Below are positions 1 through 64,000 of a stretch of 64,000 nt of DNA, piece by piece. Source of the stretch: Druceiella hillmani (Eukaryota > Arthropoda > Insecta > Lepidoptera > Hepialidae); contig JAYKKI010000127.1 of assembly GCA_039881145.1 (NCBI GenBank), positions 992,001-1,056,000 of the forward strand, given 5' to 3'. The position numbers and the translations under genes are program-made. The notes under the pieces are model-generated. The model was given only the letters and a program-made list of their open reading frames with translations. It was not told the DNA's origin and searched no databases. Each line of letters starts with the position of its first letter. The stretch's first letter is position 1.

Positions 1-150
1 ATTGAAAAACAAAATACCACGTGAAAATGTTCTATTTCATTATCATGACGTTAAATATCTTCTTTACGTTAAAGTATATGTATCAAATAACATCAAATTT
101 GTTTATTTCTTCTGTCTAGTTTTAGTGTCAGACTAGAAGAACAATTGAGC

Positions 151-155
151 AATAT

Positions 156-205
<50 letters not shown>

Positions 206-225
206 ATGTGCATATGTGTATATAA
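151..225. repeat. TA/TG microsatellite
   Basis: Alternating TA with a TG-rich 3' end. It lies just upstream of long-repeat copy A. Simple repeat, no coding value. Confidence 0.9.
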
Positions 226-239
226 ACGTCAATTTTAAT

Positions 240-1390
240 TATATTATTGCAGCTTTTTAACTTGAATGCCGAATATAGTAAACGAGGTGTGCCGAATGGT
301 ATTTACGTGCATAGATTTCGTACGCATATGGAATATTTTTCTAAAATGTTTTATATTTCTAAGTTTTATATGATCAATATTAACAGATATTAATTGTCTC
401 AAATTTCTCAATTAATATTAGGAAAATAACATGTAATGTTGATATTTACAACATTATTTAGCGTTATTATAATTCAATCGCGTTAAGATAATTAGTAATA
501 CAATCAAAACGTTTATACAATTGTTAATAATCATTTGTTGTTAATAAATAATTGGAAATAATAAAATAATTACAAGTAATAATATCAAAATAAGGTGTAT
601 TGATGTTTACAATATAAATAATATGGCGTGATTATAATTCAATCTCGTTAATATGTATTTGATAATACAATCTAAGCGTTAATATATTTGTTAACAATAT
701 TATGAGCGAAATACATTGAATTTCGTGAATATTCGTTTACTAATATATATTTATACCAAAATTACTTACTCATGTTAATTTGATTTATTTACAAACATTC
801 TCTTTTAGAATGGAGTAGAGTATATGTACCAAAGAACTCAAACTAAATTTCGACTTAATAGTTTTTCAACGTATTATATATGTTTCATTACATGGATTAC
901 ACTAAAGCCAAAATGATTATTTATTCCCTATTCTTATTTATTTAAACCAATATTTTCAAATTGATTTTTATCTAGGACACCTTTTATTATTGCATTCAAA
1001 CATGCCGTTTATGATTTTGAATCTCTGAGCTGACAGTGAATTTAAAATCGTTCAGTACTTTTCAATTAACAAGTAGCAAATTTCAGATTACTTTACAAAG
1101 CGAACGGCGTCGCGGTAGAAGCTAAACAATGTAGGAAAATTGAGTTCCTTGGAAAGTTGTCAGCATTTTATGACGGCTTTTGGATTAAACTCAAATTGAC
1201 AAAGACGCACTTTATGTCGTCGAGTGAGTAGTATTTTTTAGTTCAGAATGAGTTTGAACATGTGAGATCATGGCATCCAGTTGTTTACGCCCTTGTGAAT
1301 CCCCGTGTCATTTCCACTCTAACGTTTGTAGTAATCTATTCCATAAAGCTTTACATTAAGAATTAATTTTTTTACGCTTTTTAGGACCAA
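240..1390 (+). repeat. Long AT-rich dispersed repeat, copy A (partial)
   Basis: Diverged copy of a non-coding repeat also found at about 1.64-4.15, 44.65-48.3 and 60.1-63.56 kb (same strand) and 58.0-58.8 kb (opposite strand). Shared landmarks include 'ATAGATTTCGTA' near 310, a '...TTTATGTCGTCGAGTGAGTAG' block near 1211 and a 'GAATTAA' block near 1360. It covers only the first third of the fullest copies. I see no open frame that is conserved between copies and recognise no TE family. It is either a non-autonomous element or a segmentally duplicated spacer. Confidence 0.6.
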
Positions 1391-1639
1391 GTTTTTTATA
1401 TACAAAAATGTATGAGATATGAATAAACGCGTGACCAAAAAAACCAGCGAAGCGGATATATCGAATATCCGTTTTTAATTTGAAATTAAATAACATGTTA
1501 CAATATTTTTTTTCGCCACCCTTACGTCAAATATATTTCATACTTATAAACATAATTGTTATATTGCACCGATGTTCTATCTAGTTTACACCCATTCTGC
1601 GTTTTTAAGCGTCAGTCGAAAAAGTCGAATGTCGTCTAC

Positions 1640-4150
1640 GTCAAATTGATTTATATTATTACAACTAATTCACTTCTATGCGTTATAAAGTAAACGATGA
1701 GTACACAATATCGTACATGAGTATAGACTTCGTATACGTGGGAATATCGAAATTGTTTTAAAAATATTCTATATGGCTGCGAATTTTATGTGACCAACAT
1801 ATAAGGTTATCCACTTTTATATTCTCAATTTTATAATTCCAATTAGCAAAATAAACAAAATAACGATGTTATATTGATATTTATAACATCATTTAACGTA
1901 ATTATAGTAAAAGGTTAAATACATTTTGGGCAAAATATAATGAGTTTTATGAATATACCTCAAATGATTAAATAAATATATTTGTACCAACCACAATTTA
2001 TCTGTTGAATTAGTTTAGTTACAAATATTTTTTTTTCGAATGGAATGGAGTACAAAAACAAATGGACTCAATACCATGTTTCGCCTTAATATATTTTTTT
2101 AACATATTTAACTTTCCATCTGGATATTTATCTCAAATTTGTTCCAATGAAAAAGGAATTACTTTGTTTTCCTTTATGATTAATTAAAACCAATATTTTT
2201 TAATTGGCTTTTATCTAGGATATATTTCCTTTTTGGTTTTGTATTCAACATGCCATTAACACATTAAAATCTATGAGATAAAGAAGTCATTGAGACATTA
2301 AGACAGTGAATTTAAAATTGTTAAACCTTTTTCAATGGGCAAATAATAAATTTCACACTTCTTTATGGCACGAAAGATGCCGCGGTAAAAGCTAAACAAT
2401 ATAAGAAAATTGACTCACGTGGAAAAGCCGTCGTCTACATCTTACGTCGGCTTTTGGATTAAACTCGAATAGCACTTGAATTGACAAAGGTACACTTTAC
2501 GTCGCCGGTGGTTATCATTTTCTTTTTTATGAGTATTGAACGCGTGAGGTCATTGCTACACGGTCGTCTGCGCCCTCAATAACTTCAATTTGGTGTTAAG
2601 ATTCTTAAAACCTTACCTTCAGAATTAAACTTTTTTATACCTTTTACGATGAAGATTGACTCGTTTAATTGGATTCATTCTCTTACAATCTGTCATGTTA
2701 TTTTTTTTTGATTCACTAAGCTTTCTGATGAGAGCTTTTCATTACAATAAAACTAAAGCAGCCTCGAATTGCCTTCCTATTTGTTAAGGTACGGTTTGGA
2801 ACTGTTTTGCCATCCAACAGTTGTCACTATGCAATTTTATTCACTTATTAAATTACCATCAATACCATATCAGTATTCAAATGTCATACTCCTTATACTC
2901 ATACAAACAAGAACTTGGGAATAGTAATTGGTTAGACAATTTAAATAATATATAATTTTAGAAATATTAATCAATTAAAGTACGGTAAATAAATAACCAC
3001 ACAAATTGATTATGTAACGCTTAGACTTTAAATAGAAAAATGTTAAAATAAACATGTTAACTCAGCAATTTTCTAATTGAAAATACATGTTAATTTAGGG
3101 AAGCTGTTAATTATTTTAGAGTTAATTCATCTTCTATTTAAGTAGTTAGAAATTAATACGGTAGTTTAGAATTTTAATTTATCTGCTATATTAACTTGTC
3201 ACATATGTTTTCGTCAATAAATATATTTTCATACTTCAGGTCATGATTGCTAACGGAATTCTATTTTTTCTTCCTCGGAATCAACAGATTTTTCAAGCTT
3301 TAAAAGTCGTTATAAAGTGTGTACCTCCAAATAATAAATATTTTCACTGAATTCGTAATTGAAATTGATTGGTATTTATTATAATATTTTTAGCATATTA
3401 TTATAGTGTTTCAGTCACCTGACCGATTGTTTATTATGCATAATAAAAATTCCAAATTCTTTCGTACGGGTTAAAAAAAGATTTAACGTTTTAATAGGTG
3501 TGATAAAGTAAATATAATGGGTATGGCATGGAGGTTTGGTAACGGTGTCTGTTTATGGGGTAATATTGTATTTAAATGAAACTTAAGTTCAAATGCACAT
3601 GTATTAATTGATTTTCCTCTGTAGATACCATTATAATACCGCACGAACTTAATAACTTTTCAACCGCCCCGCGTTGCAGAGTGCATTTAGCCTCAGGGCA
3701 CAGAAGCTTATCTGTGAGCACACATAAAGCTCCAGTTGCCAGAATAATATCATTTACTGAATTAGTCGCTTACAGACTTAGTCAGATCTCTCCGAATATT
3801 AATGCACATATCACGTTAGTGTTACGTTAGTTACCAGGGCTTATATTTATGTAATAAACGTAGTTCTTTAAGAACAATTTTAATTTACATAAATATAAAG
3901 TTATTTTGTAACTGAGATTTATAATTGTACTGGCTAGTTAATTCCATTATATATTTGTTTGTTTATATGTTAATTTGTTATAAAAAATAACATTTTAGAA
4001 CGAACATTTTGGATTTACGTATAATATGCCTATTAAATCGCTGTCATTACTAAATTGCAAATTGCTCATTCTCTTTAATAAAATCTAAAAATTATTAATT
4101 ATATAAATATTATAACATGCAATTATATAAAATATTTAAGAAAATTTATA
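1640..4150 (+). repeat. Long AT-rich dispersed repeat, copy B
   Basis: Tandem to copy A in the same orientation, with corresponding blocks about 1.25 kb apart. It extends further 3' than A, matching 47.88-48.29 and 63.13-63.53 kb through blocks such as the 'TAATACCGCACG' region near 3636. It lacks the roughly 1.5-kb stretch with the AGACAGAC-type repeat seen in copies C and D, so that insertion is younger than the split from B. The part from 3132 onward is also the left arm of the large palindrome. No coding capacity recognised. Confidence 0.6.
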
Positions 4151-5973
4151 AGTAAAATATAAAAATGTTGTGTCAACATTATTCATACCGGTTTTTTGTA
4201 TAATTTACATCCTGTAGTGAGATGCGTACCTTTACTTCCTTATTTGTTTTATTTGTATATAAATCTAAATATATGTGGTAGCAAATATATAAATATTTTA
4301 ATTTAATATTTCTAAATCTACACATTTAACATTACATAAATATTAAATATAAATTAATTCAAAATTAAATAAATTCTATTTCAGCCAATTGGAATCCAGC
4401 GCAAAAAAGCTTTTCAAACATGATAATTCCATAGCCCGGTTAAACATGAAAAAAAATTAATTAATAACGTTCGAAATATTATTTTGGTCATACGCGTATT
4501 GAACAAATATTTTCGATTTTCTTATATGCCTTGATGATGTTTTGGAAGACGCGATTTTCACTTTAGATATAATTTAGCATAATGTAAAAGAAAGATATAG
4601 AGCAATAAGTAGAAAAAGTGAATGAAATGAGAATAGTGCTTATGTGTTATTATTTTTGGTTCATTTTGAACCTTCACTGAGATAAACGTAAACCATTTTG
4701 TTGCCATTTCGTTTCTACATTTATCACGCCTATTTCTGCTGCTTATAATGAAGATGATAATAAATTGTAACACTAAAAACATCATTGGTTAACTTATGAA
4801 GCTTTTTTATTGAAAGCTTCGACCTCATTTTTTCAACCGGCGTTAAGACTTTCCAACCATCAATCAGTTTACTTTAAGCAATATGATTTTCATTGTTTAT
4901 GTACTTTATTCACTTTCATGCATAATTTGTTATTCACATAGTTTAATAAAGAATTGTTTTCCCCATTTTTATCCTTAATTATCTAAATCTATTCTATTCT
5001 AGTCAATTAAAATAATTCTTCCAAAAAAGTACTTGAAAGTTGTAATATTCCAGATATTCATTTAACTTCAATTATTTTGGAATAACATTTCTTTATTCAA
5101 ATTGGTAACATTCAATAAAATTTAAAATTATCACTAGTTGTGTCGACGTCTATATGTAGAATATCATTAAACAGACCTACCATACAGCGTATTAGGAAAT
5201 CCCAACGGATATACAAAAAAATATTTTCCATTTGGTACATAACTATGTTTTGATTGCCTTGTTACATATCAGCAATTTTACTTCACAAAGTACAAAACTT
5301 TCGAATTTTTCCTCACAATAATAGTAATTACCATCTCTCGACTTTTAAAAAATTACTCCTCCTTCCTGAGTTGACCTTAATTCAAATCGCCATATATGCC
5401 TTCTTTATGCACATGAGCGTATCAAAAATTAGTTATAAAAAATCAACAGATTTTCAAACGAAATCGATTTATTGAAAACGAATGACATTTTTTTATTGCT
5501 ACATATTTTTCCACAGTGTACGAAGTATAATTACAAGAAGTTTCCAATAATTAATCAATACGACAAGGGTTCAAATAATTCTAAACTGCCTGATGTGTAA
5601 ATAAAACAACTTTAATCTATTTCCGTGCAAGTATAAAAGTGAAAGGTATGAAGTTCACTTTACTGATCCACTTCCATTAGATTAAGCATTTTATTCTTAA
5701 ATAATATACTTAAAAATTCCCTATTTTAAATTAATTATTAAGTATATCATCATAACACAAAGTAGTCGGTCATAGTACCTTAAGAGTCCGCATAAACCAA
5801 AAGCAAGAAAAATTATATTAATTAATAATGGAGAAAGCCAGTTAAATTGTGTGCAAACGTAAAACTATTTTAAGATCTTCCTGAACCTTCTTAAAGATTA
5901 ACAGGAATTTTGAAATCCAAGAGCAAATCACCATTTGTTTAACGTCACATCTAATATTCCCGACCCATCATCT

Positions 5974-5975
<2 letters not shown>
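3132..5975 (+). repeat. Giant palindrome, left arm
   Basis: Reverse complement of 6118-8961. Every paired coordinate sums to 12,093 (centre 6046.5). Spot checks at the outer edge (3132 and 8961), the middle (3241-3300 and 8793-8852) and the inner edge show no mismatch. Two 73-75 residue frames are repeated identically on the opposite strands, which gives two more long identity checks. The outer part belongs to long-repeat copy B. The rest is unrecognised AT-rich DNA without a gene. Confidence 0.95.
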
Positions 5976-6031
<56 letters not shown>

Positions 6032-6071
6032 GTGTGTGTATATATATGTATGTATATATATGTATATATAT

Positions 6072-6117
<46 letters not shown>
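5976..6117. repeat. TA microsatellite at palindrome centre
   Basis: Long TA tract with interspersed TG and CA steps, flanked on both sides by the same sequence in opposite orientation ('CCCATCATCTCC' and 'GGAGATGATGGG'). It can extrude as a cruciform or hairpin and is the symmetry axis of the 5.8-kb palindrome. Open frames through it are only Tyr-Ile runs and are not genes. Confidence 0.95.
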
Positions 6118-6119
<2 letters not shown>

Positions 6120-8961
6120 AGATGATGGGTCGGGAATATTAGATGTGACGTTAAACAAATGGTGATTTGCTCTTGGATTTCAAAATTCCTGTTAATCTTT
6201 AAGAAGGTTCAGGAAGATCTTAAAATAGTTTTACGTTTGCACACAATTTAACTGGCTTTCTCCATTATTAATTAATATAATTTTTCTTGCTTTTGGTTTA
6301 TGCGGACTCTTAAGGTACTATGACCGACTACTTTGTGTTATGATGATATACTTAATAATTAATTTAAAATAGGGAATTTTTAAGTATATTATTTAAGAAT
6401 AAAATGCTTAATCTAATGGAAGTGGATCAGTAAAGTGAACTTCATACCTTTCACTTTTATACTTGCACGGAAATAGATTAAAGTTGTTTTATTTACACAT
6501 CAGGCAGTTTAGAATTATTTGAACCCTTGTCGTATTGATTAATTATTGGAAACTTCTTGTAATTATACTTCGTACACTGTGGAAAAATATGTAGCAATAA
6601 AAAAATGTCATTCGTTTTCAATAAATCGATTTCGTTTGAAAATCTGTTGATTTTTTATAACTAATTTTTGATACGCTCATGTGCATAAAGAAGGCATATA
6701 TGGCGATTTGAATTAAGGTCAACTCAGGAAGGAGGAGTAATTTTTTAAAAGTCGAGAGATGGTAATTACTATTATTGTGAGGAAAAATTCGAAAGTTTTG
6801 TACTTTGTGAAGTAAAATTGCTGATATGTAACAAGGCAATCAAAACATAGTTATGTACCAAATGGAAAATATTTTTTTGTATATCCGTTGGGATTTCCTA
6901 ATACGCTGTATGGTAGGTCTGTTTAATGATATTCTACATATAGACGTCGACACAACTAGTGATAATTTTAAATTTTATTGAATGTTACCAATTTGAATAA
7001 AGAAATGTTATTCCAAAATAATTGAAGTTAAATGAATATCTGGAATATTACAACTTTCAAGTACTTTTTTGGAAGAATTATTTTAATTGACTAGAATAGA
7101 ATAGATTTAGATAATTAAGGATAAAAATGGGGAAAACAATTCTTTATTAAACTATGTGAATAACAAATTATGCATGAAAGTGAATAAAGTACATAAACAA
7201 TGAAAATCATATTGCTTAAAGTAAACTGATTGATGGTTGGAAAGTCTTAACGCCGGTTGAAAAAATGAGGTCGAAGCTTTCAATAAAAAAGCTTCATAAG
7301 TTAACCAATGATGTTTTTAGTGTTACAATTTATTATCATCTTCATTATAAGCAGCAGAAATAGGCGTGATAAATGTAGAAACGAAATGGCAACAAAATGG
7401 TTTACGTTTATCTCAGTGAAGGTTCAAAATGAACCAAAAATAATAACACATAAGCACTATTCTCATTTCATTCACTTTTTCTACTTATTGCTCTATATCT
7501 TTCTTTTACATTATGCTAAATTATATCTAAAGTGAAAATCGCGTCTTCCAAAACATCATCAAGGCATATAAGAAAATCGAAAATATTTGTTCAATACGCG
7601 TATGACCAAAATAATATTTCGAACGTTATTAATTAATTTTTTTTCATGTTTAACCGGGCTATGGAATTATCATGTTTGAAAAGCTTTTTTGCGCTGGATT
7701 CCAATTGGCTGAAATAGAATTTATTTAATTTTGAATTAATTTATATTTAATATTTATGTAATGTTAAATGTGTAGATTTAGAAATATTAAATTAAAATAT
7801 TTATATATTTGCTACCACATATATTTAGATTTATATACAAATAAAACAAATAAGGAAGTAAAGGTACGCATCTCACTACAGGATGTAAATTATACAAAAA
7901 ACCGGTATGAATAATGTTGACACAACATTTTTATATTTTACTTATAAATTTTCTTAAATATTTTATATAATTGCATGTTATAATATTTATATAATTAATA
8001 ATTTTTAGATTTTATTAAAGAGAATGAGCAATTTGCAATTTAGTAATGACAGCGATTTAATAGGCATATTATACGTAAATCCAAAATGTTCGTTCTAAAA
8101 TGTTATTTTTTATAACAAATTAACATATAAACAAACAAATATATAATGGAATTAACTAGCCAGTACAATTATAAATCTCAGTTACAAAATAACTTTATAT
8201 TTATGTAAATTAAAATTGTTCTTAAAGAACTACGTTTATTACATAAATATAAGCCCTGGTAACTAACGTAACACTAACGTGATATGTGCATTAATATTCG
8301 GAGAGATCTGACTAAGTCTGTAAGCGACTAATTCAGTAAATGATATTATTCTGGCAACTGGAGCTTTATGTGTGCTCACAGATAAGCTTCTGTGCCCTGA
8401 GGCTAAATGCACTCTGCAACGCGGGGCGGTTGAAAAGTTATTAAGTTCGTGCGGTATTATAATGGTATCTACAGAGGAAAATCAATTAATACATGTGCAT
8501 TTGAACTTAAGTTTCATTTAAATACAATATTACCCCATAAACAGACACCGTTACCAAACCTCCATGCCATACCCATTATATTTACTTTATCACACCTATT
8601 AAAACGTTAAATCTTTTTTTAACCCGTACGAAAGAATTTGGAATTTTTATTATGCATAATAAACAATCGGTCAGGTGACTGAAACACTATAATAATATGC
8701 TAAAAATATTATAATAAATACCAATCAATTTCAATTACGAATTCAGTGAAAATATTTATTATTTGGAGGTACACACTTTATAACGACTTTTAAAGCTTGA
8801 AAAATCTGTTGATTCCGAGGAAGAAAAAATAGAATTCCGTTAGCAATCATGACCTGAAGTATGAAAATATATTTATTGACGAAAACATATGTGACAAGTT
8901 AATATAGCAGATAAATTAAAATTCTAAACTACCGTATTAATTTCTAACTACTTAAATAGAA
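6118..8961 (-). repeat. Giant palindrome, right arm
   Basis: Inverted copy of 3132-5975, apparently without substitutions. Identity this high in AT-rich non-coding DNA means a very recent fold-back duplication, ongoing gene conversion, or an assembly or library artefact. It ends at 8961 inside sequence homologous to copy B, with no terminal motif or target duplication that would mark a transposon. Confidence 0.95.
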
Positions 8962-9029
8962 ATAGAAAATTATATTAATTAATTAATATAATTTTCATAT
9001 TATATTTAATTATAATATTATATTTAATA
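8962..9029. other. Palindromic AT-rich junction
   Basis: Begins with a perfect self-complementary stretch of about 32 bp, then AT-rich filler with repeated 'TATTATATTTAAT' words. The same 'AATTATATTAATTAA' word restarts the third copy at 9030. This looks like filler generated by repeated template switching. Confidence 0.6.
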
Positions 9030-9195
9030 GAAAATTATATTAATTAATAATGGAGAAAGCCAGTTAAATTGTGTGCAAACGTAAAACTATTTTAAGATCT
9101 TCCTGAACCTTCTTAAAGATTAACAGGAATTTTGAAATCCAAGAGCAAATCACCATTTGTTTAACGTCACATCTAATATTCCCGACCCATCATCT

Positions 9196-9197
<2 letters not shown>
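9030..9197 (+). repeat. Third identical copy of inner arm sequence (168 bp)
   Basis: Identical by eye to 5808-5975, in the same orientation, and like it runs into a TA tract. It lies just outside the right arm. After its TA tract the sequence is different ('GTTTATGATGGG'), so this may be the native continuation that the palindrome interrupts. Confidence 0.9.
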
Positions 9198-9265
<68 letters not shown>

Positions 9266-9305
9266 ATATATATACATATATATACATACATATATATACA
9301 CACAC

Positions 9306-9340
<35 letters not shown>
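9198..9340. repeat. TA microsatellite
   Basis: TA tract with TG and CA interruptions. It joins the 168-bp third copy to the start of the permuted 1.2-kb unit. Frames through it are low complexity. Confidence 0.95.
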
Positions 9341-10555
9341 GTTTATGATGGGATTTGATACGGTGGAAAATCATCCGGCAATTTTTGGGGTGAAAACTTC
9401 ATTAAGAAAGCTTTTTATATTTACTGTGCACATTTACACATATATACACAGACATTATTATTATTACGACGACTTTCAACCGGGCCCGAAGATTATTTAA
9501 AAATTATTTTATATTGTAATTAAATATCTCTGACTAATAGTTACATACAGAAATTATTGTTTTTTTTTAAATTAAATGAAAACAATATTTATTTTCCTGC
9601 TTAATTTTTATAACACTGTGCACCAAAACTAAAAAAACGAGTCTTTATAATATCACTCAATTGTCCATACCTATGTTCGTGACAGCTGTTTTTATCAAAA
9701 ATTGCTTGATATACAAATTTTAAATATGTTCATTCCACAAAGATCAAATTAAGTTTTAAAATGTGTCTTGTCGAGTATCGATTGAAAGTATTCGAAGCAG
9801 TTTTTTTTAAATTTTATGTGACTTAGATCAAGAATTTTAAGACAATGCCCACTAAAAATACATATTACCCTCCTATCTCCGAAGCTCCTAAAATGAAAAT
9901 AATAAAAAAAATCCGAAGAGCTTTCGGCAAACCTCTGGATATCCTGCCGCAAGTCTGGCGAAAGCTCATTCAAAAATTATAAGAATGATTTTAAATCTCG
10001 ATAAATTTTCGATTACTTGCACCTGTAAAATACATACTAGGCTAAGTATTCAAATAGTAAATTAAAAACATTAGTAAATGGTTTAGCAAAAATATTGCAC
10101 TTTAAATGTTTACATATAACTAATTGTGTATGAAATTCCCGTAGTGCAAGTTTTATTGGTCCTTATGTAACAAGTTTATTTCCATTAGTTTATATCTTTA
10201 TTACCAGATAAAAAATCCTGGTAATTTCATTACAGGCAGAAATTTTGTAAATTATGTGAAGCGATTTATTGGGAACATATATTTACTAATATTTTGCATT
10301 TGTCTTAAATGGAGTACGAACTGGGATATGAATTTGATTTATTCATTTATTTATTGAATAAATCTCATAGAACGGTAGAAAGACAAAACTTTCGCTTTTG
10401 AACTTTATTCATGGTATAAATTGTCACCATGACGCCGTAGACTTGCGAATCGTAAATCACGGCACTATTATTACATTCGATCACAGACGACTCGAAAACC
10501 CAAAGTCACTAAATTTGTAGACGGTGGAGCGCGGTAGAGCGCGACAAATTGAACA
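9341..10555 (+). repeat. 1.2-kb unknown element, left copy (order TA-A-B)
   Basis: Block A (9341-9465, starting 'GTTTATGATGGG') is followed directly by block B (about 9466-10555, with 'CCGGGCCCGAAG' near 9480 and ending 'GAGCGCGACAAATTG'). Both blocks match 12370-13740 in inverted orientation with moderate divergence (roughly a tenth of positions by eye). I do not recognise the family. The match includes an unusually conserved 74-codon frame described separately. Confidence 0.75.
9749..9973 (-). pseudogene. Paired 74-codon frame in left copy of 1.2-kb element
   Basis: Open frame without an ATG (first codon TTG) rich in Phe, containing 'VQRFAESS'-like 'IQRFAESSSDFF' and ending 'FDKTHFKT'-like 'LDKTHFKT'. 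Its inverted partner at 13222-13443 keeps the frame despite substitutions and a one-codon indel. No domain is recognised, and no start codon or RNA-level evidence supports it as a gene. It may be a fragment of a former TE protein or a chance conserved frame. Confidence 0.2.
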
Positions 10556-10814
10556 TAAAACATAAAATTGAACATAACCCTCAAGACATGGAGACAACGA
10601 AATGAGCCGTGACCCGACGAAAACTCGTCGCGATTGAGTAAAATATTATGATGCTCGATGAACTTGCAGTGTATATTCTGTCGTTTGATAAAAATGACCG
10701 ACTATAAAATTGTTTTTTAAATCGAAATCAGATATTTAAAAAAGGAATTGTTTTTAAGTTAAAGCTTAATACAAATAAATTTGATGTTTGAAAAAAGAGG
10801 AAAACAGTATTGTG

Positions 10815-11076
10815 AGTAATAATATCATCATCAAAAACATCACCAGCCGGAAGAAACCTATTGCTGAACATAGGCCTCCCCCGTAAATTAGATCCCATGC
10901 CGCTAGCATCCAACTGCTCCTCGTGATTGTTACCACCTCATTTATCCAGATAATGGAGAGCTGCCAGTACATGGTCAGTATTTGAAGACCTTTTTTCCCC
11001 AATATTCTTCGGTTCTGCACGTTGTGCTGCCCATTGCCACTTTAGCCTGATTATCTTTCAAGCCATATCAGTAACT
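10815..11076 (-). pseudogene. RTE-like non-LTR retrotransposon, 3' end fossil
   Basis: The minus strand translates in broken frames to the C-terminal region typical of insect RTE elements. It reads TDMA then 'IIRLKWQWAAQRAE' (family pattern I..LKW.WAGH.AR), then a KVFKY-PCTG stretch in place of the usual ..WRPRTGKR block, a remnant of the GRP..RW segment, and 'GEAYVQQ', a common RTE C-terminal signature. It is followed by the 'ACATAGGCCTCCCCC' block (plus-strand reading) and an ATG/ATC-rich 3' tail near 10820-10832. It contains several stops and at least two frame changes. This is a 5'-truncated dead copy, and it points to an insect host. Confidence 0.8.
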
Positions 11077-11720
11077 TTAGTTCTACAAATCTCTATCTCA
11101 TATTTCATGGAAAAGAATACAGCAAATTGTAAATATACAATTCTCTGCAGAAAAATACAAATCTCAAAGTTTATACATAGATTTATAAACATAATAGATT
11201 ACAATGAACACATAGATTACAATGTTTAAACAAAATAATTAATAGTAAAAAAGGTATATTTAAGTACTATAGGACACTGAGTTTAATTTGTCCTTTCCAT
11301 TTCAAGACGACATAGCGGGAAAGAAAGAAAGGTATCGAGTGGATATCCATGATTTAGAAGTGAAACAGCCGTATATATTGTTAAGTGAAACATATGTTTA
11401 CGCATAATATAATGAAAACTTGTTTCCCAATAGATTGAAAATTCAATAAATTAAAACATTTATTCTCCTATCTTTGATTCCATTTAATGTGAATTGTTGA
11501 AAAAGAGAACCACGAATGAACACGAACAAAAATTATTACATTATTTGATACATAACGGCATGTATGCACCACAGAAAAACTGTACCAAGCAATGTTAACT
11601 GACGCGATATGAGATTGGCAATGGAGGGGGAAATTATCCACCGCTTGTTTTTCCTACTATCAATTTATTTTTCTTTTCTTTAGTTTCATTTCTCCGCAAA
11701 GGAAGATAAATTACCGTGGC

Positions 11721-11853
11721 AAAATTACTATTTAATTTTATAAAACCACAGTTATTTTATAGTTTAAAGTTCCAATCCCAATGACTGCCGATAGAAGTGA
11801 AAACTTTAAACTATAAAATAACTGTGGTTTTTATAAAATTTTATAGTAATTTT
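11721..11853. repeat. Inverted repeat, about 51-bp arms with 30-nt spacer
   Basis: Arms 11721-11771 and 11802-11853 are almost perfectly complementary ('CCACAGTTATTTTATAG' in the left arm). No flanking duplication is evident. It is either a small fold-back MITE or a template-switch product. The plus-strand frame that starts in the right arm is not convincing as a gene. Confidence 0.85.
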
Positions 11854-12500
11854 AATTTTAAAAACCGGCGACAAAAATATTATCGAACAACTGAAAATTT
11901 GTTTGACCGCACTAGTAAGAGAACTCCTAAACCACTATCAAAGACACATTGCATGATGTTAAGTAGAGATCAAATATTAAAAAAATAAATAATATGAAAT
12001 TTTTAAACGCAAATGTTGACACGAATATTGGAAATATTTGAAAATAAATACTTTGTTTTTGTAATAAATTTTTTTATTTAAAAATATTACCATATTTAGT
12101 ACTCACTGTTGTGCTGCACAGTTATCCTACAATTAAAAAATTAAAATAATACACACACTAAAACACAATTTAAACAATGCATAGTATATAACTTTGCACG
12201 TAGTCAATTTAACTATACTTGGATATACTCGTACACGCTATAATATTGCACAACACGGCACCTTTGTTAGCCAAATATACTGCTATTACAACAGGTCGAT
12301 GACGCGAACTCACAAGAATTTATCCCTCAAGCATTACCAAAAAGCGTCAAATGCGCGCATCATACAGTCGGATATATACAAAATGTCGGTGTATAAATGT
12401 GTTAATGTGCACAGTAAATATAAGATGCTTTCTTAATGAAGTTTTCACCCCAAAAATTGTCGGATGATTTTCCACCGTATCAAATCCCATCATAAACTAA

Positions 12501-12503
12501 ATA

Positions 12504-12588
<85 letters not shown>

Positions 12589-12602
12589 GTATATATATAT
12601 AA

Positions 12603-12638
<36 letters not shown>

Positions 12639-12639
12639 G
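12501..12639. repeat. TA microsatellite inside permuted element
   Basis: TA tract with a short CA run near 12603-12620. It separates blocks B and A of the right copy. Confidence 0.95.
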
Positions 12640-13221
12640 TTTAATTTGTCGCGCTCTACGGCGCTCCACCGTCTACAAATTTAGTGACTTTGGGTTTTCG
12701 AGTCGTCTGTGATCGAATGTAATAATAGTGCCGTGATTTACGATTCGCAAGTCTACGGCGTCATGGTGACCATTTATACCATGAATAAAGTTCAAAAGCG
12801 AAAGTTTTGTCTTTCTACCGTTCTATGAGATTTATTCAATAAATAAATGAATAAATCCAATTCATATCCCAGTTCGTACTCCATTTAAGACAAATGCAAA
12901 ATATTAGTAAGTATATGTTCCCAATAAATCGCTTCACATAATTTACAAAATTTCTGCCTGTAATGAAATTACCAGGATTTTTTTATCTGTTAGTAAAGAT
13001 ATGAACTAATGGAAATAAACTTGTTATATAAGGACCAATAAAACTCGCACTACGGGAATTTCATACACAATTAGTTATATGTAAACATTTAAAGTGCAAT
13101 ATTTTTGCTAAACAATTTACTAATGTTTTTAGTTTACTATTTGAATATTTTTCCTAGTATGTATTTTACAGGTGCAAGTAATCGCAAATTTATTGAGATT
13201 TAAAATCATTCTTATAATTTT

Positions 13222-13443
13222 TTGGATGAGCCTTCGCTAAACTTGTGGCAGGGCGTCCAGAGGTTTGCCGAAAGCTCAACAGATTTTTTTAATTATTTTA
13301 ATTTTAGGAGCTTCGGAGATAAGAGAGTAATATATATTTTTATTGGGCATTGTAAAATTCTTGATCTAAGTCACATAAAATTTAAAAAAAACTGCTTCGA
13401 ATACTTTCAATCGATATTCGACAAGACACATTTTAAAACTTAA
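13222..13443 (+). pseudogene. Paired 73-codon frame in right copy of 1.2-kb element
   Basis: Partner of the frame at 9749-9973. It shares 'VQRFAESS', 'FRSFGD' and 'LDLSHIKFKKNCFEYFQS' with scattered replacements and one codon lost after GHC. It also begins with TTG. An acceptor-like 'TTTTACAG' lies about 50 bp upstream in both copies. Function unknown. Confidence 0.2.
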
Positions 13444-13740
13444 TTTGATCTTTATGGAATGAACATATTTAAAATTTTTACATCATGCAATTATTGATAA
13501 AAACAATTGTGACAGACAAAGGTATGGACAAGTGAGTGATTCTATAGACTCGTTTTTTTTAGTTTTGATGCACACTATTATAAAAATTAAGCAGGAAAAT
13601 AATATTGTTTTTTTTTAATTTAAAAAAAAACAATAACTTCTGTATATAATTATTAGTCATATATTGAATTACAAAATAAAATAACTTTTAAATAATCTTC
13701 GGGCCCGGTTGACGGTCGTCGTAATAATATGTCCGTCGTA

Positions 13741-15935
13741 ATTTTACGAAACAAGAAAAATGTATTGAAAGAGTTTTTTAAAGAATTTATAATTATGAAG
13801 AAAGATTGGTAGAATTTGAGAATTTTCCATTTTTCTAGTTTTGTAAATGCCAATTAAAATATTGAACGAATGATTCGCTTTTTGTACTGGTTATCCTCTT
13901 TTTGCTTTTCCTTAATGATACATGATTTCCGCACTTACATATGGTTTTGAATATAGAATTTATATCTACATTATTTAAGTATTATATTTATACGTACTTA
14001 GTTATAAATGAATGCGCTAGGAAACTAGATTGTACTTATTTCACTTTAACAGGATGTGTGTTGCAATAGTTTTATTAACTCAATATTGGTCATTGAATTT
14101 TTGGCTTTTGAACTCTCCGTCTTTTGAAGTGCACTTCAAAAAATGTAGACATCTAAATTGTTTCTATTAAAATGAAGTAAATAAGATCTGAGATGGAACA
14201 TAATTTAAAACCTAAAATATTTTAATTTAATGCAATTCGCCTACGTTTAATTTAAATTATTATAAAGCGTTCGCTTTCGCTATAATTCACTGTTCATCAG
14301 GATATAATATACGCCTTAATATTTTCCGTTTGACTTATTTTATATAGAATGCCTACGTTCGATCATTTAGTAGAAAATGTAGTTGATTTTTGGTTGGTTG
14401 GTTAATACGATACGTCGTTGCTATTTTAAGTTATTTCTAAGGTCATTCACAGCATTATTCCAAATATTTAAATATTTAATTTACGGTTATGATTTGTTTA
14501 AATCGTATTTATTAAACATTCGATTAAACACTTTCGAAAAATCAGGTTATATTGCAAGTTTTTTCTATTACATTTTTCAGTAATCATTAGATTAGTGTCT
14601 CTTTTCTTTCATATCGTTCTCATCTTAAACGTTTTTGTGCTTACTAATCTGCAAAAGAATTTTAGTCCTTGAATTTTTTTTCTAAACCATTAAATTAATA
14701 TATTACTGTTTTACTCAAAACATATTTAGTACCAGTTAGTTCATACTTTACAATTATAAATCAATCGTGATGTCAAACTTTGACCAATGCAAGCGTGGAA
14801 CCACGGATTGTATGTCTTTACGTTTAACTTTATGTAGTAAGTTTATAAGTAAGCTCAAAGAGCTATTTATTTTAAAAACAGACGAATGACCAATTGAATT
14901 TGGAAAATAACCACTTTCGTAATTTCAGTAAGACAATATATATTTCAATGGACAAACCCAGGCATTTAATGTAATATATATGTAAACATTCATATTCATG
15001 CAGAGTAAATCACTTTGCAAATGTATAGGGGTAGGTTGTATTTTAAGCAATGAAAGTAAATCTACCGACCCAACACCGTTGTAAGTGTCATGCCATGTTC
15101 TTGTATTTAATTAGAGCAAATCGTTAAGAAGATACTTGCTCTAATTCATAATCCCAAGTGATGAGAAAATTTTGGTTATTTACTAATATTGTAACACTTT
15201 AATAATATTCCAGACGCTGACCAGATTAACCTAAATCGTTCATAAAAAATGTCTGTATTTTAATTCATAGAGAAGACATTTCCATTCTAACTACAGCTAT
15301 ACTGCAGTTTTTTAAGAAATGGTTTAAATGTTTATTTTTATTTTTTAACTAAGCAATATTCGTTTTTGCCAAAACTTTTCTTTAGTGCTATTGGGGTTGC
15401 TGATTATATTGGACTGGCTCTGTTCTGCGAGTATGTATGAGCGGGAGGAAAATTACTCTCTGATATCTTATTGTGAATAAAATTAAACAATCGTTGGCCG
15501 GTTAAGAATTATTAGTATTCTTTAAATTTTTTTATTACCTAAATTTAGTTATAAGCAATTAATCAAATGATGTCAGTGACATTGATCAATTTTGTGAACA
15601 GTTAAAAGTAAAGAGCTATGTTTACAAATTAAGGTGGATATAGTATCAATGTATACCATGCTAATACGATGATAGCACTAGTCACATTAGTAAAAATAAT
15701 AATCCCAATTTTGAAAATCGAATTCTTATTTGGACAATTTAGGTATTTGCCCGAATTTAACTACCTGTATCTGTTTTTAACAAAATAATTGTGATTTCAA
15801 AGTTGTCTGCGTCAAACTATAATTAATATAACACGAGACAATTTTAAGTCGATATTATTTTTGCTGTAGTGTCATTAAACAACTTAATAAAATTGTCTTT
15901 GATTGGAATTTCACGATAAATCCCAAACCGTTTTT
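13741..15935. other. AT-rich stretch without recognised features
   Basis: No coding similarity recognised on either strand. Only short frames and a 10-11 bp inverted repeat around 15113-15152 ('ATTAGAGCAA' and 'TTGCTCTAAT') were noticed. Confidence 0.5.
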
Positions 15936-15939
15936 TATT

Positions 15940-16400
15940 ACAACTGATTTAATGAGTTCAAGGTGGGCCTCAATGAAAGTCTGCATGAAAGACGTCCATA
16001 ATAAGGACAACTGATGACAACATGTATGTAACCACCGTTATTGCTTATAAATGATTTAATTAGTTCAAGGTGGTCCTCAATGATATTGTGCATGAGAGAC
16101 GTCTCTTAATAAGGAAAACTTATAATAACATGAATGTAAATCTCATCATAAAAACTGACATGAAACTCTTTAACAGAATGAGATATCCATTGATTTCATG
16201 CATGAGACCTGCGTTATTGTTTACAACTGATTTAATAAGTTCAAGGTATTCCTCAATGGTAGTCTACATGAGAGACGCTCCTTAATAAGGACAACTGATG
16301 ATAACGTGTACGTGAATCTCACAAAAGATAAAGACTGACAAAAGACTTATTAACAGATTGGGATTGCCATCAGCAGATTCGGAAAATTTTAGGCATTAGC
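15940..16400 (+). repeat. Three irregular tandem repeats
   Basis: Three diverged units start near 15940, 16046 and 16223. Each begins 'TGATTTAATNAGTTCAAGGT' and carries 'CCTCAATG', 'CATGARAGACG' and 'AATAAGGA' blocks at similar spacing. Spacings of about 106 and 177 bp show that the first unit is shortened. The array lies just upstream of the mariner fossil and could be part of the same insertion; no coding frame runs through it. Confidence 0.75.
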
Positions 16401-16504
16401 ATGAATCAAGTGTAAAAATACCACATAAACCTTCAAACGTCCGCTTACGCTGTTTATTTTCCGTTATTTAATATGTTACGCTGCTTATTCAACCAATGGA
16501 AGAT

Positions 16505-17060
16505 AATTTAACCGATGTTAACCCTATGACTTAACCGATGCTCAAATACAGCACAGGGTTGATTGGTATCACAAAATGTTAGAAAAAGTGGAAAGAAATG
16601 AAACATATGCTTTTTTCAATATCAATATCGTCACGGGTGAAAAAAATTTAATATGCTCTTAGGAATACGAAATTGTTGTGTCTCTCGAAACTAAGCAGCA
16701 GTATGCGCAGAGGGTTTCTCCTTGGTGAAAAGCCGTCTATGTCGTTCAAGAGAAGGTGAATTGCTGAGAAACATGTGATCACCTCCTTCTTCAAACTGAT
16801 GAAGTATTACGCTACTATTGTGCTAGAAACAAAAAAGAAAAATTAACGCAAACTGGTACACCATCACATTTGCCTTTTATTTAGGAAAAGTTCTAGAGCT
16901 ACCGCCTTGCACTAGCATCCTCTTCATCACGACAAGACCTCAGCATATTTAGCTAGACAAGAAACCGAATATTTGACTATATCGGATGTAGAAATAAGGG
17001 ACCATCAACTATGGGACTTGCGTCATACGATTCAATTTATTCCCAAGAAGAAAAGTTAAA
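16505..17060 (+). pseudogene. Tc1/mariner transposase fossil (catalytic half)
   Basis: Broken frames follow the mariner order. 'DLTDAQIQHRVDWYHKML' matches the usual LT.AQ..RRVDWC..ML block. It is followed by 'NIVTGEKNL' (family IVTGDE.W, first catalytic Asp region), 'ETKQQ', 'ATIVLETKKKN' and 'HHHICLLF', then 'LHHDKTSAYLARQETEYL' (family LHHDNA..HTA..T..FL, second catalytic Asp kept), and finally 'DHQLWDLRHTIQFIPK' in place of DHPPYSPDLAPCDFFLFPK. The third catalytic Asp and the PPYSPDLAP core are lost, and several stops are present. It is clearly dead. The N-terminal helix-turn-helix half is not seen upstream. Confidence 0.85.
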
Positions 17061-17731
17061 TTGCATGGAATGCGAAATAATATATAAAATTACAAACTTG
17101 CTGCTTGATTCCATTTCCACTTTTTTCTGTCATATAATACTTAACATTTTTATAACAATTTATAACTATTGAAACAATTAATATTTTTTTAATAGTAATA
17201 ATTACAATTGTATAACTATTAAAACAATTCATAACAAAAATTTCCCATACAATTTTGTTGCTCTCGGGATATGTCAAACCAACAAATTGATATAATATAA
17301 ATTGAAATCTAACTACACGTCCGTGTACCTTAAGCTCCCTGTTTCAATTTATTTGCCAACAAAAGACTATTCATCACTAATAAATATAACATTTTAAATT
17401 AATTATAAAATCTGTTCATTAATCAATAGTTTTATTTATCAAATACGGTCGCGTAGTTTAAATGACGCGAGGACACGGGTGCCAGTGCACGAAACGGTTA
17501 TGTCCTTTAAACTAGCTCAATGACAAACCCGGCTGAAGGACGAAGTTGGCTCTAGTTACACGTAATATATAATGTTATACACAATATCTAATGAACAAAC
17601 AGTACTATATGCGTTAAGACTAATTATAAGTGCGATTCGGCCACCGTTAGATTGATAATATTTAATTTTATGAAAATCTTAATATCTTTGAAGGTTGTCG
17701 AGATTATCAAATGAATCTTTTAATTGTTATT
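17061..17731. other. No gene; contains a GC-richer patch at about 17446-17550
   Basis: Mostly AT-rich. The patch with 'GACGCGAGGACACGGGTGCC' stands out against the surroundings and is bounded by an imperfect inverted 'TAGTTTAAA'/'TTTAAACTA' pair. I cannot assign it. Confidence 0.4.
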
Positions 17732-18032
17732 CACAAGTGAATAAAACCACTAAATGTTGTATTATATCTGTTTTATTTAAATTATTAACCACGACCTAGG
17801 TTCCGCTTTATGACAACATCTTCAAGTGGACAATTTGAAGTAATTTCTCTGACAATTTGCTGAGATGTCTTCAAATTTTTCACCTGAATTGTTTGTCATA
17901 TGACGAACCCTGGGCCGTGGTTTGTAATTTAAATAAAGTAGATATAATACTACATCATGTAGTTTTATTTAGTTGTGAATTAGAATTAAGTGATAATGAA
18001 TACTCACAAAATTAACCCAAATATATTCAATA
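17732..18032 (+). mobile_element. Fold-back hammerhead-like element, copy 1 (old)
   Basis: Left arm begins 'CACAAGTGAATAAAACC' and contains 'ACCACGACCTAGGTTCCG'. The right arm is the reverse complement and continues to the long end 'AAATATATTCAATA'. Both ribozyme-like cores are damaged: the left has C3 changed and GGAA for GAAA, and the right has a rearranged CUGA region with stem II replaced by 'GTCATATGAC'. It belongs to the older subfamily with a 'GAATTAAGTGATAATGAAT' insert in the long end, shared in part with the copies at 29.6 and 35.8 kb. Confidence 0.75.
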
Positions 18033-21000
18033 GATAAATTTTTGACTAGAATTTTCAAAAGATGTTGTATTCGAATTTAAGACCGTTTGATCTCTTATTA
18101 CGATTTATATAGTATTCTCAGTCTTTCGTAAATGCAAATCTCCGAGTGCACAACGTATGTTTACCACGTATGTGTAACATATTTGCGTAAAACCTTTCTA
18201 TCTATTTTGTAATTCTCTTCTAGGCATTAGGTAAATTAAAAACACCTCGTGTAATTCGGTTGCCCATCCATATATCGATCTAGTTTGAACGTGCTTTGGA
18301 ATGCATGGAATTCAGCGATCATCATTCGGATTTTATTTGGAAACCTACTATGTATTAAAATAAGTGATTTTATTTACTTCTGTCCAAATTTACATTTGGA
18401 TACGATGATAAGGAACATCTTAGCTAGCAAATTTAATTTATTTAATTATTAAATTATTTTTTACTTTCTGGTATGAAATTTTTTGAACTCGGTTTTTTAA
18501 GACATTTTCTTGCTAGTTTTAGATATCACCCTCCTGCCTGACAGATATAATCGTCCTATATTGCTTGGATAAATTGCCTATATTAATCAAATCAGCATAC
18601 TAATTAAGTGTTTATAAACCTAAAATACGTTGAAGTGGCGCATGATTATGTTTCGAGGTAATTTTATAGTACTTTTGTTTCAGGTACCATGTAATAATAA
18701 ACTTTTCCATGTTTTTTTATATTTTTCCACACGTAAATATCCATACTATATTAGATTAACTATAATAACAATCTGAATACGTAATTTAAAAATATGTTTA
18801 TTTTTGCAAATAATAAGAGATGATTTCCTTTACCTTCATGTTATGTTTTAAGATTGTCAAAAATATTACCTGTTAAGTACAAATAAAACTAGTAGCACGA
18901 GGATTTAGGATTAAATTAAGATTTTTCTAAACATGAATATTATTTTTCACCTTATAAATATATTTTAAAAACAAGCGTGAAAACATCATGAACTTTACAA
19001 AAGCTTCGAATGTTTTTGTCTCGATTTTTCATTTTTTTCCGTGTCTCATCAGCGTCTTTCAATTTAAATAGAATTAATTTTGCAACTGAGTGTTTTTACA
19101 AGATTGGCTAATACTGGATAAGGACAAAGAACATGTTTTGTAAATTATATTTGAATTTTTGATAGAGTATATTCAATCCATAAATATTTACGGTTTATCA
19201 TGAACCACAACTTCAAACTATGAATATCTTAATAGATTGTATAAAGAATATTTTGTACATAGAGCAATACGTATCATGGATTCAATTGTAACTGTCTGGT
19301 AATAAACTGTTTTGTAGTACGATAATTTTTCCATGACGTGATGCATCACCACTGATATTTTTACAACAATGAAATTTTAACTGAAATAGAATAAAATCGA
19401 TTACTGAACCCAAAATGGAAATCGACCTTTCTTTAGGATATATTAGTTGCATAACTTAAGACCAGTAAGATAAAGAAATGTGCATTTTATCCATTAAAAA
19501 TTATTTTAAACACCCTCAGCTGGTTATTGAGATCAAGAAATCTTGGAAGTTTCATATATTGTCAAGTTTTGAATCATCATAAAATTTTCGGGTAAATTTC
19601 AAGTAACGCTATGGTAACGTAGGAATTTATTAGTTTTTTTAATGTGTATAAACAATTTTACATATAATCCTGAAAAAGTAATTTTTTTAATTTTTATATG
19701 ATCCCTTTAATATTTATTTGTGAAAAGTTTAAAGTATAAATTTATTGATATATTTGACAGGTAATATGCTTTATAACTATTCCAAATTTCTACGTCTAAC
19801 AATTTATGAAAGGAATGCCTGTGACAGATATAGGGACGAATATGTAAAGGGGTTTTTATAAGGGTCTTTCTTTCCTTTTGTGGTACGCAAACCATTTCTT
19901 TTCTTTTATTTACGTTGGAATAATGTGTCGAAGAAGAGACCAAAAATATTTTATTTATTAATCCTGAAGTTTGGTTTAATTTAAAATTAAATACAGTTAT
20001 CTTTTTAGAGTCAAGGATATAAACTCTCAATATCTAACTAGTAATATATTATTAAAAATTAGTACAACACTCAAAATGTATTAAAATTTTTTGTTCACGT
20101 GGTAATTAAGCAATAACATGTAATAAGCTAGGTCGGCTGACCTCTATCTTGGCGCTAATGATGTAATAGAACGATTCCATTCCTCTCTTGAAATACTCAT
20201 AAAAACATACAATAAAAGGTTTTTTGTGATTAAGAAATTCATTCATTATTCTATTACTTACCAATTTCAAATATTTTTTCTAAATTCCATAGGCGTGATT
20301 ACTATATAAATATAATAATATCACGTTAATTTATATATGAATTTTAATGAAAATGTAAGCTCTCATTGTTTTAAAATAGAGAAGGTAATTATAGGATTGA
20401 TAATTTGTAAATATTGTAATTAGTCACGCCCTTTCTATATGGTTTGACTTGGTTAGAATCATGTAATAAGAAGCAACTTTCGATCTTGCTTTCGCTGATA
20501 TATTTGGTTGGACACACAAAGCCATCATGCTGAGATCTTAAACCCCTAGTGACCTTCAACCCCTTTCACTCTGCTTACCCCAATAACGTAGACATCAGAC
20601 AGATGACAATTTTATTTCGTAACATGACTTGAATGAATAGGAGTTGGTGGACAAAATTTTCACTATCTGTTGTTAAACAATTATGACTTAAAATTAAATT
20701 TTTTATTAAATCATGGCATTCAGAACAAATTTTCCAATTTGAAATACGTAAAAATGATTAAAAATATAGTCTGTTATACAGCTTGCCACACTGATCAATT
20801 GTCCTTCATAGTGGCTATATTAATATCGATCATGTCACTCGTTTAACAAAGGGGTTGCAGTATTAACGCATTACTATTTTTATGTTAATACTCTAACACC
20901 TTTGCTAAATTAATGAAATGTTTAAAGTAATACACCAATGACAAAAGATTATTGATCTTTTTGAAAAACTGATTAGCGCCAAATTTATTTCTTCTTCGAA

Positions 21001-23170
21001 GTTTGGGAAACAAACTTATAAACTATTTGTTGAAGGTATACTTCTTTTGCCACGTTATGAACGAAATAATGAGAGTGGAATTTTACGAGGCACGCATGCA
21101 CGCACACGATGCAACGAAAATCGACAGGGTGAAGTTGTTCACTAAACATATATTTACATGCGTGTAGTAACTGATGCCATATTCTGGTAGTTATTCAGAT
21201 ATTTGTGAATACAAAACACGTGTTTTATATTAATGCAAGTCTAAGTTATATCTGTGCTTTTAAATTATATGTTTAGTAATTGAAATTTAATGTAATCCAT
21301 TTAATACAAAACATTTATTTATCGTTAATATTGTGATAGAAATAGTGCTTATAAACTTTCTGGAATATAAATACTTCAAACGTATTTTTCTAATTGAGGT
21401 TAAGTTTCGGTGTGTATTTATTTACATTATAAATTAAAATTTTTTTTAGACTGTTATATTAAATTTAAAAATTCATTATTTTCTTTTAAATTTTTGAAAT
21501 AATTAAATTTTGATATTAAAATTAATTAAATTTCATTATTAAAACAAGTTCTAAATTTAATTTATTTAATTAGTTTTTTATATCCATTAATTATTTACCT
21601 CTAAATAAAGTTATTCTTGCATTACGCCAAATAAATTTAACTTAAATTTTTATTTTTAGCTTTAATGTAGAGTAAATGTTACGTCAGATTAATGCAGTTT
21701 AAACGCTCTAATGATACCTAAATATTTAAGTCAAATTGTAAAATTTTGAAACCTTGATTTCTATTTCTTATTTCTACTATATAAATAAATTTTAGGTAAA
21801 CAAACAGTTACAGATTTATATTTAGGAAATGCTCAATCATAAAGGCTATTATTTTCGTTAAAGTCGTAATACCCACCGCATTGTATAACAACTTCAGGAT
21901 AGAGCACAATACTTAAGAAAATTCAACAAAACACCGGGGTTCTTAGCTATCATTTTATTATGAAAATAAGCTCCCAAAATATAACAGCTGGAAGCTTTTG
22001 TACGTTCTCTCTTTTATTCTGTGACTTGATGCTTTTAAAGTATTTACTTTTTTTGTTGCTAATGAAGAATTATTAAAACATTATTATGAACAGCTTGGAG
22101 CTTAAATTAACGGAAGAGCACTGACGTGTATTCCGGGGCAAAACCTTTCCTAATTTCATTTTGTATACTTTAATATTTAAATTAAAATTAAGTACTTCAT
22201 TTAAGGTGAATCGCTGTCGTTATAAAGATGAAGAACTTGATGAAGAGTTTGAATCGGAAAAATAATTTCGTTCACAGTGTGTGTACGTTCAATGTCTGGT
22301 TATACAAGATGTTTTACTTTTCTATTTTGGTAACACAATTTAAATTCCGGATTAAATTTAAATTTAATTATCAATTATAATACTTTATTTGACAAAAAAT
22401 ATAGGGGATTGTTATTCATTGGCGAAATAATTTTTTTAGTTAAAAATATATATCGTATGTATTTTCAGCCTCTTGTTTTGCTATAGTATTGCTTTCATTT
22501 TTCAAGCATATAGTACTTTTTGGAAAATTAGTTTGAACCAAAGCTTTTGACAAATTTTTAAACATTTCCATTCTTTAATAATTTTTAATGCAAAATAATT
22601 TAATTAATTTGTCATTCTGAAGAACTTTTCTTTCATAAATGGTTAAGTAACAAAAATAAGATATTTCCTGAAATAGGTTTGAATTTTCGCGGTATCATTA
22701 CCGACCTCAGAAATATCCAAGGGATTTATGATAAGGATCCGTGCAGAATCTTTTACCATAAACATCAATTCCTTATTCATTCCATAAATAGAAGTATTTA
22801 AATATCCAATTATGCACATATACCGCACACGCTACCTTATCTTTCTAAGCTACTTAAGCTAACAACCAAAATCCGTAACAGCCAAAATAATGTATTTGTA
22901 TGCGAGGTAAACATATCTACTTATTTTATATAAAAACCCAATATAAAATTTACAGGTTACCCCAAAACTATAGACATATACACATACTAAAAGTACAACT
23001 CTTTACCTTTCACATAATACCTAAATAAAAACTAATAAACCAGAAAAAAGACACATTAGTCAAATTAAATATCAAAATAACTAACTATTAAACGTGAACT
23101 ATCGAGAAATTTCTACTCTGTCCTTCCACGTTACCCTCAAGAGCATAAAGCTTTACCAAACCCTAAACGG
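18033..23170. other. Long AT-rich stretch without recognised genes
   Basis: Both strands were read and no TE domain or host exon is recognised. The longest minus-strand frame (19707-20030, 107 codons, starting inside AT-rich DNA) has no familiar motif. A 'TCTCTTCTAG' acceptor-like site at about 18215-18224 is followed by about 24 open codons and a stop, which is too weak to call an exon. Confidence 0.45.
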
Positions 23171-23184
23171 AGGGTTTATACATC

Positions 23185-23206
23185 GGAGGTGGAGGGTGAG
23201 GAGGGG
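23185..23206 (+). other. G-rich tract, possible G-quadruplex
   Basis: Runs of two to four G separated by single A or T bases, with further GGAGG and GGGATG runs to about 23240. It is exceptional in this AT-rich window. At least four G-pairs are available for a two-tetrad quadruplex on the plus strand. Confidence 0.5.
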
Positions 23207-24425
23207 CATCTTTGTTTGGAGGTGGGATGTTTGTGGGATAAATATCTTTGTATCAAATTCACCGAGTACATGGTATTAATCATTTGAAGTCACGGCTAAA
23301 AATACACATCCAAAATATTTGAATTTCTGGTGCCTAGTTAACATTTATTCATATATACGATTAAATTGGCTAATATTTTGCAAAATTGAAACCCTCTCAC
23401 TTTACTTCATCATTCATTATATCATAGTTCCCTTTATAAGTTAAAGAGTAAGTTTTGCGTTACCTTAAAGTTGTGACTTGAAATTTTAATAGAAAATATG
23501 ATATCTTTTAAAAATTCAGTAACTCATTCCTAGAAAATATTCGTACTTGCTAGTATTGGCAATATTAATTAAAAATTGTAATCATTTTTAACAATAATTT
23601 TGTTTACTACATCTTTTCCTTATTTTACATTAATAAAAAGGAATGAATTAAAAGCTATATTCATTTACTATTCTTAATTCATTTCATAACAATTAGAAAT
23701 GAATGGGAAACGTTTAAGTATATAATTGGCTATACACGATGTTATATATATATATAAGCAATGTTTTGTGATATGGAATTACATATTGGCTATATAAATT
23801 GGTAAACATGATTGCAGGAGATTTAGCTATTTCCATTCAAATTTCTTATGAATTATTTAGTCAATATTTGAACTTTCCATTTTTTTGCCTTTCAAACCGT
23901 TTGACATTAATTGGGTGACGTTGACAAAAGTACCGAAAGTAGAAAACTTTCTCGTTTTTCTTTGCCTTCAGTCCTACATTTTTCTTTGCCTTCTATATCT
24001 ATTACTAAGGATCGTATTAATAGACGCAGACTTTGTTAATAGACGCAGACTTTATTTTATATTAAATCGTTACTTAAAATCAGATTTAACACTATTTTTG
24101 TTCAATAGTCACTATCTAGACACAGATTAATTAGCTTGGACTTTTTAATATGGATTAATTTAATCGAGATTTAGGTTTTGATTCTCCGGTTCAGTAGAGA
24201 AAAGTAAAGTTTAAATTTGGAACTGACGTATTAATAGACTCGAAATCTCTCAAAGATTTGACAGCTCAAAAACGATAACTACGTAAACCGAGAAATTGGT
24301 GGTTTACTACTAGATTAGTCATGACAAAACCACAAATTATGTTATTTTAAGATTATTAAAGTGACTACTGAGTAATTGTCACATATTTTATTTCCATATA
24401 TTTTTGTTTATTATGAATTTTATAT

Positions 24426-25740
24426 ATGCAACTACAAACAATATTATGCTATCGAGACTCGATTATAAGGGATGCCACAAACCCATTTGAATTTTGGTTC
24501 GAAGACGAGTTTAAACGTCAATATACTCGTAGATTTTCCAAGGATTGCCTGTTGTGGTTTATTCTTTCAAAAATTGAGACTGATTTAACGTTCTATTTAA
24601 ATCAAGGATTATCTATTAGTCCGGCTATTCAATTTTTGACATATTTACGATTCTATTCATCGGCCTCATTCCAGGTTTGTATCGTTATGATAAAGGTGTA
24701 TATCATGTTAACTTGTAAATGATTTGATGTTTTCGAAAAAGGAATTACACTCCAACCGCGTTTTTTTTTTCAGACTGTTTGTGGAGAGTTTAATGTAATA
24801 TCGCAAGGCACCTTTTCCAATATCGTTACAAAAGTACCGGATCCACTATTGATATTTACTCCAGATATAAGTAAATTCTCCAAAAATAACATTCAAAATC
24901 AAATATTATTTGCAGAAATGGGCAAAACGCAACAATTTAATGGAATTATTGGATTGATTGGTACTATAAATTGTACTCATGTACGTATTTTATCTACCCC
25001 TGGACATGTAAATAGTGAAGCTTCCTGAAATAGAAAATCAGTCTGAATCTTTTTAGTTATTGATTGTACTCCAACGTAATGCTGTATTTAATACGAAATA
25101 TTTGTTGTTGTTTCTAGGCAGTGGCCGGCATGCGTGGAAAATAATTTGATATAATTGCAAGATATGCAGATTACATGCATGATAGCCGCATATTCCAAAT
25201 GTTATTAAATCCTCAAACACAGAGTGAACAGAATTATAATAATGCTCACATAAAAACAAAGTATATAGTGGAAAAAATGTTTGGCGTTTGAAAGAAGTTT
25301 GACATCGCCGTGTTGTGTAGTATTGTGGTCTTTGTTGCTGCGCGCACCGTAGGGAGCCGGGTTCGATTCCCGGCCGTTCGTCAAACGGGACTGGACTGAT
25401 ATCATGGTTGGCTGTAAAATATTGTTCTCGTAGCAATAAGTCCACCATATGTATCAATTAGTTACATTAAAGTAGATAAATAAACAAATAATGAAGCGAT
25501 TCCCATGTCTAAGTATAGGTAATAAGTTGTTAGTCAATAGTCATTGTCAATATCATGTTAGCTGTCCTGTTTTATATAGCATGGCTATTTTATGAAATGA
25601 TCAGCTTTCCGAGGAGACTGAGATGGTATTTATATTGGAAGAAGCTTATATTGGAAAAAGCTGTCAATATTCTAATTCCCTTGGAAACAGATTCGGGATT
25701 TGCACAAATTTTAATTGATTCATATTTTGTAATCAGTTAA
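24426..25740 (+). pseudogene. Harbinger (HARBI1-like) transposase pseudogene, split by SINE
   Basis: Part 1 (24426-24674) reads 'NPFEFWFEDEFKRQYTRRFS' then 'LTYLRFYSSASFQ', the N-terminal HARBI1 signature. A 99-bp intron (24675-24773) has GT, a poly-T tract and CAG ends. Part 2 (24774 to about 25030) continues 'GEFNVISQGTFSNIV' (family GDLFGVSQSTVSRIV), then 'GLIGTINCTHVRI', where the catalytic Asp of IDGTH is Asn. Part 3 (about 25146-25300) holds 'MHDSRIF' (second Asp kept), then 'QNYNNAHIKTKYIVEKMFGV' with the Glu kept. After the SINE, part 4 resumes in frame as 'FPCLSIGNK', then 'CPVLYSMAIL' and 'NDQLSEE'. In-frame stops occur in parts 2, 3 and 4. Any activity is lost. Confidence 0.9.
25301..25500 (+). 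mobile_element. tRNA-derived SINE inserted in the Harbinger pseudogene
   Basis: About 200 bp. It has a pol III B box 'GGTTCGATTCC' at 25360-25370 and an A-box-like 'TAGTATTGTGG' at 25318-25328, followed by a tRNA-unrelated body and an AT-rich tail ending 'GAAGCGATT'. Removing it rejoins the HARBI1 frame ('GV-KKF' to 'FPCLS'). A short imperfect duplication ('GAAGTTT' and 'GAAGCGATT') may be the target-site duplication. The tail shares the 'AATAAGTCCRCCATATG' block with 37534-37610. Spacing and box sequence resemble tRNA-Asp or tRNA-Glu types, but the parent tRNA is not certain. Confidence 0.8.
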
Positions 25741-26459
25741 GGCTTTGGCAAAAAGATCTCTTAAATTTAGGAGTAGTACATCATATTACCTTTACGTGTC
25801 GATAAACATCAAAATATTATGTGTATAATTTGGATCTGGTTAAAGAATATTTAAATTTTTTACACTTAATACATCTGTAAACTTAATCTGTTTATTGTTA
25901 CACTTGCTTTATTTGTTTTCAACCAAAACTTTAAAAGGTAAATATTATTAGTAATGTTTTATTTTATTTCGTACTATTTTTTTTACAATTTGTTTTATTT
26001 GAATAAGATCTAAGCTTTTAAAAATAACTTTTATTTGTTAAATATATTACTAATTTATGTTGTCTTTTTTATTTTTATTTATTCATTATCAACTGGCATG
26101 ACATTTCATGTAACCAATATTTATATATACAGAAAAAATTTCGAAACTGTATAGTGACATTTTTTCTTTGTAATAATCTCATCCAACATTAATAAAACAT
26201 ATATTTCATTTTGAAATGTACTTAGATAATATTACAGATATTCATATTATTATATCTACAGCAAAGTAGCACCGACTAGAAACCAAGAATAAATAGTCTT
26301 AGCACTGCTTTAGTTTAGAATATTAACTATATAATTAGAGTTATTAACACTTATTTTTCAAGTTGGCTAATTTAATAAATTCATACAATAAAATATATTG
26401 TATTTTAATATTGGATTTTAAAATTGTATTATTGAAATTTAATTTCAAGAGTAACATGA

Positions 26460-26860
26460 TTAATTTTGCCTATAGCTAGAATATTAACATGTGCATTAAA
26501 TCAGTTTTTACTGAATGATTCACTTTATCCGCAGCTAGAATGTTAAAACGTACATTAAATTAGTTTGAATTGAATGATACAAGCAAATGACTGCTTTGAT
26601 TCAGGAAGTTATTAGAAATTCATATTTATTCTCAATATTGGTAATTTAACAAATACTTGTAAAAACATATTGTATTCTGACAAATTTCATTTTAAATTTG
26701 GATTCAAGTACAAGTTAAGACAAATTACAATAATTAAAAATTCTGCTATTGAAACAGAATGTGAATAGCAACGTGATTATCATACATGATATCATATTAC
26801 CTATAACGAGAGCAAAAACGTGCATTAAATTTTTCTGGACTAAAGAATACTAACTATTCT
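26460..26860 (+). repeat. Diverged short repeats in AT-rich DNA
   Basis: Three related blocks near 26474, 26531 and 26805 share 'AGCTAGAATRTTAA', 'GCATTAAATYAGTTT' and 'TGAATGAT' words. Spacing is irregular. The rest of 25740-27450 shows no gene. Confidence 0.45.
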
Positions 26861-27456
26861 CTCATAGATTTTCCATCTAAAAATCCTATTTCATAATGGA
26901 TAACATACCATTTTATTGAGCATATTTTACCAATCTCACACCAGATTTTAATGTACATTTGTAGACCTATATTAACAAAGCCTGACAACGTAAATACGAC
27001 TTTAACTTAGTAAAAAATTCTTACCATTTTCGTGTAAGATCAAAATTAAAAATTAACATTTTTTAAAAAATGTTCTATATTTCTACATGCAACAAAATAA
27101 TTAAAAATTTGTCCGTTATGAAATTTCAAAAATACGAAATGAAACACAATATGAGTAAAGAGGTATATAAATAATGTTATCAAAATTAAAAGGAAATAAG
27201 AAGAAAACAATATTTAAAAATTAAAATTGAAAGTTAAAAATATGAGTAAAAAAAGCAAGAAATTAATATTTTTAAGCGTGTCTTGATTATTTTTCATTTG
27301 TCACTCCGCAAATTCAGCACGAGCCTTCGCTTTTTGTATTTGACACAAAAAATTTCATTGCGGATTTCAAGGAACTTACATTTCATACCTTATGCAATTT
27401 CTTTTCAATGTTTACATATGAATCAGCTAACGTTGGCTGAAAGGAAGCCGAGTATT

Positions 27457-28110
27457 TCAGTACGGGTTGCTGGTACGCCTCTTGGGTATTAGTGGATTCG
27501 TGTCCACGTCCAACATTGTTTCCTGTAACTCAACACTAGGTTGACCAGCAAGAACATTTTCCGTTGCCTCGGATAATATCAGCAAAGTTTCTTCAGCTTC
27601 AGCAAAAACTTTTACTTCTACTCGTGGATTGTTGCTCAGATGGATATCTAGATAATTTATTCTAATTAATCCAATATCAATTTATGAATACTACAAATTT
27701 ATAAACTTTTCATTTGAACATATTTTTGCATACATCCAGAAAGGTTATTAAATAAATTTTACAATTTGTAATTATAGCGGTTATTAAACTATTAACTATT
27801 TTTATTGTATTAAATATAAATTATAATAAAGTTTATTTTAAATAAATCAATCTGAAATTTTTCAGTGTTCCGTTATTATATTAAACACTTTCTAAAAAAC
27901 ACTGTAAATGAAATATTAATTGCACGTTTATTGAAATATGCGGTGTTTACCTTTATTGAACTGGCGGGCACAATCATTGCATGGGACTTCCATAATTTGC
28001 TCTGACGCTACTAAGGAAACAACGGGGTCAATTTGGAAGTCACTAATCGCGTTTTCTCTGTGTTTGACTTCTGTATTAAGCCAAAGTCGGCACAGTTGAC
28101 CTCAAGTAAC
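27457..28110 (-). pseudogene. Two-exon coding remnant, possible Harbinger accessory (Myb/SANT-type) protein
   Basis: Exon 1 (28110-27951) follows an acceptor 'TTTCTTTAG'. After an early TGA at 28101-28103 it is open: 'CRLWLNTEVKHRENAIS', 'DPVVSLVASEQIMEVP' and 'CNDCARQFNK'. It ends in phase 1 at a GTAAAC donor. Exon 2 (27647-27457) starts after 'TTATCTAG', is in matching phase, and reads 'NPRVEVKVFAEAEETLL', 'VLAGQPSVELQE' and 'PKRRTSNPY' before a stop. The 303-bp intron and the phase agreement support real coding ancestry. Harbinger elements usually carry a transposase and a Myb/SANT protein, and this lies on the opposite strand 1.7 kb past the transposase. The Myb domain itself is not visible. 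A decayed ZAD-type zinc-binding segment (C..W and CNDC) is an alternative. Confidence 0.45.
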
Positions 28111-28820
28111 CTAAAGAAACAAATCAAGTAAGAAACAACATTCGTGCAAACTAATTAAGTTTGATTTTTGTTTTTTGTATAAATATGAACATTTGGCTAT
28201 ACTCACCCTTTCATTAATAACATTATATTCCTCGGCAATAGAAACGTAATAGCGATTTAATCTGGTTTTGTGTTTTGTCTATTAATTCGAGCCTAAGTCT
28301 CTAAATACTGTGATATCGCCATGTAACTCGCGCTAGAGTGAAACATATACATTTTCTCCTACACAAAGTCACAAAGTGCAATGGGAACTATTGGAAACAA
28401 GAGAATAAAACACATAGAAATGTACATAAAAGTTATTTGTAAACATTTAAGCCAATCTGAATAGACACTTTTAATTTTTTTAGATACCAGAATGCACGTA
28501 ACAAAAAGATGCTAACAGAATTTAATTTTTCTTTAAAGTATAAAGGAAGAAAACTAATCTATTTACAATGACTGAGTAATCTTGAAATGTAATTTAAGCA
28601 TGCATTAAACTTCACATAGAGATTTAATAATATGTAATTAATTAAGGCCAGGAACAGGTAGGTGGCAAAAACTTTTGCTATCCTGTTTCAATCGATTTCT
28701 GAATTATAAAACCAGGGCCGAGATAAGTCAAACACCACTTAACAACAAAGTGAATAAGAATAAGAAATGATGCGACCAAAAAATAAAACCCATATGCTTG
28801 TATATATTGAATAATTGATA

Positions 28821-28911
28821 TGGTGGCGACCTACATCTTATGAATAGACATCTGACACTACGCTATGAGCGTACTGTCAGATATCTATTCACAAGATATA
28901 GGTCGCCACCA
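28821..28911. repeat. Compact hairpin, 43-bp arms with 5-nt loop
   Basis: Arms 28821-28863 and 28869-28911 match at 39 of 43 positions, with ends 'TGGTGGCGACC' and 'GGTCGCCACCA' and loop TATGA. It resembles a very short MITE or a miRNA-precursor-like stem. No clear target duplication is seen. Confidence 0.85.
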
Positions 28912-29277
28912 TTTAATTAAATTATGTATTATTAAATATTTCTAACATTTCGCTAATGTGTTTTTTTCTATGATTGAATTTAAAAATTCCATGTGCACAA
29001 AATTGTAAGGTTTATTGCTGGTATTTGAATGGCGGTAGCAAAATAACGTTACCCAAACTAATAATTATTAAGTAATGTATTCAAGATTGTTTCCAAATTT
29101 TTGCATTATTTACTACGTTATATTGTTTGAAAAGATTGTCTTAATATTTTTTAAACATTAAAAATAATTCTAAACATGATATTCTTATTTTGAAATCTTT
29201 GTATTCGAAAATGTTACATTAAAAGAGAATACTATAATTCATGATAAAAAAATTGAACAATAAACTAACAAGATATT

Positions 29278-29279
<2 letters not shown>

Positions 29280-29341
<62 letters not shown>

Positions 29342-29342
29342 T
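29280..29342. repeat. TA microsatellite with short AC end
   Basis: Near-pure TA followed by 'ACACACACAT'. Confidence 0.95.
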
Positions 29343-29610
29343 AACAATTGGAAAAAGTACAATACTTAAAAAGACAATAAATATTTATAATTACAACCTA
29401 CAATCAGCGTATCTTCACGTGCTCTGATATTTCTGATATATAATAGTTTTTTGGGCAACTGTTTTTAAATTTTTTATCAGATAACTATGTGGCAAATAAT
29501 ATGCATAATTTTGATCTTGGAACATAACTTAAAAACTTCCAGTACAAACGACAACTTGAATACATAATTCCTTTCTGTCATTAATGGAATATAAATGAAT
29601 AATAATCAAA

Positions 29611-29895
29611 TATTGAATATATTTGGTGATATTTTGAAGAAATTCATTATTACCTAATTTTTATTCAAAACTAAATGAAACTACGTGATACGGTATTATA
29701 TCTTTGTTATTTAAATTGCTAACAAAGAACTAGGTTTCGTTGTATGACAACATCTTGAGGTGACGATATCTTCAAATTGCCCACTGCTGATATTGTCATA
29801 CTACGAAACCTAGGTCATGGTTAATAATTTGAATGAAGTTCATATAAAACTGCATTAAATAATTTCATGTAGTGAATATAAATTAAGTGATAATG
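29611..29895 (-). mobile_element. Fold-back hammerhead-like element, copy 2 (old)
   Basis: Long end on the left ('TATTGAATATATTTGG'), then an arm with 'CTAGGTTTCGTTGTATGACA', a short spacer, and an inverted arm with 'GAAACCTAGGTCATGG'. The right side also carries 'AAATTAAGTGATAATG'. Stem II is kept on the left with loop CAU for AAU. The catalytic strand is altered on both sides (left C3 context UCAAGA, right CUGAUAU), so self-cleavage is not expected. Confidence 0.7.
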
Positions 29896-29899
29896 TTAT

Positions 29900-31570
29900 C
29901 AACAAAGTTTGTAAACATGTCATTGGTTTCCTTGCTTCCGAAAAAATCAAAACATAATATAAAACCAAATCATTTTAAATAATTTGTATTAAATAAATAT
30001 CTCACATAGTAAAGAGATTAAAAAAAGCAAACTTAAACCTAGGTTAGTGTCATGTTTTGACCGTAAACCTTTTAAATCGTACCAAAATTATGTGGTGGAG
30101 CTTAATGTCTAGAATACTTTCTGCTAGCTCAAAGAGCTTTTAGCTTAAAGGCTTAATGGCGCTCGCGGCTTTAAATTTGTCAATGTAGTTTATCAGAGCG
30201 ACACATTACGTTTTACTTCACCTTCATTCTTGCATTTGTTTGTAAAATTAAGTCAAAACTCGTTTGGCGACAACTGTGAGTGTACAATACTGGAATGAAA
30301 ACCTTCATCTGAGTATACAATACTAGAAATCATTGCATATTTATTTATGTCTATAAGATAAAAACAAGGTTTAGTAATAAAATCATCGCGTATGGATGCA
30401 AAGTGATAAATTATTCTGATATAGCTATTAAACTAAGAACTGTTCTCAATATTTTTTCATCATTTAATGACAATTACGATTTTAATACAAACAAATAAAA
30501 GATATTTATTTGATAAATAATATTAAATTAAAAATATTAAAATTAACTATATTACTATAGTGAATTTAGTAATAAATTTTATTAATCGGTATTATAAATA
30601 ATGGAATATATTTTTATACATTGAAAATTTATTTTTATGTGGCGATTCAAATGTGTTTATTCGGTGATTTTCGATGCATTAGCGATTTTTGATGCAATGT
30701 TCGCAACATAGCATGAATGTAAATTTTTAGTAAATTATTTTGGCGAATATTTTAATTATTTTACGGACTTCAGACATTTCTAGCATGTTATTAATAAGAT
30801 CAAGAAATCAGCCTTTTTTAGTGTACAAATTAATTCTGTCAATTTTCATTTAAAATTGAACATGTTTTTGCCGGTTGCTTTTGCTTGCTAACACTAAATT
30901 ATATTTTTCTATTTTAAAACGCTATCACAGAGTACATTGATAACTAAAAGTCATGTTTATGTTACTCATAACTTAATAAGTTTTATAATAAGTATAGTCT
31001 TAGATATTTATTATCACATCCAATAAAATTTTAATGCACACCAGAAACCCCAGGTGCCTGGGTATCGACGGTATTAAAATGGATCTTGTAACAAAAAAGT
31101 TCTATTTCTGAAAATTATAACGGTCTCCTATACTACTTTTATGACTTAAAAGTTTTGAAAGTACAATTTTGTTTTATACTTTTAAACAAAAACCGGCACG
31201 TTGTAGAAACGCACTTCCAGTCTTACATATATGGTCCCGTTCTTGAGATATAATTGGACATAATTGATTCGGTGTATTTTTTACATTGTCGTGATCATCT
31301 ATGGAATATATTTAATAACAATATTATAGCAATAATTCCTTACCACTAAAATACTTTTCAAAATATTATTGGCAACTAAATAATTATATCTGCCGGATGG
31401 CAAAAATGTTAAAACATTGCAAATGTGTGAATATGTTATTATTGCAATTAAGTTGTCAACACTGACAATGAAAAAAGAACTACAGTACTTTTCCCAATGT
31501 TTATATCCTGAGTTTGTTTTTTGAATGAGTAAAGAAAGACACAAAAGGAGGCAAACCTAGAAATTCTTAC
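29900..31570. other. AT-rich stretch without recognised features
   Basis: No coding similarity recognised. A slightly GC-richer block at 30130-30230 ('GGCGCTCGCGGC') could not be assigned. The minus frame at 31299-31544 has no familiar motif. Confidence 0.4.
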
Positions 31571-31572
31571 CA

Positions 31573-31710
31573 ACATATTGTTAGAAATTCATTGTTCACA
31601 GTTAAATGAAACTACGTGATGTAATATTATTTCGACTTTCTTTAATTTCTTTACCACGACCTAGGTTTCGTTGTATTACATCTTCAGGTGGGCTATTAGC
31701 AAAGATCTGT
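31573..31710 (-). mobile_element. Fold-back element, copy 3 (single arm)
   Basis: One arm only, from 'TTAGAAATTCATTGTTCAC' through 'GAAACTACGTGATG' to the ribozyme-like segment at 31654-31691 (minus strand), then 'GGCTATTAGCAAAGATC', which is the spacer sequence of complete copies. Three bases of stem II are missing. The second arm is absent. Confidence 0.75.
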
Positions 31711-31952
31711 TACTTCCAAAGTTTCTCTTCACGGAAGATTGAAATAATTTGTTTATTTATGTATTATAATATTTACTAAAAATGTCAATGTATACTATAT
31801 ATTATAAATGTCAAAAAAAACTCATTTACTTTGAAATGTTTTAAGCTATTTACTAATACATCTTGATAATGATATTGGTATTAATGTATTAGTATCAATG
31901 TGTTTAAACTCATTCAGCCCAAATGATTGAGAGCAAAATAATTGGGGGATTA

Positions 31953-32095
31953 GAGATCCCCAAACAAGGGACATTCTCGCACGAATGTTTCTTTAATGTC
32001 CATGCAGCCAAATTCTGGAATGCATTCAATCATGATATTCGCAAAACCCCGTCAGTACGTGCTTTCACAGTTTGTTAGAAAAAAATTCTTCTATG
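31953..32095 (+). pseudogene. Non-LTR (CR1/Jockey-like) C-terminal fossil
   Basis: One frame reads 'EIPKQGTFSHECFFNVHAAK', then 'FWNAFNHDIRKTPSVRAFTV'. This fits the conserved tail of CR1/Jockey-type reverse transcriptase proteins (pattern R....FF...A..LWN.LP..IR...S...F). A stop follows at once. A very short 5'-truncated remnant. Confidence 0.6.
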
Positions 32096-32509
32096 ATTGC
32101 CACTCGTAACTTTCTAAACCTAGTCTACTTTACACTTTTGGCTATAATTTTCATTAAATGTTATTCGTTATAATTTTGTTTTTTCTTCGTTATTAACAAA
32201 TTTTTTCGATCTCACGCAAATACATATAAAAATATTAATAAAATAAAATTGTTAATCATAAGAAAAGAGTGGATATATTTTCGGTTTATTCCTTTTATAG
32301 GTTATTTTTATTTTACTCCTATTAACTGGCTACGAAAATTAACCCGTAGTTTGAGTAGAATAAAACATACAAAAACTTCTCCAACAAGACTCTTAATAAG
32401 AAGAATCTTGTACCACAAATAAAACGAAATTATTTCCACTGCTGGACATCTATTTTTAGAAATGCAAGTAATTAGTTCCAAAATGTTGGATTTGCTTATT
32501 TTAATTCTC

Positions 32510-32592
32510 TATTATATATATAAATATAAATATATATGTATATATGTATATATATGTAAATATACACATATATATATGTATATATATATCTT
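32510..32592. repeat. TA/TG microsatellite
   Basis: Irregular TA, TATG and TACA steps. Frames through it are low complexity. Confidence 0.85.
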
Positions 32593-33674
32593 TAATAATT
32601 TAAATATAAAAAATATACATAACAATTTTAAGCTTTTGGAACTGAAGTAGCGAAAATTAATAATACTCTCCATAAAATTTGTCGAATGGCTTAACCAAGA
32701 CGGATAATTGGATGGCTATAAATCCCGGAAGTTAATCTCATTGAAAGGCAATTAATTTTCTTTATTTCCATACTGAAAGTCAAGTTAAATTTCCGGCGTT
32801 TTCAAGAAGAACATGGCCAGGTAAGTAATCGATATAAAAAAATTTCGTAAAAGAAATCACATTCATAAGTAATACAAAACTTCATAACAGAAAAATTAAC
32901 CTTACGATGAAGTAGCATAGAATAACAAAACACGAAATTAAAATGACTGTATTGCATTTCAATATTATAGTTAAAAATATCTGGGTATGGACAAAATCAG
33001 CTCATCGACTAGAAAACAAATGATATGTTGGAAACAAACCTGATAACAAAGGTAATTAAATAAGAGTAAATTATTCCTTAAAACGTTCCCAAGGAAACTA
33101 GACGGATATTCTGATCTATAGTAGGCTTTATACTGTAACTAGAAATAATATTATCAAGTTTGAGTATAACACATACTACGAGGATTCTTCATCTATTTAA
33201 ACACACGTAAAAGTTTAAACTATTAAGAATATGTAGTAGTTATATTAAAATATTTTACATATTAATATTATTTTTTACTATGTAAATATATTTCCTAGTG
33301 TATATTTTGCACCCATGAGAAATACTAAGGTACACCTATATCTATATCTCTTTGAATTTTTAGAAGGTGATGAAAACAATTCTTTAATGCTTACAAAATG
33401 TCGTCATCGTGGTTTTTAAAATTTTTAACATGCATTCATAAAAATGAATGATATGGAAACACTTTTTGAGATTTTGGAGACGCATATCTCATAATATCTT
33501 TATTACACATATTTCTCATTGAATTTTGAAAGTATGATTTCTTTGTCACCTCATTCGGTGGAAAAAACGTTTTTCTACGCAAATTAGATGTAAAGCGAGA
33601 TCTATGAAATAATTCCACGAAGGTATTTCCGTGTATATTTATCACTATCGCACTTAAATTGAAAGAGTTATTAT

Positions 33675-33760
33675 GTTGTGACATAGGGACAGACAGACTG
33701 ATATGACAAAATTATAAGGGTTCTGTTTTTGACATTCGTATCGGAAACTTTAAAAATGAA
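33675..33760 (+). repeat. Dispersed AGACAGAC / 'AAGGGTTC' repeat fragment
   Basis: Shows 'GGGACAGACAGACTG', then 'TATAAGGGTTCTGTTTTT' and 'CGGAAACTTTAAAAATG'. This is the decayed form of a short repeat that I recall as common in moth and butterfly genomes (AGACGGAC, TATAAGGGTTCCGTTTTT, then a complementary CGGAACCC). The GGTTC.G / CGGAA pair can form a small terminal hairpin. Related copies lie in long-repeat copies C and D. Confidence 0.55.
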
Positions 33761-34787
33761 TGGCTTAAAAAATATATAAAAATGTATGTATGTTTGCACA
33801 TACGTTAATGTGATTGTGGGATGTTCCCCAACGAGAGAGATTTCAAATTTTGACGAACCATTCGCACACTTGGCCAAAAATAACTCTCAAATAGTTACAA
33901 GTCGATATTTGAAACAGACGTACATGAAATGCGAAACGTCCCACAAAGAGTGAGTCAACTTTTAAAGATATTGCAGGAGAATAAATATGTCATGATACTC
34001 ACTATTTGCCACTTTACTACTATCCTTCCATCCCTTCCCAATACAATATCTTATATGCTAGTTAATTTTTATCATTCCATTTCCAAAGGGTATGAACCTT
34101 AGGGTCGCAACGCCCTTTACCTGTCTTCATCCGTAATTACGAGGCTTCTAATTTCTGAGCAAATTAAATTAGGGACTTCAAATTAAACACAACTTGTGGT
34201 TCCTAGACCCAACACTTGAAATGGTAGACAAAACGATTTAAACTTGTATGATAATAAAACTTCCGTACACATAGAGGTGACGCTGCATTTTATTTTCTGA
34301 ATATTTTGTTGAGACCTTTGAGTACAAAAATCCTTTTTTTATTTTTCACTGAAAAACCATAATTTGTTCGACTATAAATTTTTTAGTTTTACTTCCATTT
34401 TATTATGGGGTTTTATCCTTGATTTAAAAACAAAAAATAAATAGAGCTAGATATGTAAAAGGTATGTGTAATCAAACCATTATAGAAAAATAAATGATTT
34501 ATTTACACTGAATAATCGCACCAAAGTATTTTTTGAAAAATAAATTATTGTTTTACATTTGTGGAAGTATATTGGCAGTATGATTATATGATGAAAGATT
34601 ATTAATATGTTATAAATAACAATGTATTAGAGTAACATTGTATTAGAAATGTCTCTGTATCCTCCAATGTTATTATGTAACTTAGTGCGTATTGAATCCT
34701 TGTAATTTTAGTCGTACTTTACTGGTTACTGAAGTGAAAACTTCTTTAGGCAAACCTGCGTATTTTTTCGGAGTAGTGAACTAAAGT

Positions 34788-34846
34788 GAGCCGACAAGTT
34801 CGGCTCAGTAACGCCGAATCGGGTAAACTCGGCTCCCTTCGGTGTT
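34788..34846. other. GC-rich stem-loop cluster
   Basis: 'GAGCCGACAAGTTCGGCTC' forms a perfect 7-bp stem. It is followed by CGCCGAA and TTCGGTG, which can pair across an inner 'CGGGTAAACTCGG'. It stands out in very AT-rich DNA. Identity unknown. Confidence 0.5.
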
Positions 34847-35814
34847 GGATATGTGAGTTCTAATTTAAAACATTATGAATACTATGTATGATCAATTGAA
34901 TGTTGTTCCATACGATATGCGTACGTTATTTTAGTTTTTTAACTTTCGTATTGAAAATTACCGACATACGCAACACGGTTATACTGGTTGCCAAAGTCTT
35001 CACTTCTACATTGCCGTCTTAAACATACCATTTTTTTAAATTTAATACGCCAGTCTTAACACTTTAATAGCCACTTCAATTAGGTTAAAAGTAGTTTTTT
35101 ATTTATTTTTATAAATAAAAATAACTTGTCAATAAAATTGCTGTTAGAGAAAATTCATAAGGAAAATCCTCGGTCTGCAATAAATTTCCATTATTCCTAA
35201 CTCCATCATCATCAATGTATGTTGTAATTAGAAACCAATATGTATGTCGAGTTTCAACCCTTTAGTATATTAGAATATGAGTAAAATATCGATTACGAAA
35301 TTAGTTACATAGTCACAAAATAAAGCAAGATATAAAAACTATTAAAAAATTTCATAATCTTGCACATTAAAAGATTGTATTTGAATACAGTTATGGGAGA
35401 ATTGTAAAGTTCTTGTCGTATTATTTACAGATTATGTACAAACATAGGTCATCTAATAGATACTCCCTATTTCTCTTCTATTACTTACTTCCATAAAAAA
35501 TAATTTAGTCCTAACTTGATGAAGTTGAAAACAATTAACTCGTGAAATTTAGTTTTGTTTCCAAGGAGTAATATAGGAAAATGTCTTTACTTTTAATACA
35601 AATTAGCTCCTGGAAAATTTATAGGGATTAAAGTTTTTGACCAAATCTAAAAGGTACATTTGATAGGAGGGCGATTTTTATTTTAATTATTTAAAAGTTA
35701 TGTCCAGTATTAGATAATTAAAAATTCCTTAAAAAATATTCTTTGTACCGTCTTCCGTAATTTAATTCAGAGTCGACGGATGTATTCAAATCGAGTATTT
35801 TCAAATATTAAATT

Positions 35815-35965
35815 ACTCATCTGAATATGTTGTTATAAAACGAAACCTAAGTCGTGGTTAAGAATTTAAATAAAGTAGATATAAACCTAGATCACATAGT
35901 TTTATTTGATTATGAAAAATTAAATTAAGGGACAAGAATCATTATAAAATTAATGCTAAATATAA
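35815..35965 (+). mobile_element. Fold-back element, copy 4 (single arm, old)
   Basis: Right-type arm only: 'CTGAATATGTTGTTATAAAA' followed by 'CGAAACCTAAGTCGTGG', then 'AATTTAAATAAAGTAGAT', 'CACATAGTTTTATTTG' and an AT-rich long end. The ribozyme-like core is degraded (CUGAAUA for CUGAAGA, and stems II and III weakened). Confidence 0.65.
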
Positions 35966-36426
35966 TAAATAATTTTGCTTCCCAGTTAGGGTCGCTAATT
36001 AATTACAATAATAAATTGGAAAAGGGAAATTCAGAATAAAATATATTATTATATAAATAAAAATATTATATTTTAACTACCTTTCGTTTTCAGCTTTATT
36101 GAATAATTTGAAATTTAATGCAAAACCAAAGTAACGTTTTTACGGAAACGTTTGATTTATTTTAAAAAACTTCAATACTTTAACTTAAATCCATATTTTT
36201 AGCCAGGAACTTGGATATATATCGTCATCTAAACATAAAATAAAAATTGAGACATTAATCCTTTATCTGTATTCCAAATAGGAACAAACAGAAATAATAT
36301 CAATTATCACCTTCATTTCTTTTTATGTGTGAAATTATTAACAGGTATGACCAATTTAAAAGTAGTTTTAGGAGAGAATGTGAAAAAATAGAGAATAAAT
36401 ATCTAAAATAATATATAAGAATATAA

Positions 36427-36459
36427 GAATCAACTCCCTAAAAAATAGGGAATTGATTC
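36427..36459. repeat. Small hairpin (14-bp arms)
   Basis: Arms 'GAATCAACTCCCTA' and 'TAGGGAATTGATTC' with a 5-A spacer and one mismatch. It overlaps the 3' end of the minus-strand frame at 36438-36737. Confidence 0.7.
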
Positions 36460-36737
36460 GAGGTCGGACCGCATTTCTCTCTGGTAACTTCAGGCCCGCA
36501 TTTCTCTTGGATTGTCCCAAGTGTAATTCCAGAAAACGTATCACATATTTCTTTCAATATATTCCTGTGTATATATCTATAAAAACTAGTTAGCACAAAA
36601 TTCCTATAACGGTCTGCTAAGCCGTGCATACCTAGGAATTCTTTAACTTCGATGTGTGGAATTATTAGTACCTGCGTAAAAATATTATTTACGCCACCAT
36701 ATTGATTACTTACTACGTCTGTTTTATCTCGTATCAA
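36438..36737 (-). CDS. Unrecognised 99-codon frame
   Basis: It is one of the longest non-repetitive open frames in the window and has ordinary amino-acid composition, unlike its Ile/Lys/Asn-rich neighbours. It contains 'LGMHGLADRYRNFVLTSFYR', then 'KEICDTFSG', and a repeated 'REKCGP' motif near the C-terminus created by a duplicated 'AGAGAAATGCGG' word. The first codon is TTG; the first ATG is about 33 codons in. 'TTTTTACGCAG' inside the frame could be a splice acceptor. I recognise no family. It could be an exon, a TE remnant or chance. Confidence 0.25.
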   Translation of the reverse strand: MIRDKTDVVSNQYGGVNNIFTQVLIIPHIEVKEFLGMHGLADRYRNFVLTSFYRYIHRNILKEICDTFSGITLGTIQEKCGPEVTREKCGPTSNQFPIF

Positions 36738-37533
36738 AGAGTTATGAAGATATTAAAAACACATATTTATTAACAAAAGAGGAAGAGGTTATATTATTTA
36801 ATTGAATCTCCTAACTATGATGATCCAAGTCATTTGAGTATTAAATTCTAACAATAGTCTGTGTGTGTGTATTTCACAGAGATACGTTTGGTACCTCCTT
36901 CTAAATAGCCAGAAATATTTAGAATAAATTTGGCGTACAGATTCACACTCATATTTTAATAATAATTATGATATGGGAAGTATTAAATCTACCGTTGTCA
37001 CATACTATTCCAGTACCACTAATTAACCATGACGATGTATACTATTATATGCAGAATCTTTAAAAAAATCGGAAAAACTTCAAAATGTATCTTTATTCTC
37101 AGTAATATTTTGACGGATGACAACTTCCGTTGTATAAACTTTTCTTTCATATAATATACCATCTTCTCAGCTTAAATTATGTCATTATTTCATTTCATTA
37201 AATTCCAAGTCTTGCCTACTTGAAGCCTTAGACTATGCTTCGAAAACTTACTCATTTTACTAATTTCCAAACACATTCACACCTCATACGAAACATTCTT
37301 GCCATTTCTAGCAGTAAAACTCCAAAACAAACGTGATCCTCACACAAGAAATATTCTCGACCAATGTCATAAAAGATAAACTGAAAAATTCCTCTTCTGC
37401 ACGCTAGTCCTTCTGCTCTTTTATGTCAATGTGTGTATTTAAATTTTAGTTACCCTTGTTTATATTGTTTCTTCCTTTACAGATTAACAGACAATCAATT
37501 TTTGAAAACCTGGGCCTATGGTCAATTTGAAGA

Positions 37534-37610
37534 GTTGCTCCTGTAATAATAAGTCCGCCATATGTAATTACGGGAAAGTTTTTAAATAAATAAAGAAATA
37601 AAGTGATTCC
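37534..37610 (+). repeat. LINE or SINE 3' tail
   Basis: 'GTTGCTCCTGTAATAATAAG', 'TCCGCCATATG' and a 'TAAATAAATAAAGAAATAAA' tail ending 'GTGATTCC' match the tail of the SINE at 25301-25500. The upstream body differs and contains no B box, so this may be the partner LINE or a differently headed SINE. Confidence 0.55.
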
Positions 37611-37991
37611 ATCAAGATCACAATAACGCAGCTATATATTAAATGCTATTACTTTTAATTAATTTTCTTTTTGTTTTCTTACAAATACTAGCAGCATCGT
37701 AACTCTCTTTCCGCACAATATCGGAATAGCCTATTTGTTATTTTTTCTGTCTCATCTAGCTAATGCGAGAAGATCATTCGGCCGAAAAATTATGTCGTAT
37801 GAATCATTTGCTTTCACGCTTCCGTGAACTCTTTTTACGATTTGACAAATGCTCCGTTAGGTTGCTACCTAAGAGGAAAGCATCCCTAAACTCCATCTAT
37901 GTCCATGTCAATCCATATCTTCGTCCTCTGTAATAATCAAACTTTATGCTGTGCTACTTACACGTCAAAATAAATTCATTATAATGGGATC

Positions 37992-37992
<1 letters not shown>

Positions 37993-38051
<59 letters not shown>

Positions 38052-38055
38052 TTAT
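37993..38055. repeat. TA microsatellite
   Basis: Near-pure TA tract. It lies about 175 bp upstream of the second mariner fossil. Confidence 0.95.
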
Positions 38056-38229
38056 CAGCAATTATAAATATGCTACTTTCTCCGACTGATTTCCGGAATG
38101 TTACAGATGGAGAATATTTCTAGTAGGGTATATAAAAAGTGCAGATTTCGAATTTCTGTTCAGTTTGTAACTGAGTAAATAACTAGTAAAGAATTATTTA
38201 GAAATGGAAGTATTTTGAAGTGAACTTAG

Positions 38230-38523
38230 AGACTTTTTCTTCATGAATATCGTTTAGGGCGAAAAACCAGCGAAGCATCACACAATGTATACACAACGAT
38301 GGATGAAGGTGTGCTTCCTTACGACAGAGCCAAGCACTGTTTCCAATGATTTAAAGATGGGAATTTTGACTTGTCCGATAAACTTCATCCAAAGCCACTT
38401 CCTACAATTGATTTAGAAAAATTTAAAAACCTTATTGAAAGAAATGCCAGATTAACGTCTTGTGGTTTGGTAGAGCTATTTTTATGTTATTATAATACAA
38501 CGGAAAACAACTTCATACTTTGA
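38230..38523 (+). pseudogene. Mariner transposase fossil (N-terminal HTH half)
   Basis: A frame with a single internal stop reads 'FLHEYRLGRKTSEASHNV', then 'FKDGNFDLSDKLHPKPL' and 'IDLEKFKNLIERNARLTS'. This is the order of the mariner N-terminal helix-turn-helix region (F..G..ASEA..NI, RWF..FRSGDFSL.D.PRSGRP, D...L..L.E..PR.T). It ends at TGA 38521. No catalytic half follows. It is a different part of the protein from the 16.5-kb fossil, so the two could come from the same or different families. Confidence 0.8.
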
Positions 38524-39064
38524 AAAAGAAGTGCAAATATTTTTTTCGAGACCAATAATTCGTTTCCCACATTTTGTAATGCTTTAAATATATCCTGACA
38601 AGTACAGTTGTCGAAATAGTGAACCTTGGTAAATGTGAAGTAGAATATTTTGTTAGTGCTGCATGAGTATAATCGTTTTTCATTATTAATGGGATCGTTG
38701 AGATATTGAAAATTTTCTTAATTTATAGATAGAACTCGTCTAGATCAATAGAAGTCGGAAAAAGTATCACTCTAAAAGTATTTCGCATTAACATTTCATT
38801 TAGTTTCTTTAAATTTGTATTGAATTTTACATCTTTGTTTGAGGTAACATTTAACAATTTAGCAGTCATCGTTACTTACATTAATATTAGATAACGAATC
38901 TAGTGTGCGGTTATATGATGGGTCTTTTAAGCAATTGAAGCTCTGGATTTAACATCGTAAGTATTTAAATATAAAGGACCAAGATCAACCAAATGGTAAA
39001 AAGGATTTTCCGGCGATCGCTGAGTTTGAACAGGCTTGTGAATTTGTGGTTGAAGTAAACTGGT

Positions 39065-39665
39065 TTAGGGTTGTGGGTCATTAATATTTAAAAGACTCCG
39101 ATTGAAAAGTTTCTGTTGAATTGAGTTTACGGGGTAGCGAGATAATACGTCTGCGTTGCTGTTCATTTTTATATTCGATCTCGTATTCAAGCTCTTCTAA
39201 TTTCAGTTGCCACCTCACCAGTCTTGACCCGGAATCCTAGTAATTGAAAAGTCACACATAGTTTAAGTGATTTGTATCGGTCACGATTTTAAAACAATGT
39301 CCATACAAATAGAGAGAGTACACTTTAGTGACAAAAATGATCGCTAAACCTTCTTATTTGCTTACGCTGTAATTCGATTCAGCTTTATTTAGTATACACG
39401 AGACGTACGCAATAGGACGATCATTTTCTACCAACCCTTTGGACAGAATAATAGAGATTATGTAATCCAATGTGTCACATGTAAGCACAAATGGTTTAGA
39501 GAAATCATAATAAGCTGACTATAGGGAGGAAATTAATTTATTTTTTAAAGTTTTGAATGAGAGTTTTTGCTCATTTTGCCAGGCAAACATCCGTTTAAGG
39601 AGAGAGGTATAGCAATTTTGGAGGGGTATTCAGGGGCTTGGAAGGGACGAAAGTTGGTGTGACAA
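39065..39665 (-). pseudogene. Ty3/Gypsy pol fossil (RT thumb to RNase H and tether), copy 1
   Basis: The minus strand reads 'YPSKIAIPLSKRMFAW', then 'FKTLKNKLIS' (end of RT). RNase H follows with 'DFSKPFVLTCDTLDYIISII' (family KPF.L.TDAS..AIGAVL), 'DRPIAYVSCILNKAESNYSV' and 'YLYGHCFKIVTD'. After a frame change come 'LVRWQLKLEELEYEIEYK' and, in another frame, 'NSNADVLSRYP'. At least three frame changes or stops. It resembles the 17.6/297-type Gypsy group. The inverted paralogue lies at about 57500-57990. Confidence 0.9.
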
Positions 39666-39769
39666 CATAAGGGAGGTGTGTTTACTTTGGGTTTGTATTT
39701 ACATTATATATTGTCGAATCTTTATTTAAATATTTCTTATTCAAATTTTGATTTTCAGAAAGATCATCA

Positions 39770-40115
39770 TTACTATGAATTTGGGGCTGGTTACCCTGTA
39801 TATTAGTTAATTACTTTTTAATAAGGAATGACTCAATTATATGAATTTGTGACCACTTACCGTATTTATTAGTTAATAATTTGTTAATACAAAAGGAATC
39901 GTAATTACTATTCATTTGAGTTGGTTACCCTATTTGTTAGTGATTTGTTAATATAAGAGAAATCATCATTAATATACATTTTGGGTCTGGTTACCTTGTT
40001 TTTTACTTAATGACTGAATAATTTACCTAATATAGATAATTTACTTAGAAATTTAAAATAGATAATTCACTACAATGAGTTCGGGGCCGATTACCCTGTT
40101 TGTTAGCTACTAATT
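39770..40115 (+). repeat. Minisatellite, about 67-bp unit, five units
   Basis: Each unit contains 'GAATTTGGGGCTGGTTACCC' or a variant, then 'TATTAGTTAAT', then 'AATAAGGAAT'. Units begin near 39781, 39848, 39917, 39982 and 40083. The inverted counterpart lies at 56810-57440. Confidence 0.7.
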
Positions 40116-40343
40116 TTGATACCAAATTGTTTAGATAGGTATGGTTAGTATCGGCTTGATATGCTGTATCATAGCATTGTCTTTCACGATGCTTATTGGA
40201 CAATTTTACAAGTTCAAATTAGGTTTATTATTGTTAATTTTCTGCTCTCTGTGCTGTCTCTGGTTAACTCTGTGCTATTCGAAATTTACTTTTTTTTAAA
40301 TTGTGATTATAACGTGTAAATGTGTAATAGCGCTTATATAGTT

Positions 40344-40465
40344 ATCAGAACTGCTCATTGCCTTCTTTTTGATGGTGATTTAAAATTCTTCGTAGGTGTT
40401 GATAGTCAATTTGACAATAATCTGTTCCAACATGATATCGATTCAGTATTCCAATGAAATGAGAA
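40344..40465 (+). pseudogene. Non-LTR RT active-site fossil (left-arm copy)
   Basis: Reads 'RTAHCLLFDGDLKFFVGVDS' and 'LFQHDIDSVF'. The paralogue at 56460-56590 has 'CLVFTDDLKLFFGVNG', so the catalytic Asp pair of the (F/Y)xDD box is broken here. The rest of the LINE is missing from this arm, replaced at 40470 by sequence that lies at about 53310 in the other arm. This is therefore a deletion derivative. Confidence 0.75.
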
Positions 40466-42139
40466 AATGGGGCAAACGCTTAGGCCAATAATAATCTATT
40501 GTAATAATTGAAATAATTTAAGACTATCAATATTAAAAATCATTCGGTTGAAAAATATGATCTAGGTGTAATTTTAGTAGTTCGTTTGTACTTTTTCCAA
40601 ATGTAAATTTATTTCCATTCGTTAAAATTCAGTACCTAAAATGGATAAACTTAACCCAATTAACCTATCAGTTCTTCTGTTTATTTGCCACAACCTATTT
40701 CTATAATGACCACGTAACCAAGGGAGAATGCACAAAAATTACGGGTTAGATGAGTAATCAATTTCTTTTTTGACCCCATTTTTGGGATATTTAATTGAAG
40801 TCAGTGAAATGGAAAATATGAAAATATAAACTTCATTTACCTACTAGACACAAATATTAAAAGGGGGGGGTAACAAAATGTTTTTTTTAAATTTATATCT
40901 ATAAAAACAGCGATAGAGTAATTGAAATATTCTAAATAGATGAGCGTCATATACATCCATCTAATTTCAATTATGATGGAACATTCCTATTTAGCAAACT
41001 AGATTTGTCCTTAACCGCGTTTTTGTATAAGATATTTAAAACCACTATCGTGTTAAATGACATTTAATATGGGCATGGAAATGCTATAAAAAATATGTTT
41101 ATTATGTTTTACAATCCGGGGTAAAATATTCAATCTATTTTTCCAGCCTTGAAAAGAAATTTTTAAATTTCAACTTTTATTAGTTTCTTCAATCCCTTAT
41201 TTCTTATTATTTCTATTAATTTTTCCTTGTAATATTAAAGACCATTTCATGTATGAACTTGAAAATTTATGATGACTTATAAAGTATATTATTTCAAGCT
41301 ATATATAGATGATAAATATAGAAATTACACAGATGATATAAATTCAAACTAATTTCATTTCTTTCGTATTTTTGAAATTGATTCATGAATATGGTCAGTG
41401 TTTTTTTAATAAATAGTAATTTTCAAAATTTGTATGCTGAATATCAAAATCCATATCGTGGAAAAGTTGACACTTGGAGAGGCTGCTCCTTGAATCCATT
41501 GTTGGTCTATATAATCGCCTAAAGAAATTTTATGGAAACTACCAAATATTAGAGTGCATAGTTTGGTATATATTTTAAGTGATTCTAATTCTTGTAATAT
41601 AAATTTTCTTCAAATACTCCTTAATCAGAGGCTCTAATTTTATAGGTATTCAAATAAAAAAAAATTCGGGTCCATTTTTAAGAAAATGTTTGATTTTTTA
41701 AACTTTTTCTTACTTATGTTGTAAGTTTCATAGCCTACATGTGAAAACATTACCGAATTATAAATAAGAAATTACCAAAAAGATATGAGTGCGAAGGACA
41801 ATATTTAGGAGAGAATACGCATAACAAAAAATATACTAAACCTGACCGATACAACATGTTAACTTGATAAGACATTACAACGTATTCATTTTCACGCTTT
41901 TTCTTTAATTTCATCTATAATTTTTTGCCTGTAAAGTCAGGTTTCCCTTAAGTGAAATTGAATTCATTTTATAGTAAATATCATGACAAGGCGCGGATTT
42001 GCTATTGTGTTTCTTGGATGATTTTGTAATCAGTTCGGAAATTTTCAGTCGTTCCAGAATTTTTAATATTTTTATACATATACACAATTAAATGAAACTA
42101 AGTGATGTAGTATTATTTCTACTTTCTTTAATTTCTTTA

Positions 42140-42180
42140 CCACGACCTAGGTTTCGTTGTATTACAACATCTTCAGGTGG
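42140..42180 (-). ncRNA. Hammerhead-ribozyme-like segment (consensus)
   Basis: Read on the minus strand, 41 nt: stem I strand CCAC, core CUGAAGA (fits CUGANGA), one extra U, stem II GUUGU with loop AAU and ACAAC, GAAA, a 3-bp stem III with a UA loop (ACC and GGU), C17 as the predicted cleavage nucleotide, and GUGG closing stem I. Stem I is open-ended, giving type I topology. An extra nucleotide after A9 is known from a natural viroid hammerhead. Activity is inferred only. Confidence 0.5.
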
Positions 42181-42238
42181 ATATTAGCAGATTCTTTATC
42201 TAGAGATAGATTTTTATTTAGAGATCTTTGCTAATATC

Positions 42239-42279
42239 GCACCTGAAGATGTTGTAATACAACGAAACCCAGGTCGTGC
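42239..42279 (+). ncRNA. Hammerhead-ribozyme-like segment with stem I covariation
   Basis: Same fold as the consensus, but stem I is GCAC with GUGC instead of CCAC with GUGG, so the outer C-G pair has become G-C. The stem III loop is CA instead of UA. Core CUGAAGA, GAAA and GUC are intact. Confidence 0.5.
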
Positions 42280-42375
42280 TATAGAAATTAAAGAAAGTAG
42301 AAATAATACAACATCACGTAGTTTCATTTAAGTGTGAATAATGAATTTCTACAAAATTAAGCCAAATATATTCAA

Positions 42376-42411
42376 TATGTATATATATATATATATATAT
42401 ATAGATATACA

Positions 42412-42476
<65 letters not shown>

Positions 42477-42480
42477 ATAC
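42376..42480. repeat. TA microsatellite
   Basis: TA tract directly abutting the long end of fold-back copy 5. The homologous tract in the inverted arm is at 51361-51466. Confidence 0.95.
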
Positions 42481-45400
42481 AAAAAATATGCTATTTAAAT
42501 TTGATTTTATTATTTTATAAGCATTTTTATGCCATTATCAATTTCTACTCGACAAAAGTTTGTGAACCTTAAGGATTCTAACTCCGATTTAACAAGAAAT
42601 AGACCAACTGAGCTTTATGCATTACGCATCGACGAGCTATAATCTGTATTTTGTTATAATTAATGAATCCCTAGTATTACATTATCCGGTATTGATTTAT
42701 TGTCGGTAAATAGGTTTCAATTGACGATTCAAGTTTCCATGATTTCTTATCCTATTCATCAACTTACATAAATTTACCAGTCGTCTTTCACCTGACTTTC
42801 CAATAAATAACTCAATTTCTAATTATATAAATGTTTTCGAAAATATTTATTATTTTAAGAAAACTCGCATTATGTTATAAAAAATAGGTGACAAATTTTG
42901 CGTAGAAGTCAATAACAATGAATTTCCTACAAAACAATCAAGGAAGACTTAATCAAGTCACTGATTCAACTGAGTAAAGATTTGTTTATTTATTTATTTA
43001 TCAATCAATGAATCATGATATTGTCACGTGATATGACATTGCCTATATTTCACTTAACGGTCGGTAGCACACATCTCAAAATGGTTCTTTTTTCTAAATA
43101 AAGAAGGTAAACATTGTATACTATTTTATGCGATATGTATTAGTTTATAAATCTCAATTTGTTTTTTCAGACAATAATAATAACTTTTACATAAAATTAT
43201 ATCTTCCCAATATAAATATAAAAAAATATATATTTTTAATATTAATACTTAGTACGAGGTTGTAGTTACGGCGACAAGAAAACTGTATTAATAATAAAAT
43301 ATCAATCTTCAAATCAGGTTAAACGAAAAATAAAACAATATTTATATCTCCTAAATAAAAAAAAGATAAACGTAATTAAATTAAGAGACTGTAATAAATT
43401 AGATGCTTCAGTAATTTACTTTTGAAAAGTGACTATCTGAAAAAAGAAATACACGTAGCCGGATCATGTTTTCAAATTAGATCTTCTAGCTATTTATTCT
43501 AGCTATTACTGCAAGGCTTTCAGATTTCTTATGAAAAGGGTTCATACGGAGCCATATAAATCTCGCAGAAACGACTATCTCGATTAGAATTCTGCAGCTT
43601 ATAAATTATGTAAGATGTTGATTTGTAACAATAGTTTTAACAATTTGTTTATACTGGGATATGTTTAGAAAAGAAATCGAGAACTGAAATCCTTTTAGTT
43701 GAGGCATATGTTGCATAATCACAAATAAAAAAAGTTTCAATACCACGTGTTGTATCTGCAAAATAAAACGAAATCTACATTTTATGGAATAGAGCGAATT
43801 TATTGTCATATTTATAGGAATTTCGTGATGATTGTATATAGTTTAAAGCATCTTAAAGTTAAAATTAAATTGTTAATGTTTATAGAAAATTAACTTTTAT
43901 CAATGGTGCACATTAAAAAAAATGTTTGAACTGGGTACCTTTTAAAAAATTAACGATTTACTCCACAGCGCAAGGAAATATTTCTTATGAGTATTTTTAG
44001 ATGGAAACTGGTATGCCTTTTTTGAACAATATTTGGTTTTGGTTACGATTTTTATTTGTATTTTATCCTCCTTTGTAAATCAAAACAATAATGTGCTCTA
44101 TTTAAAAATTTGGTTTAATTTTTTCAATGAAAAGATTTACATTAAAATTTGGTTTAATGGAAATCTCTTCAATAGAAAGAGATAATGCCAAATTCCATTC
44201 AATTCCAAATGAGATTATTAGTAAACAAAGTACAGTAAGAATTAACGTGTACTAAATCTTTTTGTTATTTTTACGTTAGGATTGCAATATGGATTTATTT
44301 TTATTTTATTCCAATTATGCGATAAATAATAATTTATGTTGCAGGCTGGAAAACAGCGTCTTAGTCTCTGCCCCACTGGGCCGATTTATGTAATTCCGAG
44401 ATATATAAAAATAATATAAATTATTAATGTTAAAAATTTAGGCTGACATTATTTTTTCCAAAATATGCCTGGCACTAAAAATAATCATAGAAAATAAAAG
44501 TCGAATAAAAACAAATCCTTATAGATTATAAAAAAACACAGCTTTATAGTTTGTGTGCGTTGCATGATGATACTGACACTTATTGGAACAAAATTATATG
44601 TCAAAATATTTTTTTTTCAATATCTTTATGCTAAATATTCCGTATACGTATATTTGTTATTTAGTACCAATTTTCTGCCTTATTAATTCCCTCTATGTAG
44701 TTTATGAATCACACTAGAAAGACAATCGAATATAATCTATTATCATTAATGCAGTTATTTTACTTCTGCTTTAAAACGTAAATGATACTACAGCATTTAT
44801 GGATATAGATTTCGTACACGTCGTGGTATCGAATATTTTTACATAATGTTTTAAATCTTTCATTATTGGATGATTGATATCATGGTTTGTCAATTTTTTT
44901 CCGTTTAATTCCAAAATTCATATTGGTGAAAGTGTAGTTTAATAGGTATTTACAATATTATTAGGTGTAACAGTGTATTGAGTGAGCTAATACAGTTTTA
45001 AGTAAGTAAATATTGATTATTGTAAATAATTTAATAATGTTATGGTGAAATACAATGGATTGGGTGAATATTCGTTCACTGATTAAATATATATTAGATA
45101 TAGATATATATATTAGATATATTGGATATAATCTCTAGATAGTAATAGATATATTAGATATAATCTCTTTTGAAATAGAATAGGATATAAATAGTCACGG
45201 AATTGAAACCTATTTGGCCTAAATAAATTTTTCAGCATATTTTACTTACTTTATTTGAATATTTACTTCGATTATACTTACAGGAAAAAAATTATTGAAG
45301 TTCGTTTCTGATTTATCGTAACTCACATATTTCTTTTTTTATTTTGACAATAAATTTAAAATCGTTCGCCCTTTTCAGTGAGCACGTAACAAATTTCACA

Positions 45401-46702
45401 TTTCTTTACGACGAGTTCGATGTCTTGCTAAAAGCTAAACAATGTAAGAATATTGGCTCACGTCGGAAAGTCATCGTCTATATCTTACGTTAAATTCTGG
45501 ATTAAATTCGAGTACCATTTGAATTGACAAAGATTCACTTTATGCCGCCGAGTGAGTAGTTATTTTCTGTTTTATGTGTTTTGAACGCGTGGGACGATTG
45601 CACTCTGGTCCTCTGCGTCCTTATGACTTCAACTTGGTATTGAATTTCCACTGGATGTCATCGACTTTCAGGCTTCTTACGACGAAGGTTAACTTCCTTA
45701 GATTGGTTGATTCCATTGCATTCTGTCGCGTTGTTTCTTTTTTTTTTTTTTTGATACACTGAACTGTTGCATGTGATCTTTCATTAAAAAATTAAATTGA
45801 TCTAAATTGCCTTCCTGTTTTTTATGGTAGAGTTTATAACTTTTGTGTCATCTATCTGTTACTATTCTCCATTTTTATCCACTGATTTACTTACTAAATT
45901 ACCATCGATGCTATATTAATAATCAAGGCGTCCTACTTGCAATTTTTAAAAAAATAAGAGCTAGAAAATAATAAGTCCTTAACAATCCAAACAGAAAGTA
46001 TTTTTGGAAATATTTGTCAATTCAGAGCATGATTAAGGAATGATCACGGAAATTGTTCATGTAACGCTAAATAAAACTTTTAAAATATGAAATGCATAAT
46101 CAATAAGAAATATTTAGATTGAAAATACAGATTAATTTGAGGAAGTAGTGAGGTTCATTTCGGATATGTACTTAAAAGCAAACAAAGGAGTTTAAAAAGT
46201 TCTATTTTTCTGCTATAAGAACTAATCACATTTACTTTCCGGTCATCAGCACAATAGGATATCTATTTTTTCTTCCCTGTTATCCACAAAATTTTCATTC
46301 ACTGGAAATCGTAATATGTGTTCCCCAAAGTTATGAAAGGATTCACTATGGCATCAAATCTCAGTTCACAATATAGAAGTACAAGGATTAAATCATTCAT
46401 AAAATTTGGTAATTAATCAGTTTGTCATATACACCTATTTTCGTGGCCACCACAGTTTTTAAAGGTGTCGTGGCTTGTCGCAGGTAAACCATTCCGAGAC
46501 ACTGAAAGACTAAATTTTTTGCACTACTGATGCGCTAAAATCTAGAACATATTGAACTCAAAATTGCATATCAAGTCGAATGTACGACCGATTTCAAAGC
46601 TAGTTTCTGAACACGACTGCATGAGCGACCAATTACATTTATCCAATCTTGCACCGCCCAACAACCTGTCTGCTCGAGTGGAACTCGCACTAGTTAGTTT
46701 AG

Positions 46703-46752
46703 TAATTGCCTAAATGTATATAGCACTAGTTCCATATATATTTAGGCAATTA
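46703..46752. repeat. Hairpin gained in copy C
   Basis: 'TAATTGCCTAAATGTATA' and 'TATATATTTAGGCAATTA' are complementary with one mismatch. A direct repeat of 'GCACTAGTT' (46688 and 46723) spans the same segment. Copy D (62340-62360) has only the right half, so this is a local rearrangement. Confidence 0.75.
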
Positions 46753-46839
46753 TAAACATTTAATGGTACATAATATTCCTATTGCACTATTTAAAAACAA
46801 TTAATTACTTGGGAAAAAAATATACTGCCTGCTACATCT

Positions 46840-47262
46840 TTCACAGGCGTGCATTTAAAAAAAATTATTTGTTATGCGACATAAATACAAATTAACGATT
46901 TTCGGATTTTTTTCTTTTACTTTTGCTGTGAGTTCTTGCTTCTTATCAAATTTCATGACCTTAGTTTAACGGGAAATACCCTATAAATTTTGATTTATTT
47001 GCCAGTATCAAAATATGCGACATAAATTGTTATATTTTCAGGGTTCTTCTTCGTTGCGCTGAGTTGGAAGCATAATTTTTTTGCAGCTCGAATGACTGTA
47101 AGCCTAAGTATTTGATATTAATTTCAACATGATATCTCCACGTATTCCTGAGAAACAGGGTCTTGACCGATCGACAGATGGACAACAATAGACGGATAAG
47201 GGTTCCTTTTTTTTCTGAGCTTCGGAAACTGAAAAATATTTACTACTACTTTTTTCTCAGAT
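46840..47262 (+). repeat. AGACAGAC / 'TAAGGGTTCC' dispersed repeat in copy C
   Basis: Ends 'TTGACCGATCGACAGATGG', 'ATAAGGGTTCC', a poly-T, then 'CTTCGGAAACTGAAAAAT'. Upstream 'TCAAATTTCATGACC' and 'GTTTAACGGGAAATACCC' also match the insect repeat as I remember it. Present in copy D at about 62455-62850, absent from copy B. Confidence 0.6.
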
Positions 47263-48670
47263 AATTACTTAATTATAATAATTATATAATTGACTCTTTA
47301 TAGGTTTATTAAATTATAATTATTTATTTGTAAAATATTACGGTTTAATAATTAATCATGTTGCGATTTTTTACGTACAAATATGACCAACTTAAAGTAC
47401 TATTGAGTTTATTGAGTTAAATATAAATAAAAATTTTCGTTAAAGTATTGAAAACTAGGTATTTTAATTTTTAGTTTTTATTTCTTTGCACTTATTTTAG
47501 GTGTGAGAATTAGTTTAGCCACCGTAATCGCATTCTAAGATTCTGCCACGGTTTTATTTATGGAAGTTACAATTTAGTTGCATATTTAGGATTATGTTAT
47601 CGGGTGCTTTCACTGGGACAGTGAGCATCTCTTTTTAGTTAGTCTATCGGTATACAATCCATAATCAGTTACCAAAATTCAGAAGTGAAGGTATAAACCT
47701 TTAAATCATATCATGACCATTTATTTAAAATAAGACTTACAAAAAATGTACGTAATATACAACCTTTAACAATGATAAGATAATTATGAATTTGCATAAA
47801 CACACAAAAATATTTCTATGTATTTTCATATGCACTAAAACCATTTGTTAATGTTAGCTGTTAGAGAGGCAGATTTAATGACGATGTCTATTTACGGAGT
47901 AATATGATATTTAAATCAAACTTAAGTTCGAATGTGTTTGTGCAAATAATTTTCTTCCGCCATAATACCGCACGGGTTTAATAACACTTCAGACGTACCG
48001 TATTTCAGAGTTCACTTCATTATTTCTCAGTGTAGCGTAGGCCGCATGCATAGCTTACCTCTGAGCTCAGATAAAGCTTAAGTTGCCTGAATAATCAAGT
48101 TTATCGACTTAGTTACCGACGAACATGAAGAGTATTCTCCATGCGTTTATGTAATTATTACGTTAGTATTACATGGGATATTGGAGCGATTAAAATTTGT
48201 GTATTAAACATAGTCATTTAACAAAAATATTAAATTTAAATAATTTCGAAATTGGTCTGTAACTGAGCTTCGTGAATCAAGTCAAGGATTTCTCTCATAT
48301 ACTTACTTATCTATAATATGTTATTACATATTTCCTATTAAATTTCTCACAAAGATATCTATTGTTCATTCCACTTAATAAAACATTAGCAAAAATCGAC
48401 CAAGTGTAAAATATATTCATACTATATTTTTCAGTCACTTTTAATATTATTGACCTATAACTTCATATTTTTTTGTTTTCTAACTTACGTCCTATTGTCC
48501 GATACGTATGTCTATTTTTGCTTTGTTTATATGTTCGTAAATCTGAACATTTTTGGTGACGAGTTAATAAAAGTTTTAATTGGCATAATATAGACCATAT
48601 TATTCTAAAAGTACACATTTTACACTACACATATAATGTCACAAAATCAATAACAAGTGATTTTTTTTAC

Positions 48671-48890
48671 AATTTAATAAAACTATGTGTTGCAGCATTA
48701 TTTCCACTTTCTTCCAATTCTTTACCACGACCTAGGTTTCGTTGTATTACAACATCTTCAGGTGGGCTAAATAGTACAACGAAACCCAGTTCGTGGTAAA
48801 GAATTTAAAGAAAGTAGATGTAATACTACATCACGTAGTTTCATTTGATTGAAAATAATAAGTTTCTAAAAAGTTACGTTCTGTCAAAAT
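48671..48890 (+). mobile_element. Fold-back hammerhead-like element, copy 6 (right arm shortened)
   Basis: Short end 'CAATTTAATAAAACTATG', a complete left arm, then the right arm starting inside stem II ('AGTACAACGAAACCCAG'), so the second core lacks its CUGAAGA strand. Then 'ACTACATCACGTAGTTTCAT' and a degenerate long end. Confidence 0.8.
48725..48765 (-). ncRNA. Hammerhead-ribozyme-like segment (consensus)
   Basis: Identical by eye to the minus-strand segments at 42140-42180 and 57128-57168, with all core positions and the three stems intact. Confidence 0.5.
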
Positions 48891-49607
48891 TCAGAATCGG
48901 TTTTAATTGATTGAATGAAAGCATATTTCAAATATTCCTTATTAGGCCGCATTAATTCCATATTGTTTATTTTAATAAAACTACCTAAAAAATGTTAAAT
49001 TAACGATGTAATTTTTTTAAAATTTCTCAAAAAATGGTTCGAAACAAATATTCGTAATTTAACTTTTAATGATTCGTAATGATGTTTCTGTTACAAAAAA
49101 ATATGATGATGATTTTTGGCACAAAGTGATGGTCAATAGATATTTCCTATAAAATTAGCAAACTTACTTTACACAGTCAATATAAAATATACATTCACAT
49201 TTTGGAATCAACTAAACTAATATAAGTAGGTTAATATAAAAATAAATTGCCATTATTTTGGAACTTATGAATTTTGAATTAAAAATTAAATGAAATCAAA
49301 AATTTTTAAATACTCCCACTTTCACCTAATTTCATGTCATGCAATGATTGAAACGTATATCTAAATTTCAAAGATATTATTACTACGAATGCATTGCAAT
49401 AATTTATATAGTTTATATAAGTTTTTGTAAATACTCAATCCTGTTTTTTCTCATCGATGTCTGCGATTTAGGCTTTAATTGTCTCCTAGGTTCCACATGG
49501 CATTTACTTTCCTAAAGATAATAGTGCCCAATAAAATATTGTGAGACTTTTGTTTTGTTCTCAAATATCTTTGTGGAATCTTTCAAAATGTCACGTTGAA
49601 AATTTAT

Positions 49608-49624
49608 ACACACACACACACACA
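49608..49624. repeat. Short AC microsatellite
   Basis: Eight AC steps. Confidence 0.9.
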
Positions 49625-49719
49625 AATTTTGGTTTAATGAGAAAAAATCCAACTGAGGTTTACACATCGTCGTATAATGATCTTTATTTGCTATGACTAA
49701 TAAGCCCGTATAATTTATA

Positions 49720-49997
49720 TTACCCAGTACTTCCCTTAATTTGTGGTCGTTAAGGTGGTTTGAATTAGCGGTTCAAGTTTCTATGTTTTCTTATGCTATT
49801 CAATTTATCTATTTATGCAAATTTGTCAGCCGTCTTTCATCTGACTTTCCAATATGTATTCTCATTTCTAATTACGTGAAACCTGTAAAAATGTTCGATA
49901 ATTTAAGAAATCTTGCAAAATTTTATAAAAAATAAGTGAAATTTTTTTGTGTCAAATAAAAATATTTACAGGAAACAGTCAAAGAAGACCTAATCAA
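49720..49997 (+). repeat. Extra partial direct copy of 42.67-42.95 kb segment
   Basis: 'GCGGTTCAAGTTTCTATG', 'TTTGTCAGCCGTCTTTCATC' and 'AAAAAATAAGTGAAATTTTT' match 42723-42895 in direct orientation. A third copy lies inverted at 50.96-51.16 kb. The segment therefore sits beside its own inverted copy. Confidence 0.7.
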
Positions 49998-50027
49998 CTA
50001 CTTGATTAGGTCTTCTTTGACTGTTTC
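49972..50027. repeat. Perfect 26-bp hairpin with CTAC loop
   Basis: Arms 49972-49997 and 50002-50027 are perfectly complementary ('AGTCAAAGAAGACC' in the left arm). The paralogous sequence at 42931-42965 has only one half, so the hairpin was generated after duplication. Confidence 0.95.
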
Positions 50028-50054
50028 AGTATAAGCAAAGATTTGCTAAAGTAA

Positions 50055-50165
50055 AGATAGCCCACCTGAAGATGTTGTAATACAACGAAACCTAGGTTGT
50101 GGTAAAGAACTTAAAGAAAGTAGAAATAATACTATATCACGTAGTTTCATTTCTTTTCTAAATAT
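50055..50165 (+). mobile_element. Fold-back element, copy 7 (single arm)
   Basis: Right-type arm from 'GATAGCCCACC' through the ribozyme-like segment at 50062-50102 to 'CACGTAGTTTCATTTC'. It sits at the inner edge of the right inverted arm, next to the perfect hairpin. Confidence 0.8.
50062..50102 (+). ncRNA. Hammerhead-ribozyme-like segment, C17 to U
   Basis: Matches the consensus except that the predicted cleavage nucleotide is U (GUU in place of GUC), which still satisfies the NUH rule. All stems are intact. Confidence 0.45.
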
Positions 50166-51360
50166 AAAATTTCATGAAATATATTCATATCAATATAAAT
50201 AAATTGTTAAAACTATTGTTACAAACCAACACCTAACATAATTTATAAGCCGCAGAGTTGTGATCAAGCCAGTCGTTTCAGCGAGATTTAAATGGCTCCA
50301 TTTGAACCCTTTTCATAAGAATTCTGAAAACTGCAGTAAACGCAAAAATAGCTAGAATAAGAATTCAACGAAAAAAATCTGATTTGAAAACGTGATCCGG
50401 CTACGTATATTTATTTTTTTCAGATAGTGACTGCGCGAAAGTAAATTACTGAAGCATCGAATTTATTACAGTCTCTTAATTTAATTAAGTTTATCATTTT
50501 TTTATTTAGGAGATATAAATATTGTTTTACTTTTCGTTTATTCTAATTTGAAGATTCATATTTTATTATTAATACAGTTTTCCTTGTCGCCATAATTACT
50601 ACATAGTCCTAAGTATTAATATTAAACAATACATATTTTCTTATATTTTTATTTCGAAGATATAATTTTACGTAAAACTGATTATTATTTTAAGTCTGAA
50701 TAAAAAAATTGGGATTTATGAACTAATACATATCGCATAAAATAGTATACAATGTTTACCTTCTTTATTTAGGAAAAAGGACCATTTTGAGGTAAGATAT
50801 GCTACCGACCGTTAAGTAAAATGTGGGCAATGTATATACGTGAGAGTATCATGATACAAATCGATAAATAAACAAACGTTTACCCAGTTGAACCAGTGAC
50901 TTAATTAGCTATTCCTTGATTGTTTTCTACGAAATTCATTATTATTGACTTCTACGCAAAATTTGTCACTTATTTTTTTTAACATAATGCTAGTTTTCTT
51001 AAATTATAAAATATTTTCAAAAACGTTAAAATAATTAGAAATGGTGGTTTATATTGGAAAGTCAGGTGAAAGACGACTGGTAAATTTATGTAAGTTTATG
51101 AATTGATAGGAAATCATGGAAACTTGAATCGTTAATTGAAACCTACTTACCGAAAATAAACTAATACCGGATAATATAATACTAGGTATTTATTAATTAT
51201 ACCAAAACACAGATCAATAGCACGTCGATGCGTGATGCGTAAAGCTCAGTTGGTTGGTTCTTGTTAAATCGGTTGGTCGAGTAGAAATTGATAAAGGCAT
51301 AAAAGGCCTATAAAATAATAGAATCAAATTTATATAATATATATAGTTTTTGTGTACACA

Positions 51361-51392
51361 TATGTGTATATACATATATATATATATATATG

Positions 51393-51466
<74 letters not shown>
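51361..51466. repeat. TA microsatellite
   Basis: Homologue of the tract at 42376-42480. No fold-back element is present beside it. Confidence 0.95.
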
Positions 51467-51467
<1 letters not shown>

Positions 51468-52447
51468 TATTCAAAATTCTGGAAGGACTTAAAACTTCCG
51501 AATTGTTTTTTTCAAAATCATGAAAGGAACACAATAGCAAATCCCCGCCTTGCCATAGTATTTACTATAAAAGGTATTCAATTTCACTTAAGGGAAACCT
51601 GACTTTACAGGCAAAAAATTATAGATAAAATTAAAGAAAAAGCGTGAAAATGAATACACTGGAATGTCTAATCAAGTTAACATGTATCGGTCAGGTTTAG
51701 TTTATTTTTTGTTATGCGTATTCTCTCTTAAATATTTTACTTTGCGCACATATCCTTTTGATAATTTAAATTATAATTAAGTAATGTTTCCACATGTAGG
51801 CTATGAAACTTGACGTAAATTACAAAAAGTTAAATTTTAAAGATGTATAAAAATATCTTTTTCTAGTTTTTAAATGGTTCGTCAAACATGAAAGGGAGAC
51901 CGTGGTTATAGATATAAATTTAAAATTGATAGTTTGATAGATTCCGTTGAGATATTTGAGAACAAAACATGTACTGGAGATGTTATAATTTAAATCATGG
52001 TTTACCGAATAGGACAAAGTCCAGGTACAAAACATAAGTGTGACAATATTTTATGAGTACTAGTAGTTTCAAGAAAGAAGACGTCATGTGGAAGCAAAGA
52101 GACAATTAGAGCCTAAACTGCAGATATCGATACGATAAAATATATTTGGGTACAGCAATCATACCTTGGAATTTAAAATATACGTTTCAATCATTGCACA
52201 ACAAAAACGTAGGGGTTAATGGTGGTTTTTCACAAATTTTCATTTTTTTTTAAATTTTTAATTCGAAATTGGAGAGTTCCAAAATCATAAGAAATTGTTT
52301 TTACATATACCTACTTATATTTGTTTAGTTGATTCCAAAATGTGAATGATATTTTATAATGACTGTATAAAGTACAGGCTTACGAATTTGGTAACAAATA
52401 TCTACTTATATTCAATTATATTCATCTGTGTAATTTAAATATTTATC

Positions 52448-52459
52448 ATATATATATAT

Positions 52460-52518
<59 letters not shown>
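52448..52518. repeat. TA microsatellite with palindromic flanks
   Basis: Bounded by 'ATTTATCATA' and 'TATGATAAAT', so the whole tract is one self-complementary block. Confidence 0.9.
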
Positions 52519-52521
<3 letters not shown>

Positions 52522-53324
52522 AAATATTAGTCATCATATTAGTCATTATAAATTTTTCAAGTTCTTATGTGAAATAGTCTTTAAAATTATAAAAAAAATT
52601 AATAGAAACAACAATAAACAAAAGACCGAAGAAACTAATATAAGTTGAAATTGGAAAATTTCTTTTCAAGGCTGGAAAAATAGATTGCATATTTTACCTC
52701 AGATTGTAAAATATAATAAACAAATTTTTGATTGCATTTCGATGCCCATATTAAGTGTCATTTAAAACGATAGTGGTCTTAAATATTTTATGCAAAAACG
52801 CGATCAAGGACAAATCTAGTTTGCTTAACAAGAATGTTCCATCATAATTGAAATTAGATGGATGTATGTAGAATACCTCGGTTTCTGTATCGCTGTTTTT
52901 ACAGAGATAAATATTAAAAAAAGATATTTTGTTACACTTTTTTTTAATAATTGTGTCTGTATGTAAATGAATAATTAAATATTTTCCATTTCACTGACTT
53001 TAATTTAATATCCGAAAAATGGGATCAAAAAAGAAATTGATTACTCATCTAACCCTTGGTTACTTGGTCATTATAGAAATAGGTTGTGGCAAACAAACAG
53101 AAAAACTGATAGACCAATTGTGTTACGTTTATCTATTTTAGTTACTGAACTTAAAAAGAAATCATTTTACAACATATGGTAAAAGAACAACCGAATTTAT
53201 TATATTACACCTTTGTCATATTTTTCAACCAAATTATTTTTAATGATGATGGTTTCAAATTATTTAAAATATTACAATACATAATTATTATCCTAATCGT
53301 TTGCCCCATTTCCTTGAGGTTGGC

Positions 53325-55480
53325 TTTTCCTCTCCTCATTTTCCACGAGCATCGTTTTTCTATACATGGTATTCCAGGTTTGCATATCTAAGGTATTTTT
53401 AAACAGTCATCAAAAGAGTAGTGGGTAAGCTATTTAGTTACAATTTAACTATTGAAAATTCTGAGGTTATTTTTAATATATATCCTTTGGCATCTCTTTT
53501 ATGTTCACCTCTTTGTTAATTAAAGAATATTTTTGCACTTGATTTGCATTTTTTTAAATAGATTTCGTTAAGGTTTTCTTGATAACAGATTTTATAGCCG
53601 TAGTTTATTTGTTACAATTTACTCTGAGGAGCACTTTTTTATTATAGTAGAAATTTCTATACTCTTTCAATTTCACCCATCACTGGTTTTAAAATTTACC
53701 ATCACCAATGGCTGAGCCTAGACATTTAAATTGACTCATTGCGAGTAGTCGTGCAACTTCTACTTATCTCATTATATCACGTCATTCTGAAGTGTTATCA
53801 AGTACACCAGATGTGTGTTCTGTCTTTTTTCGCTCTCTCTAAGACTGTTTTCTTTCAATTCTTATATACGTTGGTTAAATGGGCATTAAAGTCACAAATT
53901 TTGTGATGAGACCAAGACTGGATTATACGAACATACAAATTTTTACATTATGCAGTTCGCAATGATATTAAATAGCAAAAACTAAGCGTGAAGCCTTTGA
54001 ACAAAATAGTTTTGAATCTTATACATTTCGCATTCTGGTATATGGTGTACTTTTAGTACTTCCTACATAAAATCTCCTCAAAAATAGTTAAAGGACTTTT
54101 CTCTACCAATAAATACAACAGATAGGTTTATAATTTGTTTTAGCAGTCTTCTGAAATATCAAGACAGCCATAAACTAGGAATAGACGCGTATATTTTCAA
54201 CAATTTAAAGCCGGGATATGAAAGCCTCGTATTAACATATATAACCTAAATCATTGGCATTCCACGATACAACCTAAATCACTGTCATTTCATTCGAATA
54301 TTTTCTATTGGTATTCTTCTTTATTATATATTTCTTTATAACTATAATGACAATATTCTAAGACGTGAATTTTCTTGAAACCCATAGGCTTAGTTCCTTA
54401 TTAATTTTGTATAATGATAATTGTGCTGCATATTTATGTCAGTACCAACATTATCTTACCAATAATATGATAACACCTATATATTTTATCAATTAACCAA
54501 AGCGAATAAAATTTGTTGATAATATTCGTTAAAAATGTATAAAAGCCAAATTTTAATATTTGTCATTTTGGGATACACTAAAAAGATAAAGCAATATGTT
54601 ATGAAATAATATTTTTGACATATCGGTGTTGTCAGTAACAAGCGACTGAACTCAAAGGCCATTAAAATCAATGACGAAAATAGTATTTATTTTTAAATAT
54701 TATTTTTGTTACTAATTTTAATTTCAAATTTAACATAAAATTTGAGTAGATTTAGGTATAGTGCGGTAAGGGACTTAGTACATCAGCGTGCCTCTACGGA
54801 AATGGACCAGCACCAAGAGAATATCCCGAATTCCTGAAGATCTATCTTAAATATAATTCACAAATTTATTATTAATTATTACTATAAATATATTAAATTC
54901 ATTTACAACATTTCCTGAATTTCCCTTGTGTGATTTTTATCTAAATCCTGGAAGTGCGTGGACAATTTATTTAGTTCCTAATATATAAATACAAATCTAA
55001 ATATTGTTTACAGATTATATTTCCATTTTACAATTCAATTCAATGTGTTAAATCATAATCCCTACAATCATTACTCCTATAGAGGACAAGGTAAGTTAGT
55101 GTTATTAATATTTATCATAACGTAATATTATAAAAAAACGCACCGCCCACCGAGACTACAATCTATGTTTTCATTATTAGTGATGTGATTGACGACTATA
55201 AATGTTGCTTCTTCAGAAGAGAAAATTCTCCAAGCAACCTATAAAATAATTTTTTCACCTTCGTCTGACAATTATTCCAAACATAAACGAAAACAATCTT
55301 ATCGTCAATCATCGCCAAAAGATCATCATTTCAAACCTAGTGTTCAGGTCACGACAAGAAATTTATATTCCCCAAATTCGACACACTTTGAAGGAATCCC
55401 AAGTATGTGTACACAAATTTTATTAGATTCCAAAGAGCAGGTCATAATGTTAACAACTGCTATAAAATAGAATATAATAA
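53325..55480. other. Right-arm-only sequence, no recognised gene
   Basis: Absent from the left arm, where sequence matching 53310 joins directly to the LINE RT fragment. No TE domain is recognised apart from the LINE beyond 55480. The weak frame at 55189-55470 is listed separately. Confidence 0.5.
55189..55470 (+). CDS. Unrecognised 93-codon Ser/Lys-rich frame
   Basis: Open from a TTG with no upstream ATG, ending in TAG. Composition is polar ('KHKRKQSYRQSSPKDHHFKP') and less AT-driven than its surroundings. It ends about 240 bp from the LINE stop on the other strand. No motif recognised and no splice sites convincing. Low confidence that it is a gene. Confidence 0.2.
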   Translation: MTTINVASSEEKILQATYKIIFSPSSDNYSKHKRKQSYRQSSPKDHHFKPSVQVTTRNLYSPNSTHFEGIPSMCTQILLDSKEQVIMLTTAIK

Positions 55481-55711
55481 TGGAAGCTTAAGAGATTAGT
55501 TAAATTCCAATCACCAATATGATAATTTATTTATAAATTTATTTCTTGAAAACTCCATGCCCAACTTACAGTATTACCCAAATCGCTGGGTATGTGGAAG
55601 AAAGAACATATAACAAAGAGTTGTAAAACAATGACAAATAGGACAAAACACTCATAGAGTGATTCCATACAATTGAAAAACAAATATACAATTAAGTTAT
55701 GTGGATAAATA

Positions 55712-56600
55712 TTATCTAGCAATCAGTCGACTACTAAGCAACTCAGTGACCCCAATGGAAATGGTCAATGGAGCATAAAAAATATCTAGATTTGGCGAAT
55801 CTCGCAACACTGCATTGAGAAATGTGAGTGCACGAAAGACAACCGAACGCTGTAGAATATTCGTACGAGCTCTAGAGAGGTAAAATAAACAATGACGTCA
55901 TCCCCTCATGCAGCAGCTATAAAGGCCCACTAACCTCAGGATCGAGGGGTTACCAACATAATGATTTATTAATTTAAAAAAAATGCATTATTAAAAGCAA
56001 TTCCCTTCGGAGTTTAAGAGAATTACATCCAACCATACCCATTATGAAATCTGAAAGAAATAAATAAGGATAATACCCATGCATTTTATAATACAAAAAC
56101 CTATTAAACTTTTTTAATATTTTCTCCAGCACAAGAATATAAGTACCTTCATACGGTGACCAGATGACTGCATTCGTTTCTAGTGTACTACGGACTAAAG
56201 AGTTAAATAGTGTAATGACATTTGGTATCTTAAAATCGTCAGAATTCCGTATGACAAATCTTAGTACCTTGTAGGCTTTCTAATAGGTTTCCACGATATG
56301 AATATGAAATGTAAGATGATTATCCATAATTACACCAAGATTCCGCATAGTTGAAACCCTCCTAAATATAGCTCCGCCTAGTTCATAATTACGCACAAGT
56401 GGGACACGTAAACGGGAGTATGTCATCATAGCACATTTGCTTACATTGAAATATAGCTTGTTGCTCAGACTTCATTGGAATACTGAATCGATATCATGTA
56501 GGAATAGATCACTGTCAAATTGACCATTAACACCAAAGAAGAGTTTTAAATCATCGGTAAAGACAAGGCAACGAGCAGTTCTGATAACTATATAAGCGGA
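55712..56600 (-). pseudogene. CR1/Jockey-like non-LTR retrotransposon, C-terminal half of RT protein
   Basis: In order on the minus strand: 'RTARCLVFTDDLKLFFGVNG' (the F-x-DD catalytic box), 'DSDLFLHDIDSVF', 'SNKLYFNVSKCAMMTYSR' (family LNV.KC..M.F.R), 'RRVSTMRNLGVIMDNHLTF' (family V...KDLGV..D..L.F), 'LFNSLVRSTLETNAVIWSPY' (family LVRS.LEYAS.VW.P), 'NSLKLRREL' (family SL..RR), 'SRARTNILQRSVVFRALTF' (R.RT....P) and a stop at 55712-55714 after 'LLSSRLIAR'. Several frame changes and stops. 5' truncated near 56600. An AT-rich tail reaches about 55510. Confidence 0.9.
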
Positions 56601-57127
56601 ATTAAACATTTACACGTAATAATCGCAATTACAAAAAAGTAAATATCGAACAGCACAGAGTTGAACAGAGACAGCACAGAGAGCAGAAAATTAACAATAA
56701 TAAACCTAATTTGAACTTGTAAAATTTTTCAATAAGCATCGTGTAAGAAAGACATAGAATCAAGCCGATACCATCCATACCTATCTAAACAATTTGTATC
56801 AAAATTAGTAGCTAACGAACAGGGTAATCGGCCTCAAACTCATTGTGGTGATTTATCTATTATAAATTTTTAACTAAATTATATATTTTAAGTAATTAAT
56901 AAGTCATTAAGTAAAAAAACAAGGTAACTAGACCCAAAATTTATATTAATTATCATTCCTCTTATATTAACAAATCAATAACAAATAGGGTATCCAATTC
57001 AAATTACTAGTAATTACGATTCCTTTTATATTGAATATATTTTGCGTTAATTTTGTAGAAATTCATTATTCACAATTAAATGAAACTACATGATGTAGTA
57101 TTATTTATACTTTCTTTAAGTTCTTTA

Positions 57128-57168
57128 CCACGACCTAGGTTTCGTTGTATTACAACATCTTCAGGTGG
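57128..57168 (-). ncRNA. Hammerhead-ribozyme-like segment (consensus)
   Basis: Same 41-nt sequence as 42140-42180. Core and stems intact. Confidence 0.5.
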
Positions 57169-57210
57169 GATATTAGCAAAGAAAGTAATTCAACATTCTT
57201 TGCTAATATC

Positions 57211-57251
57211 CCACCTGAAAATGTTGAAATACAACGAAACCTAGGTCGTGG
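57211..57251 (+). ncRNA. Hammerhead-ribozyme-like segment, core mutated
   Basis: CUGAAAA replaces CUGAAGA (G8 to A), and a U to A change (UGUUGAAAUACAA) weakens stem II. Stems I and III are intact. Predicted inactive. Confidence 0.45.
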
Positions 57252-57499
57252 TAAAGAACTTAAAGAAAGTAGAAATAATACTACATCACGTAGTTTCATT
57301 TAAGTGTGGATTCCCTTTGTATTAACAAATTACTAACTAATAAATAGGGTAACCAGTTCCAAATTTATATAATTAAGTCATTCCTTAATAAAAAGTCATT
57401 AACTGATATACAGAGTAACCAGCCTCAAATTCATAGTAATGATGATCTTTCCGAAAATCAAAATATTGATAATAAACATTTAAATAACGATTCGACAAT

Positions 57500-57990
57500 A
57501 TATAATGTAAATACATTCCCAAAGTAAACATATCTCCCTTATGTTGTCACACCAACTTTCGTCACTTTCAAGTCTCTGAATACCCCAAAAATTGCTCTAC
57601 CTCTCTCCTAAAAAGGATGTTAGCAAAATGAGCAAAAGCTCTCATTAAAAACTTTAAAAAATAAATTAATTTCCTCCCTACAGTCAGCTTATCATGATTT
57701 CTCTAAACCATTTGTGCTTACATGCGACATATCGGATTACATAATCTCTATTATTCTTTCCAAAAGGTCGGTAGAAAATGATCGTCCTATTGCGTACATC
57801 TCGTGTATACTAAACAAAGCTGAATCGAATTAAAGCGTAAGCGAAAAAGGTTTAGCGATAATTTTTGTCACTAAAGTGTACACTCTCTATTTGTACGGAC
57901 ATTGCTTTAAAATTGTAACCTATCACAAACCACTTAAACTAGACCAGACTTTTCAATTACTAGAATTCCGGGTCGAGACAAGTGAGGTGT
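57500..57990 (+). pseudogene. Ty3/Gypsy pol fossil, copy 2
   Basis: Paralogue of 39208-39665 in opposite orientation. Reads 'HDFSKPFVLTCDISDYIIS', 'DRPIAYISCILNKAESN', then a stop, 'SVSEKGLAIIFVTKVYTLYL', 'YGHCFKIVTYHKPLKL' and 'LLEFRVETSEV'. The catalytic Asp of the TDAS position is kept as TCD. It breaks off at 57990, where inverted long-repeat copy E begins, so the tether part seen in copy 1 is missing. Confidence 0.9.
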
Positions 57991-58011
57991 CATAGAAGGA
58001 AATCTGACTAC

Positions 58012-58785
58012 TCACTCGGCGACATAAAGTGAATCTTTGTAAATTCGAATGTTATTGAAATTTAATCCAGAAGCCAACGTTAGATGTAGACGTGAGCCAA
58101 TATTTTCAAATTGTTTAGTTTTTAGCTGTTAAGTGCTCACAGAAAGGGGCATAACTATTATATATTTATTATGAGCGTAAAGTACAGCGCTGTGAATGGC
58201 ATGATGAAAACAAAATAAAGCAGAAATCTGTTAGTTACGATAAATCAGAAATGAACTTAAGTAATGTTTTTCCTGTTAGTGCAATCGAAGTTAAATATGT
58301 AGAAAAATCTATTTAGGCAAAATAGGTTTCAATTCCATGACTATTAATATCGTATTTCATAAGAGAATATATCTGAATACACCAATTTGAAGTGTAAAAT
58401 ATAGCTGGTGTAAATATATATTTTATCAATGCACGAATATTTACCATATATCTTGTGTTTCACGACAAAATTATTAAATTATTTACTATAATTAATATTT
58501 ACTTATTTGAATCACTATTAGCTCACTTAATACACATTAAACCATATTTTTACCAAAATGATTTTTGAAATTAGGCGGAGAAAAAAGAACAAACCATGAT
58601 GTCCATCATCCGATATTCGCAGATATAAAACATTATGTAAATGTGTTCGATATCACGACGTCTATGAAATTTATACCCATAAATGCTGTACGGTATACGT
58701 CATTTAATTTTTAAAGCATTGATGTGAAATAACTACAATAATGATAATAGATTGTGTTCGATGTCTTTCTAGGGTGATTTGTGTG
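58012..58785 (-). repeat. Long dispersed repeat, copy E (inverted, partial)
   Basis: Inverted match to 60290-61160 of copy D: 'CACTCGGCGACATAAAGTG' (58014), 'AGGTTTCAATTCCATGACTA' (58324) and 'CATAAATGCTGTACGGTATA' (58679). Together with copy D it forms a hairpin with a 1.5-kb spacer. Confidence 0.75.
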
Positions 58786-58799
58786 AAATTTATGTTTTT

Positions 58800-61700
58800 T
58801 TATATTAGTACTTAGAACTGATTGTAATTACGGTGACAAAGCAAACTGTATAGATAAAGAAATATTATCTTTAAAATTAGATTAAACGAAAAATAATATA
58901 ATATTTGTATATCCTAAATAAAACAGTGATAAATGTAATTAAATTATGAGACCATAATAAATTAGATTATTCAGTCATTTATTTTTACGCAGCGACTATC
59001 TTAAAAAAGAAATATACGTAGCCGGACCACTTTTTTAAGTCAGACTTTTTTTCTGGTGAATGCTAATTTTAACTTCATTGCGGTTACTGCTATTTTTTTA
59101 GATTTCTTACGAAAAGGGTTCAAACAGAGCCATATAAATCTCGCTGAAGCGACTGTCTCGATTAGAACTCTGCCGCTTATAAATTATGAGAGCTGTGGAT
59201 TTGTAACAATAGTTTTAAGAATTTATTTATATTGGGATGAATATATTTTATGGAGTTTTATATTTCATTGAGGCACGTGTAGTATCATCACAAATAAATA
59301 AAGTTTTAATACCATGAGTTGTATGCGTAAAATAAAACGAAATATGAATGAAATGTCATGGAATAGCGCAAATTTATTATCATTTTAAGAGGAATTTTAT
59401 GATGACCGTACATAGTTTAAAGCATCTTAGAATTAATATTTTTAGGTGGTTAATAATTATCATGTCATTAATTTTATGGACAGTGTTGCCCATTATACGC
59501 AAAGATTGAAATGAGAACCTTCTAAAGAATTAACAATTTACTAGACAGTACAAGAAAATATTTTTATGTGTATTTTAATAGAAAATAGTCATTTTGAAAG
59601 ATATTTAGTTTTGATTAGGGTTTTTTTTTATTTGTATTTGATCCTCCTTTGTAAATGACAAAAGTCCTTAAGAATTTGAGAAAATAAAATGATACACTCT
59701 AATTAATAATTCTTGCTTGAATGAAAATCACACCAATAGAAAGAAATAATGCTAAATTTCATTCCATTCCAGAAGAGACTAATAGTAATCAAAGTAAAGC
59801 AAGAATTAACGTATACTAAACTTTTTTCTTTTTTCACGTTAGTAATATAATATGATTTATTTGGTTTTATTTTTATTTTATTCCAAATTGTTATTACGTT
59901 GTAAATAAAAATTAACGTTACAGGTTGAAATACAGTCTCTTAGTCACTACCCCGCTAGCCAATATATGTAGCTCCGAAATATATAAAAATAATGAAATGT
60001 ATTAATGTCAAAAATTTTGGTTTATATAATTTTTTTTGAAAATATGTCCGACACTAAAAATAATCACTGAAAGTAGAAGTGAGATAAGCGCAAATGTTTA
60101 TATAGTATAAAAAAAAAGGCTGTATAATTTGTGTGCTCTGCATGGTAATACTGACACTTACTGGGAAATAAAATAACATGTCCCAATATTTTTTCTCTTC
60201 AATATCCTCATGTTAAATATTTTGGATACGTATATTTATTATTTAGTAGCTATTTCTTGTCTTGTTACCTCCCTTTGTGTAGTTTAAGATTCACACTAGA
60301 AAGGTAATCGAATATAATCTATTATAATTATTGTAAATCAATACTTTAAAAATTAAATGTCGTATACCGTACAGCATTTACGGGTATAGATTTCGTAGAT
60401 GTCGTGGTATCGAATACTTTTACATAATGTTTTATATCTTCGAATATCGGGTGATGAATATCTTGGTTTGTCCTTTTTTCTCCGCTTAATTGAAAAATTC
60501 GTATTGGCCAAAGTAGGGTTTAATAGGTATTTACAATATTATTAAGCGTAACAGTGTAATAAGTTAGCTAACAGTGATTTCAAAAAAGTAAATATTGATT
60601 ATAGTAAGTTATTTAATAAATTTATGGTGAAATACATTGGATTTGATGATTATTCGCCTATTGATAAAATATATATTTACCACAGCTATATTTTACATTT
60701 CAAATTGGCATATTCAGATATATTCTCTTCTGAAACGAAATAGGATATTAATAGTCATTGGAATTGAAACCTATTTTGCCTATATGGATTTTTCATCATA
60801 TTTCGTTTACCATATTTAAACCTTGACTTCCATTATACTAACAGGAAAACATTATTCAAGTTAATTTCTGATTTATAGTAACTAACAGATGTCTGTTTTA
60901 TTTTGTTTTCATAATGCCATTTACATCGTTGAAATTTTAGCTGACAATAAAGTTAAAATTGTTATGCCATATTTTTCAGTGAGCACATAACAAACGTCAC
61001 ACTTGTTTAAGACGAGGTCGATGTCCCGCTAAAAGTTGAACAATATAAAAATATTTACTCACGTCGAAAAGTCATCTTTTACATCTTACCTTGGTTTCTG
61101 GATTAAATTCGAATGGCATTCGAATTGACAAATATTCACTTTATGTAGCCGAGTGATTATTCATTTTCCGTTTTGTGTGTTTTGAACGCTTGAAAATATT
61201 GCACTCCGGTCGTCTGCGTCCTTATGACTTCAACTTGGTATTGGAATTCGACTCGATGTCGTCGACCTCCCAGCTCCTTGCGTTGAGGTCAACTTCCTAA
61301 GATCGGTTGATTCTATTACCTTCTGTCAATTTTTTTCTGTTTTAGTACACTGAACTGTTGCATATAATCTTTCATTAAAAAATAAAGTTGATCGAAACTG
61401 CCTTCCTGTTTGGTAGAGTTTATAACTCTTTTATGATCTATCTGTCACTATTCTCCATTTTTATCTACTTATTTACTTACTAACTTATCATCGATGCTAT
61501 ATTAATAATCAAATCGTCCTACTAGCAATTGTTACAAAAAATAGAGCTAGATATAAGTCCTTAAACAACCTAAATAGAAACTAATTTTAGAAATTTTGAT
61601 CAATTTAGAGAAAAATCATTTTAAAGAAATAACTGCGCCATGTGCTTATATAACGCTAAATAAAAAGTTTCAAAATATGAAATACATAACAATTCAGAAA

Positions 61701-63560
61701 TATTCAGATTGAAAATACAGATTAATTTGAAAGAGTTTTGAGGTTCATACCCGATAAGTTCTTACAAGCAAGTAAAGTCGCTTAAAACGGTCTATTTTTT
61801 CACTATAAAAACTAATCACGTTTACTTTTGTTCCAAAGTATATTTTTGAATTTTCGGTCATCATTACAATAGGATGTCTATTTTTTTCTTTTCTGGAATC
61901 CACAAAATTTTCATTGGACATCGTAATATGTGTTCCCCAAAGCTATGAAAGCATTCTTAACTTTGAGGAACACATATTACGACGGAATCAAATCTTATTT
62001 TACAATATCGCAGTACAAAGATTACATTTTCATGGCCACCATTGTTTTTAAAGGTGTCATGACTTGTCGCAGGTAAACCATTACCATGTACACCATGTAC
62101 ACCGAAAGTCTACATTTTTCGTACTACTGATTTACTAAAATCTAGCACAAATGGAACACAAAATTGTATATCAAGTAGAATGTACGACCGTTTTCAAAGC
62201 TAGTTTCTGAACACAATTTCATGAACGACCAATTGCATTTATCCAACTTTGCACCCGCCCACCAACCTGTCTGCTCGTTCATTCGAAATAGATCGAAACA
62301 AAAACACATGTCTGTGGATCTTGCTCTATAAGAGTTCCATACACATTTAGGCAATTATAAACATTTAATGGTACATAATATTCCTATCGCACTATTTAAA
62401 AAAAAATTTATTATTAGGGAAAAAAATATATTGCCTACTATATCCTTCACAGGCGTGCATTTAAAATAAAATATTTTTTAAGGGACATAAATACCAATTA
62501 ACTTGGAATTTTTTTTGTGCTGTGACTCCTTGCTTTTTATCATATTTCATGATCTAGTTCAACAGGAAGTACCCTGTAGGTTTAATTTATATGCGGGTAT
62601 CAAAATATGCGACATAAATAGTAGTATGTTCATAGTTCGTCTTCATTGCGCTAAGTTTGAAGTTTTATTTTTTTACTCTTCGAAGGGGCTGTAGACCTAA
62701 GTATTTGGTATTCATTGCAACTTGACACCTCTACGTGTTTCTGAGAAAAAGCGCCTTGACCGATCGACAGACGTACAATAAAGTAACCCTATAAGGGTTC
62801 CTTTTTTTCTTTTTGAGGTGTGGAAACCTAAAAATATTTAGTAAGTTTTTCTCAGATAATTCCTTTATTATAATAATTATATAATTTACTGTTTATTATG
62901 TTTGTTCATTTATAATTATTTATGTTTAAAAATGTTGCAGTTTAATAAATAGTCATGTTACGATTTTTTACTTACAAATGTGACCAACCTAAAGTATCAT
63001 TGAGTTTATTAAACATATAATACAAATTGTCATTGAAGAATTGAAAACTAGGTATTTCGATTTTTAGTTTTTATATCTTTGCACTGATGTTAGGTATGAG
63101 AATTAGTTCATCAGAATAGAAAAGCACACTTCATGACGATATCTTTTTGCGGAGTATTATTGTATTTAAATTAAACTTATGTTCTAGCTCGTTTGGGTAA
63201 ATAAATTTCCTCTGTTATAATATCGTACGGATTTAATGACACTTCAGACGCTGTGTGCTGCAGAGTAACACTTAATTATTTCTCAGTGTAGTAGCAATCG
63301 CACACTGAGCTTACCTGTGGATATGGTTAATGATTCACTTGCCAGAATAATCAAGTTTACCGGCTTAGTTACTGCCGAACTTGACGAGTACTCTCCATGT
63401 ATTAATGTACATATTGCATTATTATTACGTGAGTAATCGGAGTGAATATTATTTGATTAATAGATATACCTTTTTAAAAACAATTTCAATTTCCTAAATT
63501 ATAAAATTGGTCTGCAACTAAACTTCGTGAAGGTAATCGTAAAATATTTATTTAATGTTG
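58800..63560 (+). repeat. Direct segmental duplication, unit 2 (includes long-repeat copy D)
   Basis: Same order as 43225-48300. It includes the AGACAGAC / 'TATAAGGGTTCC' repeat at about 62455-62850 ('CGATCGACAGACG', 'TTTTTGAGGTGTGGAAACC'). Frames such as the minus-strand 62142-62354 are not kept in unit 1, so no gene is supported. Confidence 0.8.
61921..61982. repeat. Hairpin gained in copy D
   Basis: 'TCGTAATATGTGTTCC' (61921-61936) and 'GGAACACATATTACGA' (61967-61982) are perfectly complementary; with CCAAAG/CTTTGAGG the arm reaches 22 bp with one mismatch. Copy C (46308-46345) has only the left half followed by unrelated sequence. Confidence 0.9.
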
Positions 63561-63734
63561 TGTTTAATTATGAAAAATAGTGTTTTTGCGATATTTTACA
63601 TAATTACTACATTTTCAAGTATTATAATGACAGTCATCTATAAAAAAAAATTGAATGTGATTTTGTAAAAATACAGTCGAGTAATCTGCCGAGAACGGAA
63701 GCATTCCTATTTACATATTATTTTGATTCAAATT

Positions 63735-63805
63735 CAAGTATTACGTCCTCTGGGTCAAAAGGATTCAAATCCAAATATTACGTCCTCTGAGGTCAAAAGG
63801 ATGAC
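63735..63805 (+). repeat. Two-unit direct repeat
   Basis: 'ATTACGTCCTCTG' followed by 'GGTCAAAAGGAT' occurs twice, about 39 bp apart, with small differences between units. Confidence 0.85.
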
Positions 63806-64000
63806 AAGGTAATTATTTTAATCCATGATTTATACATATGCATTATGTACGATTTTTGTGTGAATACACCCATAGGTAGATAGCAGTAAACATATCCTAT
63901 GACCTTTTAAAAATATGGCTGTAGGTTTTTAAGACATGGTGTATATGCTGTGTATTTTATTAATTTATATGTAATGTTATTTACATTCAATAAGTTTAAT

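Follow-up and report, generated by a model that had tools for sequence, protein, structure and literature searches.

In a 64-kb stretch of the genome of Druceiella hillmani, hereafter the window, several insertions are built of inverted arms that can carry a segment resembling a hammerhead ribozyme. This raises the questions of what kind of element these foldbacks derive from, how the two arms come together, and whether the putative ribozyme takes part.

Foldback copies in the window

When three elements were used as BLAST queries against the window, eight insertions of one foldback family were located (at approximately 17.7, 29.7, 31.6, 35.8, 42.1, 48.7, 50.1 and 57.1 kb; Table 1), in agreement with the number and places given in the initial annotation. 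Inverted arms had been ascribed to all eight and are present in five; the insertions at 31.6, 35.8 and 50.1 kb consist of a single arm. Paralogous empty sites occur in the window for two copies, those at 42 and 57 kb. A Pfam search of ten window frames yielded nothing but an RNase H fragment. Beside the window, a fetched set of 39 loci (76 arms) and an additional 200-kb sample (17 arms of nine insertions) were analysed.

Table 1. Foldback copies and associated features in the window
Feature	Position	Strand
Foldback copy, old subfamily, two arms, tail right; both ribozyme cores mutated	17727..18028	+
Foldback copy, old subfamily, two arms, tail left	29615..29884	-
Single arm (pLTR) and part of tail; 3-nt deletion in stem II, as in other copies	31575..31706	-
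Single arm (pLTR) with tail, old subfamily	35811..35964	+
Foldback copy, two arms, tail right; paralogous empty site near 51464	42078..42373	+
Hammerhead-like segment, intact core	42140..42180	-
Hammerhead-like segment, intact core; stem I GCAC/GUGC replaces CCAC/GUGG	42239..42279	+
Foldback copy, right arm truncated within ribozyme	48663..48876	.
Hammerhead-like segment, intact core	48725..48765	-
Single arm without tail	50057..50173	+
Hammerhead-like segment, GUU at cut site	50062..50102	+
Left target-site duplication of 57-kb copy; 13/15 identical to right one	57018..57032	.
Best-preserved foldback copy; tail left (~57033-57064)	57033..57308	-
Hammerhead-like segment, intact core; Rfam Hammerhead_1 16.6 bits	57128..57168	-
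Right target-site duplication of 57-kb copy	57309..57323	.
Paralogous empty site of 57-kb insertion	~39886..39900	-

The hammerhead-like motif

The complete 41-nt segment is present in four of the 13 window arms (intact cores in Table 1). All parts described before were recovered there, namely CUGAAGA, GAAA and GUC, a 4-bp stem I, a 5-bp stem II, a 3-bp stem III with a 2-nt loop, and the extra U; the motifs lie on opposite strands and face outward from the centre of the element, also as proposed. A fifth arm carries GUU for GUC, and in the remaining eight the segment is mutated, truncated or deleted. Type I hammerhead features (CUGANGA, GAAA, UH and three stems) are displayed by five of the 13 arms, with one extra U.

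A descriptor with stem lengths of at least 4 (I), 4 (II) and 2 (III), in which one insertion was allowed, matched 51 times in 843 Mb of first-order Markov sequence, which, when both strands are counted, amounts to 0.004 matches in 64 kb. The window contains five matches, and since every one belongs to the foldback family, they were counted as a single ancestral event. In the genome (2.59 Gb), 44,019 matches to the ribozyme pattern were obtained, with 0 in the reversed control, and the segment was identical to the consensus in 36 of 66 segment-spanning arms, from loci selected with the ribozyme query. An exact hammerhead pattern gave 0 matches in viral contigs; four matches of a gapped pattern to these contigs were judged to be chance from their sequence context.

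Rfam returned 0 matches at the gathering threshold, and at E ≤ 10 no hammerhead was reported on 41 kb or on 291 bases. On a 61-base slice, Hammerhead_1 was detected with 16.6 bits (E 0.058), below the gathering threshold of 34 (RF00163). Matches to microRNA families on long stretches were below their cut-offs and were taken as artefacts of long hairpins. Taken together, a minimal hammerhead-like motif of the type known from Penelope-like elements (PLEs), putatively one per intact arm, is supported.

For whole-element transcripts of five window copies, a long hairpin (-74 to -178 kcal/mol, both strands) was predicted, in which the ribozyme is paired with its own complement. The best predicted fold of each isolated 41-mer (-7.2 to -9.9 kcal/mol) is not the hammerhead. 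Co-folding of two 41-mers from the left arm of the 57-kb copy was predicted to give a dimeric hammerhead whose stem III has 8 bp (-23.0 kcal/mol); the predicted co-fold of the right-arm segment of the 42-kb copy is not a hammerhead (-28.2 kcal/mol). According to its title, Lunse et al. 2017 reportedly dealt with small hammerhead variants that are associated with Penelope-like elements and cleave as dimers. Judged by this title, the present motif is alike in its tiny, self-complementary stem III, whereas here, with the two arms of a copy antiparallel, a dimer could form only from two different RNA molecules or from arm pairs on the same strand. The earlier statement that transcripts from either strand carry a ribozyme thus applies to the sequence but not to a working device: since the ribozyme is paired with its complement and the 41-mer folds otherwise, the layout does not by itself amount to one.

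In the window (all 12 arms used), the segment is less diverged than the outer arm (44/492 vs 92/636, p 0.006), and so it is in the old arms (17% vs 25%, p 0.04). Elsewhere, segment and outer arm had changed to a similar extent: the 200-kb sample, with 13 of its 17 hits used, gave 31/525 vs 39/689 (p 0.90), and the non-query arms from the 39 loci gave 32/1228 vs 59/1744 (p 0.24). The strong conservation in the query-found arms of these loci (13/1558 vs 63/2055) was discounted because this set had been chosen with the hammerhead, and the other arms and the 200-kb sample have no such excess. One compensatory double change occurs in the window (stem I of 42239-42279), and none was recognised by eye among the 66 segment-spanning arms. 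Decay of the stems without compensatory change, which had been named as an argument against a ribozyme, is largely what the copies display, as expected for dead-on-arrival insertions, and this says little about the source element. The copies decay neutrally.

It is conceivable, if rather doubtful, that the motif merely resembles a hammerhead and never cleaves. The weak Rfam score, the deviating predicted fold of the monomer, the equal decay of segment and outer arm beyond the window and the recurrence of a form with shortened stem II would be in accordance with this, whereas the chance expectation of 0.004 per window for a core with three stems, the lower divergence of the window segments and the position argue against it, the last being the same as that of the hammerhead of PAc (Poseidon, Anolis carolinensis), which cleaves with its protein according to passages in PMC11167929.

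Relation to a Penelope-like element

At L083/L084, a frame for a GIY-YIG endonuclease (34.3 bits with a cut-off of 22.6; 34.5 bits on a second scoring) lies upstream of the arm, followed by 466 nt and then by an arm from -26 to +126 in the same sense (coordinates counted from the AUG inside the ribozyme). Five further loci (L028, L042, L075, L080, L014), fetched by ribozyme query or pattern, have an ORF end and/or 3'UTR in common, which is joined to the arm. The PLE-like endonuclease was found once when 150 of 1572 candidates were scored, and reading of the neighbouring frames by eye revealed no reverse transcriptase domain. Judging from the order of GIY-YIG frame, 3'UTR, and repeat with tail, the arms are the pseudo-LTR (pLTR) of a PLE. 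Such elements had initially been offered merely as a parallel and proved to be the right family. Hammerheads in pLTRs of PLEs have already been described, as passages of PMC6155905 and PMC7761336 show. The motif is inherited from the PLE pLTR, and any role in the foldback would be hypothetical.

Arms, tails and target-site duplications

A full arm is the DNA copy of a stretch of element RNA measuring some 115-150 nt, which begins near -25 and ends at about +90 or, with the tail included, at +126. Two arms are present in 34 of the 39 fetched loci and in eight of the nine insertions of the 200-kb sample. The tail (30-40 bp class) is found on one side in 28 of the 34 two-arm copies, on neither side in five, and on both in one, L046, an inverted duplication that takes in flanking DNA. 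A genome query with outer arm and tail gave 0 candidates, whereby common words were probably skipped by the search.

Target-site duplications (TSDs) with a score of at least 10 were obtained for 22/34 copies and for 0/34 mismatched flanks. An exact duplicated word of at least 8 bp flanks 25 of the 28 one-tail copies, and in 16 of these it measures 12 bp. The tail is followed by AAT in 19/25 copies; a 5'-ATT target preference is not established by this, since the duplication often begins up to 4 nt later and the AAT bases may be the element's own. After correction for orientation, 33 distinct junctions were counted for the 34 copies; L018 and L021 have the identical one.

Origin of the foldbacks

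With a probability of roughly three in four, the foldbacks are pLTR insertions of a PLE, in which each of the two target ends primed the copying of a different RNA and the cDNAs were joined head-to-head. The PLE endonuclease would introduce a staggered cut, and each target 3' end would serve as primer on an RNA molecule of its own, with reverse transcription beginning at the tail point on one RNA and at the pLTR end on the other. The two cDNAs would then be linked through the ends that correspond to the palindromic 5' end of the RNA, most templates presumably having been uncut at the hammerhead motif. New here is that every insertion seems to have formed its foldback anew: the TSDs mostly have 12 bp, 33/34 junctions are distinct, and the arms of a copy can be unequally truncated and often differ in their variants.

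These variants also bear on self-priming, in which the palindrome at the 5' end of the RNA lets a single cDNA (or antisense RNA) fold onto itself and be copied, so that both arms stem from one template; in the passages concerned, PMC3846280 reads palindromic junctions in this way and favours it for inverted PLE repeats. Here, too, the inner ends are palindromic and one junction recurs (L018, L021). T47 is present in both arms of four of five copies (the fifth is gapped in one arm), and arms diverge less within copies than between them (0.0345 vs 0.0399, permutation p 0.0001, 26 copies), so that the templates were often of one subfamily. A single template is, however, hard to reconcile with arm starts at least 10 nt apart in 8/34 copies (e.g. 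-25 and +99), or with the 3-nt deletion in stem II, in which the arms are unlike in six of the seven copies bearing it. Among readable copies, the arms also differ in the -10 deletion (8/9; two more unreadable in one arm), in C39 (5/8; two more) and in the short 5' end (8/9; nine more). Self-priming is hence considered unlikely. The two-template step is deduced from final sequences, and template switching or later gene conversion could mix arm variants as well.

A retrozyme-like circular RNA element, whose RNA ends are made by the ribozyme, is very improbable as the source. Passages of PMC7229834 describe non-LTR retrozymes as non-autonomous animal elements that have the type I hammerhead in common with the present family, but they are direct tandem repeats expressed as linear and circular RNA, whereas the foldbacks are inverted. 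Same-strand arm pairs (L079, L081) and the predicted dimer of the 57-kb segments would suit such an element, the 42-kb co-fold would not, and the cut site is crossed by 70/76 arms of the 39 loci and 13/17 of the 200-kb sample. Only 1/76 arms starts within +26..+30. Of nine starts beyond +0, five lie at +29 to +38 in three insertions, just past the cut (L045 +29, L064 +33/+36, L046 +37/+38), where a few templates may have been cut, or the positions may be due to chance.

A DNA transposon or MITE/foldback whose inverted arms were recognised by a transposase and which moved as a whole is the least credible origin, since the inverted ends and the mostly 12-bp duplication are outweighed by the one-sided tail, by 33/34 distinct central junctions, so that ends and centre are not inherited as a unit, and by the PLE 3'UTR before the arms, with an ORF-3'UTR-pLTR order common to six loci.

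Comparison with known elements and implications

The initial annotation regarded the arrangement as undescribed, which does not hold, since PMC3846280 already reports PLE pLTRs that are inverted, head-to-head and tailed on one side. In the passages of that source on Adineta vaga Penelope (Pen2a_Av), inverted pLTRs are mostly head-to-head, with a 31-bp tail on one, palindromic junctions, TSDs of 8-10 bp and solo pLTRs. The foldback family has inverted pLTRs, a tail on one, junction palindromes, TSDs and solo pLTRs in common with it. In contrast, most sampled copies here are pLTR pairs without ORF, present in very high number, the TSDs mostly have 12 bp, and the arms are often unlike each other; additionally, a hammerhead is present, which the passages compared do not discuss. 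Among the titles and abstracts listed for PLE pLTRs, or for hammerheads combined with foldback, inverted-repeat or MITE elements, none describes a pLTR-only foldback family with ribozymes.

The PAc protein, according to passages of PMC11167929, cuts both strands of the target and extends each of them, and the tail is delimited by two internal reverse transcription starts. The foldback family is similar in that its tail would lie between two internal start sites and both target strands would be cut and extended. PAc is found in tandem arrays, with its ORF beginning at the AUG, whereas in the consensus here the frame of the stem II AUG is closed by a stop as its third codon. Another ATG further on, at +94, has an open frame running through the tail.

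The chances are about even that each foldback records a double target-primed reverse transcription, with two RNAs, often of different subfamilies, at one 12-nt staggered cut. If this is true, the approximately 100,000 insertions would represent a natural archive of Penelope integration, the later steps of which are left unvalidated in the relevant passages of PMC11167929. The integration route of PLEs and the frequent inversion of their terminal repeats would become testable by counting in a very large family of short insertions. With respect to the role of the ribozyme, most sampled insertions would derive from RNA that was uncut at this site; most templates would thus have escaped the ribozyme, and a few may not have.

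The hammerhead-like segment and the size of the family

The window DNA is eukaryotic with a G+C content of 26-31% per 4-kb step (host assembly 2.586 Gb). For a 2480-residue frame on a different contig, similar to the split ends protein, the top named matches come from Lepidoptera (about 44% identity, 1278 bits) and score well above the highest beetle match (416 bits), which suggests that the host is a moth or a caddisfly. Sequence comparison within the window recovered eight insertions of one family, as proposed in the initial annotation; inverted arms, claimed for all eight, were present in five and not in the remainder. The 41-nt segment of the intact arms was likewise found as described: around the hammerhead core, stems I, II and III measure 4, 5 and 3 bp, stem III is closed by a loop of 2 nt, and a single U is extra. 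A descriptor of the three stems detected five such segments in the window; simulated sequence totalling 843 Mb contained 51. The Rfam comparison gave weak support (Hammerhead_1, 16.6 bits for a 61-base slice), but the score lies below the cut-off of 34. When two copies of the left-arm segment of the insertion at 57 kb were co-folded, the prediction was a dimeric hammerhead whose stem III is self-complementary over 8 bp (-23.0 kcal/mol); for two copies of the 42-kb right-arm segment, another fold was preferred over the dimeric hammerhead (-28.2). The lowest-energy folds predicted for monomer segments were not hammerheads.

In the genome, the segment pattern had 22,014 forward and 22,005 reverse matches, and a reversed control pattern had none. 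Nine insertions were present in a systematic sample of 200 kb, made up of 20 stretches taken at a single fixed coordinate of 20 chosen contigs. Extrapolated to the genome, this amounts to roughly 100,000 insertions, with Poisson limits of about 50,000-220,000. Decay of the stems among copies was observed, the segment diverging at the same rate as the outer arm in this sample and in non-query arms; in the window, the segment is less diverged (44/492 vs 92/636, p 0.006). Among the matches listed, a variant whose stem II region is shorter by 3 nt occupied 12 of about 100 genome places.

The arm as probable terminal repeat of a Penelope-like element

A GIY-YIG search of the genome, with 150 of 1572 candidates scored, yielded at least two frames, one of which presumably resembles SLX1 and the second, as we assume, the endonucleases of Penelope-like elements (PLE). 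The PLE-like frame scored 34.5 bits with Pfam GIY-YIG, and 466 nt downstream, in the same sense, lies an arm from -26 to +126, including the tail (numbering relative to an AUG inside the ribozyme). Five further loci picked solely for their ribozyme segment (L028, L042, L075, L080 and L014) align, upstream of an arm, to the last part of this frame, to its 3'UTR or to both. In L028 the alignment starts within the frame, reaches the end of the tail and spans 725 columns (76% identity). This shared 3' organisation indicates that the arm is the pseudo-LTR (pLTR) of a PLE. No reverse transcriptase was seen at the locus of the GIY-YIG frame.

The pLTRs of published PLEs are inverted, mostly head-to-head, and one of the two may carry a tail of 30-40 bp (PMC3846280, PMC11167929). 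Two arms were present in 34 of the 39 fetched loci. Of these, 28 have the tail on a single side, five lack it and one, L046, has it on both. L046 is an inverted duplication reaching into flanking DNA; the inversion comprises the tail as well as the flanking target sequence, and the palindrome runs on into host DNA.

Stem II has the AUG at its base, and the 27th nucleotide counted from this AUG is the last before the cut site. This spacing agrees with that of PAc, the Poseidon element of Anolis carolinensis, whose ribozyme is cut 26 bp after the start codon in the account of PMC11167929. The agreement would explain the extra U as the U of this AUG. The family's own AUG reaches a stop at codon 3. 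In the arm consensus from +94 to +126, an ATG at +94 opens a frame through the tail. It could be the start of the parent PLE frame, since in Adineta, too, the frame of the PLE is lengthened by the tail (PMC3846280).

Target sites and proposed formation of the insertions

A target-site duplication (TSD) score of at least 10 was obtained for 22 of 34 two-arm copies and for 0 of 34 with mismatched flanks. Exact duplicated words of at least 8 bp occurred in 25 of 28 one-tail copies (12 bp in 16, 13-14 in four, 8-10 in five). The insertion at 57 kb lies inside a repeat whose second window copy is an empty site (90% identity, 258 bp), and that at 42 kb, adjoining a TA tract, likewise lies in a repeat with an empty-site partner. 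The near-perfect palindrome also listed in the table may be a real duplication or an assembly artefact; the GIEPGSLR-like stretch is presumably that of tRNA-derived repeats.

Further features of the window and repeats with empty sites
Positions	Strand	Feature
3107-8986		Near-perfect palindrome, 2.9-kb arms (99%) around AT tract
9200-13222		Further inverted arms beyond palindrome
25053-25457	-	Longest open frame, 134 aa, with GIEPGSLR-like stretch
57624-57830	+	Retrotransposon-type RNase H-like domain in a reading frame (RT_RNaseH_2, E 5e-14)
39649-40117 and 56801-57560	opposite	Repeat pair with empty site, 87-90% identity range
41870-42575 and 51273-51669	opposite	Repeat pair with empty site, 87-90% identity range

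After correction for orientation, 33 distinct central junctions occurred in 34 copies, one being common to L018 and L021. L030 and L047, 79 kb apart and with different target duplications, have the same right part of the junction (GATTGAAGACCACC), as if a single truncated source RNA had been used twice. The arm starts were at least 10 nt apart in 8 of 34 copies. Where both arms were readable, the -10 deletion was restricted to one arm in eight of nine copies, C39 in five of eight and a short 5' end in eight of nine. The 3-nt stem II deletion was present in one arm only in six of seven two-armed copies (nine of 11 listed loci with the shortened match were fetched, two being single-armed; in one additional locus the arms lie on the same strand). 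T47, common to both arms in four of five copies, runs counter to this pattern, as does the slightly closer similarity of arms within than between copies.

The PAc protein cleaves and extends both strands, and two internal start sites bound the tail (PMC11167929). In the present family, the two target ends would each prime on their own RNA, and the two arms would derive from two templates. Such priming would cover the TSDs, the tail, the distinct junctions and the unequal and differing arms. Origin of both arms from a single snapback cDNA is unlikely, as it fails to explain unequal arms.

Possible activity of the ribozyme

The cut site is crossed by 70 of 76 arms from the 39 loci and by 13 of 17 in the 200-kb sample, and arm starts within +26 to +30 amount to 1 of 76 and 0 of 17, respectively. 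Most insertion templates had not been cut at the ribozyme; PAc templates were likewise reported to be mostly uncut in vitro (PMC11167929). Five of nine arm starts beyond +0 fall at +29 to +38, past the cut at +27/+28, in three insertions (L045, L046 and L064), whose arms possibly derive from a cut minority of the templates.

For the head-to-head layout as a working device no evidence was obtained: in the predicted fold of the whole-element transcript (-74 to -178 kcal/mol), the ribozyme is buried in the duplex. Within the PLE proper the ribozyme may be active, possibly when dimerised or assisted by a protein.
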